Below, piece after piece: positions 1 through 64,000 of a stretch of DNA of 64,000 nt (its first letter is position 1; each line of letters starts with the position of its first letter). The notes under the pieces are model-generated. The model was given only the letters and a program-made list of their open reading frames with translations. It was not told where the DNA came from and made no database searches. Source of the stretch: Microglena sp. YARC. Lineage: Eukaryota > Chlorophyta > Chlorophyceae > Chlamydomonadales > Chlamydomonadaceae. The position numbers and the translations under genes were made by a program. The DNA lies in contig CM039462.1 in NCBI GenBank assembly GCA_022414725.1, positions 41,050,122 to 41,114,121 of the forward strand, read 5' to 3'.

Positions 1-131
1 TTTTCACTTTTATCGCTCTTGCTATTTGCAGGGTTGGAACTCGTCTCCTTGGTCTCCATCAGACCCAGTGCTCGCTGGATGAAGCTTGGCTTATCAGATG
101 GCGTGTCAGATATGCGTGTAGGGTCACAGGC
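1..131 (-). CDS. DEP gene exon, partial, polar region
   Basis: On the minus strand the acceptor is CACCACAG|GCCTGTG, phase 0, matching the phase 0 end of the 8553-8706 exon. The open frame runs to the window edge and encodes a polar segment with ISDTPSDKPSFIQRALGLME and KETSSNPANSKSDKSE. A second near-copy of the acceptor context (CACCACAGGCCTGCG) lies about 75 bp upstream in the intron. No domain is recognisable in this piece. Confidence 0.55.
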
Positions 132-3100
132 CTGTGGTGTGTGGTGGTGTGAGGTGGTGTGTGGTGGTTCGTGGTGGGAGTAGGGGCGCAGGCCTGTGGT
201 GGTTCGTGGATGGTGTGAGTCAGTTGGGCAGTCAGTTGTGAACTACGCTTGATCAGTCAGTTAGCCAGCCAATCAGTCCGTTTGTCCGTCTGTCCTTCAG
301 CCATCCAGCCACCCAACCAGCCAGTTGACAATTACAGTCAGCCAGCTAGTCAGCCAGTCAACCAGCCAGCCAGCTTATTAGCCAGCCAACCAATAAGCGA
401 ACCAGCCAGCTTATCAGCCAGCCAGCCAGCCAGCTTATCAGCCGGCCAGCCAGCTAGCCAACCAAGCAACCAGCCATATTATCAGCCAGCCAATCAGTAA
501 GCCTACCAGCCAGCCAGGTTACCAGCCAGCCAACCAATCAGCCTACCAGCCAGAAATCCAGCTAATCAGCCAGATTATCAGCCAGCCAGCCAGCCAATCA
601 ATCAGCCAGCCAGATAATCAGTCAGTCCCACTCACCTCATCATCAAAGGAGTCAGTAGATTCGCTAGTGTGAATCGAATGATCCAAAGATGTGCTGCCGT
701 TGCTACATCGGACCATCTGTTCATGTTAGTCGATGCATTAGCCAACCAGACAGCTTGTGAGCCAGCCAGCCAGCCAACCAGCCAGCCAGCCAACCAGCCA
801 GCTTATCAGCCAGCCAGCCAACCAGCCAGCTTATAAGCTAGCCAGCCAGCCAGCCAACCAGCCAGCCAGCTTATCAGCTAGCCAGCAGCCAGCCAGCCAA
901 CCAGCCAGCTTATCAGCCAGCCCAGCCAGCCAGCCATTATCAGCCGGCCAGCCAGCTAGCCAACCAAGCAACCAGCCATTATCAGCCAATATCAGCCAGC
1001 CAGCCATCAGTAAGCCTACCAGCCAGCCAGGTTACCAGCCAGCCAACCAATCAGCCTACCAGCCAGAAATCCAGCTAATCAGCCAGATTATCAGCCAGCC
1101 AGCCAGCCAATCAATCAGCCAGCCAGATAATCAGTCAGTCCCACTCACCTCATCATCAAAGGAGTCAGTAGATTCGCTAGTGTGAATCGAATGATCCAAA
1201 GATGTGCTGCCGTTGCTACATCGGGACCATCTGTTCATGTTAGTCGATGCATTAGCCAACCAGACAGCTTGTGAGCCAGCCAGCCAGCCAACCAGCCAGC
1301 CAGCCAACCAGCCAGCTTATCAGCCAGCCAGCCAACCAGCCAGCTTATAAGCTAGCCAGCCAGCCAGCCAACCAGCCAGCTTATCAGCTAGCCAGCCAGC
1401 CAGCCAACCAGCCAGCTTATCAGCCAGCCAGCCAGCCAGCTTATCAGCCGGCCAGCCAGCTAGCCAACCAAGCAACCAGCCATATTATCAGCCAGCCAAT
1501 CAGTAAGCCTACCAGCCAGCCAGGTTACCAGCCAGCCAACCAATCAGCCTACCAGCCAGAAATCCAGCTAATCAGCCAGATTATCAGCCAGCCAGCCAGC
1601 CAATCAATCAGCCAGCCAGATAATCAGTCAGTCCCACTCACCTCATCATCAAAGGAGTCAGTAGATTCGCTAGTGTGAATCGAATGATCCAAAGATGTGC
1701 TGCCGTTGCTACATCGGGACCATCTGTTCATGTTAGTCGATGCATTAGCCAACCAGACAGCTTGTGAGCCAGCCAGCCAGCCAACCAGCCAGCCAGCCAA
1801 ACCAGCCAGCTTATCAGCCAGCCAGCCAACCAGCCAGCTTATAAGCTAGCCAGCCAGCCAGCCAACCAGCCAGCTTATCAGCTAGCCAGCCAGCCAGCCA
1901 ACCAGCCAGCTTATCAGCCAGCCAGCCAGCCAGCTTATCAGCCGGCCAGCCAGCTAGCCAACCAAGCAACCAGCCATATTATCAGCCAGCCAATCAGTAA
2001 GCCTACCAGCCAGCCAGGTTACCAGCCAGCCAACCAATCAGCCTACCAGCCAGAAATCCAGCTAATCAGCCAGATTATCAGCCAGCCAGCCAGCCAATCA
2101 ATCAGCCAGCCAGATAATCAGTCAGTCCCACTCACCTCATCATCAAGAGTCAGTAGATTCGCTAGTGTGAATCGAATGATCCAAAGATGTGCTGCCGTTG
2201 CTACATCGGACCATCTGTTCATGTTAGTCGATGCATTAGCCAACCAGACAGCTTGTGAGCCAGCCAGCCAGCCAACCAGCCAGCCAGCCAACCAGCCAGC
2301 TTATCAGCCAGCCAGCCAACCAGCCAGCTTATAAGCTAGCCAGCCAGCCAGCCAACCAGCCAGCTTATCAGCTAGCCAGCCAGCCAGCCAACCAGCCAGC
2401 TTATCAGCCAGCCAGCCAGCCAGCTTATCAGCCGGCCAGCCAGCTAGCCAACCAAGCAACCAGCCATATTATCAGCCAGCCAATCAGTAAGCCTACCAGC
2501 CAGCCAGGTTACCAGCCAGCCAACCAATCAGCCTACAGCCAGAAATCCAGCTAATCAGCCAGATTATCAGCCAGCCCAGCCAGCCAATGAATCAGCCAGC
2601 CAGCCATAATCAGTTATCAGTCCCAGCTAGCAGCCTCATCATCAAAGGAGTCAGTAGATTCAGCTAGTGTGAATCGAATGATTCCAAAGATGTGCTGCCG
2701 TTGCTACATCGGGACCATCTGTTCATGTTAGTCGATGCATTAGCCAACCAGACAGCTTGTGAGCCAGCCAGCCAGCCAACCAGCCAGCCAGCCAACCAGC
2801 CAGCTTATCAGCCAGCCAGCCAACCAGCCAGCTTATAAGCTAGCCAGCCAGCCAGCCAACCAGCCAGCTTATCAGCTAGCCAGCCAGCCAGCCAACCAGC
2901 CAGCTTATCAGCCAGCCAGCCAGCCAGCTTATCAGCCGGCCAGCCAGCTAGCCAACCAAGCAACCAGCCATATTATCAGCCAGCCAATCAGTAAGCCTAC
3001 CAGCCAGCCAGGTTACCAGCCAGCCAACCAATCAGCCTACCAGCCAGAAATCCAGCTAATCAGCCAGATTATCAGCCAGCCAGCCAGCCAATCAATCAGC

Positions 3101-6100
3101 CAGCCAGATAATCAGTCAGTCCCACTCACCTCATCATCAAAGGAGTCAGTAGATTCGCTAGTGTGAATCGAATGATCCAAAGATGTGCTGCCGTTGCTAC
3201 ATCGGGACCATCTGTTCATGTTAGTCGATGCATTAGCCAACCAGACAGCTTGTGAGCCAGCCAGCCAGCCAACCAGCCAGCCAGCCAACAGCCAGCTTAT
3301 CAGCCAGCCAGCCAACCAGCCAGCTTATAAGCTAGCCAGCCAGCCAGCCAACCAGCCAGCTTATCAGCTAGCCAGCCAGCCAGCCAGCCAACCAGCCAGC
3401 TTATCAGCCAGCCAATCAGCCAGCCAGCTTATCAGCCGGCAGCAGCTAGCCAACCAAGCAACCAGCCATATTATCAGCCAGCCAATCAGTAAGCCTACCA
3501 GCCAGCCAGGTTACCAGCCAGCCAACCAATCAGCCTACCAGCCAGAAATCCAGCTAATCAGCCAGATTATCAGCCAGCCAGCCAGCCAATCAATCAGCCA
3601 GCCAGATAATCAGTCAGTCCCACTCACCTCATCATCAAAGGAGTCAGTAGATTCGCTAGTGTGAATCGAATGATCCAAAGATGTGCTGCCGTTGCTACAT
3701 CGGGACCATCTGTTCATGTTAGTCGATGCATTAGCCAACCAGACAGCTTGTGAGCCAGCCAGCCAGCCAACCAGCCAGCCAGCCAACCAGCCAGCTTATC
3801 AGCCAGCCAGCCAACCAGCCAGCTTATAAGCTAGCCAGCCAGCCAGCCAACCAGCCAGCTTATCAGCTAGCCAGCCAGCCAGCCAACCAGCCAGCTTATC
3901 AGCCAGCCAGCCAGCCAGCTTATCAGCCGGCCAGCCAGCTAGCCAACAAGCAACCAGCCATATTATCAGCCAGCCAATCAGTAAGCCTACCAGCCAGCCA
4001 GGTTACCAGCCAGCCAACCAATCAGCCTACCAGCCAGAAATCCAGCTAATCAGCCAGATTATCAGCCAGCCAGCCAGCCAATCAATCAGCCAGCCAGATA
4101 ATCAGTCAGTCCCACTCACCTCATCATCAAAGAGTCAGTAGATTCGCTAGTGTGAATCGAATGATCCAAAGATGTGCTGCCGTTGCTACATCGGGACCAT
4201 CTGTTCATGTTAGTCGATGCATTAGCCAACCAGACAGCTTGTGAGCCAGCCAGCCAGCCAACCAGCCAGCCAGCCAACCAGCCAGCTTATCAGCCAGCCA
4301 GCCAACCAGCCAGCTTATAAGCTAGCCAGCCAGCCAGCCAACCAGCCAGCTTATCAGCTAGCCAGCCAGCCAGCCAGCCAACCAGCCAGCTTATCAGCCA
4401 GCCAGCCAGCCAGCTTATCAGCGGCCAGCCAGCTAGCCAACCAAGCCAGCCACCAGCCATTATTATCAGCCAGCCAATAATCAGTAGCTACCAGCCAGCC
4501 CAGGTTACCAGCCAGCCGATGCATTAGCCAACCAGACAGCTTACAGCCAGCCAGAAGCCAGCTAGCCATCAGCCAGCCATTATCAGCCAGCCAGCCAGCC
4601 AATCAATCAGCCAGCCAGATAATCAGTCAGTCCCACTCACCTCATCATCAAAGGAGTCAGTAGATTCGCTAGTGTGAATCGAATGATCCAAAGATGTGCT
4701 GCCGTTGCTACATCGGGACCATCTGTTCATGTTAGTCGATGCATTAGCCAACCAGACAGCTTGTGAGCCAGCCAGCCAGCCAACCAGCCAGCCAGCCAAC
4801 CAGCCAGCTTATCAGCCAGCCAGCCAACCAGCCAGCTTATAAGCTAGCCAGCCAGCCAGCCAACCAGCCAGCTTATCAGCTAGCCAGCCAGCCAGCCAAC
4901 CAGCCAGCTTATCAGCCAGCCAGCCAGCCAGCTTATCAGCCGGCCAGCCAGCTAGCCAACCAAGCAACCAGCCATATTATCAGCCAGCCAATCAGTAAGC
5001 CTACCAGCCAGCCAGGTTACCAGCCAGCCAACCAATCAGCCTACCAGCCAGAATCCAGCTAATCAGCCAGATTATCAGCCAGCCAGCCAGCCAATCAATC
5101 AGCCAGCCAGATAATCAGTCAGTCCCACTCACCTCATCATCAAAGGAGTCAGTAGATTCGCTAGTGTGAATCGAATGATCCAAAGATGTGCTGCCGTTGC
5201 TACATCGGGACCATCTGTTCATGTTAGTCGATGCATTAGCCAACCAGACAGCTTGTGAGCCAGCCAGCCAGCCAACCAGCCAGCCAGCCAACCAGCCAGC
5301 TTATCAGCCAGCCAGCCAACCAGCCAGCTTATAAGCTAGGCCAGCCAGCCAGCCAACCAGCCAGCTTATCAGCTAGCCAGCCAGCCAGCCAAACCAGCCA
5401 GCTTATCAGCCAGCCAGCCAGCCAGCTTATCAGCCGGCCAGCCAGCTAGCCAACCAAGCAACCAGCCATATTATCAGCCAGCCAATCAGTAAGCCTACCA
5501 GCCAGCCAGGTTACCAGCCAGCCAACCAATCAGCCTACCAGCCAGAAATCCAGCTAATCAGCCAGATTATCAGCCAGCCAGCCAGCCAATCAATCAGCCA
5601 GCCAGATAATCAGTCAGTCCCACTCACCTCATCATCAAAGGAGTCAGTAGATTCGCTAGTGTGAATCGAATGATCCAAAGATGTGCTGCCGTTGCTACAT
5701 CGGGACCATCTGTTCATGTTAGTCGATGCATTAGCCAACCAGACAGCTTGTGAGCCAGCCAGCCAGCCAACCAGCCAGCCAGCCAACCAGCCAGCTTATC
5801 AGCCAGCCAGCCAACCAGCCAGCTTATAAGCTAGCCAGCCAGCCAGCCAACCAGCCAGCTTATCAGCTAGCCAGCCAGCCAGCCAACCCAGCCAGCTTAT
5901 CAGCCAGCCAGCCAGCCAGCTTATCAGCCGGCCAGCCAGCTAGCCAACCAAGCAACCAGCCATATTATCAGCCAGCCAATCAGTAAGCCTACCAGCCAGC
6001 CAGTTACCAGCCAGCCAACCAATCAGCCTACCAGCCAGAAATCCAGCTAATCAGCCAGATTATCAGCCAGCCAGCCAGCCAATCAATCAGCCAGCCAGAT

Positions 6101-6260
6101 ATCAGTCAGTCCCACTCACCTCATCATCAAGGAGTCAGTAGATTCGCTAGTGTGAATCGAATGATCCAAAGATGTGCTGCCGTTGCTACATCGGACCATC
6201 TGTTCATGTTAGTCGATGCATTAGCCAACCAGACAGCTTGTGAGCCAGCCAGCCAGCCAA

Positions 6261-6293
<33 letters not shown>

Positions 6294-6374
6294 TTATAAG
6301 CAGCCAGCCAGCCAGCCAACCAGCCAGCTTATCAGCTAGCCAGCCAGCCAGCCAACCAGCCAGCTTATCAGCCT

Positions 6375-6427
<53 letters not shown>

Positions 6428-6440
6428 ACCAGCCAGCTTA

Positions 6441-6473
<33 letters not shown>

Positions 6474-6476
6474 TTA

Positions 6477-6521
<45 letters not shown>

Positions 6522-6717
6522 TTATCAGCCAGCCAGCCAGCCAGCTTATAAGCCAGCCAGCCAGCCAGCCAGCCAAGCCAGCCAGCCACGCTTATCAGCC
6601 ATCAGCCAGCCAGCAGCCAGCCAGCCACCAGCCAGCCACCAGCCAGCCAGGTTATCAGCTAGCCAGCCAGCCATTATCAGCAGCCAGCCAGCCAGCCAAC
6701 CAGCCAGCTTATCAGCT

Positions 6718-6752
<35 letters not shown>

Positions 6753-6812
6753 AGCCAGCCAGCCAGCCAGCTTATCAGCCAGCCAGCCAGCCAACCAGCC
6801 AGCTTATCAGCT

Positions 6813-6847
<35 letters not shown>

Positions 6848-7266
6848 TTATCAGCTAGCCAGCCAGCCAGCCAACCAGCCAGCTTATCAGCCAGCCAGCC
6901 AGCCAGCCAGCCAACCAGCCAGCTTATCAGCTAGCCAGCCAGCCAGCCAACCAGCCAGCTTATCAGCTAGCAGCCAGCCAGCAAGCAGCCAGCCAGCTTA
7001 TCAGCTAGCCAGCCAGCCAGCCAACCAGCCAGCTTATCAGCCAGCCAGCCAACCAGCCAGCTTATCAGCTAGCCAGCCAGCCAGCCAACCAGCCAGCTTA
7101 TCAGCTAGCCAGCCAGCCAGCCAACCAGCCAGCCAACCAGCCAGCTTATCAGCTAGCCAGCCAGCCAGCCAACCAGCCAGCTTATCAGCTAGCCAGCCAG
7201 CCAGCCAACCAGCCAGCCAACCAGCCAGCTTATCAGCCAGCCAGCCAACCAGCCAGCTTATCAGCT

Positions 7267-7315
<49 letters not shown>

Positions 7316-8396
7316 ACCAGCCAGCTTATCAGCTAGCCAGCCAGCCAGCCAACCAGCCAGCTTATCAGCCAGCCAACCAGCCAGCTTATCAGCTAGCCAG
7401 CCAGCCAGCCAACCAGCCAGCTTATCAGCTAGCCAGCCAGCCAGCCAACCAGCCAGCTTATCAGCCAGCCAGCCAACCAGCCAGCTTATCAGCTAGCCAG
7501 CCAGCCAGCCAACCAGCCAGCTTATCACCTAGCCAGCCAGCCAGCCAACCAGCCAGCCAACCAGCCAGCTTATCAGCTAGCCAGCCAGCCAGCCAACCAG
7601 CCAGCTTATCAGCCTAGCCAGCCAGCCAGCCAACCAGCCAGCCAGCCACCAGCCAGCTTATCAGCCAGCCAGCCAGCCAGCCAACCAGCCAGCTTATCAG
7701 CTAGCCAGCCAGCCAGCCAGCCAGCCAACCAGCCAGCTTATCAGCCAGCCAGCCAGCCAACCAGCCAGCTTATCAGCTAGACAGCCAGCCAGCCAGATTA
7801 TCAGCCAGCCAGCCAGACAACCAATCAGCCAGCCAGCCAGCCAGATTATCAGCCAGCCAACCATAAAGCCAACCAGCCAGCCATCCAACTTATCAGCCAG
7901 CCGACCATTAAGCCAACCAGCCAGCCAGCCAGCTTATCAGACAGTCCCACTCACCTCATCATCTAAGGAGCCAGCAGACTCCCTAGTGTGAACCGGTTGA
8001 TCCAAAGCTGTGCTGCTGTTGCTACATCGGGAACATCTGTTCATGTTAGTTGATGCAATAAGCCAACCAGACAGCTTATGAGCCAGCCAGCCAGCCAACC
8101 AATCAGCCTACCAGCCAGCCAGATTATCAGCCAGCCAGCCAGCCAATCAAGCAGCCAGCCAGATTATCAGCCAGCCAACCAATTAGCCAGCCAGCTTACC
8201 AACCAACCAATCAGCAAGCCAGTCCCACTCACCTCATCATCAAAGGATTCGGTAGATTCCCTAACGTGAATCGGTTGATCCCAAGATGTGCTACCGTCGC
8301 TACATTAGAAAATCAGTTCATGTCAGTCAATCCAATCAGCCAACCATTAAACCAACCAGCCAGCCGGATAATCAGCCAGCCAGCCAACCATTCAGC

Positions 8397-8427
<31 letters not shown>

Positions 8428-10881
8428 CTTATCAGCCAGCCAGAAAACATTAAGCCAACCAGCCAGCCAATCAGCCAACCAACCAATCAGCCAGCCAACC
8501 AATCAGCCAACCAATCAGCCAACCAACCAATCAGCAAGCCAGTCCCACTCACCTCATCATCAAAGGATTCAGTAGATTCCCTAGCGTGAATCGGTTGATC
8601 CAAAGATGTGCTGCCGTCGCTATACCGGGAAAATTGGTTCATGTCAGTCCCGGCTGAATCCCTCAACGGTTGGCCTGAGCCCTGCAATTTGCTTTCCTTG
8701 ACAAACCTGATGAGGGTGAAGAGAGTGCCAATTCCTGTGGTAGTGGTGTGGTGGTGGTTGGATGGTGGTGTACCCCCCCCCCCCCCATCCCTTCCCCCCA
8801 CACCCACCCCCACCCCACACCCCACACACACAAACCACACACACACACCACAAATCTGTTCATGTCAGTCCCAGCTGACTCCTTCAACCTTGCATGTAGA
8901 AGTAATATTGGTCCTCAAACTGGTAATCCCACATGACAGGATGCATGAAGCATTGTAAAATTTGAGTCCAATATTAAATATACTACTAGTAACGAAGTTA
9001 CCTGTACAAGTTATATTGGTCCCCATAATGGTGCTACAGCAAACAACATCTAAGCATTATTATAAAAATATACTTTAGTTACGAAGTTACCAGTTTAAGT
9101 AATATTGGTCCTTGAACTGGTGCTCCCACACATGATGCATGATGCATTGAAAATATAAGTAAAATAAAATAAAAGTATAACTAGTAGCGAACACAAACAA
9201 AATATAAGCATCCTTATCGAAACATACTACTAGTCACAAAGTTACCGATGTAAGTGATATCGGTCCTTGAACTGGTGCTCCCACACTACAAGATGCATGA
9301 GGAAATGTATAATATTTGTACAATATACTACTAGTCACAAGCAAAAACAAAATCTAAGCATTCTTATCAAAATATACTTTAGTAACAAATTTACCGGTAG
9401 AAGTAATACTGGTCCTCGAACTGGTGCTCCCACACAACAAGATGCATGAGGAATTGTATAATATTAGTAAAATATAAAACTAGTAACGATCCAAAACAAA
9501 ATCTAAGCATTAATTACTAAGTTACCTGTAGAAGTAATATTGGTCCTCAAACTGGTGCTCCTAAACAACATGATGGATGAGACATTTTAAAATGTTAGTA
9601 AAATATTAAATATACTACTCGTAACAAAGTTACCTGTAGAAGTAATATTGGTCCTCAAACTGGTGCTCCCAAACAACAAGATGGATGAGGATGATAATTG
9701 TATTAAATTAGTAAAATATAAAACTAGTAACGATCCAAAACAAAATCTAAGCATTAATTACGAAGTTACCTGTAGAAGTAATATTGGTCCTCAAACTGGT
9801 GCTCCCAAACAACAAGATGGATGAGGATGATAATTGTATTAAATTAGTAAAATATAAAACTAGTAACGATCCAAAACAAAATCTAAGCATTAATTACGAA
9901 GTTACCAGTAGATGTTATGTTGGTCCTCGAACTGGTGCTCTCACACGACAAGATGCATGAGGAATTGTATAATACTAGAAAAATATAAAACTAGTAACGA
10001 TCCAAAACAAAATCTAAGCATTAATTACGAAGTTACCTGTAGAAGTAATATTGGTCCTCAAACTGGTGCTCCCAAACAACATGATGGATGAGACCTGCAT
10101 TCATCATGGCTTGTCCCAGGGCACACGCCAACAGCCTGTCAGGGGCATGCCCCATGCGTACCATCCAGTCTACAGCCTCGGATCCAATAAAGCATTTCTT
10201 GTACTTCCGCAGGCGGTACGTCCTGGTGCACGAAGGCAAGGGGGTGCAGGTACAGGTTAGGGCTTTGGTGGGAAGGTCTTTTGCTGTTTGTTGACTATCG
10301 GGCTACGCGTAGCAGCTTCTAGGCAGCTCCTTTCCCCTGTGATTGGTCCAAACCTGAAGCTAGCTAGTGCATCTGAAGGTTGACATTACGGGCATTTCAA
10401 TGCGAGTGAAAGCTTTCGGTTACATTCATTCGCTGGCTGTTGGAGCTGCCTGGAAGCTGCCATGCATAGCCCAAAAATGAAACAGTGAACCAAATTACTA
10501 CCTGGACCCCACCCTTGGAAAGTACCAAATCCCTGAAAGCTACCAAAAGACCTGTTTCTGAAACGAGAAAAAAAACTCTGGGGCCCACCAGTTCTGAATG
10601 ATCTCACTCTTTCGCAGATGGGACCTATCTGTTCTGAATGATCCCACTCTTTCCCAGATGGGACCTACCTGTTCTGAATTATCTCACTCTTTCGCAGATG
10701 GGACCTACCTGTTCTGAATGATCTCACTCTTTCGCAGATGGGACCTACCTGTTCTGAATGATCTCACTCTTTCGCAGATGGGACCTACCTGTTCTGAATG
10801 ATCTCACTCTTTCGCAGATGGGACCTACCTGTTCTGAATGATCTCACTCTTTCGCATCTGAGAGGCAATTTCGTGCAGCCC
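1..10881 (-). CDS. DEP-domain protein gene, partial, four exons visible
   Basis: I assembled a minus-strand gene from four exons: 10829-10881, 10037-10222, 8553-8706 and 131-1, the last running off the window. All junctions are GT-AG and the phases join (2/1, 2/1, 0/0). Together the first three encode a DEP domain: an N-terminal helix (GLHEIASQMRKSEIIQN), then TYRLRKYKKCFIGSEAVDW, a middle helix with LGQAMMNAGLIHHV, and the typical ending EDQYYFYRF completed across the 10037/8706 junction. DEP domains generally place signalling proteins at membranes or bind GPCR or G-protein regulators. A low-complexity Ser/Asp/Glu-rich stretch follows (STSLDQPIHARESTESFDDE). The partner domains lie outside the window, so the specific protein is not identifiable. 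Neither the start codon nor the stop codon is visible. Every intron carries tandem copies of the preceding exon end. Confidence 0.75.
132..8552. repeat. 8.4-kb intronic AGCC satellite containing exon-edge copies
   Basis: The whole intron between the exons at 8553-8706 and 1-131 is repetitive. From about 250 to 6240 there is a higher-order repeat of about 490-520 bp. One part is made of AGCC/AACC tetramers with CTTAT interruptions. The other is a ~130-bp non-tetramer segment which, on the minus strand, is a diverged copy of the 3' end of exon 8553-8706 with its GTGAGT donor. Exon-derived segments begin near 636, 1149, 1642, 2136, 2635, 3130, 3628, 4120, 4641, 5133, 5628, 6120, 7955 and 8233. 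From 6240 to 7930 the array is nearly pure AGCC/AACC/CTTATC with no exon segment. The long Gln/Pro/Ser frames (plus) and Trp/Leu/Ala/Gly frames (minus) are products of the tetramer and not genes. Confidence 0.9.
8553..8706 (-). CDS. DEP gene exon, end of DEP domain and acidic/Ser linker
   Basis: The exon is 154 bp, with acceptor CCTCATCAG|GTTTG and donor GATGAG|GTGAGT. It starts with the last base of the Arg codon, then F-V-K-E-S-K, which completes the family ending YFYRF. It continues with a polar linker (DSAGTDMNQFSRYSDG, STSLDQPIHARESTESFDDE). The last ~100 bases plus donor were copied at least 14 times into the downstream intron (132-8552), making the exon-derived part of the satellite there. 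Confidence 0.75.
8768..8853. repeat. C-run plus CA-rich microsatellite
   Basis: A run of C residues is followed by CCCCAC and CACACA repeats in the intron just upstream (on the minus strand) of exon 8553-8706. It is followed at 8857-8890 by a short diverged copy of the middle of that exon. Confidence 0.8.
8890..10036. repeat. Tandem copies of the 3' edge of the DEP exon
   Basis: About nine diverged copies of the last ~50 bases of exon 10037-10222 plus the start of its intron, spaced about 90-150 bp. Copies begin near 8892, 9000, 9091, 9243, 9390, 9522, 9632, 9770 and 9902. On the minus strand each reads like GAGCACCAGTTTGAGGACCA followed by a TACAG|GTAACT-like donor; several donors are intact. 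The rest of each unit is A/T-rich intron sequence (AAACTAGTAACGATCC). The copies nearest the exon are the most similar to it. Confidence 0.85.
10037..10222 (-). CDS. DEP gene exon, DEP domain core
   Basis: The exon is 186 bp, with acceptor GCACCAG|GAC and donor CTACAG|GTAACT. It encodes TYRLRKYKKCFIGSEAVDWM, a GHAPDRLLACALGQ segment and GLIHHVVWEHQFEDQYYFY. These match the DEP family pattern: an F-x-G-S-E-A-V-D-W core, a conserved helix, then a beta hairpin ending Y-F-Y-R-F. The 3' 50 bp of this exon, with its donor, is repeated about nine times in the following intron (8890-10036). Confidence 0.85.
10285..10485. mobile_element. MITE-like element, CAGCTTCTAGGCAGCTCC family
   Basis: The ends form an inverted repeat: a CTACGCGTAGCAGCTTCTAG segment at the left and a GGAGCTGCCTGGAAGCTGCC segment at the right. 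The same ends are found in the copies at 48075-48262, 54688-54876, 54915-55108, 56830-57005 and 57048-57230. The length is close to 200 bp with no coding capacity. This copy is diverged and its target duplication is not clear. Confidence 0.5.
10589..10828. repeat. Six 40-bp copies of exon 10829-10881 3' edge with donor
   Basis: The 40-bp units begin at 10589, 10629, 10669, 10709, 10749 and 10789 and run directly into the real exon end at 10829. On the minus strand each unit is the last ~30 exon bases (from CTGCGAAAGAGTGAGATCAT) plus the donor ACAG|GTAGGT. Four or five units are almost identical, so this array is young or kept homogeneous. The donor is intact in most units. Confidence 0.9.
10829..10881 (-). 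CDS. DEP gene exon (first visible), N-terminal helix
   Basis: Seventeen codons plus two bases encode GLHEIASQMRKSEIIQN and the first two bases of an Arg codon. The donor is ACAG|GTAGGT and the acceptor ATTCAG|GGG. A GACTAAC branch-point-like motif and a CT-containing tract lie about 30 bases upstream on the minus strand. Phase 2 at the end joins phase 1 of the exon starting at 10222 and restores Arg (AG|G). The acceptor choice is less certain than the donor because the reading frame stays open further upstream. Confidence 0.6.
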
Positions 10882-10888
10882 CTGAATG

Positions 10889-11215
10889 TTGCACATGGTG
10901 TGAGATTGGGTTAGTCCCTTGACCCTATTCAGCGACGCCTGGACTGTGCTGTACACGCAGTACCTGCTTTGTGCACATGGTGTGAGATTGGGTTAGTCCC
11001 TTGACCCTATTCAGCTACGCAAGGACTTTGCTGTATACACAGCACATGCAATGTGCACATGGTTTGAGGTTTGGCAAGTACCTCCAGTGTATCGGTATCT
11101 GTCTACCCCTGGGCAGTGCTGTATACACAGCACATGCAATGTGCACATGGTTTGAGGTTGAGTAAGTCCCTTGACCCTATTTGGCTACCCCTGGACTGTG
11201 CTGTGTACCAATCAA
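10889..11215. repeat. Tandem copies of an intron 3' end with branch-point-like motif
   Basis: About four copies of an ~83-bp unit begin near 10891, 10974, 11057 and 11141. On the minus strand each has AGGGACTAACCCAATCTC followed by CACACCATGTGC and, in the copy next to the exon, the acceptor ATTCAG. They therefore look like duplicated acceptor regions including the branch point. From 11215 to 11400 there are further short CACATGCATGC repeats. Confidence 0.65.
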
Positions 11216-11399
11216 CATGCATGCTGTCCCCCTTCACAATCTGTTCCACATGAACCCATCCTCTCATCCACATGCATGCTGCCCCCTCAAGGGCCAGACC
11301 ACATGCATCTATCCTCCGAGCCACATGCATGCAGCAAGTCTCCAGTGTATATTCAATATGCATCCGTCTTCCAATCCACATGCATACAGCCACTGGGTG

Positions 11400-12115
11400 C
11401 ACTGAGTGACCCTGAAGGATATATTTTTGATATCGGCTGCCCGGATCCTGACCTCTTCACCGGCGACACTAGATGATGACATTAGAGGGACGGTTCAACT
11501 GGTGTCAGATGGGACGATCCCGTGATACGTTTCCTCGATGTCGGAATATTTCCTGGCCAGGGTCAGCACTAGCAACTGACCAACCGAGATCGGTTAAAGA
11601 GCTTGATTGCAACGAATTCGCGGAAGTATTGACATGGAATATGAGCTTCTTGATGGCAGAATCACGCGGGTTGCGTGTAGGAGAAACCCAGCGGCAAATC
11701 AATACACGTGTCAGTGCACGCAATGAACGCAATACAAACTTAAGAAATGGGTCTGGCGCAAGCAAAGCCAGAGACGCGCACAAGAGCAAGAGGCAGAGAC
11801 AAAAGAATCGGACGAAGCGCTACAGCTGGAGTAGACAAACGACTACCGCGTGTTCGTGAAGGATTGTGATACGCCACGGTGGTCTTGTCTGTTATTCCCG
11901 TTGTCGGGGCTTCCCCAAGTTTCCCCTCATTCTTTTTGCCATTTTTCCATCTTTAAGAAACGAACTCGACTCGATCGAACGCACGAAAACGTCAGTAGCT
12001 CTATCGTAAAATAAAAGGCGCAGCAAACACTGCCTTGGTCAGGTTCCTCATTCCTGTCTACCCGCGAAAATGTGATATTACCGGGCACGGGGAGTGTCCT
12101 CCGCACACCGTCCAA
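11400..12115. other. No recognisable gene
   Basis: Reading frames of 60-130 codons occur on both strands but show no family motif and no supporting splice pattern. The stretch could hold the upstream exons or promoter of the minus-strand DEP gene; I see nothing that decides this. Confidence 0.4.
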
Positions 12116-12117
12116 AG

Positions 12118-12228
12118 CAGAGGGGAGGGCGGGGGAGGGGCCTGGGGGAGGGGTGACACGAGGAGGGGGCCCTTCGATTTTGACCCAGGCCCGCTATGAT
12201 ACGACTTCAAAGGGTTGGGAAGGGAAAC
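12118..12228. repeat. Left arm of an ~110-bp inverted repeat pair
   Basis: This G-rich segment (GAGGGGAGGGCGGGGGAGGG to GCTATGATACGACTTC) is the reverse complement, at roughly 90 percent by eye, of 23235-23345. The pair encloses the gypsy array and about 0.7 kb of other sequence. It could be the ends of a larger element or an inverted duplication. Similarity stops abruptly outside the AGGGGAG end. Confidence 0.75.
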
Positions 12229-12291
12229 CCTGCTTCGAACCTTCGAAATGTAGTCTTGTCAGACCAACCATTTCCCCCACGATCAAGCATC

Positions 12292-12610
12292 TGTGGTGTA
12301 TGAGAAAAACGTGTTGTCCGACTGGGGAATCTCATGGTTATATCCGTATGATACACCACAACTCACCCCCCTTTCGAAGGTCCGACGCCCACCTCCTGTC
12401 TGAGATGTGCACGCCCGGCCGAGCCAGCCCCCTCCTAGCGAAGGTTTCCATCATGCGCCAGCCCGGGATCGAACCCGCGTGGTACTGGTGAAGGCCCCAA
12501 CTTCCGTCCAGTCGATCCACTCGACCAAGTTCAAAACCAAATGTGGTGTATGAGGAAAACGTGTTGTCCGATTGGGGAATCTCATGGTTATATCCGTATG
12601 ATACACCACA
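12292..12610. mobile_element. Pair of 69-bp inverted-terminus repeats around a tRNA-like sequence
   Basis: Two nearly identical 69-bp copies (12292-12360 and 12542-12610) each begin TGTGGTGTATGAG and end GTATGATACACCACA, a 10-bp terminal inverted repeat. Between them lies 181 bp containing a minus-strand tRNA-like sequence. The termini echo those of the gypsy LTR (TGTGGT...ACCACA). Immediately left of 12292 is GCATC, which is also the five bases right of the last gypsy LTR (22531-22535). It may be a miniature LTR (TRIM-like) element; the family is unknown. Confidence 0.45.
12455..12532 (-). ncRNA. tRNA-like sequence with pol III A and B boxes
   Basis: On the minus strand an A box TGGTCGAGTGG (12517-12527) and a B box GGTTCGATCC (12466-12475) are spaced as in a tRNA. 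The T-arm would be CGGGTTCGATCCCG. A full cloverleaf with a clear anticodon is not obvious, so a tRNA-derived SINE head is more likely than a working tRNA gene. Confidence 0.4.
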
Positions 12611-12613
12611 AAT

Positions 12614-12908
12614 TGTGGTGGATAACGATCCTCCCACTGAGTTGCCACGCGGTGGTGACGACTTTCCGACAGATGACGAACGACTTCTGTAGGCAGTTGA
12701 AACCGAGCGAATTGACCTACTGATCAGTGTCTGATCAGCTACTCGGGAATACCTCAAACGAGGGTTCCATTAGGGCCTAGACGCGCTGGAAGCGGGAAGG
12801 GAGTCTTAAGCCGTGCTTCTGACTCTTAGGGCCGTCTAAACTCCTGAGATCATTTATTAGGCTTCCAGTTACAAGACACTCCGTGTTACAAGGTATTCAT
12901 ATACCACA
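12614..12908 (+). repeat. Gypsy LTR 1
   Basis: The LTR runs from TGTGGTGGATAACG to TATACCACA, 295 bp. It differs from the inner LTRs at several sites: GCGGGAAGGG instead of GCGGGTTGGG, ACCTCAAACG and CATTTATTAGG. The AAGGG variant is shared only with LTR 5. Confidence 0.9.
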
Positions 12909-12997
12909 ATTGGTTTCGGAGCCTGGTCGCGCTTTCAAACCGCGCCACTCGCTTTACTCCCCACCCCGACGTCCCCTCGAGCCCACCATCACCGAGT

Positions 12998-15097
12998 ATG
13001 GCCTCTTCTTCAGCCCAAGCTGCTGCGGCTCCACCTTCTGAGGTCCCGGATGTTGACGACATGGACCACGAGGAGCTCGTCCAGCAAGTCAAGGCTTGGG
13101 AGCTGCACGAGCTCTCCAAGGAGAAAAGAAAAGGCGCTGGAGGGCCGGCACCTTCGCCTCCCGACCTTTCAGCTACCGAGAAGGTCGAACTTGACACCGA
13201 CCACGAACCCCTCGTCTACCTTGCAAATCAGCCCATGCTGAGTAGAAAGCAGGCACGATATCTTGAGTTTTTTCTCGCGCTTCACGAACATGAAGTGGGC
13301 TCATATCGCGGGCCGTACTAACGTAGCTGACCCTCTGAGTAGGAATCCAGCCTTCTCAGAGGCTACGGCTTTGTTCATTCAGAGGCTGTCCGCAAATGAC
13401 CCACTCCACATGCGCGAAATAGCCCCAGATATTCTGCATGGTTACACGGAAGACTTGTGGTTCGATAATCCGCACAATACCAAGTACCTCTCCAAACGGG
13501 CAGATGGTTTCTGGGTTGGCACCGGCAAATCCATACGAGCAGCATCTGAGTCGCAGATCGTTGTACCAAATGGTAATTCGCTCAAAGCTCGGATTTTGTT
13601 TGCTTTCCACGATACCCAACGAAGTGGACATGGAGGCATCGACCGAACTTTTCGATCTGTTGCACGCTACTAATGGTGGCCTGCCATGCGACTCGATGTC
13701 GTTGATTACGTACGCCACTGTGATTCTTGCCAACGGGTAAAAATTTCACATCAGAACCCGCAGGGTAACCTTCAACCCCTTTCGATTCCGACCGCCCCCT
13801 TCGATTCACTGTCCATAGACTTCATCGTTGGGCTACCGAAATCGAATGGTTTTGATCAGATCTACGTGATCGTTGATCGCCATACGAAGATGGTCAAACT
13901 TATCCCATGCAAAACGACAGACGAGGCTGAAAAGATTGCTACCCTGTTCCACGAGCGCGTGCTCAGCGAACAAGGCCATCCGCTTTCCATCATCTCTGAT
14001 CGCGATGTTAAGTTCACGAGTAAATTTTGGCAAACACTCTTGACTCTGTGCGCTATCCGACCTGGAATGTCGACTGCATTTCACCCACAAACAGATGGTC
14101 AAACAGAACGTATGAACAGTGTTCTCGAAGACACTCTTCGCCATTTTTCCTCTGCGAATCAGAAAAATTGGGCCAGTCTTTTGCCGAATGCACAATTCGC
14201 CATCAACAACTCGTACAACAGAAGCATTCGAGATTTTCCGTTTCGGTTGCTGTACGGTAGATACCCTCGAGTGGCACTACAACCATCAGATGATGTCATC
14301 GCTACGGCACATCAACCAGCCCTGTCCTGGGTCGAGCATATGAATAATGCATGTGACACGGCCAAGGCAGCGCTTAAATCCGCGAAGGATCGTCAAAAAC
14401 GTATGCAGACTTGCACCGTCGACCGGTGAAGTATACTCACGGTCAGGAAGTTTTGTTGAACTCGAAGAACATCAAATACTGGCCTGGTATGACTCGGAAG
14501 CTCATGCCCAGATTCGTTGGTCCCTACAAAATCTCTCACACTATCCAAAAGAGGGGGGAGACCATTGCAGTGACTCTATCCCTCCCCGAAGGATGGAAGA
14601 TTCATCCAACGTTTCACGTATCTCTTGTCAAAGAATACCTATCCGACGGGACTGGGTTTATTAGACCAAATCCGGAATTGTTACGCACATGCGGTGAACC
14701 TATCTACGAGATTAGCAACGTTGTTGATCACAAGACACAGTCTGGTACGGTGTATTACTATGTACAATGGTTACACTCAGACCATGTTCACTCTTGGGAA
14801 CTCGAAGAAGAGTTGTTACCTATGTGCTCTGAACAAATCGATTTGTATTGGAGACAACACCCTTCTCGGGTACGACCCGTGATAGGTGCCAACGACCCGA
14901 AACCTAAAACGGTTAAAAAACCTACTCACAGGGATTATGCGACTGTAACCCCTGATGAGTTTCTCATTCGAAAGAGTACTAGACTTCAGGAGAAGGCTAA
15001 GGCTAGAGAAGGGGGAATTGTGGTGGATAACGATCCTCCCACTGAGTTGCCACGCGGTGGCGACGACTTTCCGACAGATGACGAACGACTTTTGTAG
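12998..15097 (+). pseudogene. Gypsy unit 1 gag-RNaseH-integrase-chromodomain frame, broken
   Basis: This is the same 700-codon frame as in the other units but with several private lesions. There is an extra T near 13270 in a T run, a TAA in place of a Tyr codon at 13671-13673 within the integrase zinc-binding region, and one A missing near 14400. The integrase retains SDRD and DGQTERMN catalytic regions and the GPY motif. The C-terminal chromodomain-like stretch includes YYYVQWLHSDHVHSWELEEE. The last 25 codons lie inside the next LTR. Confidence 0.88.
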
Positions 15098-15313
15098 GCA
15101 GTTGAAACCGAGCGAATTGACCTACTGATCAGTGTCTGATCAGCTACTCGGGAATACCTAAAACGAGGGTTCCATTAGGGCCTAGACGCGCTGGAAGCGG
15201 GTTGGGAGTCTTAAGCCGTGCTTCTGACTCTTAGGGCCGTCTAAACTCCTGAGATCATTTCTTAGGCTTCCAGTTACAAGACACTCCGTGTTACAAGGTA
15301 TTCATATACCACA
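15019..15313 (+). repeat. Gypsy LTR 2
   Basis: 295 bp, bounded by TGTGGT and ACCACA, with the GCGGGTTGGG variant. It carries the last 25 codons of the upstream unit's reading frame and its stop. Confidence 0.9.
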
Positions 15314-15403
15314 ATTGGTTTCGGAGCCTGGTCGCGCTTTCAAACCGCGCCACTCGCTTTACTCCCCACCCCCGACGTCCCCTCGAGCCCACCATCACCG
15401 AGT

Positions 15404-17502
15404 ATGGCCTCTTCTTCAGCCCAAGCTGCTGCGGCTCCACCTTCTGAGGTCCCGGATGTTGACGACATGGACCACGAGGAGCTCGTCCAGCAAGTCAAGG
15501 CTTGGGAGCTGCACGAGCTCTCCAAGGAGAAAAGAAAAGGCGCTGGAGGGCCGGCACCTTCGCCTCCCGACCTTTCAGCTACCGAGAAGGTCGAACTTGA
15601 CACCGACCACGAACCCCTCGTCTACCTTGCAAATCAGCCCATGCTGAGTAGAAAGCAGGCACGATATCTTGAGTTTTTCTCGCGCTTCACGAACATGAAG
15701 TGGGCTCATATCGCGGGCCGTACTAACGTAGCTGACCCTCTGAGTAGGAATCCAGCCTTCTCAGAGGCTACGGCTTTGTTCATTCAGAGGCTGTCCGCAA
15801 ATGACCCACTCCGCATGCGCGAAATAGCCCCAGATATTCTGCATGGTTACACGGAAGACTTGTGGTTCGATAATCCGCACAATACCAAGTACCTCTCCAA
15901 ACGGGCAGATGGTTTCTGGGTTGGCACCGGCAAATCCATACGAGCAGCATCTGAGTCGCAGATCGTTGTACCAAATGGTAATTCGCTCAAAGCTCGGATT
16001 TTGTTTGCTTTCCACGATACCCAACGAAGTGGACATGGAGGCATCGACCGAACTTTTCGATCTGTTGCACGCTACTATTGGTGGCCTGCCATGCGACTCG
16101 ATGTCGTTGATTACGTACGCCACTGTGATTCTTGCCAACGGGTAAAAATTTCACATCAGAACCCGCAGGGTAACCTTCAACCCCTTTCGATTCCGACCGC
16201 ACCCTTCGATTCACTGTCCATGGACTTCATCGTTGGGCTACCGAAATCGAATGGTTTTGATCAGATCTACGTGATCGTTGATCGCCATACGAAGATGGTC
16301 AAACTTATCCCATGCAAAACGACAGACGAGGCTGAAAAGATTGCTACCCTGTTCCACGAGCGCGTGCTCAGCGAACAAGGCCATCCGCTTTCCATCATCT
16401 CTGATCGCGATGTTAAGTTCACGAGTAAATTTTGGCAAACACTCTTAACTCTGTGCGCTATCCGACCTGGAATGTCGACTGCATTTCACCCACAAACAGA
16501 TGGTCAAACAGAACGTATGAACAGTGTTCTCGAAGACACTCTTCGCCATTTTTCCTCTGCGAATCAGAAAAATTGGGCCAGTCTTTTGCCGAATGCACAA
16601 TTCGCCATCAACAACTCGTACAACAGAAGCATTCGAGATTTTCCGTTTCGGTTGCTGTACGGTAGATACCCTCGAGTGGCACTACAACCATCAGATGATG
16701 TCATCGCTACGGCACATCAACCAGCCCTGTCCTGGGTCGAGCATATGAATAATGCATATGACACGGCCAAGGCAGCGCTTAAATCCGCGAAGGATCGTCA
16801 AAAAACGTATGCAGACTTGCACCGTCGACCGGTGAAGTATACTCACGGTCAGGAAGTTTTGTTGAACTCGAAGAACATCAAATACTGGCCTGGTATGACT
16901 CGGAAGCTCATGCCCAGATTCGTTGGTCCCTACAAAATCTCTCACACTATCCAAAAGAGGGGGGAGACCATTGCAGTGACTCTATCCCTCCCGAAGGATG
17001 GAAGATTCATCCAACGTTTCACGTATCTCTTGTCATAGAATACCTATCCGACGGGACTGGGTTTATTAGACCAAATCCGGAATTGTTACGCACATGCGGT
17101 GAACCTATCTACGAGATTAGCAACGTTGTTGATCACAAGATACAGTCTGGTACGGTGTATTACTATGTACAATGGTTACACTCAGACCATGTTCACTCTT
17201 GGGAACTCGAAGAAGAGTTGTTACCTATGTGCTCTGAACAAATCGATTTGTATTGGAGACAACACCCTTCTCGGGTACGACCCGTGATAGGTGCCAACGA
17301 CCCGAAACCTAAAACGGTTAAAAAACCTACTCACAGGGATTATGCGACTGTAACCCCTGATGAGTTTCTCATTCGAAAGAGTACTAGACTTCAGGAGAAG
17401 GCTAGGGCTAGAGAAGGGGGAATTGTGGTGGATAACGATCCTCCCACTGAGTTGCCACGCGGTGGCGACGACTTTCCGACAGATGACGAACGACTTCTGT
17501 AG
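15404..17502 (+). pseudogene. Gypsy unit 2 gag-RNaseH-integrase-chromodomain frame, one frameshift
   Basis: The frame opens with MASSSAQAAAAPPSEV, a charged gag-like N-terminus. It passes in frame into the RNase H end (DTDHEPLVYLANQPM, AGRTNVADPLSRNP), then integrase: a zinc region with HDTQRSGHGG and CDSCQ, catalytic Asp in MDFIVGLP, Asp in ISDRDVKF and Glu in QTERMN, and GPY. It stays open for 544 codons until one C is missing near 16990 (CTCCCGAAGG against CTCCCCGAAGG elsewhere). The remaining chromodomain part continues in another frame to 17502. This unit has the fewest internal stops in the integrase. Confidence 0.9.
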
Positions 17503-17718
17503 GCAGTTGAAACCGAGCGAATTGACCTACTGATCAGTGTCTGATCAGCTACTCGGGAATACCTAAAACGAGGGTTCCATTAGGGCCTAGACGCGCTGGA
17601 AGCGGGTTGGGAGTCTTAAGCCGTGCTTCTGACTCTTAGGGCCGTCTAAACTCCTGAGATCATTTCTTAGGCTTCCAGTTACAAGACACTCCGTGTTACA
17701 AGGTATTCATATACCACA
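17424..17718 (+). repeat. Gypsy LTR 3
   Basis: 295 bp, TGTGGT to ACCACA, with the GCGGGTTGGG variant as in LTRs 2 and 4. Confidence 0.9.
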
Positions 17719-17808
17719 ATTGGTTTCGGAGCCTGGTCGCGCTTTCAAACCGCGCCACTCGCTTTACTCCCCACCCCCGACGTCCCCTCGAGCCCACCAT
17801 CACCGAGT

Positions 17809-19908
17809 ATGGCCTCTTCTTCAGCCCAAGCTGCTGCGGCTCCACCTTCTGAGGTCCCGGATGTTGACGACATGGACCACGAGGAGCTCGTCCAGCAAGT
17901 CAAGGCTTGGGAGCTGCACGAGCTCTCCAAGGAGAAAAGAAAAGGCGCTGGAGGGCCGGCACCTTCGCCTCCCGACCTTTCAGCTACCGAGAAGGTCGAA
18001 CTTGACACCGACCACGAACCCCTCGTCTACCTTGCAAATCAGCCCATGCTGAGTAGAAAGCAGGCACGATATCTTGAGTTTTTCTCGCGCTTCACGAACA
18101 TGAAGTGGGCTCATATCGCGGGCCGTACTAACGTAGCTGACCCTCTGAGTAGGAATCCAGCCTTCTCAGAGGCTACGGCTTTGTTCATTCAGAGGCTGTC
18201 CGCAAATGACCCACTCCACATGCGCGAAATAGCCCCAGATATTCTGCATGGTTACACGGAAGACTTGTGGTTCGATAATCCGCACAATACCAAGTACCTC
18301 TCCAAACGGGCAGATGGTTTCTGGGTTGGCACCGGCAAATCCATACGAGCAGCATCTGAGTCGCAGATCGTTGTACCAAATGGTAATTCGCTCAAAGCTC
18401 GGATTTTGTTTGCTTTCCACGATACCCAACGAAGTGGACATGGAGGCATCGACCGAACTTTTCGATCTGTTGCACGCTACTATTGGTGGCCTGCCATGCG
18501 ACTCGATGTCGTTGATTACGTACGCCACTGTGATTCTTGCCAACGGGTAAAAATTTCACATCAGAACCCGCAGGGTAACCTTCAACCCCTTTCGATTCCG
18601 ACCGCCCCCTTCGATTCACTGTCCATGGACTTCATCGTTGGGCTACCGAAATCGAATGGTTTTGATCAGATCTACGTGATCGTTGATCGCCATACGAAGA
18701 TGGTCAAACTTATCCCATGCAAAACGACAGACGAGGCTGAAAAGATTGCTACCCTGTTCCACGAGCGCGTGCTCAGCGAACAAGGCCATCCGCTTTCCAT
18801 CATCTCTGATCGCGATGTTAAGTTCACGAGTACATTTTGGCAAACACTCTTGACTCTGTGCGCTATCTGACCTGGAATGTCGACTGCATTTCACCCACAA
18901 ACAGATGGTCAAACAGAACGTATGAACAGTGTTCTCGAAGACACTCTTCGCCATTTTTCCTCTGCGAATCAGAAAAATTGGGCCAGTCTTTTGCCGAATG
19001 CACAATTCGCCATCAACAACTCGTACAACAGAAGCATTCGAGATTTTCCGTTTCGGTTGCTGTATGGTAGATACCCTCGAGTGGCACTACAACCATCAGA
19101 TGATGTCATCGCTACGGCACATCAACCAGCCCTGTCCTGGGTCGAGCATATGAATAATGCATATGACACGGCCAAGGCAGCGCTTAAATCCGCGAAGGAT
19201 CGTCAAAAAACGTATGCAGACTTGCACCGTCGACCGGTGAAGTATACTCACGGTCAGGAAGTTTTGTTGAACTCGAAGAACATCAAATACTGGCCTGGTA
19301 TGACTCGGAAGCTCATGCCCAGATTCGTTGGTCCCTACAAAATCTCTCACACTATCCAAAAGAGGGGGGAGACCATTGCAGTGACTCTATCCCTCCCCGA
19401 AGGATGGAAGATTCATCCAACGTTTCACGTATCTCTTGTCAAAGAATACCTATCCGACGGGACTGGGTTTATTAGACCAAATCCGGAATTGTTACGCACA
19501 TGCGGTGAACCTATCTACGAGATTAGCAACGTTGTTGATCACAAGATACAGTCTGGTACGGTGTATTACTATGTACAATGGTTACACTCAGACCATGTTC
19601 ACTCTTGGGAACTCGAAGAAGAGTTGTTACCTATGTGCTCTGAACAAATCGATTTGTATTGGAGACAACACCCTTCTCGGGTACGACCCGTGATAGGTGC
19701 CAACGACCCGAAACCTAAAACGGTTAAAAAACCTACTCACAGGGATTATGCGACTGTAACCCCTGATGAGTTTCTCATTCGAAAGAGTACTAGACTTCAG
19801 GAGAAGGCTAGGGCTAGAGAAGGGGGAATTGTGGTGGATAACGATCCTCCCACTGAGTTGCCACGCGGTGGCGACGACTTTCCGACAGATGACGAACGAC
19901 TTCTGTAG
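17809..19908 (+). pseudogene. Gypsy unit 3 frame with one premature TGA
   Basis: A 2100-bp frame (699 codons plus stop) is continuous except for TGA at 18868-18870, where units 1 and 2 have CGA (Arg) just before the GMSTAFHPQTDGQTE segment. The stop separates the first two catalytic Asp residues of integrase from the Glu. The same TGA occurs in unit 4. Domain order: gag-like start, RNase H tail, integrase, chromodomain. Confidence 0.9.
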
Positions 19909-20124
19909 GCAGTTGAAACCGAGCGAATTGACCTACTGATCAGTGTCTGATCAGCTACTCGGGAATACCTAAAACGAGGGTTCCATTAGGGCCTAGACGC
20001 GCTGGAAGCGGGTTGGGAGTCTTAAGCCGTGCTTCTGACTCTTAGGGCCGTCTAAACTCCTGAGATCATTTCTTAGGCTTCCAGTTACAAGACACTCCGT
20101 GTTACAAGGTATTCATATACCACA
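19830..20124 (+). repeat. Gypsy LTR 4
   Basis: 295 bp, TGTGGT to ACCACA, with the GCGGGTTGGG variant. Confidence 0.9.
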
Positions 20125-20214
20125 ATTGGTTTCGGAGCCTGGTCGCGCTTTCAAACCGCGCCACTCGCTTTACTCCCCACCCCCGACGTCCCCTCGAGCC
20201 CACCATCACCGAGT

Positions 20215-22314
20215 ATGGCCTCTTCTTCAGCCCAAGCTGCTGCGGCTCCACCTTCTGAGGTCCCGGATGTTGACGACATGGACCACGAGGAGCTCGTCCA
20301 GCAAGTCAAGGCTTGGGAGCTGCACGAGCTCTCCAAGGAGAAAAGAAAAGGCGCTGGAGGGCCGGCACCTTCGCCTCCCGACCTTTCAGCTACCGAGAAG
20401 GTCGAACTTGACACCGACCACGAACCCCTCGTCTACCTTGCAAATCAGCCCATGCTGAGTAGAAAGCAGGCACGATATCTTGAGTTTTTCTCGCGCTTCA
20501 CGAACATGAAGTGGGCTCATATCGCGGGCCGTACTAACGTAGCTGACCCTCTGAGTAGGAATCCAGCCTTCTCAGAGGCTACGGCTTTGTTCATTCAGAG
20601 GCTGTCCGCAAATGACCCACTCCACATGCGCGAAATAGCCCCAGATATTCTGCATGGTTACACGGAAGACTTGTGGTTCGATAATCCGCACAATACCAAG
20701 TACCTCTCCAAACGGGCAGATGGTTTCTGGGTTGGCACCGGCAAATCCATACGAGCAGCATCTGAGTCGCAGATCGTTGTACCAAATGGTAATTCGCTCA
20801 AAGCTCGGATTTTGTTTGCTTTCCACGATACCCAACGAAGTGGACATGGAGGCATCGACCGAACTTTTCGATCTGTTGCACGCTACTATTGGTGGCCTGC
20901 CATGCGACTCGATGTCGTTGATTACGTACGCCACTGTGATTCTTGCCAACGGGTAAAAATTTCACATCAGAACCCGCAGGGTAACCTTCAACCCCTTTCG
21001 ATTCCGACCGCCCCCTTCGATTCACTGTCCATGGACTTCATCGTTGGGCTACCGAAATCGAATGGTTTTGATCAGATCTACGTGATCGTTGATCGCCATA
21101 CGAAGATGGTCAAACTTATCCCATGCAAAACGACAGAAGAGGCTGAAAAGATTGCTACCCTGTTCCACGAGCGCGTGCTCAGCGAACAAGGCCATCCGCT
21201 TTCCATCATCTCTGATCGCGATGTTAAGTTCACGAGTAAATTTTGGCAAACACTCTTAACTCTGTGCGCTATCTGACCTGGAATGTCGACTGCATTTCAC
21301 CCACAAACAGATGGTCAAACAGAACGTATGAACAGTGTTCTCGAAGACACTCTTCGCCATTTTTCCTCTGCGAATCAGAAAAATTGGGCCAGTCTTTTGC
21401 CGAATGCACAATTCGCCATCAACAACTCGTACAACAGAAGCATTCGAGATTTTCCGTTTCGGTTGCTGTATGGTAGATACCCTCGAGTGGCACTACAACC
21501 ATCAGATGATGTCATCGCTACGGCACATCAACCAGCCCTGTCCTGGGTCGAGCATATGAATAATGCATATGACACGGCCAAGGCAGCGCTTAAATCCGCG
21601 AAGGATCGTCAAAAAACGTATGCAGACTTGCACCGTCGACCGGTGAAGTATACTCACGGTCAGGAAGTTTTGTTGAACTCGAAGAACATCAAATACTGGC
21701 CTGGTATGACTCGGAAGCTCATGCCCAGATTCGTTGGTCCCTACAAAATCTCTCACACTATCCAAAAGAGGGGGGAGACCATTGCAGTGACTCTATCCCT
21801 CCCCGAAGGATGGAAGATTCATCCAACGTTTCACGTATCTCTTGTCAAAGAATACCTATCCGACGGGACTGGGTTTATTAGACCAAATCCGGAATTGTTA
21901 CGCACATGCGGTGAACCTATCTACGAGATTAGCAACGTTGTTGATCACAAGATACAGTCTGGTACGGTGTATTACTATGTACAATGGTTACACTCAGACC
22001 ATGTTCACTCTTGGGAACTCGAAGAAGAGTTGTTACCTATGTGCTCTGAACAAATCGATTTGTATTGGAGACAACACCCTTCTCGGGTACGACCCGTGAT
22101 AGGTGCCAACGACCCGAAACCTAAAACGGTTAAAAAACCTACTCACAGGGATTATGCGACTGTAACCCCTGATGAGTTTCTCATTCGAAAGAGTTCTAGA
22201 CTTCAGGAGAAGGCTAGGGCTAGAGAGGGGGGAATTGTGGTGGATAACGATCCTCCCACTGAGTTGCCACGCGGTGGCGACGACTTTCCGACAGATGACG
22301 AACGACTTCTGTAG
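20215..22314 (+). pseudogene. Gypsy unit 4 frame with one premature TGA
   Basis: Same structure as unit 3, with TGA at 21274-21276. It shares with unit 2 the ACTCTTAACTCTG variant a few bases upstream of that stop (units 1 and 3 have CTTGACTCTG). Adjacent sites therefore group the units differently, which suggests conversion between units. The chromodomain-like C-terminus is intact and ends inside LTR 5. Confidence 0.9.
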
Positions 22315-22530
22315 GCAGTTGAAACCGAGCGAATTGACCTACTGATCAGTGTCTGATCAGCTACTCGGGAATACCTAAAACGAGGGTTCCATTAGGGTCT
22401 AGACGCGCTGGAAGCGGGAAGGGAGTCTTAAGCCGTGCTTCTGACTCTTAGGGCCGTCTAAACTCCTGAGATCATTTCTTAGGCTTCCAGTTACAAGACA
22501 CTCCGTGTTACAAGGTATTCCTATACCACA
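22236..22530 (+). repeat. Gypsy LTR 5 (right end)
   Basis: The outermost right LTR ends CCTATACCACA at 22530 and is followed by GCATC. It has the GCGGGAAGGG variant shared only with LTR 1. Confidence 0.9.
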
Positions 22531-23234
22531 GCATCTCTTCTGGGAAACTTCGCGCAAGTTACAACTCGGTATTCTAGCCCCCACGGAGTCACCTCCGGCT
22601 TCTTCAGTGGCCGCAGGTGAGAAAAATATCAGAATAACAAGTGGACGTTTTTTTTCTTTGTCCCAAGCACCAGCATTTTTACTTGCCGATAGGAGCAGCG
22701 GCCCCTCAGATATAGCTCGCAATGGCAACGATAGCAATCTGTCGGGAAATTGTGCCAATCGGCTCCCATAGCTGGTGCTGAAGATGCGCTGACGAGCCCG
22801 AGGGATTGTGCTGCATGCAACTCGAGCTCTCTCAACCACCTGCTCATTATGGCGCTGTTCTGTCCAGCGCAGAAATTTTAGTCTCCGGGAAACTGTCTGG
22901 ACGTGTCTAGCGATGAGCCTCGGTCCTGCCTGGCGAGGCTGCCTCGTCTACCTGGGAAACCCGCCCACCCCTGCGCGAAGACTCGCCTGTGTCGAATACA
23001 CAAATTTACACCAACGGAAATCATATGAGGGGCCGCATGAGGCTCCTGCCTACAGCCAACGCAGTTTTTGCGCAACGAGAAGTAACGAGAAGAAGCACCA
23101 TGGGCCGATACGCGTTGGATGGCCACTTTCAGACCGAGACCAAGGAGGATCACAAGGCCGGGAAATGAGCAAGACGAAAGCGATGAAGTTTTGTTTGCAA
23201 CCTCGATAATTTGAAGCTCGCGAGAAGCTGTTCC
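22531..23234. other. No recognisable gene
   Basis: A 146-codon minus-strand frame starts at 22839 and extends into LTR 5, and other frames exist, but none has a recognisable motif or splice-supported extension. Confidence 0.35.
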
Positions 23235-23345
23235 GAAAGGGACTTCGCCCTTCGAAATCGTATCATACCGGATCTGGGTCAAAATCGAAGGGTCCCCTCC
23301 TCGTGTCACCCCTCCCCCAGGCCCCTCCCCCAGGCCCCTCCCCTC
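23235..23345. repeat. Right arm of the ~110-bp inverted repeat pair
   Basis: Reverse complement of 12118-12228 (GTGTCACCCCTCCCCCAGGC, GGGTCAAAATCGAAGGG). The C-rich CCCAGGCCCCTCC end has one extra repeat unit relative to the left arm. It is followed by CAGGTCCGGG repeats and a ~30-base G run (23388-23418). Confidence 0.75.
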
Positions 23346-23387
23346 TGGTCCTAAGCCCAAGCAGGTCCGGGCAGGTCCGGGCAGGTT

Positions 23388-23419
<32 letters not shown>

Positions 23420-23421
<2 letters not shown>

Positions 23422-24637
23422 GGGGTAGCTAGGGCCAGATCTGTTACACGTTTTGGCCTGTCTCTAATTCTCTATACCCGGTTTAGAACCAACCGTGCTC
23501 GGGATTTTTTAGGTCCTCGCCCGTCCTCGTGGTGAAGTATCGCAAACAATGTCCCTAGCAGGGTTAGTTCCAGACTTCCAAATATTGGCCTGGGCATGCT
23601 TAAAAGGTCGAAAACGGGCAAGAAAGTGGCACTGGCCAAGTTCCATTCACGACTTGAAAGTTGTAAACACTTGCTGCGTCTAACGCTGGCAAGAAATGTG
23701 AAAGGTATGTGTTTGGATTGAAGACCAGAATAGGCACATACACCCGAAGATTAATGCTAAGATCAAGTGTAGAATGAAAAAAATCTCGAGATTTTTGGAA
23801 GAAGGGATGTCCCCAATTGAAAAGTCCGTTAGTTACCGGTAGTTAGTTAGTTAGTTAGTTAGCGTGTCACAAAACAGCATTTTTAGGTTTCATGAAAAAC
23901 ATAAACAAACTTGAACACTCTATATTTTTGGTGAATTGTAAGACTTATTTGAACAGGGCAAATTATCACTAGAGCGCATATGAGCATCGCAATTCAAGAA
24001 AAGGAGCTGGGGTTCGTGCTTTTTTGGCCCAAAGCTATAATACGCTGGTAACATTTTTCAACATGTCATATTTGTACCATCCCAACAATTGCGCATACAA
24101 AGGTTGGGGAGCAGAATTGTCGTCAAAAAATCGAGGCGGAAAATGTAAGCATCACAATGGACGAAACATTCCCCTAGGGCACTCGTGCTATAATTAGCAC
24201 ACGGACCTCACCTCAGGGCCGTGCGTGGGGTGAGCATGGGCAAGCCACGCCACCTGTCGTTGGTCAAAAATCGCGTGCGTGTACTTCGACTGAAGATATC
24301 CCCTGCACCCGCCTGCACTGCGAATAACCCTTCTTTCCGCGAGTGCAATACCTTTTATGCGTCCATTCATCTGTTTGGCGTTTCCGCCGACCTTGGTGCT
24401 TCCGCACAGACCTGGACATGACATGCGGAGCCAACATTCGCCAGCGTGGTCGCCTGCACGCCACGAACTAACTGACCGGAACCGGAACGTCTGGGCTGGC
24501 CCCAAACATGCAATACCTTGTAAAAATTGAAACTTCGTTCAATGCCAATGACGTACGTTCACGCATAAGTTCACCTGTAGGTCTGAACGTCAACCTACGA
24601 TATATGTCAGCCAGCGGGCCATAGTCATCGACGGTCC
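23420..24637. other. No recognisable gene
   Basis: I see no gene here. A short TTAG repeat lies at 23836-23862. The segment 24485-24525 (CTGGGCTGGCCCCAAACATG, CTTGTAAAA) resembles 30350-30395 on the far side of the TIR element. Confidence 0.35.
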
Positions 24638-24657
24638 TAAGGGGTAGGTCACACTGC

Positions 24658-24860
24658 TTTTGGTCTGGCCGATTTTGGTCCGATTGGGGTCGATTTTGGT
24701 CGATTTAACTTATCACCAAAATCTTAGTGGTCACACTACAACATAGACCAAAATCGATTTTGGTCTAGGCCAAAATCAGACCAAAAGCTAGAGCTAAATC
24801 GACCAAACGCAAAAGCAGGGGGGGGGGGGGCATTTGCCTCGATTTAGCTTTTGGTCCGGA
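24658..24860. repeat. Left subterminal GATTTTGGTC repeats
   Basis: At least eight copies of GATTTTGGTC or its complement. They pair internally (24660-24740 against 24745-24800), so this end can form a hairpin. Confidence 0.75.
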
Positions 24861-25485
24861 TTGTTTTCTGGAACTTTATATTGTTTTATGTTATTATCTT
24901 TTCCGTATATTCGTTGTTTCACTCATACCTTTTCTTATCCAATTCTTAATTATTGTTGCTTCTAGTCTTCAAAATTGTCAGAGGGTGTGGCACAGTCGCA
25001 AGCTGATATTGTGTTGAGATATGGCCCAAATAGCTACAAATGAGAAGGAACGTGTTACATAAAGTGTATAAAAAATACGAAATCATCCAACTCTCTCTCG
25101 CTATTGGGGATGTCTCTTCAGCCTATTGGGCTTGCACATCATCATCAGGGGTGTGCTGTCAAGCAACTGCCAACTAAGCTTTTTCGATGCTTTTTCTTTC
25201 AGCACTTCTTGTCACCTAACTCTTGTCGTCGTATTTCCTATGTAGCAAGATTTTAGAGGTTGAATTTAAATTGGTACATTATTCCTACTTGGTACTTCAT
25301 TAGATGTTCCCAGCAAGCGAATTGTTACATTGGTCCCCAATTAAACTTGGCTACGTCCTCTAGCAAGCAACTTGGATTTCTTTTCTTACTATTATTTATT
25401 GACGACTTGGTCAAATAATTTGATCAGAGGTTACGGTGACTATAGCTAGCTCCGGCTTACGCTATGGTGTCCTTAACTTCACGTC

Positions 25486-25783
25486 TATCAGCTTGGATAA
25501 CACTCCGGAGAGTGGACTTTGTGTGTGCAGCACGCCAATCTATAAATGCGGAGACGAGAATAAGTTACAAGCACAGGAGACCCATTAAGGGGCACCAGTG
25601 GAGGAAAGGGGGCGGTAGCCTGGAACCTGATCAGGGTACAGGCTAGACAGCGCGTGTCAGAAGAACCGATGACGCAGTCAACAGGAAGCTGACATAGTAC
25701 TGTCAGGACCGATAGTTCTAAGGGAGTACACAAGGAGTCACCAAGACATAAAACAAGCGAGAGCACCGCTATTCATGCTGATA
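25486..25783 (-). repeat. Copia-type 3' LTR
   Basis: 298 bp, TATCAGC to GCTGATA in plus-strand reading. It is preceded by the target duplication ACGTC and, on the minus strand, by the polypurine-like AGGTGGAG. Confidence 0.88.
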
Positions 25784-28700
25784 CTCCACCTATGACGCAG
25801 GTGACATACAATACTAGTACTCCACCTATGGCACTGGGGACATAGAACCATAAACTGGTAGCAAACAAAAATTATTAAGGAACGGCGGAAAAACAGGAAA
25901 CCAGAAGAAAGCCTTGTCTAAAATAAAAGGATGAGAAAGGATGAACCAGAAACCACTGTAGTACTCCGAAAATGTAGCAGCAAAAAACTTGGGTCATACC
26001 GAGCTGAGCTGAGACCAAAATGGAAATGTAACCATCCATAGTAAGCGCAAAAATACTATTCATCCAGAATAGTAGGCACCAAACCAGAAAATCACAGGGA
26101 GGCCAAACAGAAATCAATCCTAATACCAAAGGAAGGGGAACAACGGTGACTGAAAGAACCGAGAACTTAACCTAAAGAGAAGACTGAAAAAATCGTATAT
26201 CAAAGTTGGGGAACAACGGTATAGAAAAACCGATCCGGGAATAGGAACCTAACGCCAATCAATGATAACCAAAGAGACGGATTGAAATATCGTGTGAGCG
26301 CAGCTCACGAGAGAATCAAAGCCTAAAGGACGCAGACAAGAGGACACTAAAGACTACGATGGAAAAAAAAAGTCGATGGAAAAATCCACTACCTTAAAAA
26401 CTATTCTTAGCATAGAATTCATGACTAGGTTGGGATGAAAAAAACCATGATGAACTGGTTTCTTACCCAAAGATGGAAGTAAGAAGATTTATGAAAGTTA
26501 ATTATCATAAATCCCCAGTTACGGCACTAACTAAAACATTCTAGGAGGTGGGTATCGCACCGCAAAGAACTCATGCACTCAAGACAAACCAAGTGCCTAA
26601 CTAAAGCAAACCAAACTTGCAGCAACTGAAAAAATCCAAAGGATGCGAAGTTAAAATTTTCAAGAAACTTGTAACCAACAAAGGAAACACAGTTCAATGA
26701 ACAATAGAAGGGTAGATGTACAACCATAGTACATAAAACCTATTGTCCACCTGAAAAATAGTAAACGCATAAAAAGGACTTCAAAGAATTTACTGCAAAG
26801 GATGGACTGAAAGGGCGCTTGAAATATACTCGGAAAACAAGAAAGAGGTGAGCGGCGGTACATCTGCAAGTACAACTGCAAGATTACCCAGCCCACCAAT
26901 TCACAGTAAAATCCGAAGGGAAACAACTACTACACTCCACAAAAAGTTCCAATCACATGAGGGGCTGGTGATCTAAAAACAGTGTGGAGTAAAAAGAAAT
27001 AGCTAATCTATGATGAGCTCCACCGAACGAACCATCTGCCTATGGAACTAAGAGTCAGAAACCATCAAGACGCTATAACGGTGGTCTGAATTAAGTACCA
27101 CCTTCCACAAAAACCAAGAAAGACAGCTGAAAGGAAGCTGCCTAAACAAAGCGTCGTAACGCTCCACCAATCTAGACTACCCTATAAGTCAGTCTAGGAG
27201 GTGCTGAGGAATAGGCACTCACACATAGGGCCATGTTAACCTACGTATGAGAACCAGCAGCACCTAAAACAATGAATCCTGGGTTGACTGTAACACCCCA
27301 GCCATACGCAGTATCAAGCTAGACCAGTGTTCAAGATCATCACTTACCCATTCGGCAACGGTTACATCATCACATGGGCTTGACCCGAGTAATCCACCAG
27401 GGACGACAGGAGGCGTCGGAATTATCGACACCCGCGAGCCATCCGAGGTGGTCGGAGGTTGGCGACTATTAGTCAATGGACCTGATCCAGGTACCACTAT
27501 GATCGAAGGCTGTCTAAATCCTAAAGCTTCACCGCTAAAACGTGGCACAGAGGAGGGCCTGGCGACCCCCTGAGATTCGGCTAAGATTATAGTTGGATAT
27601 CCAACTCCCACCCGCCCTAAAACTTCACACACAATACAACAAGATCAGGCCCTGGTCTAGAATGCAACAATGATACATCCCAGCCAGGCCAGCCAACAAC
27701 AATTGGGGTTTTTAAAGGGCGTAGGGAATTACCGGTAACACATAACATATCACCGTTTGATGACAGGAGGGATGCAAGCGGGCACGGGGACCCATACTAA
27801 TGGGAGAACCCAGAAAGACAGTTTAGGACTGAACTGGAGATAGAGAGTACATCACTACTCCCTACTAACTGGCGCAACATTGGAAACCCAAATATAATAA
27901 CCCTTACTCACCAGGGAATACCCAACCAGTCTACCAAGTAATGCCTTTCTAACTAGCTTGTTGCGTGACTGCCCAATACTAAGATTACATAGCAAGGGCA
28001 ACCAAACAAACGCAACAACGACACATCAGGTGCAACCCCAAAGAAAAGCTCCGAAGGAGTCTTGTCTCCCTAGATGAACACGCGATTGCGAAGATAACAC
28101 ACTAGCACCATGCTGAGCAGTGTCATCATCAACAACTCATGCATGCCCCAACTAATCGAGATCAACCATGCCTCTATACCACTTAACTAAAAATTCCTAA
28201 GCCCTATCAGAACTCAAACACTTGAACTCAAACTCACGTAGCTAAGGCATACACCTAAGGGGGGGAACCAGGGGCACGGGAAGACAAAGTAGTAACCTCT
28301 GTCGAACCACGGAACGCACCCAGGGGTCACAAGGAGCCTAAGAGAGAAAAATATCCACCAAGATATCATGCCAAAGATCCTCCACGGCCGCTGGACTAGG
28401 GCCAGGACGGCGTCCACTGCGGCCTGTAGCATGGGCGAAGTCCGGCGCTGCGAGACCTGGGATCACAGAAGGTGGGGAAGCGTTAGGTCGAAGTCGAGAT
28501 TTGAGGTATGGGAAAAAGGAGACGAGAATGACAGTGCAGCAAGTCACACCTGGTGCAGAAAATCGCACCAATGGCAGAAAATCGCAAATCGCAAGGGCAG
28601 AATTCGAACATTTATCGCTAGGATGCGAAGAGCAGAGCCGAGGCATGTAAAGGTCCTAATATCCCGCCGTCGATGATCAGTCAATCCCAAGTCCCCCCCT

Positions 28701-29204
28701 CTATCGCTCGACTCACCCGGTTGGGGGGTAGAGGGAGCAGCACCCGTAGTGGTGCTGACCATACCCCCCTGCTTCCTACCACCTCCAGAATCTCCAGGTC
28801 CAGACGCGTAGGTCGTCCTCCTCTGGCGAACCCTACGGCAGTGCCGGCGATCCGCCAGCTTGATCGAAAAAATTCTCCAGAAGGAGCACAGAGCCACTAG
28901 AGCGCAAGCTCATGCCAGTAGCCGACCGTCGGCTGGGCAGAGCAAAGGGGGCAAAGACGACGTAGACATCAGCAGGGAGCTTGGTCGGCTTGGCAACCTC
29001 CGGTATGCAGGCAGAGCCTCAAACACCGGAGAAAGGTTAGCGACGTCAAGGACGCGAGCAGACGAAGACGGGGTATCTCCACCGATGTCCAGGCTAGTCG
29101 CCGACTTGAGTCTGCACGTCACAGTCATCTACGACAGACGGGAGGAGGCGACAGACGGCAGGGGAGGAAAAGGAAGAGAAGGAAGAGCGCAGTGGTTAGC
29201 GTGA

Positions 29205-29217
29205 TGGGCCCATAACC
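29205..29217 (-). promoter_or_regulatory. Primer binding site, half initiator tRNA-Met type
   Basis: On the minus strand GGTTATGGGCCCA starts at the first base after the LTR. It is complementary to the CUGGGCCCAUAACC region of eukaryotic initiator tRNA-Met, the site used by elements primed with a cleaved tRNA half. Confidence 0.8.
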
Positions 29218-29515
29218 TATCAGCTTGGATAACACTCCGGAGAGTGGACTTTGTGTGTGCAGCACGCCAATCTATAAATGCGGAGACGAGAATAAGTTAC
29301 AAGCACAGGAGACCCATTAAGGGGCACCAGTGGAGGAAAGGGGGCGGTAGCCTGGAACCTGATCAGGGTACAGGCTAGACAGCGCGTGTCAAAAGAACCG
29401 ATGACGCAGTCAACAGGAAGCTGACATAGTACTGTCAGGACCGATAGTTCTAAGGGAGTACACAAGGAGTCACCAAGACATAAAACAAGCGAGAGCACCG
29501 CTATTCATGCTGATA
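29218..29515 (-). repeat. Copia-type 5' LTR
   Basis: 298 bp, nearly identical to 25486-25783 (TCAAAAGAACC against TCAGAAGAACC). It is followed outside by ACGTC. Confidence 0.88.
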
Positions 29516-30049
29516 ACGTCCTGTGAGTAACGGTATTACACGGATGTAACAATTTCAATTTCAATTTCAATTTATCAGAGGTTGTAACAGAGGTCCCCAA
29601 ATCTGCATTGTTTCCACTATCCAGTCTCCCTACTTGCAGCTCCCTGTTGCTCCGTCCCTGCTGCGGGCAGCTCCCAGCTCCCTGCTCCCTGCTCCCTGCT
29701 CCCACCTCCCACCTCCCACCTCCCACCTCCCACCTCCCACCTCCCTGCAGGTCCTCCAGGTACCTGCACCTTGCAGGTCCTGCAGGTCCTGCAGGTCCTG
29801 CAAAAAAAACAAAAGCGCACCAATTAAAAAACTGGTGCGAGCGCACTTTTTCAAAGGCAAGTGCGCTTTTTTGACAGCACACATTTTTGTAAGGCATCGG
29901 CACTTGGGGGGCTGCAAAATAATTGTCATCAGTTCAAAAACATTACAGCTTTTAGACTTGAAAACAAACAGTTATACTCCTGTATCCAAGTAGCTGACCA
30001 AAAGCAAAATCGAAAGCAAAACCGGATCAAAAATTGTCTCAAAGACCAG

Positions 30050-30222
30050 ATTTTGCTTTCGATTTAGCTTTGGGTCCGCTTTTGGTCGCTTTGGGTCCCC
30101 ACCAAAATCGAACCAAAATCGGACCAAAATCGAACCAAAATCGAACCAAAATAGAACCAAAATCGAACCAAAATAGAACCAAAATCGAACCAAAAGCAAA
30201 AGCTAAATCGACTAAAAGCAAG
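30050..30222. repeat. Right subterminal AACCAAAATCG repeats
   Basis: Ten or more near-perfect 11-bp repeats (ACCAAAATCGA) sit next to the right TIR. They are inverted relative to the left-end repeats. Confidence 0.8.
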
Positions 30223-30559
30223 AGCAGTGTGACCTACCCCTAACCGTTTGGACTTGAAGTCTGTAGGCATGCACGTGAAACTACGGGTCGCGACATCGAC
30301 GGTTGCACCTGCTTGTGCGTAGAGTTGGCGTTGAGGAGTGAGCTGGACGGGACGTATCGTTCACGCCTGGGCTGGGCCCAATAATGCAAAAACTTGTAAA
30401 ACAATCCGTAAAATCAACCAGACCCCTAATTGGTCCCATTTTTCTTGCATCAAATTCTTAAGAATAAAGACAATCGACTTATATGAATTGCATTACATTG
30501 CAAGAACGTTCAATACTGCTTACAAATCAACAACCCTTAAAAAAACTCCCTTTTTCGTC

Positions 30560-30835
30560 ACTTTATAGTCAATAATGCTATAACATCCATCGATTCAATG
30601 AAATTCAATTACACAAAATTCAGTTCAATTAAATCCGATTCGAAATGCTAAAATTCAAATCAATTACATGCATTCAAAGCACGTTGATAAAATAAAATAA
30701 AATTGAATACAATCGAATTAAAGTAAGACAATTAGACAACATTAAATACAATTAAATTAAAATCAACTAAAATCAATTAAAATCAATTGAATTCAGAATT
30801 CAATTCATTACATTCGGGTCGCGCCCCAAGGCGCC
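30560..30835. repeat. A/T-rich AATTAAAATC degenerate repeat
   Basis: Degenerate short repeats of AATTCAATTAAAATC type, with no gene. Confidence 0.6.
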
Positions 30836-30838
30836 CTT

Positions 30839-30985
30839 AATTATGTGGGTGGGTATAGATGGGTGGGTCAATGGGTGGTATATATGGATGGGTGTATGTG
30901 TGAGTATGGGTAGTTTGGATGGGTATGTATAGGTGGGTGAATGGGTGGGTGAATGGGTGAGTGAGGGTGGTATGGATGGGTACCG
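30839..30985. repeat. GGGTGGGTATATG minisatellite
   Basis: Tandem GATGGGTGGGT/ATGGGTGGT units between the TIR element and the ATAD3 gene. Confidence 0.75.
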
Positions 30986-31079
30986 GTATGGAACTACTAT
31001 GGATATCTTGTATCACACAGTCCCTGTTTAGGAATTCCGAGGATGACATTGTGTGCGCCATAGTGTAAACACCTTTAAT

Positions 31080-31933
31080 CCAAATGCAATTTCAATCCGT
31101 GCCTCTTATTTCAATTGAAGAGGGTGGGGTGGGGTGGTGGGGTGGGGGACCTAATTTGTTTACTCCTGCATGGGGTCAGGTTTCCGGACCCATCATGTCG
31201 CTCGTCCCCCCCCCACCACCACCACCTTTTACCAGCTCCGCGGTCCTGGTAAAAGTGTCAACAGCGGTGCCCATACGGACCCTACAGCATTTATTTTTCT
31301 TCTCAGCTCTTGCAAGTGCAATGTTTTTTCTCTTGTAAATCTGATTATGCAATATTAAACAGCGTATCTTCGGGCATCTTATGCCCCAGGTCGCGTCCTC
31401 TATGGCTCAGAGCAGGTCGATGCCACCCTGTGCCCCGAGCGTTTGTTCTTGGATTGAGCCCTTGCGAGCTCAACTGTTTGCTACTCTCAAATAACTAAAT
31501 GTCGTCTTTTAAAAGCTCAGCTCCGGGCATCGTTTGCCTCAGGGGTGTACCAGAGGTCGCAGACTGACAATCTCGGCCCCGGTGCCACCCTGCGTAGGCC
31601 TACGCGTAGGTCGCAGGGGATTAGCCTCGGCCCCGGAACCACTCTTTAACTATTTTTCTCGAATACCCTGGGGAATCCTAGCTCGCCCTTCTGGAATAAG
31701 CTGGAGAATGCCCATGCTATTAACCAAACTAGTGCCGGTACCTCAGACCTGCCTCAGGGCTTGTGTCAGACTCCCACCCCCTGCCCCAGGGCTTGGGTGT
31801 CAGGGGCTCTTACAGCCTGGCGCTCGCTGGCTTCCCGGCCCTAGACCAACGAGCCCTAGCGCCCCCATGTCCACCCAATGTGCATATACCAAAAGCTACC
31901 TGGTGTCGAAGCTAGCAATTCGTGGCATCCAGT
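31080..31933 (+). promoter_or_regulatory. Region upstream of ATAD3 start
   Basis: About 850 bp without a supported gene. It holds a G-rich then C-rich stretch (31120-31230) and two diverged tandem copies of a GCCCCAGGTCGC / GGTGCCACCCTG segment (31370-31440, 31520-31640). The 5' UTR and promoter of the downstream gene must be here or further upstream; no core promoter motif is evident. Confidence 0.4.
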
Positions 31934-32182
31934 ATGTCTATCTGGAAGCTCGGGGGTCAGGCTCTCGCCACGACTGGCCTCGTGGCCGCTCTGTCGGCTC
32001 CTATTGCCTTCGCAGACAAAGAGATCGATATTGAAAAGAGGGAGAAGGAGAAAGAGAAGGAGAAGGAGAAGGAAAGAAAGAAAGCTGAGGAGAGGGACAA
32101 CCGCCCTCTCTTTGATCCCGATGCGCTCGAGCGCGGAGCTAAGGCTCTGCGTGAGATAAACAAGTCTCCTTATGCCAAGCAG
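31934..32182 (+). CDS. ATAD3: ATAD3 exon 1
   Basis: ATG at 31934; 83 codons; donor AAGCAG|GTAAGG, phase 0. It encodes a hydrophobic, mitochondrial-type N-terminus ([16 protein letters not shown]), then [13 protein letters not shown] and the ATAD3 signature [19 protein letters not shown]. An in-frame GTG lies four codons upstream, but ATG is the sensible start. Confidence 0.92.
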
Positions 32183-35100
32183 GTAAGGACGGCTTCGTTG
32201 GTGTTGATGCGCACCTGCACCTCAGCACTTCTCCGGCGGGCCAAGTTGCAGAACACTCTTGCCCTCCTAGCTGCGATGGACTGCACCACTGCGATGTTGT
32301 TTTTCTACCTTTCCATGAGGAAGCATGCTGCCAGATCATGCTCTGGTCCATGTCTTCACGTTGCATGGTGTTTTCCGCCTCCATAATAGGTTGCTGCCGC
32401 AGTAGATCAGTGCGATTGAGCCGATGCGTTTACTAGTCATGCTATTACGTTTGATGCCTCGACGCCAAAACTCATGCGATTAATTGTCGTGATCCGACTG
32501 CGTCGGCTTCCTGAAGGTTCCGAAACCGCTCCAGGCACTCTATCGAGAGAAGTGCGACTCGCTGCAATTTTCGCCTATTCGCCTTGCCTTATGCGGCCGT
32601 GGGTTAAATCGCCTGCACACATGATCAGCTGCATCGACTGGGCGATCATAAACTATCACGACCCGTCGGACCCGTTTTGGGGTTCGGCCCCATGGCGATA
32701 CACAGTCGATTAAAAACAGAAATTAGCTATATGGACGGTAGTCGCCATGTACTGGAAGCATGCTTAATGCACATGGTTCGTTGCAGGGGTCTTGCAGACC
32801 TGAGACTGCAACTCAACACGAAACAACCCGTATACCTCCCGCATGTGTTACCATGAGTTATACCTCTTCATATCACCCTAAGACCTCCATTATCTTCATT
32901 AAGTCCGACAGGCAAGCTCATTCTGCATGCAGCTGCATCCCAGTAGCCAACAGAACTTGCTGTACTACATGGGCACCCACAAATTCATGGGTGCATGCAT
33001 GCATGCACCTACTGATCGCATTTTTAATGTATGTTAAGTATTTAGTTCATGCAGTTCACGTGTTTTATCATGGACTACATCATATTCTCCACCAAGAACG
33101 GGCTCTGATGTAGGCCTCTATTAGATATCTGTAGGCCCCTATTAGATATGTCATATGTGGCCCCCTATTAGATATATGTAGGCCCCTGTTAGAGATATGT
33201 AGGCCCCTGTTAGATATATGAGTATGATCTATATGAACATATGATACCACTTGTTGCTTTGTACAGCCTGTTGCACAGCCTAAAGTCATGATGTTTTAAA
33301 CCTCATCTCTGGGTCAACTACACAGTCACAGAGGACTCCGTTTTGAATGGGCTAGCAGCATGTCCCTTCACTTGGTACACAGTGAATTCCCAAGAGCTTT
33401 TTTTACATGGCGCTATCACTGGGCCCTGAAGTAGGAGTGGCTCTAAGTACTTATGTGTGGCAATAAAACACACTCTTATACCCCAGGGAGTGGGCATGTG
33501 CCAGCCAGAAGTATGTGTGGGAGTAAAACACTCACATCCCCCGGGGAGTGGGCATGTGCCAGCCAGAATTACGTGTGGCAATACAATACACTCAACATCA
33601 GAAGTAGATCATGGCACATATAAGTTGGCAACTAACACACTACTACTAGTAATGACAACGCCTGGTGGGGCGTGGTATTAAGGGAGCCCCGGAGCTGCTA
33701 CTTTACCTGGACAAAGCTACCATGGCGGTGGACAGGGACCGCGAACACCAAGGCGCACCCGTAGGGATTCGAACCCTGCACCTTTGTCGTTCAAGGAGCT
33801 CAGCCGTTCAGCCATTCGTTGAAAGGGGATACACTACTACTGCTACTACTACTACTATTTTGATAAGTGGTCGGTCACCAAGAGGATTTTGGGCTACTAC
33901 TAAAATATGTCAACTTAAATATGCGCCATGATTAGCCGACCACTAACACACTCACCCTCACAAGTACATGATGCCACATGTAAGTTCCGGTAGCTAATCC
34001 CTCAATCTTTTAGCACCCATGGGTCTGTTCGCAAATCCTCCTGTATTTGCACACATAATTATTTGATGTTTATATTAGAAGGATTTGGCCCTAGAGGCTT
34101 CAGCAATCACAGGGCCTCACACTCACACCAACTATTATCTGACACTCCTCCTGTATTTGCACACATAATTATTGGACAATTATACATGAAGGGGTTGGCT
34201 CTAGAGACTTCAGCAATCACAGGACCTCACAAACACACCAAATGTTGTCTGACTCTCCTCCTGCATATGCACACATCTTTATTGGACACATCTATTTGCA
34301 GGATTTGGCTCACAACTTGTAGTCAGCTTGGGGCTATTGCTGACTCCGTTGTCAGTTATTGATGACTCCGTTGTACATAGAGGTACTTGAGGTTGGGAGT
34401 GAAGATATGGTTAAGTTTATTTTATGTTTTATGTTTAATTTGTGTTTATAAAGCACATAGCACTAGAGACTTCAGCAATCACATGGCCGCACACACACAC
34501 CAACTGTTGTCTAACGCTAATATTTGCACACACAGGTGTTGGATCTCACCAGGACCCAGGAAGTCACGAAGGTACAAGAATCAAAGCAGAAGGAGGCAGA
34601 GGCTTTTCGACATGCGGCCATGTTGGCTAAGGAGCGCCAGCTGTTGGTGTCTGTGTTTGTCTGTGTGGACATTCAATCTGGGACTGAGGCTGAGGCTATG
34701 CGACATGCAGCCATGTTGGCTTATGTGTTCCAGCTTTTAAAAACTTCTTGTTCTATTCGTTCTTCTGTTTGGGCATTAAATCCGGGGCAGAGGCAGAGGC
34801 TATGCGACATGCAGCCATGTTGGTTTATGTGTTCCAGCTTTTAAAAACTTCTTGTTCTATTCGTTCTTCTGTGTGGGCATTAAATCCGAGGCAGAGGCAG
34901 AGGCTATGCGACATGCAGCCATGTTGGCTTATATGTTCCAGCTTTGAAAAACTTCTTGTTCTATTCGTTCTTCTGTGTGGGCATTAAATCCGGGGCAGAG
35001 GCAGAGGCTATGCGACATGCAGCCATGTTGGCTAAGGTGCGCCAGCTGTTAAACACCCCGGGGTGTTTGTGTTTGTCTGTGTGGGCATTCAATCCAGGGC

Positions 35101-38100
35101 TGAGACTGAGGCTGTGCGACATGCGGCTGTGTTGGCTTATGTGTGCCAGCTTTTAAACACTTCTTGTTCTGTTTGTTTTTCTGTTTAGGCATTAAATCCA
35201 GGGCTGAGGCAGAGGCTTTTCGACATGCGGCCATTATGGCTTACTTGCGCCAGCTGTGTAATGCCCCTTGCTGTGTTTGTTCTACTGTGCGGGCAATATG
35301 TGTTTCAAAAAGGTAGGGAATTTCAAGGTTTCCCATACCCTAGATCCGCAGTAGATTCACTACCTTTTTTAACGCAGGTGGTCATCATTATTGCTCAAAG
35401 TTATAAATCCAGGGCTTAGTAAAAAACGACCTGCTCAACTTGCAGCAACTATTAATAATTAAAATATTAACAGATTAAAACAAAAGTTTGTGGATCTCAA
35501 GGTTTCCCTTACCCTAGATCCGCAGTAGATTCACTACCTTTTTGAACACAGATGGTCATCACTATTGCTCAAAGTTATAAATCCAGGGCTTAGTAAACAA
35601 TGACCTGCTCAACTTGCAGCAACTATTAATAATTAAAATAACAACAGATTAAAACAAAAGGTTGCGAATCTCAAGGTTTCCCAGACCCTAGATCCGCAGT
35701 AGATTCTCTACCTTTTGTAAATACGGGTGGTCATCATTATTGCTCAAAGTTATGTATCCAGGGCTTAGTAAACAATGATCTGCTGAAATTGCAGCGACGA
35801 TCAGTAAGTAAATGGTTGGTGTTGATAGTAAATTTAAACCAAATAAGCCATTTATATTAACCATTAAACTATAAGCCAGTACACAATATAATATTAGGTC
35901 AGTATATTATATAAACAGCATCTGAAGACGTTCTCCACACCACACCTCCCCCATTTTTTATTTTTTATTCCTATTCCCTCAATCTCTCTGGGCCCCATCT
36001 GTTCATTCCTCCCAGGAGCGCGAGCAAGTCCGCTATCAGGAGGAGGCTAAGCTAGAGGAGCAGCGCGCGCAGGTACAGGCCCGCATGAAGCAGTATGACG
36101 ATGATTTGGCTCGCAAGCGCATGCAGGCTGAGCACGAACTGCAGCGACAGCGCAATGCTGAGATGGTCAAGTTGCAGGAGGATGCTACTGTTCGTCAGGA
36201 GCAGGAGCGCTTGAGAGTGGAGCAGCAGATCCAGGCAGAGAGGAGAGCAGCTGAGGCTTATGCCGTGAGTTTTATTTTTTATATTTAATGCAAGCGCATT
36301 AGCTGGGCACTAGCTGCAGTGGCAGCGCATTGCTGAGATGTTACAGTTGTAGGGGGATGCCACTGTTCTCCAGGAGCAGGAGCGCTTGAGAGTGGAGCAG
36401 CAGATCCAGGCAGAGAGGAGGGCAGCTGGGGCATATGCTGTGAGTGGTGGCGGAAGCATGAAGCATTTTGGTGGCGGAAGTGGTGGTGGTGGCAGAAGTG
36501 GTGCTAGCAGAATTGGTACCATGGTGGTGGTATTGTGGTGGCGGTGGCATGGTTGTGGAGGAAGTGGTGTTTGTGTTGGAAGTGGTGCTAGCGGAATTGG
36601 GTAGCATGGAGCGGCATTGTGTTGGCGAGGTGTGGTGGAAGTGGTGCTAGCGAGTTGTAGTATGGAGGCGGAGGTTGGGTGGAAGTGGTGCTAGCGGAAT
36701 TGGTAGCATGGAGGCGGCATTGTGTTGGCGGAGGTGGTGGTGGAAGTGTTGCTAGCGGAATTGGTAGCATGGAGGCGGCATTGTGTTGGCGGAGGTGGTG
36801 GTGGAAGTGGTGCTAGCGGAATTGGTAGCATGGAGGCGCATTGTGTTGCGGAGGTGGTGTGGAAGTGGTGTTTGTGTTGGATGTGGTGCTAGAGGAATTG
36901 GTAGCAAGGTGTTGGCGGAGGTGGAAGTGGTGTTTGTGTTGGTGTGGTGCCAGTGGAATTAATAGCGTGGTGCTGGCATTGTGGTGGTGGTGGTGGAAGT
37001 GGTGTTGGTGTTGGACGTGGTGCAAGCGAATTGGTAGCATGAAGGCGCATTGTGGTGGCGTGCATGGTGGTGGTGGGAATGGTGTTTGTGATGGATGTGG
37101 TGCTAGCGGCATTGTTAGCGTGGTGGTCGCGGAGGTGGTGGTTGAAGTGGTAGCATGGTGGTGGCGGAAGTGGTGGTGGTGGTGGCAGGAGTGGTGGCAG
37201 AGGTGGTGGCGGAACTGATAGTGGTGGCGGAAGTGGTGGCGTGGTGGTGGCGGAAGTGGTGGTAGTGGTGGTGGTGGCAGGAGTGATGGCATGGTGGTGG
37301 CGGAAATGGTGGTGCTGGCAGAAGTGGTTGCGTGGTGGTGGCGGAAGTGGTAGCATTGTGGTGGTGGAAGTGGTGGCATGGTGGTGGAAGAAGAGGTGGT
37401 AGTGGTGGTGGTTGCGGAAGTGGTGGCATGGTGGTGGAAGAAGCAGTGGTGGTGGCAAAAACTGTAGCAATTCTACTACTTCTTGATGGCGGAAGGAGTT
37501 GGTAAATAGGAGCTAAGAGCGAAGCACGATATGTTGGGTGGAAGTGGAGGCAGGCAGGGTGCTCCAAAGGGTGAAGAACTGAGAAGGTTGTGCAGGATGT
37601 GGAATTGTCTTGGGGTTCAGGAGACCATATGTTCTGGCATCATATGATATCATATTGCTGCTCCCTATGTATGATGCCCCTCAAATGTTTGTCTCCTTAA
37701 TTCTCTTCAAGGCTGACTTGCTAAAGCACTAATGAACCGGACCCCAAACAATCGTTTTCCTAGCAGAAGGGCTGCTTAGGCTGGCTTGCCTTGGTACCAT
37801 CTCCCCTCTTATGTGATGCCCCTCTAATGTGCGTCTTCTTCATTCTCTTTCAAGCTGACTTGCAAAAGCAAGTTCAGAGGGAGAAGACATAGGCTGAGGC
37901 TGAAGGTCGTATCAAGGAGAACCGAGAGAAAGCTATGTGGTGCCCCTCTAATGTACGTCCCTTTAATTCTCTTTCAGGCTGAATTGCAAAAGCAAGTTCA
38001 GAGGGAGAAGACATAGGCTGAGGCTGAAGGTCGTATGAAGGAGAACCGAGAGAATGCTATGTGGTGCCCCTCTAATGTACGTCCCTTTAATTCTCTTTCA

Positions 38101-41100
38101 GGCTGAATTGCAAAAGCAAGTTCAGAGGGAGAAGACATTGGCTGAGGCTGGAGGTCTTGTCAAGGAGAACCAAGAGAATGATATGTGGTGCCCCTCTAAT
38201 GCACGTCCCTTTAATTCTCTTTCAGGCTGACTTGCAAAAGCAAGTTCAGAGGGAGAAGACACTGGCTGAGGCTGAAGGTCGCATCAAGGAGAACCGAGAG
38301 AATGAGGACATCAACAGGAGAGCAGCTATCTTGAAATACACAGAAGAAACTAAGAAGGCGATCGAGTCCATCAACGCTGTTATGTCACATTTGGGTAAGA
38401 ACAGAGCCCGGAATACCTTGAAATACCCTGAAAAAGTTGAAATACACAGAAGAAACTAAGAAGGTGATCGAGTCCATCAATGCTGTTATGTCACATTTGG
38501 GTAAGAACAGAGCCTGGAATACCTGGAAATAGCCATAAATAACTTGAAATACACTGAAGAAACTAAGAAGGCGACCGAGTCGATCAACGCTGTAGCGTCA
38601 CATTTGGGTAAGAACAGAGCCCGGAATACCTTGAAATAGCCAAAAATAACTTTAAAAATCCTGAAATATCTTGAAATTCACTGAAGATACTAAGAAGGCG
38701 ATTGAGTCGATCAACGCTGTTAGGCCACATTTGGGTAAGAGCAGAGCCCGAAATGGCCTGAAATACATTGGAATAATGTCTTTAAACAGGATGTTCCTAG
38801 TTCCTTCCGTCCCCCATAGCCGTCTCCCCCCACCAGGCACCGTGATCGAGCCAATCAACGCTGTTCTGTCATATTTGGGTTAAAGCATAGCCCGAAATAC
38901 CTTGAAATAGCCCAAAATGACCTGAAATAACCTGAATGAATGTCTTATACCAGGAGATACCTAGTTCTTCCTGTCCCCTGTAGCCTTCTCCCCCCACCAG
39001 GCACCTAGGTCAAGTCAACCAATGCTGTTATGTTACATTTGGGTAAGAACTGAGCCAGAAATACCTTGGAACAGCCTGAAAGAATGTCTTTAACAAGGAG
39101 GTACCTAGTTCCTTCCGTCCCCCATAGCCGTCTCCCCCCACCAGGCACCTTGATCGAGGCAATCGACGCTGTTATGTCGCAGTTGGGTAAAAGCACAGCC
39201 CGAAATACCTTGAAATAGCCCGAAATGACCTGAAATAGCCTGACAGAATGTCCTTAAGCAGGAGGTTACTACTCCCTTACGTCCCCTGTATCCGTCTCCC
39301 CACACCAGGCACCTTGATCCAGGCAATCAACGCTGTTATGTCGCAGTTGGGTAAAGCATAGCCCGAAATACCTTGGAATAGCCCGAAATGACCTGAAATA
39401 GCCTAACAGAATGTCCTTAACCAGGAGGTACCTACTTCCTTCCGTCTCCTGTAGCTGTCTCCCCCCACCAGGCACCTTGATTGAGCCAATGAATGCTGTT
39501 ATGTCTCATTTGGGTAAGAAGAGAGCCCGGAATACCTTGAAATAGCAAAAAACCTGAAATAGTCTGATAATATCTGAAAGGATGAATTTGGGGAAGAACA
39601 GAGCATTAGGTGGGGGATGGAGTATTGGATGAGTTTGGTTACGGTTGGGAATTGCGGCGGGGGTGCGTGTGGAGGTTAGGTGGGTAGGAGAGAGAACATA
39701 CTTGAACTTGAACTTGAACTTGGTTACATAACTTCAGCCAGCAATATGGCTGCTCGCTGTCTTCACCTGTAAAACAAAAAGAGGGAACATACATTTTCAT
39801 CATCGACAAGCTCAAATAAAAATTTATATTATATTAGTCGGATGAGTAGTCTCACCAGAATTTCGAATTTTATGAGAAACTAATCTTATTTTGACACTGT
39901 AATAATATTAGTTTTCCAAACGCTAATATTAGTTGCTATTCCCTACTTAACAGTACATCTGACATGTGGCTGCCTTTGTACGCTTGTTGTTTTGCAATTG
40001 GAAATAAATTAAAAGTATGGAATGGATTTCTGTCTCGACATGTGGCTGACAACTGAAAGTATGTGAAAGAGAGAATGTGAATGACTAAATGACAGTATGT
40101 GAATGATTGTATGTGAGTGGCAGGACTTTGAACCACCACTCTCATCCTCATCTTGGCAGGAACGGCTGCTCAGGAACTGCTGACAGCATGGTTGACATGT
40201 GTCTGCCAACTGATTGTTTGTCTGACAAGTTGCTGACTCATGACAATATGTCAAAATGTGAATGACTCAATGACAGTATGTTAGTGACAGGACTTTGAAC
40301 CACCACACTCATCCTCATCTTGGCAGGGACTGCTGCTCTGGAACTGCTGACAGCATGGTTGACATGTGTCTGCCTACTCGACATGTGGCTGACACATGAC
40401 AGTATGTCAAAATGTGAATGACTCAATGACAGTGTGTTAATGGCAGGACTTCGAACCACCACTCTCATCCTCATCTTGGCAGGATTTCAATCTTTCATTC
40501 TGGGGTGGTTCTGTGACCTAAACCCTAAACTCATATTGGCAGGGACGGCTGCTCAGGACCTTGTGACAGATCGTACCAAGCTCGCCACATCAAACCACCA
40601 CACCCATTCTCATCTTGGCAGGGACTGCTGCCCAGGACCTGTTGACAGTTCGTACCAAGCTGGCCACGTCAAACCACCACACCCATTCTCATATTGGCAG
40701 GGATGGCTGCTCAGGATCTGTTGACAGCATGGTTGACATGTGTCTGCCTACTGATTGTTTGTCTGACAAGTTGCTGGCTCCTAACAGTACGCCTGACATG
40801 TGGCTGACTCATGACAATATGTCAAAATGTGAATGACTCAATGACAGTATGTTAGTGACAGGACTTTGAACCACCACACTCATCCTCATCTTGGCAGGGA
40901 CTGCTGCTCAGGACCTGTTGACAGATCGTACCAAGCTGGCCACCACTGTGGGAGGCATGACCGCCCTCTTCCTGGGAATCTACGGAGCAAGGGAGTCCAC
41001 TCGAGTTTTAGGCCGCACTGTTGACCGATGGCTGGGTACCCCTAAGCTGGTACGTCCTGGGGAGACGGGGTGGGGTGGGAGGTCGTGTTTACTAGCTCAA

Positions 41101-43483
41101 TTATGTATATTCGCATATTGAGGATGACCGATGGCTGGGTGCCCCTAAGCTGGTGCGTCCTGGGGAGGGGGTGGTGGTAGGGGTCCTGTTTATGCATTTG
41201 TTTATGCAGTTATCATGTTTTAGGCCGCACTGTTGACCGATGGCTGGGTACCCCTAAGCTGGTACGTCCTGGGGAGAGGGGCGGGGGGGAGTGCTTATGC
41301 TTCTTGGCACATTGAGCACTTCCTAGTTTGTGATGAATTGTGCATGTTTGCAACTGTGCTGCTCATTTGACTGTTGCATCCACCAGCACCACAAGCACCA
41401 CCAGCAACACCAGCAACATTTGACTGTTGCATCCACCACCACCACAAGCACCACCAGCAACATTTGACTGTTGCATCCACCAGCAACATTTGACTGATGC
41501 ATCCACCACCACCACAAGCACCACCACCAACACCAGCAACATTTGACTGTTGCATCCACCAGCAACATTTGACTGATGCATCCACCACCACCACAAGCAC
41601 CACCACCAACACCAGCAACATTTGACTGTTGCATCCACCACCACCACAAGCACCACCAGCAACACCAGCAACATTTGACTGTTGCATCCACCACCACCAC
41701 AAGCACCACCAGCAACACCAGCAACATTTGACTGTTGCATCCACCAGCAACATTTGACTGATGCATCCACCACCACCACAAGCATCACCACCAACACCAG
41801 CAACATTTGACTGTTGCATCCACCAGCAACACCAGCAACATTTGACTGTTGCATCCACCAGCAACACCAGCAACATTTGGCTGTTGCATCCACCACCACC
41901 ACAAGCACCACAACCAACACCAGCAACATTTGACTGTTGCATCCACCACCACCACAAGCAACATTTCACTGTTGCATCCACCAGCAACACCAGCAACATT
42001 TGACTGTTGCATCCACCACCACCACATTCAACATTTCACTGTTGCATCCACCACCACCACAAGCAACATTTCACTGTTGCATCCACCAGCAACACCAGCA
42101 ACATTTGACTGTTGCATCCACTAGCAACACCAGCAACATTTGACTGTTGTATCCACCACCACCACAAGCAACATTTGACTGTTGCATCCACCACCACCAC
42201 AAGCAACATTTCACTGTTGCATCCACCAGCAACACCAGCAACATTTGACTGTTGCATCCACCACCACCACCAGCAACATTTGACTGTTGCATCCACCAGC
42301 AACACCAGCAACATTTGACTGTTGCATCCACCACCACCACAAGCAACATTTCACTGTTGAATCCACCAGCAACACCAGCAACATTTGACTGTTGCATCCA
42401 CCACCACCACAAGCAACATTTGACTGTTGCATCCACCAGCAACACCAGCAACATTTGACTGTTGCATCCACCAGCAACACCAGCAACATTTGACTGTTGC
42501 ATCCACCACCACCACATGCAACATTTGACTGTTGCATCCACCAGCAACACCAGCAACATTTGACTGTTGCATCCATGGTAACTGACATCCATGGTAGCTG
42601 AGGGAACTGCTCAACTGCTGCCATTGACACAGGTTTGTGAGACTTCTTGATTCAACATTTTGGGACACCAAAACTTGAAAAAACTTGGAAAAAAAGTGTG
42701 TGATGACTTGTGCATGTTTGTTTCTGCAACTGTGATGCTCATTTGACTGTTGCATCCCTGGTAACTGAGGGAACTGCTCAACTGCTGCCATTACCACAGG
42801 TTCGCGAGACTTCTCGATTCAACATTTGGGACTCCAAAACTTGGAAATCTAGTTCCGCAGTCAAGGGAGTTGAGGAGGTAAGGCTAAACTTCGAATATTC
42901 AAGTTTAGAATCTGCATTTTTCTTTATTGCTAGGGACCGGCATACCATATGATGTTGACCAAAGACGAGTATGATATATCATACAAATTGCATTATATTA
43001 TATTGTACCTAATGGCAACTATAGCATAGGACTGCCGGCATCGTATGATTTCATATTTCCGTTCCCCATTTTTGCCATTCGAACCCTGCACTTTCATTGC
43101 CCATCACGCTCAACCATTGAACCACTCGTCGAAAACAGATCAAGAAGATCAAATCAGTTGTCAATCTACCCAGCATGCCTGCGTGAGTGGTGGGGAGAAT
43201 ATGTTTGAGGGTTATAAAAATGGGTCATGTGCTGTACGTCAATGGGTCATGTGATGTACGCCGATAGGTCATATGTAATGTACGTCGATGTGTCATGTGA
43301 TGTACGTCAATGAAAGCAAAAATAATGAATGCTGGTCACTTGCCTTCCCCCTCAAACCAGAAGCCTGAGCTCCATGCGCCCTGCTGGTTGTACCATGTAT
43401 CGTGAAGATCAAACATCATCTTGATTGAAGCTCTCCGCAACAATATTCGCCTGGTAGCCTAAAAAAATGAAATTGGTTACTCC

Positions 43484-43514
<31 letters not shown>

Positions 43515-46500
43515 ACACACACAGAACCCAGAAACCGAGTATCCCAGAATCCCTAACCCCATGCGCCTGATTGGTTGGATTCTGTAGGTCAAGAGGGACT
43601 TCTCTGATATCATCTTGCCTGAGGCTCTCCACAACAACGTTCGCCTGGTAGCCTCAGCAGCTGGAAACACCAAGCGCCATGGTGCTCCCTTTAGGCACAT
43701 GCTCTTCTACGGTAAGTAGGGATCGGCATAGCATATGATTTTGGCCTCCGGTTAGTATGATATCATATGATATCATACAAGATGCATCATATGATATAGT
43801 ATATAAATGGTAACTTTGGCCTAGTCATACTGCTGGCTTCAGATGATATCATCTCCATTGTTGCCACCTGTAGTTCCGATGCCAACACACTCAGCAATTT
43901 TCCGCGTCGCTTGCGACGCTGCCTAGGACTTGTCTATTGTTGCCTGTGGTGATATCTTAAAGGCCCATGCTATTTTATGTATTTCCTAGCCAGTCCATGC
44001 CCTGGTTACATCCCCCATGTTACTAGCAGAGATCTCTCTTTTCACCAACATTCAATTCAAACCCACCAACACCAACCCACACCAATCCCAAGCACACCAA
44101 CTTCAAACCCAATCCCACCAACACCAACCCACCCAAAACCAAACCCACCAACACCAAACCCATACCCACGAACACCCGCCCACTCAAACCTTGCAGGACC
44201 CCCTGGAACTGGAAAGACCATGGCAGCTAAGCGCTTAGCACGCACCAGTGGCCTAGACTACGCCATCATGTCTGGAGGAGACGTGGCCCCTCTAGGAGGC
44301 AAGGCTGTCACCCAACTGCATGAGGTAGGTTGGGTTTGGTGGGTTGGTGTTGGTGGGTTTGGGATTGAAGTTGGTGTGCTTGGAATTGTTGTGGGTTGGT
44401 GTTGGTGGGTTTAGGTTTGGTCTCCACCCCTGGGGTGGACTATACCATGGGTAGGCTGGGGCTCTAGCATGTCTTGTAGAGATGTGGCCCCTCTAGGAGG
44501 CAAGGCTGTCACCCAGCTGCATGAGGTAGGTTGGGTTTGTTTTTGGTGGCTTGGTTTTGGTGGGTTTGGTTTCCACATCTGGGGTGCCTCGAAGCAATTA
44601 GCATGCACCAGTGGCCTAGACTAAGCCATCATGTCTGGTGGAGATGTGGCCCCTCTAGGAGGCAAAGCTGTCACCCAGCTGCATGAGGTAGGTTGTATGT
44701 ACATGTGTTGTATGTGTATGTACGTCCAGTTTCTGTATGTCAAGTATGTGTATGTGTATGTACGTCCAGGATATGTTTGGTTTGTGTGTGTCCAGTATGT
44801 GTATGGTATGTGTATGTAAGTCCAGTACATGTTTTTGTATGGTTAGTGTATGTATGTCCAGTATATGTATGGTGTGTGTGTAAGTCCAGTATATGCATGT
44901 GTATGTATGTCCAGTTTATGTATGTGGATGTCCAGGGCTCGCCAAATAGGCTAAAGGGACTTGCCCAACCTTGATAACAGGAGGGCACAAAATAAAAAAA
45001 AGCATTGATGACCTGGGACCCAGCAAATCGTTTTACCAAAGGAGGCCCTGGGTTTGTGCTACACAGATTTTTAAATTTTACGATTCTCAAGTAGTGTCGG
45101 TTATATCAATTCAGCGGATGATTTGGGTTCAAGGTTTCTGAAGAACCCGGACTTCGTACATGAAATCGAGAATTTGGCCTGGAAATCTGAGAATTCTCGC
45201 CAGAATTCTCGATAATTGGCCTGAGATTCTGAGAACCAAGTCCGAAGGACAAAGTGTGCTTCCCAAATCATCCCTTGAATTGCTATAACACCCCTGCCTT
45301 TGCGCTCCATGACATTGCTACGCAACCGTCATGGAATCAGGCTTGCGTCGCTACCTAACCTGACTTACAGAAACTTGAAAAGAACGTCATGGAGTCAGGC
45401 TTGTGTCGTTACCTTGTGGTTGGTTCCTGTTCGTAGTTGATGATGATGCCTTCTGTACGACTCAAAAACACAAATCCAGACCCCCACCCACCCACCCTGC
45501 CCGCCCGCCCGCCCTGAACTACATCTTGTTTGGAGGAGAGAGGCTGGGAGTTTTCGAAAGTAGTGGAGAAGGTAGCTACATTTAGCTGAATAAAGCTACA
45601 AAACAACGTTTGCGCAGGATCTTGACCGCTGCGATGCTGATAACTAAAGTCATGCGCACTCCAACATATGTACTGTACATATGCAAGTCCAGACCACCCA
45701 CATCACCCCCCCCACCACCACACACACACACACTGCCCGCCCGCCCTGGACTTGCATAACGCCCACATCATCCCCACCCCACCCTGCTCGCCCGCCCGCG
45801 CGCCCTGGACTTCAACATATGTACTTGCGTCCTGTTTGTTTGCAGCTCTTTGATTGGTCGGAGCGAAGCCGGAGAGGTTTGTTGCTCTTCATAGATGAGG
45901 CCGATGCCTTCTTGGGACGCCGAAGTGATGAGATGAGTGAGGGACTGAGAGGAGCCCTGAACGCGTTGTTGTACCGCACGGGAGACCAGAGCAGAGATTT
46001 CATGGTTGTCCTGGCTACCAACAGGCCTGGTGACTTGGTTGGTAACACATGTTGACATGTAGACATATATGAGATATCATATATTGACATACTGACATGT
46101 ATGATATGTTGACATACCTGTAACATAGTAACATATATTGACATACACAGACATAAATGACTTCAATCATATTTTGACATACCTATTACATAGTAACATA
46201 TATTGACATATACAGACATGTTAACATGTATCAAAATATACAGACATAGATGATATGACTTAGGCCTGCACTCAGCTAATGGACACACACAAATCTTGAC
46301 CTACTGCACCTGGCCCCATCTAAGAGGCTGAGAAACAAAATTGATGTCATGCTTGCTGTTACTCAGGTGTCTTGGATGATGCCGTGCTTAATCACATGGA
46401 TGAAGCCCTTGACTTAGGCCTGCCTTTAGCTAATGAGCACTAAAATGTCTAGACCTTGAACTGGGCCTGGCCCCACCTAACTGGCTGAGAAACGAAACTG

Positions 46501-46706
46501 ATGGTTAGCTTGCTGTGATGCAGGTGACTTGGATGATGCAGTGCTTGATCGCATGGATGAGGCCCTTGACTTTGGCCTGCCCGGACCTAATGAGCGAAAA
46601 CAGATCTTGACCTTGTACTTAGACAAGTACATCGCTAAAGCTGGTGCGGCATGTGATGAGCTATGTTTACAGAAGAAAAATGATTTTTGACGTGTGTATG
46701 TGGAGT

Positions 46707-46739
<33 letters not shown>

Positions 46740-49700
46740 TATGTGCTGAACTGGACTGGACCGGGCTGCATTATTAGCCTTGGACCTCTCCGTTCGAATA
46801 GTTGTGTTCGAAATTCAAAAAATTGTGTTGTCATCATCTCCTCCAGTTGGCAGTGCTTTCCTTTACATCCTCTCCTAAGTCTCAAAGACAAGGACTGATA
46901 TTTCTACTTGTGGATGTTGAGCAGATAGGAATGGGAGGGACGGATGACAGTGGTTATGGTTGTGTGTGGTAGGTTGGGTTGGGTGGGTTGCGTGAAAGGA
47001 GGGACACTCGGGTGGAGGGTCTAGCGGCTGTGTTGGGGGGGTGTGGGGGGGGGGTCTGGGGGAAGGGGGAGGGGGTCATATTTCTACGTCTGGACATTGA
47101 GCATGTATGAGCAAAGTCATATCATTTAACTGTATGAGAAAATACTATTGCTTGTTCCCCCTCACCGGTGTTCTCCTTAGGTTGCTATGTATGGGGTATT
47201 CTACGGTCAAGCATTATGGAGGTGCCTTAATCGTCAATTAAATGTTTTGCTTTACTAGTTTTTTAATTAAAATGCCCTCTAGGAGCAAGTGATGGCGCTA
47301 TGTCAAGACACTTGTTCATGTTCTTACGTAGACCCTGCCCCTCACCCCCAGGACATGGACATCTCTTTAAACTATCTAATCCATTTAGTATTCTCCCTGG
47401 TTTCCGGGGGTATTGCACGAGGGGACTTTGAATTGGAAGACGGTGAGCAGCCCAGAGAGAATCCAACCCTATCCAACCATATCCAATTCTCTCAAATTCA
47501 AATTGTATCCAGTCCTCTCCAAAGCAAATTCAAATTTCAACCAATCCTCTACAATGCAAATTCAAATTTCATCCAATCCTCTCATATGCAAATTCAAATT
47601 TAATCCAGTCCAATCCTCTCCAATGCAAATTTAATCCAATCCAATCCAATCCAATCCTCACCCCCAGGTACTGCGGAAGGCGAGGCTGGGTCTGGGAAGG
47701 CATCGTCCATTAGTGAGCGGATTTCCGCTATGATGCGAGGGCGAAAATCTGGCGCTGAGCAGATTGAGATTCAGGGGATAGATGATGTCCTCCTCTGGGA
47801 GGCTGCAAACGCAACAGAAGGCTTCTCAGGTGGGTTGCAGGGTACTACTAAGCGCGCGCGACAGCCCGGTGCCGCGCTGCTTTTTTGAGCCCCTGTGCGC
47901 GAAACGCGCAGTTTTTTCAGCCCCCTGTGGGCGCAGCGCGCAGTTTTGCGCTTTTTGCATTTTAAAGCGCTGACCAATTTGACGTCTGTGCGCTTTAAGC
48001 GCTGACCAATTTGGCAAGAAGTAGTACCCTGGTGGGTAGCTGCCAACTAAAGTGTTTGGTTACCCCATGTCTTTTTCTTTTCGGCTTTTTTAGCAGCCTC
48101 TGGGCAGATCCCTGAGCCAGCCACTGTGCTACGTTCAAATGTTTCAGCAGTTCTGGATGGCTGATTGTGTCAGCTTGAAGGTGCAATAAGATGCGTTAGG
48201 TTTGGTGGAATAGGCAGTTAGTGGAGCTGCCTAGAAGCTGCTGCTCGCAGCTGAAAAGAAAATCTATGATGTCTCAGTTCCTGTAGTTTAAACACCTTGA
48301 AATATTAAGCTAACAAAGTATAATGATTATATCCTGCCATTTTTAATGGGTGGGCCTTGATATTTTTTGAACTAGCCACTAAAAGGCTTACATATGTATT
48401 GTTGCATTCTAGTGTAATTCCTTATATAAAAAAAATCATTAACCCAAGCCCAAACCTAAACCCAGGCAACACAACACAATTGACAATTAACCAAGTCAAG
48501 GGGATGTCTGTTGTATGCTTGACTTAGTCAATCATATAACTAACTTAGTACTACAAAAATATCGCCTTGATACATGCCATTGTAGTCCCATTATCAGACA
48601 TAAAAGCAATCGGCCTTACTGAAATTTTGAGGTCTTGGCCCCTCCTGTATCCTGCCAAAGGTTATTAAATTAACCAAGTCAATCGGATGTCTGTTTATAA
48701 TTTTATTAGATTAACAATGTCAAGGGGATGTCTGTTTTTAATTATATTAAATGAAATTTACCATGTCAAGCGGATGTCTGTTGTAAATTAAATTAACCAA
48801 GTCCAGCGAATGTCTGTTTTAAATTAAATTCAAATAACCAAGTCAAGCAAATGTCTGTTTTTAATTAGATTCAATTTACCATGTTGAAGCGGGTGTCCGT
48901 TTTAAATTAAATTAAATTAACCAAGTCAAGCAGATGTCTGTTATATGGTTTCTGACACCTCCAGGCTTCTGGGGAACCGCTAACCAGTAACCAATGAACG
49001 TCTGTCATTTGCATGATATATTGATGCCGTAAATCATGTAAATAATATATTACCCATGTATGATATATATTAACCCAAGGTTGCTCTGAATGCATTGGAT
49101 GGCCATTCATTCATTAGTTAACTCCTTGGCTCGCTGGCTGGCTACTGCACTTTGAATGCAGTCCAAAGCTCAGGTCCATTGAGGTACTCCCCATAGGTTT
49201 TACCTGACAAGCCCCTGGGGACACTTGCAGATTTATGAGATCTGAGGTCTCCATATTCAAGTCCTGTCGTGTTGGCCAAGTCATGATGGCTATCACATTG
49301 ATGGTTGGTTAGGTAACCTTAAATACCTGCCTTAGGGCTGCCCGCCCTATGCAGATGGACGGGACATGGATAGCACAATCAAACACTGCCATACAGGCAA
49401 CCTAACACATCAAGTACTTTATCAGCGTTGCCCTGAGTCAGCTTGAGCCCCATGTACACCACATGAGAGCAGCACGGTTACTCTTGTCGCATCACACTTG
49501 CAATAGCTGATTCTGAACCCCACATGACGCGGCCCTCACAATTCTATTTTTCGCCTTCCACCCCAGGCCGAGAGTTGGCCAAGTTCATGGCGGCTGTCCA
49601 GGCCGCTGTTTACGGAAGCCACGAGGCAGTACTGACCCCCGAGCTCTACAGGTCCGTGCTTGCACGTAAGATGAAGGAGCACGAGGAGCGCAAGGAGTTC

Positions 49701-49751
49701 AAGCTGGGGCATCACGGTACTGGTGATTCGAAGGAATCTCCGTCATCCTAG
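31934..49751 (+). CDS. ATAD3: ATAD3-type mitochondrial AAA+ ATPase, 12 exons
   Basis: I joined exons 31934-32182, 34536-34631, 36016-36264, 38226-38394, 40898-41049, 42800-42877, 43588-43711, 44197-44324, 45846-46029, 46524-46643, 47668-47829 and 49567-49751. All phases agree and the product is about 631 residues, the usual length for plant ATAD3. The N-terminal half is a long charged coiled coil ([30 protein letters not shown]). A hydrophobic segment follows ([19 protein letters not shown]), as expected for the inner-membrane anchor. The AAA+ domain has Walker A GPPGTGKT across exons 7/8, Walker [12 protein letters not shown], sensor ATNRPGDL and the D-R-M-D second-region motif. Known ATAD3 proteins act in the mitochondrial inner membrane in nucleoid and contact-site organisation. 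Wording such as [19 protein letters not shown] is closer to plants than animals. The exon 2 donor is uncertain. Confidence 0.92.
33105..33225. repeat. GTAGGCCCCTATTAGATAT minisatellite
   Basis: About five ~25-30-bp units in ATAD3 intron 1. Confidence 0.8.
33450..33600. repeat. ~65-bp tandem repeat in ATAD3 intron 1
   Basis: Two to three diverged copies of GTGTGGCAATAAAACACACT ... GGGAGTGGGCATGTGCCAGC. Confidence 0.75.
33757..33838 (-). ncRNA. tRNA-like / SINE head in ATAD3 intron 1
   Basis: Minus-strand A box TGGCTGAACGG (33814-33824) and B box GGTTCGAATCC (33775-33785), with an AGGG/CCCT T-stem. A similar but more diverged piece lies at 43075-43140 (GGTTCGAATGG), so this is probably a dispersed tRNA-derived SINE. 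A real tRNA gene is not excluded. Confidence 0.45.
34040..34330 (+). repeat. Three decayed copies of the ATAD3 exon 2 acceptor region
   Basis: Units of ~105-120 bp (TTCAGCAATCAC ... TATTTGCACACAT) repeat upstream of the real acceptor. At the position of ACACAG|GTGTTGGA the copies read ACATAATTATTGGA, so their AG is lost. Confidence 0.7.
34536..34631 (+). CDS. ATAD3: ATAD3 exon 2 (3' end uncertain)
   Basis: Acceptor TTGCACACACAG|GTG, phase 0. It encodes [18 protein letters not shown] and [14 protein letters not shown], matching the coiled-coil part after the INKSPYAKQ junction. The expected donor after AAG is GAGCGC here, not GT, whereas the diverged copy at 35032-35041 has AAG|GTGCGC. The true 3' boundary therefore needs transcript data. 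Confidence 0.7.
34666..35260 (+). repeat. Six copies of ATAD3 exon 2 3' edge
   Basis: About 105-bp units with GAGGCAGAGGCTATGCGACA, GCAGCCATGTTGGCT and CGCCAGCTGTT lie near 34684, 34796, 34893, 34997, 35104 and 35204. The copy near 35032 has an AAG|GTGCGC donor; others have TATGTGTTCC or TATGTGTGCC. Confidence 0.85.
35315..35800 (+). repeat. Three ~175-bp direct repeats in ATAD3 intron 2
   Basis: Copies begin at about 35326, 35497 and 35673 with TTTCCC..ACCCTAGATCCG and include AAAGTTATAAATCCAGGGCT. The last piece resembles the acceptor-like sequence in the preceding exon-edge array. Confidence 0.8.
36016..36264 (+). CDS. ATAD3: ATAD3 exon 3
   Basis: Acceptor TCCTCCCAG|GAG, donor TATGCC|GTGAGT; 83 codons, phase 0 at both ends. 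Coiled coil with [18 protein letters not shown] and [20 protein letters not shown], a strongly conserved ATAD3 segment. Confidence 0.92.
36285..36440 (+). repeat. Decayed copy of ATAD3 exon 3 3' half
   Basis: The last ~150 bases of exon 3 are repeated with stops, but the final CAGCAGATCCAGGCAGAGAG and the donor GCT|GTGAGT are intact. Confidence 0.88.
36440..37490. repeat. GGTGGTGGCGGAAGTGGTGCTAGC minisatellite
   Basis: A ~1-kb array of GGTGGYGGAAGTGGT and GCTAGCGGAATTGGTAGCAT units begins right after the decayed exon 3 donor. The long Gly/Val and His/Pro/Thr frames here are not genes. Confidence 0.88.
37846..38225 (+). repeat. Three 124-bp copies of ATAD3 exon 4 acceptor and 5' edge
   Basis: Exon-edge starts at about 37854, 37978 and 38102 precede the real one at 38226, each exactly 124 bp apart. 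Each copy has CTCTTTCA[AG]G, then the first ~75 exon bases. Copies 1 and 2 have an in-frame TAG (AAGACATAG); copy 3 is open. Confidence 0.93.
38226..38394 (+). CDS. ATAD3: ATAD3 exon 4
   Basis: Acceptor CTCTTTCAG|GCT, donor TTTGG|GTAAGA, ends phase 1. It encodes the end of the coiled coil ([33 protein letters not shown]). Both edges are tandemly copied in the neighbouring introns. Confidence 0.92.
38420..39540 (+). repeat. Eight copies of ATAD3 exon 4 3' edge with donor
   Basis: Edges lie near 38510, 38605, 38735, 38877, 39043, 39187, 39352 and 39515. Each ends in CA[TG]TTGG|GTAA-type donors. The nearest three keep ~65 exon bases; the distal five keep ~45 and carry an upstream CCCCCACCAGGCACC segment instead. 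Confidence 0.9.
39690..39775. repeat. Dispersed repeat shared with 50290-50340
   Basis: CAGCAATATGGCTGCTCG is matched at 50304-50325 (CAAGCAATTTGGCTGCTCG). This is probably the end of a dispersed element. Confidence 0.4.
40130..40760 (+). repeat. Six copies of ATAD3 exon 5 acceptor and 5' edge
   Basis: TCATCTTGGCAG|GGACTGCTG-type copies at about 40160, 40325, 40481, 40541, 40620 and 40699 precede the real edge at 40898. Most keep the AG and TGGCAG context and the first 20-60 exon bases. Confidence 0.9.
40898..41049 (+). CDS. ATAD3: ATAD3 exon 5, membrane segment
   Basis: Acceptor CTTGGCAG|GGAC, donor AAGCTG|GTACGT, phase 1 to 0. It encodes [19 protein letters not shown], then the hydrophobic [20 protein letters not shown] and RWLGTPKL, equivalent to the plant LTALAAGIY transmembrane region. 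Confidence 0.92.
41120..41290 (+). repeat. Two copies of ATAD3 exon 5 3' edge with donor
   Basis: GACCGATGGCTGGGTRCCCC ... AAGCTG|GTRCGTCCTGGGGAG occurs at 41126 and 41233. Both donors are intact. Confidence 0.92.
41370..42590. repeat. ACATTTGACTGTTGCATCCACCA minisatellite
   Basis: A ~1.2-kb array of TTTGACTGTTGCATCCACCA plus CCACCACAAGCA/CCAGCAACA units. The unit resembles intron sequence just before exon 6 (TTTGACTGTTGCATCCCTGG at about 42741). Cys/Trp/Val and His/Pro frames here are not genes. Confidence 0.9.
42590..42700 (+). repeat. One copy of ATAD3 exon 6 acceptor and 5' edge
   Basis: AACTGCTCAACTGCTGCCAT ... CACAG|GTTTGTGAGACTTCTTGATT precedes the true edge by about 168 bp. CGA has become TGA in the copy. 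Confidence 0.9.
42800..42877 (+). CDS. ATAD3: ATAD3 exon 6
   Basis: Acceptor TTACCACAG|GTT, donor GAGGAG|GTAAGG; 26 codons, phase 0. It encodes [15 protein letters not shown], the short linker after the membrane segment (family L-[IV]-R-E-[ST]-S-R). Confidence 0.88.
43370..43465 (+). repeat. One decayed copy of ATAD3 exon 7
   Basis: ATCATCTTGATTGAAGCTCT ... TTCGCCTGGTAGCCT matches the first ~75 bases of exon 7. The acceptor is degraded (TGTATCGTG). Confidence 0.88.
43483..43522. repeat. C run plus (CA)n
   Basis: About 18 C residues are followed by CACACA in intron 6. Confidence 0.9.
43588..43711 (+). CDS. ATAD3: ATAD3 exon 7
   Basis: Acceptor TTCTGTAG|GTC, donor CTACG|GTAAGT, ends phase 1. 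It encodes [18 protein letters not shown] and [11 protein letters not shown], the start of the AAA+ domain just before Walker A. Confidence 0.92.
44060..44410. repeat. Inverted repeat flanking ATAD3 exon 8
   Basis: The CCAACACCAACCCACACCAA ... CACACCAACTTC block (about 44060-44145) is the reverse complement of 44335-44410 (GAAGTTGGTGTGCTTGGAAT, GTTGGTGTTGGTGGGTTT). In the pre-mRNA the arms would pair around exon 8. Confidence 0.8.
44197..44324 (+). CDS. ATAD3: ATAD3 exon 8, Walker A
   Basis: Acceptor CCTTGCAG|GAC, donor CATGAG|GTAGGT, phase 1 to 0. It encodes [20 protein letters not shown] and [17 protein letters not shown]. An ~75-bp inverted repeat lies in the two flanking introns. Confidence 0.94.
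44430..44700 (+). repeat. Two copies of ATAD3 exon 8 3' edge with donor
   Basis: Copies end CTGCATGAG|GTAGGTTG at about 44525 and 44688. The second carries a TAA in place of TAC (CTAGACTAAGCC). Both donors are intact. TATGTATGTCCAG-type repeats follow (44700-44935). Confidence 0.92.
45846..46029 (+). CDS. ATAD3: ATAD3 exon 9, Walker B and sensor 1
   Basis: Acceptor TTTGCAG|CTC; the donor taken here is CCTG|GTGACT, phase 1. It encodes [39 protein letters not shown] and the sensor ATNRP. An alternative donor eight bases downstream (TTG|GTTGGT) is possible because GTGACTTGG occurs at both ends of the intron. Confidence 0.88.
46260..46450 (+). repeat. Decayed copies of ATAD3 exon 10 acceptor and 5' edge
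   Basis: ACTCAG|GTGTCTTGGATGATGCC at about 46365 copies the true edge at 46524, with a TAG in frame near its end. A more decayed copy of the later part lies at 46260-46330. Confidence 0.82.
46524..46643 (+). CDS. ATAD3: ATAD3 exon 10
   Basis: Acceptor GATGCAG|GTG, donor AAGCTG|GTGCGG. It encodes [20 protein letters not shown] and [13 protein letters not shown], containing the conserved Asp-Arg of the second region of homology. Confidence 0.9.
46707..46738. repeat. Long G homopolymer
   Basis: About 30 consecutive G residues in ATAD3 intron 10. Similar runs lie near 23388, 50487, 53112 (C) and 53442 (C). Confidence 0.9.
46920..47660. repeat. ATAD3 intron 10, G-rich then TCCAATCC repeats
   Basis: GGTTGGGT/GGGGGTGT repeats (46960-47080) and a TCCAATCCAATCC / GCAAATTCAAATT array (47460-47660) run up to the exon 11 polypyrimidine tract. 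Confidence 0.75.
47668..47829 (+). CDS. ATAD3: ATAD3 exon 11
   Basis: Acceptor CACCCCCAG|GTA, donor TTCTCAG|GTGGGT. It encodes a Gly/Ser-rich linker and the C-terminal AAA+ lid approach, [22 protein letters not shown] is inserted immediately after the donor. Confidence 0.9.
47838..48030. mobile_element. MITE with 9-bp duplication (Mutator-like), in ATAD3 exon 11 donor
   Basis: The 193-bp element has ends CAGGGTACTACT and AGTAGTACCCT. It is flanked by GGTGGGTTG (47829-47837) and GGTGGGTAG (48031-48039), a 9-bp target duplication with one mismatch. The target is the 5' splice site of exon 11 itself. A related element lies at 55153-55344. The interior is rich in GCGC and AAAGCGCTGACCAATTTG repeats. 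Confidence 0.72.
48075..48262. mobile_element. MITE-like element, CAGCTTCTAGGCAGCTCC family
   Basis: It lies in ATAD3 intron 11. The right end is GGAGCTGCCTAGAAGCTGCT and AGCTGAAAAG; the left end (CTTTTCGGCTTTTTTAGCAG) is diverged. It has no coding capacity. Confidence 0.6.
48470..48950. repeat. AACCAAGTCAAGCGGATGTCTGTT repeat in ATAD3 intron 11
   Basis: About seven ~55-65-bp units (TTAACCAAGTCAAG..GATGTCTGTT plus AAATTAAATT) end just before 48960. Confidence 0.85.
49567..49751 (+). CDS. ATAD3: ATAD3 exon 12 and stop
   Basis: Acceptor CCACCCCAG|GCC, TAG at 49749-49751. It encodes [17 protein letters not shown] (sensor 2 region, G-R-E across the junction) and a charged, Ser-rich tail ending GDSKESPSS. 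Confidence 0.93.
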
Positions 49752-50910
49752 ATCTGCGCCCAGTTCTAGTTCATGAAGGGGACTGAGGGGAAAGCATAGA
49801 TGTGATTTACTCAGAAGAGATATATCATATGTCTCGTAGGTTTTGCACGGGGAACTGACCCGACCCATAATAAGGGATATCAGAATTCGCACAGGGGGCA
49901 TGGGCTGCCGATCGGTTCACGGAGTACCTCCCTACGTGGGCGTACGGCCTGGCCGTTTCAACGGATTTCTGGGAGCCGGGCTCGTGTCATTTGCGTCGAT
50001 TCGGGGATCATGATGAATCATCAGATCACGCTTGGGCATGGTGTAGACTGGGAAGTCTACCGGAATGCCGTGTGTGGTGTACAGGAGAACGGACTTCCTG
50101 ATTATTGGTGAATTCTTGAGCCCCGTTGTAATGGATTCTTAGCGCTAAACGCTTGCAACTTCTGTTCTGTTCCGTGACTCCGTGAGAGAGTATTTCTGAA
50201 TGGACACGAACAATCGATAAGTTCAGTCAACTCCTGGTTTACTCCGTAGTTCCTTCTCTGCGAGCGCATGCGGATCATTAATTTGACCCTGAGACATGGC
50301 TCCAGCAAGCAATTTGGCTGCTCGCCGCCTTAGGCGGTACAATTAATTACAGGTAGAAAAGAGCGGTGTGTGTGGGGGGGGGGGGGCACCGTCCAATTAT
50401 GTAGAGCTCGTGGTCAGAGTCAGGTTCAGGTATTCTTTTTCTATTGAGCCCTGCAGAAAAGTTACTGGCCCCCAAAGTTTTTTTTTGGGGGGGGGGGGGG
50501 GGGTCTACGAAGTTTTTCTCTACCCTACGCTTTTTTGTATCCCTCCCTCCCCGGGCTCCCCCCCCCCCCCCCCTTGTGAGGCCCAAATCTTCTCCAGGCC
50601 TCTACCAATTAGAATTAGGGTGTACTGTGAATTTGTGTTCCTCTCAACGAGCGTTATCCATTTGTGGCCTTACTCGTGGATTTAGGCAAAGTTTGACAAA
50701 TTTGCCAAGCAACCCCCCTTCCCTCTCCAAGACACCCCAGTTTTTAGGGGGGGGCACATTAGGGGCCAAGGGGTCCTGACCCTGAAGCCCCACGAAGCAA
50801 TGTGCGGTAACATTGATGATGCCTTTTACAAAATTGCCGAATGGCGATGAGACCAACACCACTGTGAAGGCCTTAACAATTGCAGAAAATCCACCTCCTG
50901 TGACACCATC
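49752..50910. other. ATAD3 3' flank; no further gene seen
   Basis: Probable 3' UTR, then poly-G and poly-C rich sequence (50370-50390, 50485-50503, 50558-50573). A TGTAA motif occurs at 50125, the poly(A) signal type known from chlorophyte algae, but I cannot place the cleavage site. Confidence 0.4.
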
Positions 50911-51032
50911 AGCTAAGTGGTGGATGAGATAATGGTTGCAATGGCGACGCAAAAGGAAAGAAGTAGTGATGAACTGCGAGGTCTCGCTATGTACTTCGTT
51001 GTGCACGAGTTGGATAGGGCTGGGTGTATGTG

Positions 51033-51036
<4 letters not shown>

Positions 51037-51086
<50 letters not shown>
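51037..51086. repeat. (GA)n microsatellite
   Basis: An uninterrupted GA tract marks the 5' break of the LINE fragment. A longer one lies beyond its tail. Confidence 0.95.
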
Positions 51087-51089
<3 letters not shown>

Positions 51090-51099
51090 ACAGAGAATC

Positions 51100-53106
<2,007 letters not shown>

Positions 53107-53159
53107 CCCTGCCCCCCCCCCCCCCCCCCTCTGCCCTGGGCATAATATGTGGTGGATCT

Positions 53160-54026
53160 CTCCCTCGATAGCTTATATAGGCTGGTGCTTAGTAGGGGAG
53201 CACCCTAGATCCACTCCCATAGTCCCATGTCATTATGAGGGCTAGAAAAGTGCCTAAAAAGCGGCTAAAAAGTACCAACTTATTTGAAAATGTCGGATTT
53301 CCCCCTTGACCCCCCACCCCAAACTTTGGAGGACCAGTACTTTTTTCTACTGAGCAGAAGTAAGAAATAAACCGGATTCTTCATCCTCTCTATGATATCT
53401 ACCAAGTTGGAGGATGGTGTCATTTTGGTAAGAACTTGCCCCCCCCCCCCCCCCCCCCCCTCCTTAGTTAATTAACAACAAACAAAATACATCAAAAATC
53501 GAAGCATCCTTAAAGCTCAAAACTTGATCCTATCTCTTCATTTTCATACCTGAGGATCATTAGATCGGTGTTTAACTTGTGGAGCACCTTGTGAGCTGTG
53601 AACTTGCGACCAGTTGTGGAACAGTTCTGGGCTGCTACTCTGGCTGCTAATGGTGAAGAACGATAAGATCTGAGATGAGTCACGGTATACAGCTGGTTCC
53701 CGTCACGTTGCGTGCATCATATGATCACAATCGAAGTCTGACGCGGACGTCGCTTGAGTAGCAAGCCCACCTCCAATCCCCCACTCGCACTCGTGGGAAT
53801 GTAGCGCCCTGGTAAACGCATCTGTCGCTTTCACAGCCCTAACGGTGTTAGAGACTCAGTATTACCAACCCCGCTATCTTTTGCTATACGAATTTGGGAC
53901 AGCCAAGTTGCTACCTTCTGCTTCAATTAAGCTCGATCTCTTGGAGAATTAGCTCAGATACGCGAGAATTTCCTTTGCGGAATCTATCAGCCCCGAAGTT
54001 CCACCCGATTTCGTTGAACAATCGAC
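53160..54026. other. Region upstream of guanine deaminase; no gene recognised
   Basis: It contains a poly-C run (53440-53460) and otherwise unique sequence. The 5' UTR and promoter of the deaminase gene should lie here. An in-frame TGA at 54015-54017 excludes an earlier start in the same exon. Confidence 0.4.
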
Positions 54027-54137
54027 ATGGGCCTCCCTACTGAGAAAAAGACCCTGGCCTTCAGGGGACAATTCGTGCATACCCCCGCGTACGGCGTTCT
54101 CGACCTGCTTCTTGACAAAATCATGATCGTCAAGGAT
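54027..54137 (+). CDS. GDA: Guanine deaminase exon 1
   Basis: ATG at 54027 is the first after an in-frame TGA at 54015. There are 37 codons; donor AAGGAT|GTAGGT, phase 0. It encodes TLAFRGQFVHTPAYGVL. Confidence 0.85.
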
Positions 54138-57100
54138 GTAGGTGTACCGAGCCAATTATGCTTTTGTGCTTCTATTTCGCCCCCGTGCACCCCCGTGCTC
54201 ATGTGAACGAACGTCACCTCCTAAATTGGCCGACACAGGGTAAGATCGTCAAAATGGCCCCCGGTGCCGAGGAGGAAGCTGTGCTCAAGACTTTCGATCT
54301 GGATGCAAGCTGTGTGAGGTGCGCAAACTCGGCACTCAGTGCATGCGCTTGTCGCCGATCTGTATGCCCCCGTGAGACGTCAGGAATTCGTCACACCTAA
54401 TCTAACACCTTTCTCCCAATCGCGTGCGCAGGCGCCTGGAAGAGGGCCAGTTCTTCCTACCAGGACTGATCGACACCCACGTCCATGCTCCCCAGTATAA
54501 GGTGAATGGGGGGGTCCTTGAAAACAGCCAAGGGGTTGAACAGTCGATTTTTTAGGTGGGGGCAGGGTGGCAGGTTCAAGGTATATGTTGGATATTGTAT
54601 CTCTGACTGGGATGTGGTACACAAGTGGGGCTGGGAGCAGTTGGGCTGGCCAGGTAAGGGGGGCAGGCAGTTGCCAATGTCATAGCTTTTCTTTCAGCTA
54701 CAAGCAGCAGCTTCTAGGCAGCTCCCCTGACTGGCTATTCCGCCAAACCTACCGCACCCTAGTGCACCTTGAAGCTGACACAATCAGCTGTCCAAAACTG
54801 CTGAAACATTTGGGTGTAGCGCAGTGGCTGGCTCAGGGAGCTGCTTAGAAGCTGCTTCATAAGCCGAAGAGAAAAGCATTGGGCACAGTAGGCTGGAAAT
54901 CACAGGGCAGTGTTTTTCTTTTCAGCTAATAGCAGCAGCTTCTAGCCAGCTCCCCTGACTGCCTATTGAGCCAAAGCTAATTCAACCTAGAGTGTTTGGA
55001 AGCTGACAGAATCCGCTGTCCAGAAATGTCAAAATGTTGGGGCTTAGCCCAGTGGCTGGCTCAGGGAGCTGCCTGGAAGCTACTGCTCGTAGCTGAAAAG
55101 AAAAACTATGTCATAGGGAAGGCAATATCATGAAGGCCAGATGGGCGTGATCCAGGGTACTTCCATTGACCAAATTGGCCAGCGCTTTAGCGCACATGAA
55201 AAAAAGAACTGCACTTAGTAGTGTAAAAAGTGCAAAAAATGCTTGCTGCGCCCACAGGGGGTTGCAAAAAACTGTGCAAAATGCGCAGTGGGGCTCAAAA
55301 AGGCAGCGCGCCAGCGCGCAAAAGCACGCGCTTGAAAGTACCCAGGCGTGATCATGGCTGATCTGATGCATGGGTTTGCAGTTAAATTATATGCATAGCA
55401 CAAAATTCGGGCCCCCCATCGTTTAAGATTTGTTGGGGTTCAGGTCACTCGTGCTTTTTTTCCTTTTCTGTTTTAAGGTTGGGTAAGTTCCGTTAGTCTA
55501 TTTGGCTACGCCTGGACTGTACAAATACAGACACATGGGTGATCTGGACGTCAGGCTCTCACACAGATATGGCCGTCACATCATCCCATGCGCTCAAGCC
55601 TTACTGTTTGGGCATGATCTGTCAAGCTATACCATGCCGCTCTACTCGATTTTTATTGTAAAAGATGACTGATGACAGAGGACAAAAGTAACAGATGACA
55701 GATGACAGAGGACAAAAGTAACAGATGACAGATGACAGAGGACAAAAGTAACAGATGACAGATGACAGAGGACAAAAGTAACAGATGACAGATGACAGAG
55801 GACAAAAGTAACAGATGACAGTTGACAGAGGACATAAGTAACAGATAACAGATTACAAAAGCAAAGATGACAAAAGCAACAGATGATAGATGAAAAAAAA
55901 CAGATGACAAAAGCAACAGATGACAAAAGCAACAGATGACATATGAAAAGAGCAACAGATGACAAAAGCAACAGATGATAAATGATAGATGACAAAAGCA
56001 AAGATAACAAAAGCAACAGATGATAGATGACAGATGACAAAAGCAACAGATGACAAAAGCAACAGATGATAACTGATAGATGACAAAAGCAACAGATGAC
56101 AAAAGCAAAGTTGACAAAAGCGGAGATGACAAAAGCAAAGGTGGCAAAAGCAAAGATGACAAAAGCACAGATGACATGTGACAATTGAGTTTGGCGGCAT
56201 GGTATAGCTTGACATGATCCATACATTGAAATCAGTACAGGAATTGTGGAAGACCATGTGTGCAGGCGGTTGCAAGGGTCTCTGTCACAGAGATGCCTAC
56301 ATGTTGTAAGGGTCTCTGTCAAGGGTCTCTGTCACAGAGATGCCTACATGTTGTAAGGGCCTCTTACCCTCAGAGACCCTTACAACATATAGCATCTCTG
56401 TGTCTTGTGTCCGAGTGGATTGTGACCAGTGACCATTAGCTTAGCGGATGTGACTTTATGGAGCGATATTGTAGTGCCGAGTGTAGCTCGTAATACACCT
56501 CTGGCCTGGGCTTTCTTCCAGTGATTTGTTTGTCAAATCTGAAAGTGGGGGTTTTCTAGCTTTATGGTTCTAGGCCTCCACCAGGGTCAGCTTTCTAGTG
56601 TTTTTTGTAGCCTTTTGTAGCCTTTGTAGCCTTTTGTAGCTTTTGGGGGCCATTCGGGGCAGAATAAAAAACTGTATTTCTTGTTTAATAGAGCGATAAT
56701 TTCTCCAAAACGGGGTAAAAACTAGCGATTGCTATATAAAGCGGGGAAAAAAGCCCTACTTTCTTCATATTATGTGATTGCTGTTATCCACACCCAAGCA
56801 GCCAGTTCAGCAGGGAACAAGCTTTATTTTCAGCTACGAGCTACAGCTTCTAGGCAGCTCCCCTGACTTGCTATTCAGCCGAACCTAGCGTTAATTAGTG
56901 CACCTTGAAGCTTATATAACCAGCTGTCCAAAACTGGTTTGGTGTAGCACAGTGGCTGGCTCAGGGAATTGCCTAGAAGCGGTTGCTCGTAGCTGAAAAG
57001 AAAAGCCCTGTCAAGGAACTTACTGGAACCTCCACTGAGCAAGTTTCTTTTGGGGCTGCGCATGGCAGCTTCCAGCCAGCTCCATGAGCCAGCCACTGGT

Positions 57101-60100
57101 TCAAGACCAAATCTTTCAGCTGCGTTGGAATACCTGTCATAACAGCTTTCAGACGCACTAGCTAGCTTCAGGTTTGGCCAAAGAACAGGGAAAGGGAGCT
57201 GCCTAGAAGCTGCTACACGTAGCTCAAAAAAGAAACAGTGACCTCCACTGAGTGAGTGTGCAGCATACAAGGACCAGAACTTTTTTTCCGCGACCAGTAA
57301 CGATCGCTACCTGGGACCCTGTTTTGGCCAAACCTCCCGCTATCATGAGACTCAAATCTCTGCCCCGCCCCGCAAACCCCCCAGACCAGCCCTTGGGGCC
57401 GCCTACCCAAATCGCTACCGGGAGCTCAACCTTAAAAGACACCGAATCCCTGATTGCTACCAGAAGACCCCCTTTCTGAAACGGGGAAAAAGCTCTGGCA
57501 ATGACCTCGGGGCCTCATGACCCCTACCACGTGTGATTTATTGTCAGAGTTTTTTTTCCGTTTCAGAGGGGGGGTCTTCTGCTAGCGATCAGGGATTTGG
57601 TCTCTTTCAAGGTTGGGCTCCCGGTAGCGATTTGGTTAGGCGGCCCCTAGAACCGAACCACATGTGCCTTATTTCACTAAAAGCAATTCAGCAGACGTTT
57701 TGGAATTGAACATTTCAGAACGGGTTGTAGCTCTTAGCTCGTATCTCAGATTTGTACTGAATCCCGAGAATTCCGAGAATTGTTGTACTAATGTCAAAAA
57801 AATTGCCTGAAAAAGTCGAGGTACAAAGTGCGACCTACGACTGTCGTTTTCAAATCATCCACTGAATTGCTTGAAGTTACTTAAGTATGGACCCGCATAT
57901 CATATGAGTCACATGTGGTTGGGGTCTTGAGGACCCAAGGTCCCTGTCAGAGTTTTTTTCCGTTTCAGAGAGGGGGTCAGAAAGGAAATTGCCATAAAAC
58001 ATGCAGTCGTATGCAGTTCATTGCAGCCATAATGTACAAGGACAAAACGTTTAAGAACGCCAGCCCACTGTTTCTTTTGGGAGCTACGCGTCCTTTGCTG
58101 TACTGTACCCAATACATAAATAAATAGTATGCCTTACTACGAGGCGTGAGGTTAAGGAGGCCAGCCCGTTTGCTTTCACTGGGGCCAACCACCAAGTACT
58201 GTATCCAATCAAGATATCGAAATATATCTGTGTCAATGTCTATTTGTCTGTCTATCTTTCTATCCTTGTACACCGGCACTTGCACAGACATGCTCCTCAT
58301 GAAATGGCTCCAGAAGTACACCTTCCTTGTAGAGAGGTCTTACAAGGACGCTGAAGCCGCCTAGTACTGATAGCCTCGAGTTCATCCCTATCTGCCTATC
58401 TATATATCTTTCTATCTCTGTCTTTCTCAAAAATATTCCTGATTCCCTGCCGTTCACCGGCACCGGTACCAACGTGCCCCTCATAGAATGGCTCCAGAAA
58501 TGCACCTTTCCCGAAGAGAGGTCTTATGAGGATGCCGAAGCCGCCAAGTACCGATATAACCTGTTGGTGGCCTCAAGAGCATCCCTACATATCTGTGTTT
58601 CTATGTCTGTCTTTCTAAAATATATTTCCTGATTCCCCGCAGTTCACCGGCACCGGTACCGACGTGCCCCTCATGGAATGGCTCCAGAAGTACACCTTCC
58701 CCGTAGAGAGGTCTTATGAGGATGCTGAAGCCGCCAAGTACCGCTACAACCTCTTGGTGAAGCGCTTTCTCTCCAACGGCACCACCACTGCCACCTACTT
58801 TGGCTCCCTGCACCTGCAGCCCAACCTCATCCTGGTTGATACAATTGAGGCGCTGGGACAGAGGGCTGTGGTCGGCAAGGTAGGTCTGTGATAGGTAGAT
58901 ATGCAGACAGAGATACGAACAAGCAGGCATACAGAACGGTAGCTGGAGTCAGGCTGACAGGCCGAAATAATAAAGAACCATCACTTCCACCCACTTAGGC
59001 TCCCTGCTCCTGTAGCCCAACCTTATCCTGGTTGATGCAATTGAGGCGCTGTGACAGAGGGCTGTGGTCGGCAAGGTAGGTCTGTTATGATCAATTAAAA
59101 GAAAAATTAAAAGAAAATATGGAAAAGACCCGAGGGGGGGGCAGAAATAAAATCCTCAGACCCCATGCCCTTGTTTCCTACATAGGGCTGAGTTTACCAC
59201 CCACCCACCCACCCACCCACCCACCCACGGCTCTGGAACCCACTTGGAGGCCATTATCTCCCCCCACAATAATCATTAGGGGGTCAAAGCAGGGTGCATT
59301 TTGTATAGCTTGAAAAGGCCTATCTACTGGTGCTGCTCCCATAACCATGCGCCATATGTGGAGCAAGAAATAGCAAATCAGACAATACAATTAGTTTGTA
59401 GGCACACAGAAGCGCCATCATCACCATCAATGTTACATGAGAGGTAGTGTCTGGGGTTTATGGCCCCCAGGCCCCTAATATGCCCTGGGCTATCAAAGTA
59501 ACACGCTTGGCCTATCTCAATCTTCTCAGCCACTATGAATCACATGCTCAGACTATTACAACTAATCACTTAGGCGACCAACCTTTTTATTTATCCTAGA
59601 GGATTAGCACCAGTGGTCCATGCCATGCATGATGGGGTCATCATCATCCTCATCCTCATCTACATCCTCATCACCCTCCTCTACCTCTCCTCCTTCTCCT
59701 CCCTCTTCCTCTTCCTCTCCCTCTCTTCGTCCCTCTCCCTCTTCTTCTTTCTTAACCACCCTACTCCAGAACAATGCCGCAGCCGGCAATAGATCTTGCG
59801 CCTCTTGCACATTTTGATCACGCCTGTTACGGACGTGTGCTCCTTGCCAATGACTCAGACACACTCAGGGTGAATGTCTCAATGTCGTCCGTGCTGAGTT
59901 GCTGGGTTGGGTTGACAGACTGCATGTGATGGAGGAAGTGGTAGCTCCACACGTACTTCCGGGTCTTGCCGGGATCAGAAAGGCAGATAGGGCATGCAAC
60001 AGGCCTATTGGTACGAGGGTTGGCTGTAGATCCCTTTTCAACAGAAGCGTAGGATATCTTATAAATTTGAGGGCATGAAGACGTCACCACTATTACGTGT

Positions 60101-63100
60101 GAGGAGGATACCTTCCTCAAGTCCACATTGCACACACCAGAGCTCCTGTCTTGCTCCCTCGCGCCTTTCTTTTTGCGGTTGCTTCTCTGCATGCCTTCAA
60201 GTTTTGTGCCTCGCGACATTCGCAGGGTGCCTAACAATTCCCGTCCGCACTCGTCACATTCGATGCTTAAAGCGAAAAGGTCCATCAAACAACATGGAAT
60301 GATCCCAGATAGAAAGAAGAGATGGTAAGAAAGAAGCACCAGTAGGTTCGTTGAGGAATCTGTATTTCCTCGTTTTTGAAGAAGTACAGGTACTTTTTTA
60401 TTTTATACTTCGTACTGCTGGGTTGGGTTGTGTGTGTGGGAGGGGAGCCCTAATAGCACCAATGGAGACTGGTGCTATTAGTAGAGGAACACCCCAGTTC
60501 CACTCCCATGTCATTCTGTGGGCTATGAGGAAATATCTTGAAAAGTAGCTATTTTTTTCTTAAATTCCAGTTATTTTTTCCTCACCACCCACCCACCCCT
60601 CAAACTTTGGAGGCTACTGGGCCAACTCAACTTAACTTAACATAACTTTCTACCTACTTGGCAAAAGAAATTAAGACCAGATTCTTCATCCTCTCAACAA
60701 GCTCTACATATTTGGGGCATGGGGTCAGACTTTTTATTTTTGCCCCCCCCCCTCGAAAGGACCACCCAATTTTGTTCTTATTGTCTCTTACCATGCCCTG
60801 ATCAATTATTTCAAATCTTATTTGTAGATGAAGGCGTTGTGATAGGTAGACAGATGCACAAACAAGCAGGCAGGCAGGCAGAACAGTAGCTGGAGTCAGG
60901 CCAACAGGCGGAAATAATAAAGAACCACCACTTCCACCTACTTTGGCTCCCTGCACCTGCAGCCCAACCTCATCCTGGTTGATAAAGTTGAGGCGCTGGG
61001 ACAGAGGGCTGTGGTCAGCAAGATAGGACTGTGACAGGCAGACAGGCAGACTGCTTCAGAACGCAGCTGGTAGAGAGGCAGATAGATAGAGACAGGACGG
61101 AGTCAATCAACCCTAAACCCTAAACCCTATCAGGTTAACATGTGCTGTGAGTCTCCCGACATGTGCAACCCTAAACCCTGTGAACCCTAAACCTTATAAA
61201 CCCTAAACCTATCAGGTGAACATGGACCGTGAGTCTCCCGACATGCCTCAACCTTAAACCCTATAAACCCTAAACCCTATCAGGTGAACATGGACCGTTA
61301 GTCTCCTGACATGTATAAACCCTAAACCCTATAAACCCTAAACCCTATCAGGTGAACATGGACTGTCAATCCCCGGACATGTGTAAACCTTAAACCCTGC
61401 AAACCCTAAACCTTAACCCCTTTAAACCCTAAACCCTATCAGGTGAACATGGACCGTGAGTCTCCCGACATGTACAAACCCTAAACCCTAAACCCTATCA
61501 GGTGAACATGGACCGTGTGTCTCCCGACATGCCTCAACCTTACACCCTATCAGGTGAACATGGACCGTTAGTCTCCTGACATGTATAAACCCTATAAACC
61601 CTAAAACCTATCAGGAGAACACGGACCGTGAGTATCCCGACAAAAAGACAAATATGAACCCTTAATCCTAACTCCTATCAAGTGAGCATGGACCGTGAGT
61701 CTTTTGACATGTGTAAACCCTAAACCCTATCAAGTGAACATGGACTGGAGTCTCCCGACATGTGTCACTCCTAAACCCTGTGAACCCTAAACCTTAACCC
61801 CTATAAACCCTAAACCCTATCAGGTGAACATGGACCGTGAGTCTCCTGACATGTACCAGGAGACCACTGAGCAAGGTCTTGCGGAGGCTGAGGAGTTTGT
61901 GAAGTATACTCTGGCTAAGAAGAGCACTCGCATCTACCCATGCATCACCCCCCGCTTCATCCCCACCTGCACCATTGAGATCATGAAAGGTGCGTGCAAC
62001 AAGCTCAGATTAAACTCTGAACATCTGTTACAGAGCACCAATTGCACTGGTCATAAGGCTATATCTACCCATGCATCATCCCCCGCTTCATCTCCACCCG
62101 CACCATGGAGATGACGAGAGGTGCATGCGACAAATTCAAATTCAACTCTAGTGTCTGAATATCTGTTACAGTGTTCAAATAGCACCCCCGGCCATACGGC
62201 TCTATCGACTCCTGTACCATCCCTTGCTCCACCCCCACCCGCACCATGGAGATGATGAGTGGTGCGACAACGTAAACAAAAAGGGATTATATACCACCTT
62301 TGTTTGCTGACTTCCCCAGGTGTGGCGTACGGGAGGGTCCCCTCAACACCACGCCCCTCCAGGCGTTATATTTATTTTTTATTATTATATATATTTTTTT
62401 ACCGCCTTATTAACCAGTTGAGTTGGCGCCTTCATAACCCGTGTTCAGGCCTGGTCGGTATTGCCAAGAAGTACAACGTCCACACCCAGAGTCACATCTC
62501 AACGTGCTGTACCCATAATTCATCAGTGCCCCATTTTGCACTTGCTCGCCCTTTTGACCACATCCCCCACCCGTTGTCAGGCCTGGCCCGGCATCGTCAA
62601 GAAGTACAACGTCCACATCCAGAGTCTCATCTCCAAGCGCTGTACCCTTTCTTTATCAATGCCCCATTTTTGACTTTCCCGCCCCTTAGCTAACTAACCC
62701 CTTCGACTGCATCCCCCACATTTTGTCAGGCCTGGCCGGTATTGCCAAGAAGTACAACGTTCACATCCAGAGTCACATCTCCGAGTGCTGCGGAGAGGTC
62801 AAGTGCGTAAGGCAACAGCACCCTGAGTACAAGACCGATGCGCTTGTCTTTGACGATGTGGGTCTGCTCACGGACAAGGCCCTCATGGCCCATGGTACCT
62901 TGCTGACTGACGATGATATCAAGCTGCTGGCTGCGAGGGGAACCTCCGTCGCCCACTGCCCTTTGTCCAACTTCTTCCTCGGAGATGCTTGCTTCAGGTA
63001 AGCTGCCCTTGCCTTGGGCAGAGACTGTTGGATTTTAGGAATAGCTGAACCTCCCTCTCCCACTGCCTCTGTCCAACTTCGTCCTCGGAGACGCTTGCTT

Positions 63101-64000
63101 GAAGTGAGACGCAGTTGGCTTGGCTTGGCTTGGGCAGAGAGTGTTGGATGTGTGGAACGACTGAACCTCCGTCTCCCACTGCCCTCTGTCTAACTTTTTC
63201 CTTGGAGACGCTTGCTTCAGGTAGGCTGCCCTTGCCCTGGGCTAGAGATTGTTAGATTGAAGGAATAGCCAAACCTCCGTCTCCCACTGCCCTCTGTCCA
63301 ACTTCTTCCTTGGAGATGCTTGCTTCAGGTGAGACGCAGTTGGCTTGGCTTGGTTTGGCTTGGGCAGAGATTGTTAGATGTGTGGAACGACTGAGCCACT
63401 TTGTCCCACTGCCCTCTGTCTTAACTTCTAACTCAGAGATGCTTGCTTCAGGTAAGCTGCCCTTGCCTTGGGTAGAGATTGTTAGATTTAAGGAAAGGGC
63501 CGACCTGTGTGTCCTACTGCTGTCTGTCTTACTTCTTCCTCGGAGACGCTTGCTTCAGGTGAGACGCAGTTGGCTTGGCTTGGCTTGGCTTGGCTTGGCT
63601 TGGCTTGGCTTGGGCAGAGAGTGTTAGATGTGTGGAACGACTGAACCTCCGTCTCCCACTGCCCTCTGTCTAACTTTTTCCTCGCAGATGCTTGCTTCAG
63701 GTAGGCTGCCCGTGCCCTGGGCTAGAGATTGTTAGATTGAAGGAATAGCCGAACGTCCGTCTCCCACTGCCCTCTGTCCAACTTCTTCCTAGGAAACGCT
63801 TGCTTCAGGCGAGACGCAGTTGGCTTTGTTTGGTTTGGGCAGAGATTGTTAGATGTGTGGAACGACTGAACAGCTTGGACCCACTGCCCTCTGTCTTACT
63901 TCTTCCTCGGAGTTGCTTGCTTCAGGTAAGCTGCCCTTGGCTTGGGCCGAGATTGTTTGATTTTAGGAATAGCTGAACCTCCGTCTCCCACTGCCCTCGG
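54027..64000 (+). CDS. GDA: Guanine deaminase gene, first six exons, 3' end outside window
   Basis: Exons 54027-54137, 54239-54318, 54432-54501, 58643-58879, 61824-61989 and 62730-62997 join in phase. The enzyme hydrolyses guanine to xanthine and ammonia in cytosolic purine salvage. Family marks are the N-terminal AFRGQFVHTP strand, FFLPGLIDTHVHAPQY with the metal-binding His-x-His, TDVPLMEWLQKYTFPVE, RFLSNGTTTATYF, CITPRFIPTC, HIQSHISE with metal-site His, LMAHGTLL and AHCPLSN. About 270 codons are present of roughly 450 in the family. The missing part should hold the remaining catalytic Asp (TDVAGG-type) and the C-terminus. Introns carry exon-edge arrays, MITEs and a minus-strand zinc-finger-like frame. 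Confidence 0.92.
54239..54318 (+). CDS. GDA: Guanine deaminase exon 2
   Basis: Acceptor GACACAG|GGT; donor GTGAG|GTGCGC, phase 2. It encodes GKIVKMAPGAEEEAVLK and TFDLDASCV. An earlier GTGAGG donor would break the frame into exon 3. Confidence 0.85.
54432..54501 (+). CDS. GDA: Guanine deaminase exon 3, metal-binding HxH
   Basis: Acceptor GTGCGCAG|GCG, donor TATAAG|GTGAAT. It encodes RLEEGQFFLPGLIDTHVHAP and QYK; the THVHA histidines bind the catalytic zinc in this amidohydrolase family. Confidence 0.92.
54688..54876. mobile_element. MITE-like element, CAGCTTCTAGGCAGCTCC family
   Basis: Ends are CTTTCAGCTACAAGCAGCAG and GAAGCTGCTTCATAAGCCGA-GAGAAAAG, about 35 bp imperfectly inverted. The internal sequence (ATTCCGCCAAACC, GCACCTTGAAGCTGACACAA) is shared with the copies at 54915 and 56830. 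Confidence 0.7.
54915..55108. mobile_element. MITE-like element, same family, second copy
   Basis: CTTTTCAGCTAATAGCAGCA at the left and CTACTGCTCGTAGCTGAAAAG-type sequence at the right form the inverted ends. It lies within 40 bp of the previous copy in the same orientation. Confidence 0.7.
55153..55344. mobile_element. MITE with exact 9-bp duplication, Mutator-like
   Basis: The 192-bp element has ends CAGGGTACTT and AAGTACCCA. It is flanked by GGCGTGATC on both sides (55144-55152, 55345-55353). The interior resembles the reverse complement of 47838-48030 (ACCAAATTGGCCAGCGCTTT, GCGCCC). Confidence 0.78.
55665..56180. repeat. ACAGATGACAAAAGCA minisatellite
   Basis: The first part is GACAAAAGTAACAGATGACA plus GATGACAGAG, ~41-bp units; it then becomes ACAGATGACAAAAGCA units. 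The long Cys/His/Leu/Ser frames on the minus strand are not genes. Confidence 0.92.
56270..56400. repeat. GGGTCTCTGTCACAGAGATG direct and inverted repeats
   Basis: Two direct copies of GTCACAGAGATGCCTACATG with TTGTAAGGG, and one inverted CAGAGACCCTTACAACAT, can form a hairpin in guanine deaminase intron 3. Confidence 0.75.
56830..57005. mobile_element. MITE-like element, CAGCTTCTAGGCAGCTCC family
   Basis: TTTTCAGCTACGAGCTACAG and GTTGCTCGTAGCTGAAAAG form the ends. The interior matches the copies at 54688 and 54915. Confidence 0.7.
57048..57230. mobile_element. MITE-like element, same family, diverged
   Basis: The left end GGCAGCTTCCAGCCAGCTCC and right end GGGAGCTGCCTAGAAGCTGC are retained. 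The interior resembles the copy at 10285-10485 (GCACTAGCTAGCTTCAGGTT). Confidence 0.6.
57405..57645. repeat. Long inverted repeat (~95-bp arms), second MITE-like family
   Basis: The left arm (AAATCGCTACCGGGAGCTCA ... CTTTCTGAAACGGGGAAAAA) pairs with the right arm at about 57545-57640 (TTTTTTCCGTTTCAGAGGGG ... GGGCTCCCGGTAGCGATTT). Single-arm relatives lie at 10495-10580 and 57940-57980. Confidence 0.8.
58250..58590 (+). repeat. Two copies of guanine deaminase exon 4 5' edge
   Basis: Copies start near 58270 and 58452. Each repeats about 100-120 exon bases (CTCCAGAAGTACACCTTCC, GAGAGGTCTTA). Both have lost the acceptor AG (TTGTACACC, CTGCCGTTC). Confidence 0.92.
58643..58879 (+). CDS. GDA: Guanine deaminase exon 4
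   Basis: Acceptor TCCCCGCAG|TTC, donor GGCAAG|GTAGGT; 79 codons, phase 0. It encodes TDVPLMEWLQKYTFPVERSY, RFLSNGTTTATYFGS and DTIEALGQRAVVGK. Confidence 0.94.
58985..59095 (+). repeat. Copy of guanine deaminase exon 4 3' edge with donor
   Basis: GGCTCCCTGCTCCTGTAGCC to GGCAAG|GTAGGTCTG. It has an in-frame TAG and a TGA, but the donor is intact. Another copy at 60940-61030 has its donor mutated (AAG|ATAGG). Confidence 0.92.
59195..59228. repeat. (CACC)n microsatellite
   Basis: About eight CACC units in intron 4. Confidence 0.9.
59604..60339 (-). pseudogene. Zinc-finger-like ORF in guanine deaminase intron 4
   Basis: A 170-codon minus-strand frame (60339-59827) contains CDECGRELLG and a C2H2-like CPICLSDPGKTRKYVWSYHF followed by LHHM. 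A second frame (59864-59604) supplies a strongly acidic tail (DEDVDEDEDDDD). A shift between the two would join them, and the layout (Cys/His motif then acidic tail) suggests a degraded cellular or transposon gene. I do not recognise the family. Confidence 0.4.
61105..61823 (+). repeat. Ten copies of guanine deaminase exon 5 acceptor with CCCTAAA telomere-like motif
   Basis: Units of 50-90 bp contain one to three CCCTAAA (or CCCTATAAA) motifs, then TATCAG|GTGAACATGGACCGTGAGTC and GACATGT. Edges lie near 61135, 61214, 61283, 61352, 61442, 61502, 61554, 61614, 61680 and 61733; the real one is 61824. Each holds about 30 exon bases. Most AGs are intact; two read CAAGTG. Confidence 0.92.
61824..61989 (+). 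CDS. GDA: Guanine deaminase exon 5
   Basis: Acceptor CCCTATCAG|GTG, donor ATGAAAG|GTGCGT, ends phase 1. It encodes VNMDRESPDMYQETTEQGL and CITPRFIPTCTIEIMK. Confidence 0.93.
62060..62275 (+). repeat. Two copies of guanine deaminase exon 5 3' edge
   Basis: CATCCCCCGCTTCATCTCCA ... ATGACGAGAG|GTGCATG at 62120 and GAGATGATGAGTG|GTGCGAC at 62263. Donor context is roughly kept. Confidence 0.85.
62445..62690 (+). repeat. Two copies of guanine deaminase exon 6 acceptor and 5' edge
   Basis: GTTCAG|GCCTGGTCGGTATTGCC (62449) and TTGTCAG|GCCTGGCCCGGCATCG (62580) precede the real edge at 62730. Each keeps ~65 exon bases and an intact AG. Confidence 0.93.
62730..62997 (+). CDS. GDA: Guanine deaminase exon 6
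   Basis: Acceptor TTTGTCAG|GCC, donor TTCAG|GTAAGC, ends phase 2. It encodes GIAKKYNVHIQSHISECCGE, a DDVGLLTDKALMAHG segment and GTSVAHCPLSNFFLGDACF. Confidence 0.94.
63010..64000 (+). repeat. At least eight copies of guanine deaminase exon 6 3' edge, running off window
   Basis: Units of about 115 bp repeat TCCCACTGCCCTCTGTCCAA, CTTCTTCCTCGGAGATGCTT and GCTTCAG|GTRAG-type donors near 63106, 63220, 63330, 63452, 63560, 63702, 63810 and 63927. Two spacer types (TTGGCTTGGCTTGGGCAGAG and CTGCCCTTGCCTTGGGCAGA) tend to alternate. The array is cut by the window edge. Confidence 0.92.

Follow-up and report, generated by a model that had tools for sequence, protein, structure and literature searches.

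The introns of three adjacent genes are filled with tandem copies of short stretches, many of which include the edge of the adjoining exon. In the 64-kb window, i.e. the whole stretch of DNA analysed, copies spanning the junction were found in the adjoining intron for 17 of 39 exon edges, 72-73 copies in all (score ≥40). Isolated duplications that cross an exon edge have been described before; here edge arrays occur at about half of the junctions of three neighbouring genes, the sampled intergenic DNA being nearly free of them. This pattern suggests that introns can grow by a mutational route which, as far as literature searches showed, has been little studied: they probably lengthen as short stretches are duplicated locally in tandem, with half-exon decoys left behind as neutral by-products.

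The three genes rebuilt in the window encode ATAD3 (12 exons), a guanine deaminase (6 exons in the window) and a DEP-domain protein (3 exons, minus strand). Reading frames are intact, and all modelled introns are GT-AG. Pfam searches identified ATAD3_N (3.6e-76) and AAA (7.5e-24) in the ATAD3 product, Amidohydro_1 (1.7e-34) in the deaminase and DEP (7.8e-24) in the DEP product. An alignment of the deaminase with the human enzyme (guanine deaminase, 2uz9) covers residues 11-306 and contains two gaps of a single residue each, at the exon 1/2 junction and inside exon 5. The DEP gene presumably runs on beyond its modelled exons at both ends; its exon 1 acceptor is provisional, because no exon was modelled upstream, and 700 upstream bases were searched in place of an intron. 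Rfam and tRNA scans of the 64-kb window found none. Scans of viral_contigs with the whole ATAD3, a Ty3 integrase piece and the motif of a MITE-like element gave 0 matches each, and a scan with ATAD3 exon 9 gave two loci at 39-41% identity.

Briefly, each edge (up to 80 exon and 40 intron bases) was compared by local alignment with its own intron, at a score threshold of 40, which at most 1 of 60 Markov-shuffled introns per edge approached; 20-base self-overlaps were excluded from copy counts. With partial copies included (at least 40 bases aligned), 84 copies were found at 20 edges. Adding to the strict set the ATAD3 exon 3 donor and exon 7 acceptor, recognised by BLAST and by eye, gave 19 edges belonging to 14 of the 21 exons. 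Controls were negative: no edge had copies in reverse complement (0/39), in the intron on its wrong side (0/36) or in other introns of the same genes (0/257 comparisons), and only TE-like self-BLAST matches were noticed between different genes. The 20 edges not counted as copied include all four that border the two introns of only 101 and 113 bp. Partial copies were seen for three of the uncounted edges (DEP exon 1 and exon 3 acceptors, ATAD3 exon 11 acceptor), and arrays abut, without being counted, the exon 2 and exon 8 acceptors and the exon 9 donor.

The arrays listed in Table 1 are tandem repeats of the mini- or satellite type, head-to-tail, in one orientation and at one locus; by TRF and self-BLAST, copies succeed each other at a regular period (40 to ~494 bases) and are frequently contiguous. 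Those downstream of an exon repeat its end with the donor, those upstream the acceptor with the exon start. The first-pass annotation was thus right about exon-edge copies in all three genes, about this polarity and about periods of 40-500 bp. It needs correcting in that 20 of the 39 edges are not counted as copied, and in that its span of positions 1-64000 is too wide, since intergenic and transposon DNA, nearly array-free, is included. Its estimate of roughly 90 copies is close to the total with partial copies, but many of these are later re-expansions, so that primary events number about 19. In DEP exon 3, for instance, 11 of 14 copies have an identical partner, yet are 0.78-0.83 like the real edge.

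Table 1. Gene models and tandem arrays in the window.
Feature	Position	Strand	Description
DEP-domain gene, three modelled exons	1..10881	-	DEP domain; exons 10829-10881, 10037-10222, 8553-8706
DEP exon 1 end + donor	10579..10856	-	period 40, 6.9 units (TRF), 3 spanning alignments
DEP exon 2 end + donor	8895..10092	-	period 136-154, 8 spanning copies
DEP exon 3 end + donor	263..8600	-	~494-base units with (AGCC)n filler, 14 spanning copies
ATAD3 gene	31934..49751	+	in-frame 640 aa, GT-AG introns, ATAD3_N + AAA
ATAD3 exons 1-6	31934-32182, 34536-34646, 36016-36264, 38226-38394, 40898-41049, 42800-42877	+	
ATAD3 exons 7-12	43588-43711, 44197-44324, 45846-46041, 46524-46643, 47668-47829, 49567-49751	+	
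ATAD3 exon 2 end + donor	34593..35298	+	period ~104, 6 copies, 2 junction-spanning
ATAD3 exon 3 end + donor	36113..36445	+	one copy, period 177; aligned only to intron +6, outside strict count
ATAD3 exon 4 acceptor + start	37665..38305	+	period 124, 4 spanning copies
ATAD3 exon 4 end + donor	38327..39567	+	period 106 then ~163, 8 spanning copies
ATAD3 exon 5 acceptor + start	40031..40943	+	periods 79 and 167, 5 spanning copies
ATAD3 exon 5 end + donor	41005..41291	+	period ~103, 2 spanning copies
Intron-only minisatellite, no exon edge	41364..42585	+	35/70/105-base units
ATAD3 exon 6 acceptor + start	42586..42847	+	period 167, one spanning copy
ATAD3 exon 7 acceptor + start, older copy	43360..43680	+	period 194; aligned exon +21 to +67 only, junction span by eye
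ATAD3 exon 8 end + donor	44229..44695	+	2 spanning copies
ATAD3 exon 10 acceptor + start	46256..46619	+	period 154, one spanning copy
Guanine deaminase gene, first 6 exons	54027..64000	+	Amidohydro_1; 2uz9 alignment
Guanine deaminase exons	54027-54137, 54239-54318, 54432-54501, 58643-58879, 61824-61989, 62730-62997	+	
Deaminase exon 4 acceptor + start	58268..58759	+	period 184, one spanning + one partial copy
Deaminase exon 4 end + donor	58781..59088	+	period 196
Deaminase exon 5 acceptor + start	61106..61856	+	CCCTAAA-rich spacers, 10 spanning copies
Deaminase exon 5 end + donor	61932..62266	+	period 131, one spanning + one partial copy
Deaminase exon 6 acceptor + start	62437..62790	+	period 132, one spanning + one partial copy
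Deaminase exon 6 end + donor	62940..63998	+	period ~107, 8 spanning copies, reaches window end

A local copy was present for 263 of 517 long-intron tiles versus 1 of 196 non-TE intergenic tiles, TE-like stretches being excluded (268/595 long-intron tiles when these were included). Neither this comparison nor the edge-versus-deep tile tests included the 8.5 kb DEP intron, and few intergenic tiles were sampled (196 from five stretches, with 29 low-complexity tiles dropped). A 77-base direct repeat near this sample (12285 and 12535, 94%) lies partly outside it, because the sampled stretch ended at 12500. The introns also hold about ten tandem arrays without an exon edge (hand list), and a further copy of the deaminase exon 4 donor lies at 60838-61051, past some 1.7 kb containing an unrelated ORF. 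Telomere-type repeats do not characterise the arrays in general: of 20 CCCTAAA/TTTAGGG heptamers, 16 sit in a single one. That the arrays come from sequencing or assembly errors is hardly credible: long near-identical units, e.g. in the 494-base DEP array, may be miscounted, but copies differ from the real edges by scattered changes (0.71-1.0 identity), exon frames are intact and intergenic DNA of the same window is nearly copy-free.

Arrays in all three genes look like the product of an intron-growth process, one of two origins suggested by the first-pass annotation. Recurrent head-to-tail duplication of stretches of ~40-200 bases (one near 500) would lengthen introns, each event beginning anywhere in the intron or extending into the adjoining exon. 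Duplications changing the protein, i.e. within an exon or of a whole exon, would be lost, and those including a single edge would survive, because a copy contiguous with its exon still yields the right mRNA. Downstream events would leave an exon end with its donor, upstream events an acceptor with its exon start, both being half exons; the copies would then drift and be re-expanded inside the intron. Array polarity would arise because duplications fall anywhere and exon-altering ones are lost. Duplication may be tied to gene bodies, perhaps via transcription. In this window copies are local, same-strand, tandem and restricted to the adjoining intron; the absence of reverse-complement copies (0/39) led us to reject insertion of fragments in random orientation.

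The other suggested origin was a process aimed at junctions, in which breakage, re-replication or splicing-linked RNA-templated repair would make them hot spots of duplication. We regard this as unlikely. The comparison of edges with other intronic segments, on which the annotation had staked its claim, gave a split answer. The 60 intronic bases beside the edge were copied at 13 of 29 edges (45%; ten edges are omitted, five of low complexity, four bordering short introns and one lacking a modelled intron), as often as other intronic 60-base tiles (515/1085, 47%), and the raw copy profile was flat from the junction to ~800 bases. When multi-copy arrays were counted once, near-edge tiles were copied in 41% of cases versus 15% deeper in the intron, in favour of targeting (56 low-complexity tiles in introns of at least 450 bases were omitted from this test and the profile).

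Placement of the arrays also exceeded chance. On hand-curated lists of 33 and 32 arrays, from which TE-like and non-tandem pairs had been dropped, 19 edge arrays were observed, against 5.9-7.1 expected with introns pooled (n=33, P <0.001) and 10.0-11.4 expected within each intron (n=27-32, P <0.001; collapsed lengths are crude for introns cut by the window ends). On the assumption that copies of edges remain detectable for twice the time, the within-intron expectation becomes 13.2-15.0 (P 0.006-0.07) and the pooled P 0.0001-0.003. Without the two window-end arrays, 17 of 25 were edge arrays, versus 9.4 expected (P 0.0003), or 12.6 with doubled detectability (P 0.03). Across these tests, edge arrays remain 1.3- to 3.4-fold in excess, depending on the assumptions. 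On average, the junction also divides the unit about in half (exon share 0.51, sd 0.16; 19 units measured by hand), as a targeted process might have it, but its position is not distinct from uniform (KS P = 0.14). Copies nearest the exon are not consistently younger: the age gradient had mixed signs (mean rho -0.13 over 8 arrays).

A simulation of untargeted duplication came close to the data. Introns of 450-700 bases were grown to 1350 by random duplication, with unit lengths taken from the observed arrays, exon-altering events discarded, and decay and deletion ignored; 48-65% of edges were copied, with 0.8-1.6 copies per edge and 7-13% of the intron exon-derived. In the long introns, 17 of 35 edges are copied (49%), with 2.1 copies per edge and 13% exon-derived. 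A junction-aimed process is thus not needed, and was rejected as a necessary cause on the raw tile test, the within-intron placement and this simulation. The observed 2.1 copies per edge lies above the best-fitting range of the simulation.

The copied exon pieces evolve like non-coding DNA. Changes private to copies were equally frequent at codon positions 1 to 3 (39/1189, 37/1186 and 35/1174) and on the intron side (65/2135), and coding constraint on the copies was rejected on this ground. A first tally of mismatches (0.098/0.056/0.133 at positions 1-3) mixes in real-exon and shared changes, and a per-column count (66/343, 51/348, 78/343, P 0.04) mixes in real-exon changes; private changes are preferred because only they isolate the copies from changes in the real exon. 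Identity is higher on the exon side of the copies (91.2%, 1961/2150) than on the intron side (85.5%, 1593/1864), as expected if the real exon alone is constrained. In 12 of 15 arrays with at least two copies, the real edge is nearer the copies than these are to each other on average. Against the proposed growth process, some edge arrays are young (DEP exon 1, 96-100% like the real edge) although they stand in introns already several hundred bases long.

Selection is very unlikely to maintain the copies, be it as spare splice sites, as splicing enhancers or as alternative exons. As the annotation had stated, many keep GT or AG (66/73), and the parent site is equalled or outscored by 46 of the 73. 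In addition, four units of the ATAD3 exon 4 donor array (38837, 39001, 39145 and 39472) also carry, by motif scan, an acceptor-like site, making 42-base mini-exons, of which 3 of the 4 scanned are open and in frame. Dinucleotide retention is nevertheless not above that of linked controls (58.6 expected; P = 0.12 pooled, 0.28 by edge), so that clear selection for or against decoy sites was rejected; private changes fall as on the intron side, and of 65 placeable canonical decoys, 64 are predicted to add a stop codon if used, and one a frameshift.

Introner elements are intron-building repeats that recur in unrelated introns. Unlike them, edge copies were found only in the intron adjoining their source (0/257 comparisons with other introns of the same genes). 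Nor are these whole-exon duplications or mutually exclusive exons, given the 0/36 wrong-side introns and the lack of codon-position bias; the four compound mini-exons are a partial exception. In the Rogers model of intron gain, as presented in passages of two papers, tandem duplication likewise provides splice sites, but an exonic AGGT is required and a new intron position results (PMC2891723, PMC4974935), whereas here existing introns grow. In each array the unit is taken from one side of an exon already present, and GT and AG do not both stem from a duplicated exonic AGGT; the copies sit within introns, and the reading frame passes through the real exons.

In the potato RdRp gene, according to passages of the report, one tandem duplication across an intron-exon boundary created a new spliced intron and altered the mRNA; an 83-base duplication within the first intron is also mentioned (PMC4974935). 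As here, intron end and exon start were duplicated with acceptor and polypyrimidine tract. Unlike that single event, about 19 edges of three adjacent genes are affected here, often in multiple copies, and the mRNA is presumably unchanged. Passages of a 31-species survey report that introns have the highest tandem-repeat density in Chlamydomonas and Volvox, and that repeats rise toward intron ends in all species, most in these two (PMC3887541); the units there are of 1-50 bases, and those passages do not mention exon-edge copies. No report of exon-edge arrays was recognised among the matches listed in the open-licence literature.

Splicing must ignore dozens of sites resembling the real ones in quality, and edge arrays would mislead gene predictors and RNA aligners. 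The arrays also provide a built-in test of splice-site choice: four introns carry junction-spanning decoys at both ends, and the protein is obtained only if the outermost pair is used. This requirement for the outermost pair favours exon definition, which the annotation had soundly proposed, many competing sites being present. From the geometry and the strength of the decoys, we infer that splicing pairs sites across the exon, since half exons are invisible to this mode, whereas if sites were paired across the intron, the innermost ones, which are wrong, would be preferred. We also entertain, though with more doubt than belief, a wider reading in which gene-body-linked duplication acts genome-wide as the chief driver of intron growth in the lineage, flooding genes with neutral full-strength decoys tolerable only under exon definition. 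On that wider reading, these introns would offer a natural experiment in which exon definition and intron definition can be told apart. Decoys are weaker on average than real sites (mean scores 6.25 vs 8.19 for donors, 5.29 vs 6.38 for acceptors), so that differences in strength may contribute to the choice. With both splice sites present, the mini-exons at 38837-39513 ought to be recognised under exon definition, which counts against the explanation.

Tandem copies of exon edges, i.e. of an exon end with its donor or of an acceptor with the exon start, were found in adjoining introns of all three genes, as the first-pass annotation had described. Each edge was aligned locally with its own intron at a score threshold of 40, checked on 60 shuffles per intron, and a copy was called junction-spanning when it extended 8 or more bases past the junction in both directions. 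Such copies were present at 17 of the 39 edges (73 copies in total); when any alignment of 40 bases or more was counted as a copy, there were 84, at 20 edges. The donor of ATAD3 exon 3 and the acceptor of its exon 7 are also clearly copied, but their copies fall short of the spanning rule; with both included, copies concern 19 edges in 14 of the 21 exons. The 20 uncounted edges include the four that flank introns of just 101 and 113 bases, and a few of them have partial or abutting copies. A control script, which recovered 72 copies at 17 edges when each own intron was searched in the forward direction, found copies at no edge in the reverse complement of that intron. Copies were likewise seen at 0 of 36 edges in the intron on the wrong side of the exon, and in 0 of 257 tests of an edge against the remaining introns of its gene. 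Scores for 543 intronic 60-base queries, run separately against shuffled introns, all stayed below 36.

The edge copies lie head to tail as tandem duplications whose periods range from 40 to about 494 bases, and they belong to a broader pattern of local duplication in introns. In introns of at least 450 bases, 268 of 595 40-base tiles had a local copy (263 of 517 without TE-like stretches), versus 1 of 196 in non-TE intergenic DNA. With TEs included, intergenic counts were 3/307, and 10/610 for 60-base tiles; the tested stretch ended at 12500, which leaves a 77-base repeat outside the non-TE count. Some ten arrays lack any exon edge. Pseudo-junctions set throughout the sequence had copies in 8 of 1624 cases in intergenic DNA; in introns, the figures were 355 of 1919 outside aligned edge copies and 846 of 1145 within such copies, as compared to 17/39 for real edges. 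This difference between intron and intergenic DNA, observed in one window, may reflect either transcription-linked duplication or a faster turnover of intergenic DNA.

Evidence on targeting of duplications to junctions, put forward in the first-pass annotation, is mixed. At 13 of 29 edges, the adjoining 60 bases of intron were copied, as were other intronic 60-base tiles in 515 of 1085 cases (316/372 within edge-array spans, 199/713 outside). Edges are thus not special against all intron, but they are against tiles outside edge arrays (45% versus 28%). The raw share of copied tiles was flat (0.37-0.59) over roughly the first 800 bases from the junction, and 0.27 beyond. When multi-copy arrays were each counted once, it was 41% near edges and 15% deeper, a difference at or below zero in 0 of 2000 bootstraps over introns. 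In a placement test, hand-curated arrays were put randomly on introns, extra copies being removed. With introns pooled, edge arrays made up 19 of the 33 observed, against 5.9-7.1 expected; with placement within each intron, 10.0-11.4 were expected (P 0.00005-0.001). Assuming that edge copies are detectable twice as long, because their exon half is constrained, raised these expectations to 9.7-11.3 (P 0.0004-0.003) and 13.2-15.0 (P 0.006-0.07), respectively. A forward simulation had no targeting and discarded exon-altering duplications. For introns going from 450-700 to 1350 bases, copies arose at 48-65% of edges, with 0.8-1.6 per edge, and exon-derived sequence made up 7-13% of the intron; the observed values are 17/35 edges, 2.1 copies per edge and 13%. 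Starting lengths of 60-300 overshot the share of edges copied (0.76-0.92). Junction targeting is therefore possible without being required, and array polarity, emphasised in the first-pass annotation, results from selection on exons.

Among known systems, it has been reported that a duplication over an intron-exon boundary produced a new intron in potato (PMC4974935), that some new Drosophila introns apparently derive from tandemly duplicated coding sequence (PMC2891723), and that introns have the highest tandem-repeat density in Chlamydomonas and Volvox (PMC3887541). The last study, which covered units of at most 50 bases, also reports tandem repeats increasing toward intron ends in 31 of 31 surveyed species. 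The arrays described here share the mutational class of these cases, but differ in that many edges of adjacent genes are affected simultaneously, and that exon edges are taken along.

Splice dinucleotides were intact in 66 of the 73 copies, versus 58.6 expected from other dinucleotides of the same copies (P 0.12, arrays kept linked). By edge, the gap was smaller (0.85 versus 0.80, P 0.28), and therefore no clear selection for or against decoy dinucleotides was seen. In arrays with at least two spanning copies, private changes at codon positions 1, 2 and 3 (0.033, 0.031 and 0.030) equalled those on the intron side (0.030), as would be expected of non-coding DNA. Use of the 65 placeable canonical decoys would lead to a stop codon in 64 cases and a frameshift in one; this says just that decoy use would be harmful, because long retained stretches commonly hold a stop anyway. 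A small weight matrix from which the parent site was excluded scored 46 of 73 decoys no lower than their parent (33/50 donors, 13/23 acceptors), mean scores of decoy and real sites being 6.25 versus 8.19 for donors and 5.29 versus 6.38 for acceptors.

For the reading frame to hold, every intron must be spliced from its 5'-most donor to its 3'-most acceptor. Junction-spanning arrays lie at both ends of four introns (introns 4 and 5 of both ATAD3 and the deaminase), ATAD3 intron 3 being a weaker fifth case. Intron-wise pairing by nearness would pick the innermost sites, and exon-wise pairing would miss the copies, since a copy consists of half an exon only. From the arrangement of sites, we infer exon definition for these introns. 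In Volvox and Chlamydomonas, intron definition is considered probable on account of their short introns (PMC4378016).

In the ATAD3 exon 4 array, a motif scan found four units with an acceptor-like site 5' of the copied exon end and donor. They delimit potential 42-base mini-exons, a frame-keeping length, three of the four being open. As predicted from sequence, these compound units are an exception to the half-exon rule; they would offer a route to new exons from edge duplication, and a test case for exon definition. In the deaminase exon 5 array, CCCTAAA heptamers interleave with acceptor copies. This tract, 5' of exon 5, holds 16 of the 20 CCCTAAA/TTTAGGG heptamers of the window and thus resembles a plant-type telomere repeat.

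Features of the window, with coordinates
Feature	Coordinates	Strand	Description
DEP-domain gene	1-10881	-	three exons modelled; Pfam support
DEP intron	263-8600		(AGCC)n-rich, units of about 494 bases, many near-identical mutually
77-base direct repeat	12285-12361, 12535-12611		94% identical; adjoins Ty3 units
Ty3-like ORF units	12848-22314		four, head-to-tail, about 2.4 kb each; between host genes
299-base direct repeats	25485-25783, 29217-29515		99.7% identical, about 3.4 kb between
ATAD3	31934-49751	+	12 exons, 640 aa, introns GT-AG; Pfam support
Compound units	38837-39513		ATAD3 exon 4 array
Guanine deaminase	54027 to window end	+	six exons up to window end; Pfam and solved-structure match
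MITE-like elements	10302-10483, 48073-48269, 54684-54877, 54914-55104, 56820-57006, 57043-57229		about 190 bases
ORF with paired cysteines	59827-60402	-	191 codons, within deaminase intron 4
CCCTAAA tract	61106-61856		deaminase exon 5 array

The deaminase aligned with the solved structure 2uz9 with two single-residue gaps, one of them at the exon 1/2 junction. The ORF in its intron 4 had a weak, sub-cut-off match to the Pfam RIG-I C-terminal domain (5.4e-4, 20.6 bits, cut-off 25.6). In the DEP intron, the opposite strand reads as long SQPA-repeat ORFs. The last Ty3-like unit has two ORFs with integrase zinc-binding, integrase core, Tf2-1-like SH3 and chromo domains, and a reverse-transcriptase fragment is also present among the inter-gene elements. 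The 299-base repeats and the DNA that they enclose are probably a recent LTR element. The ends of the 77-base repeat appear inverted (TGTGGTGTAT...ATACACCACA). Read by eye, the MITE-like elements have inverted ends, CTTTTCAGCT...AGCTGAAAAG, which include TTTCAG, an acceptor-like sequence.
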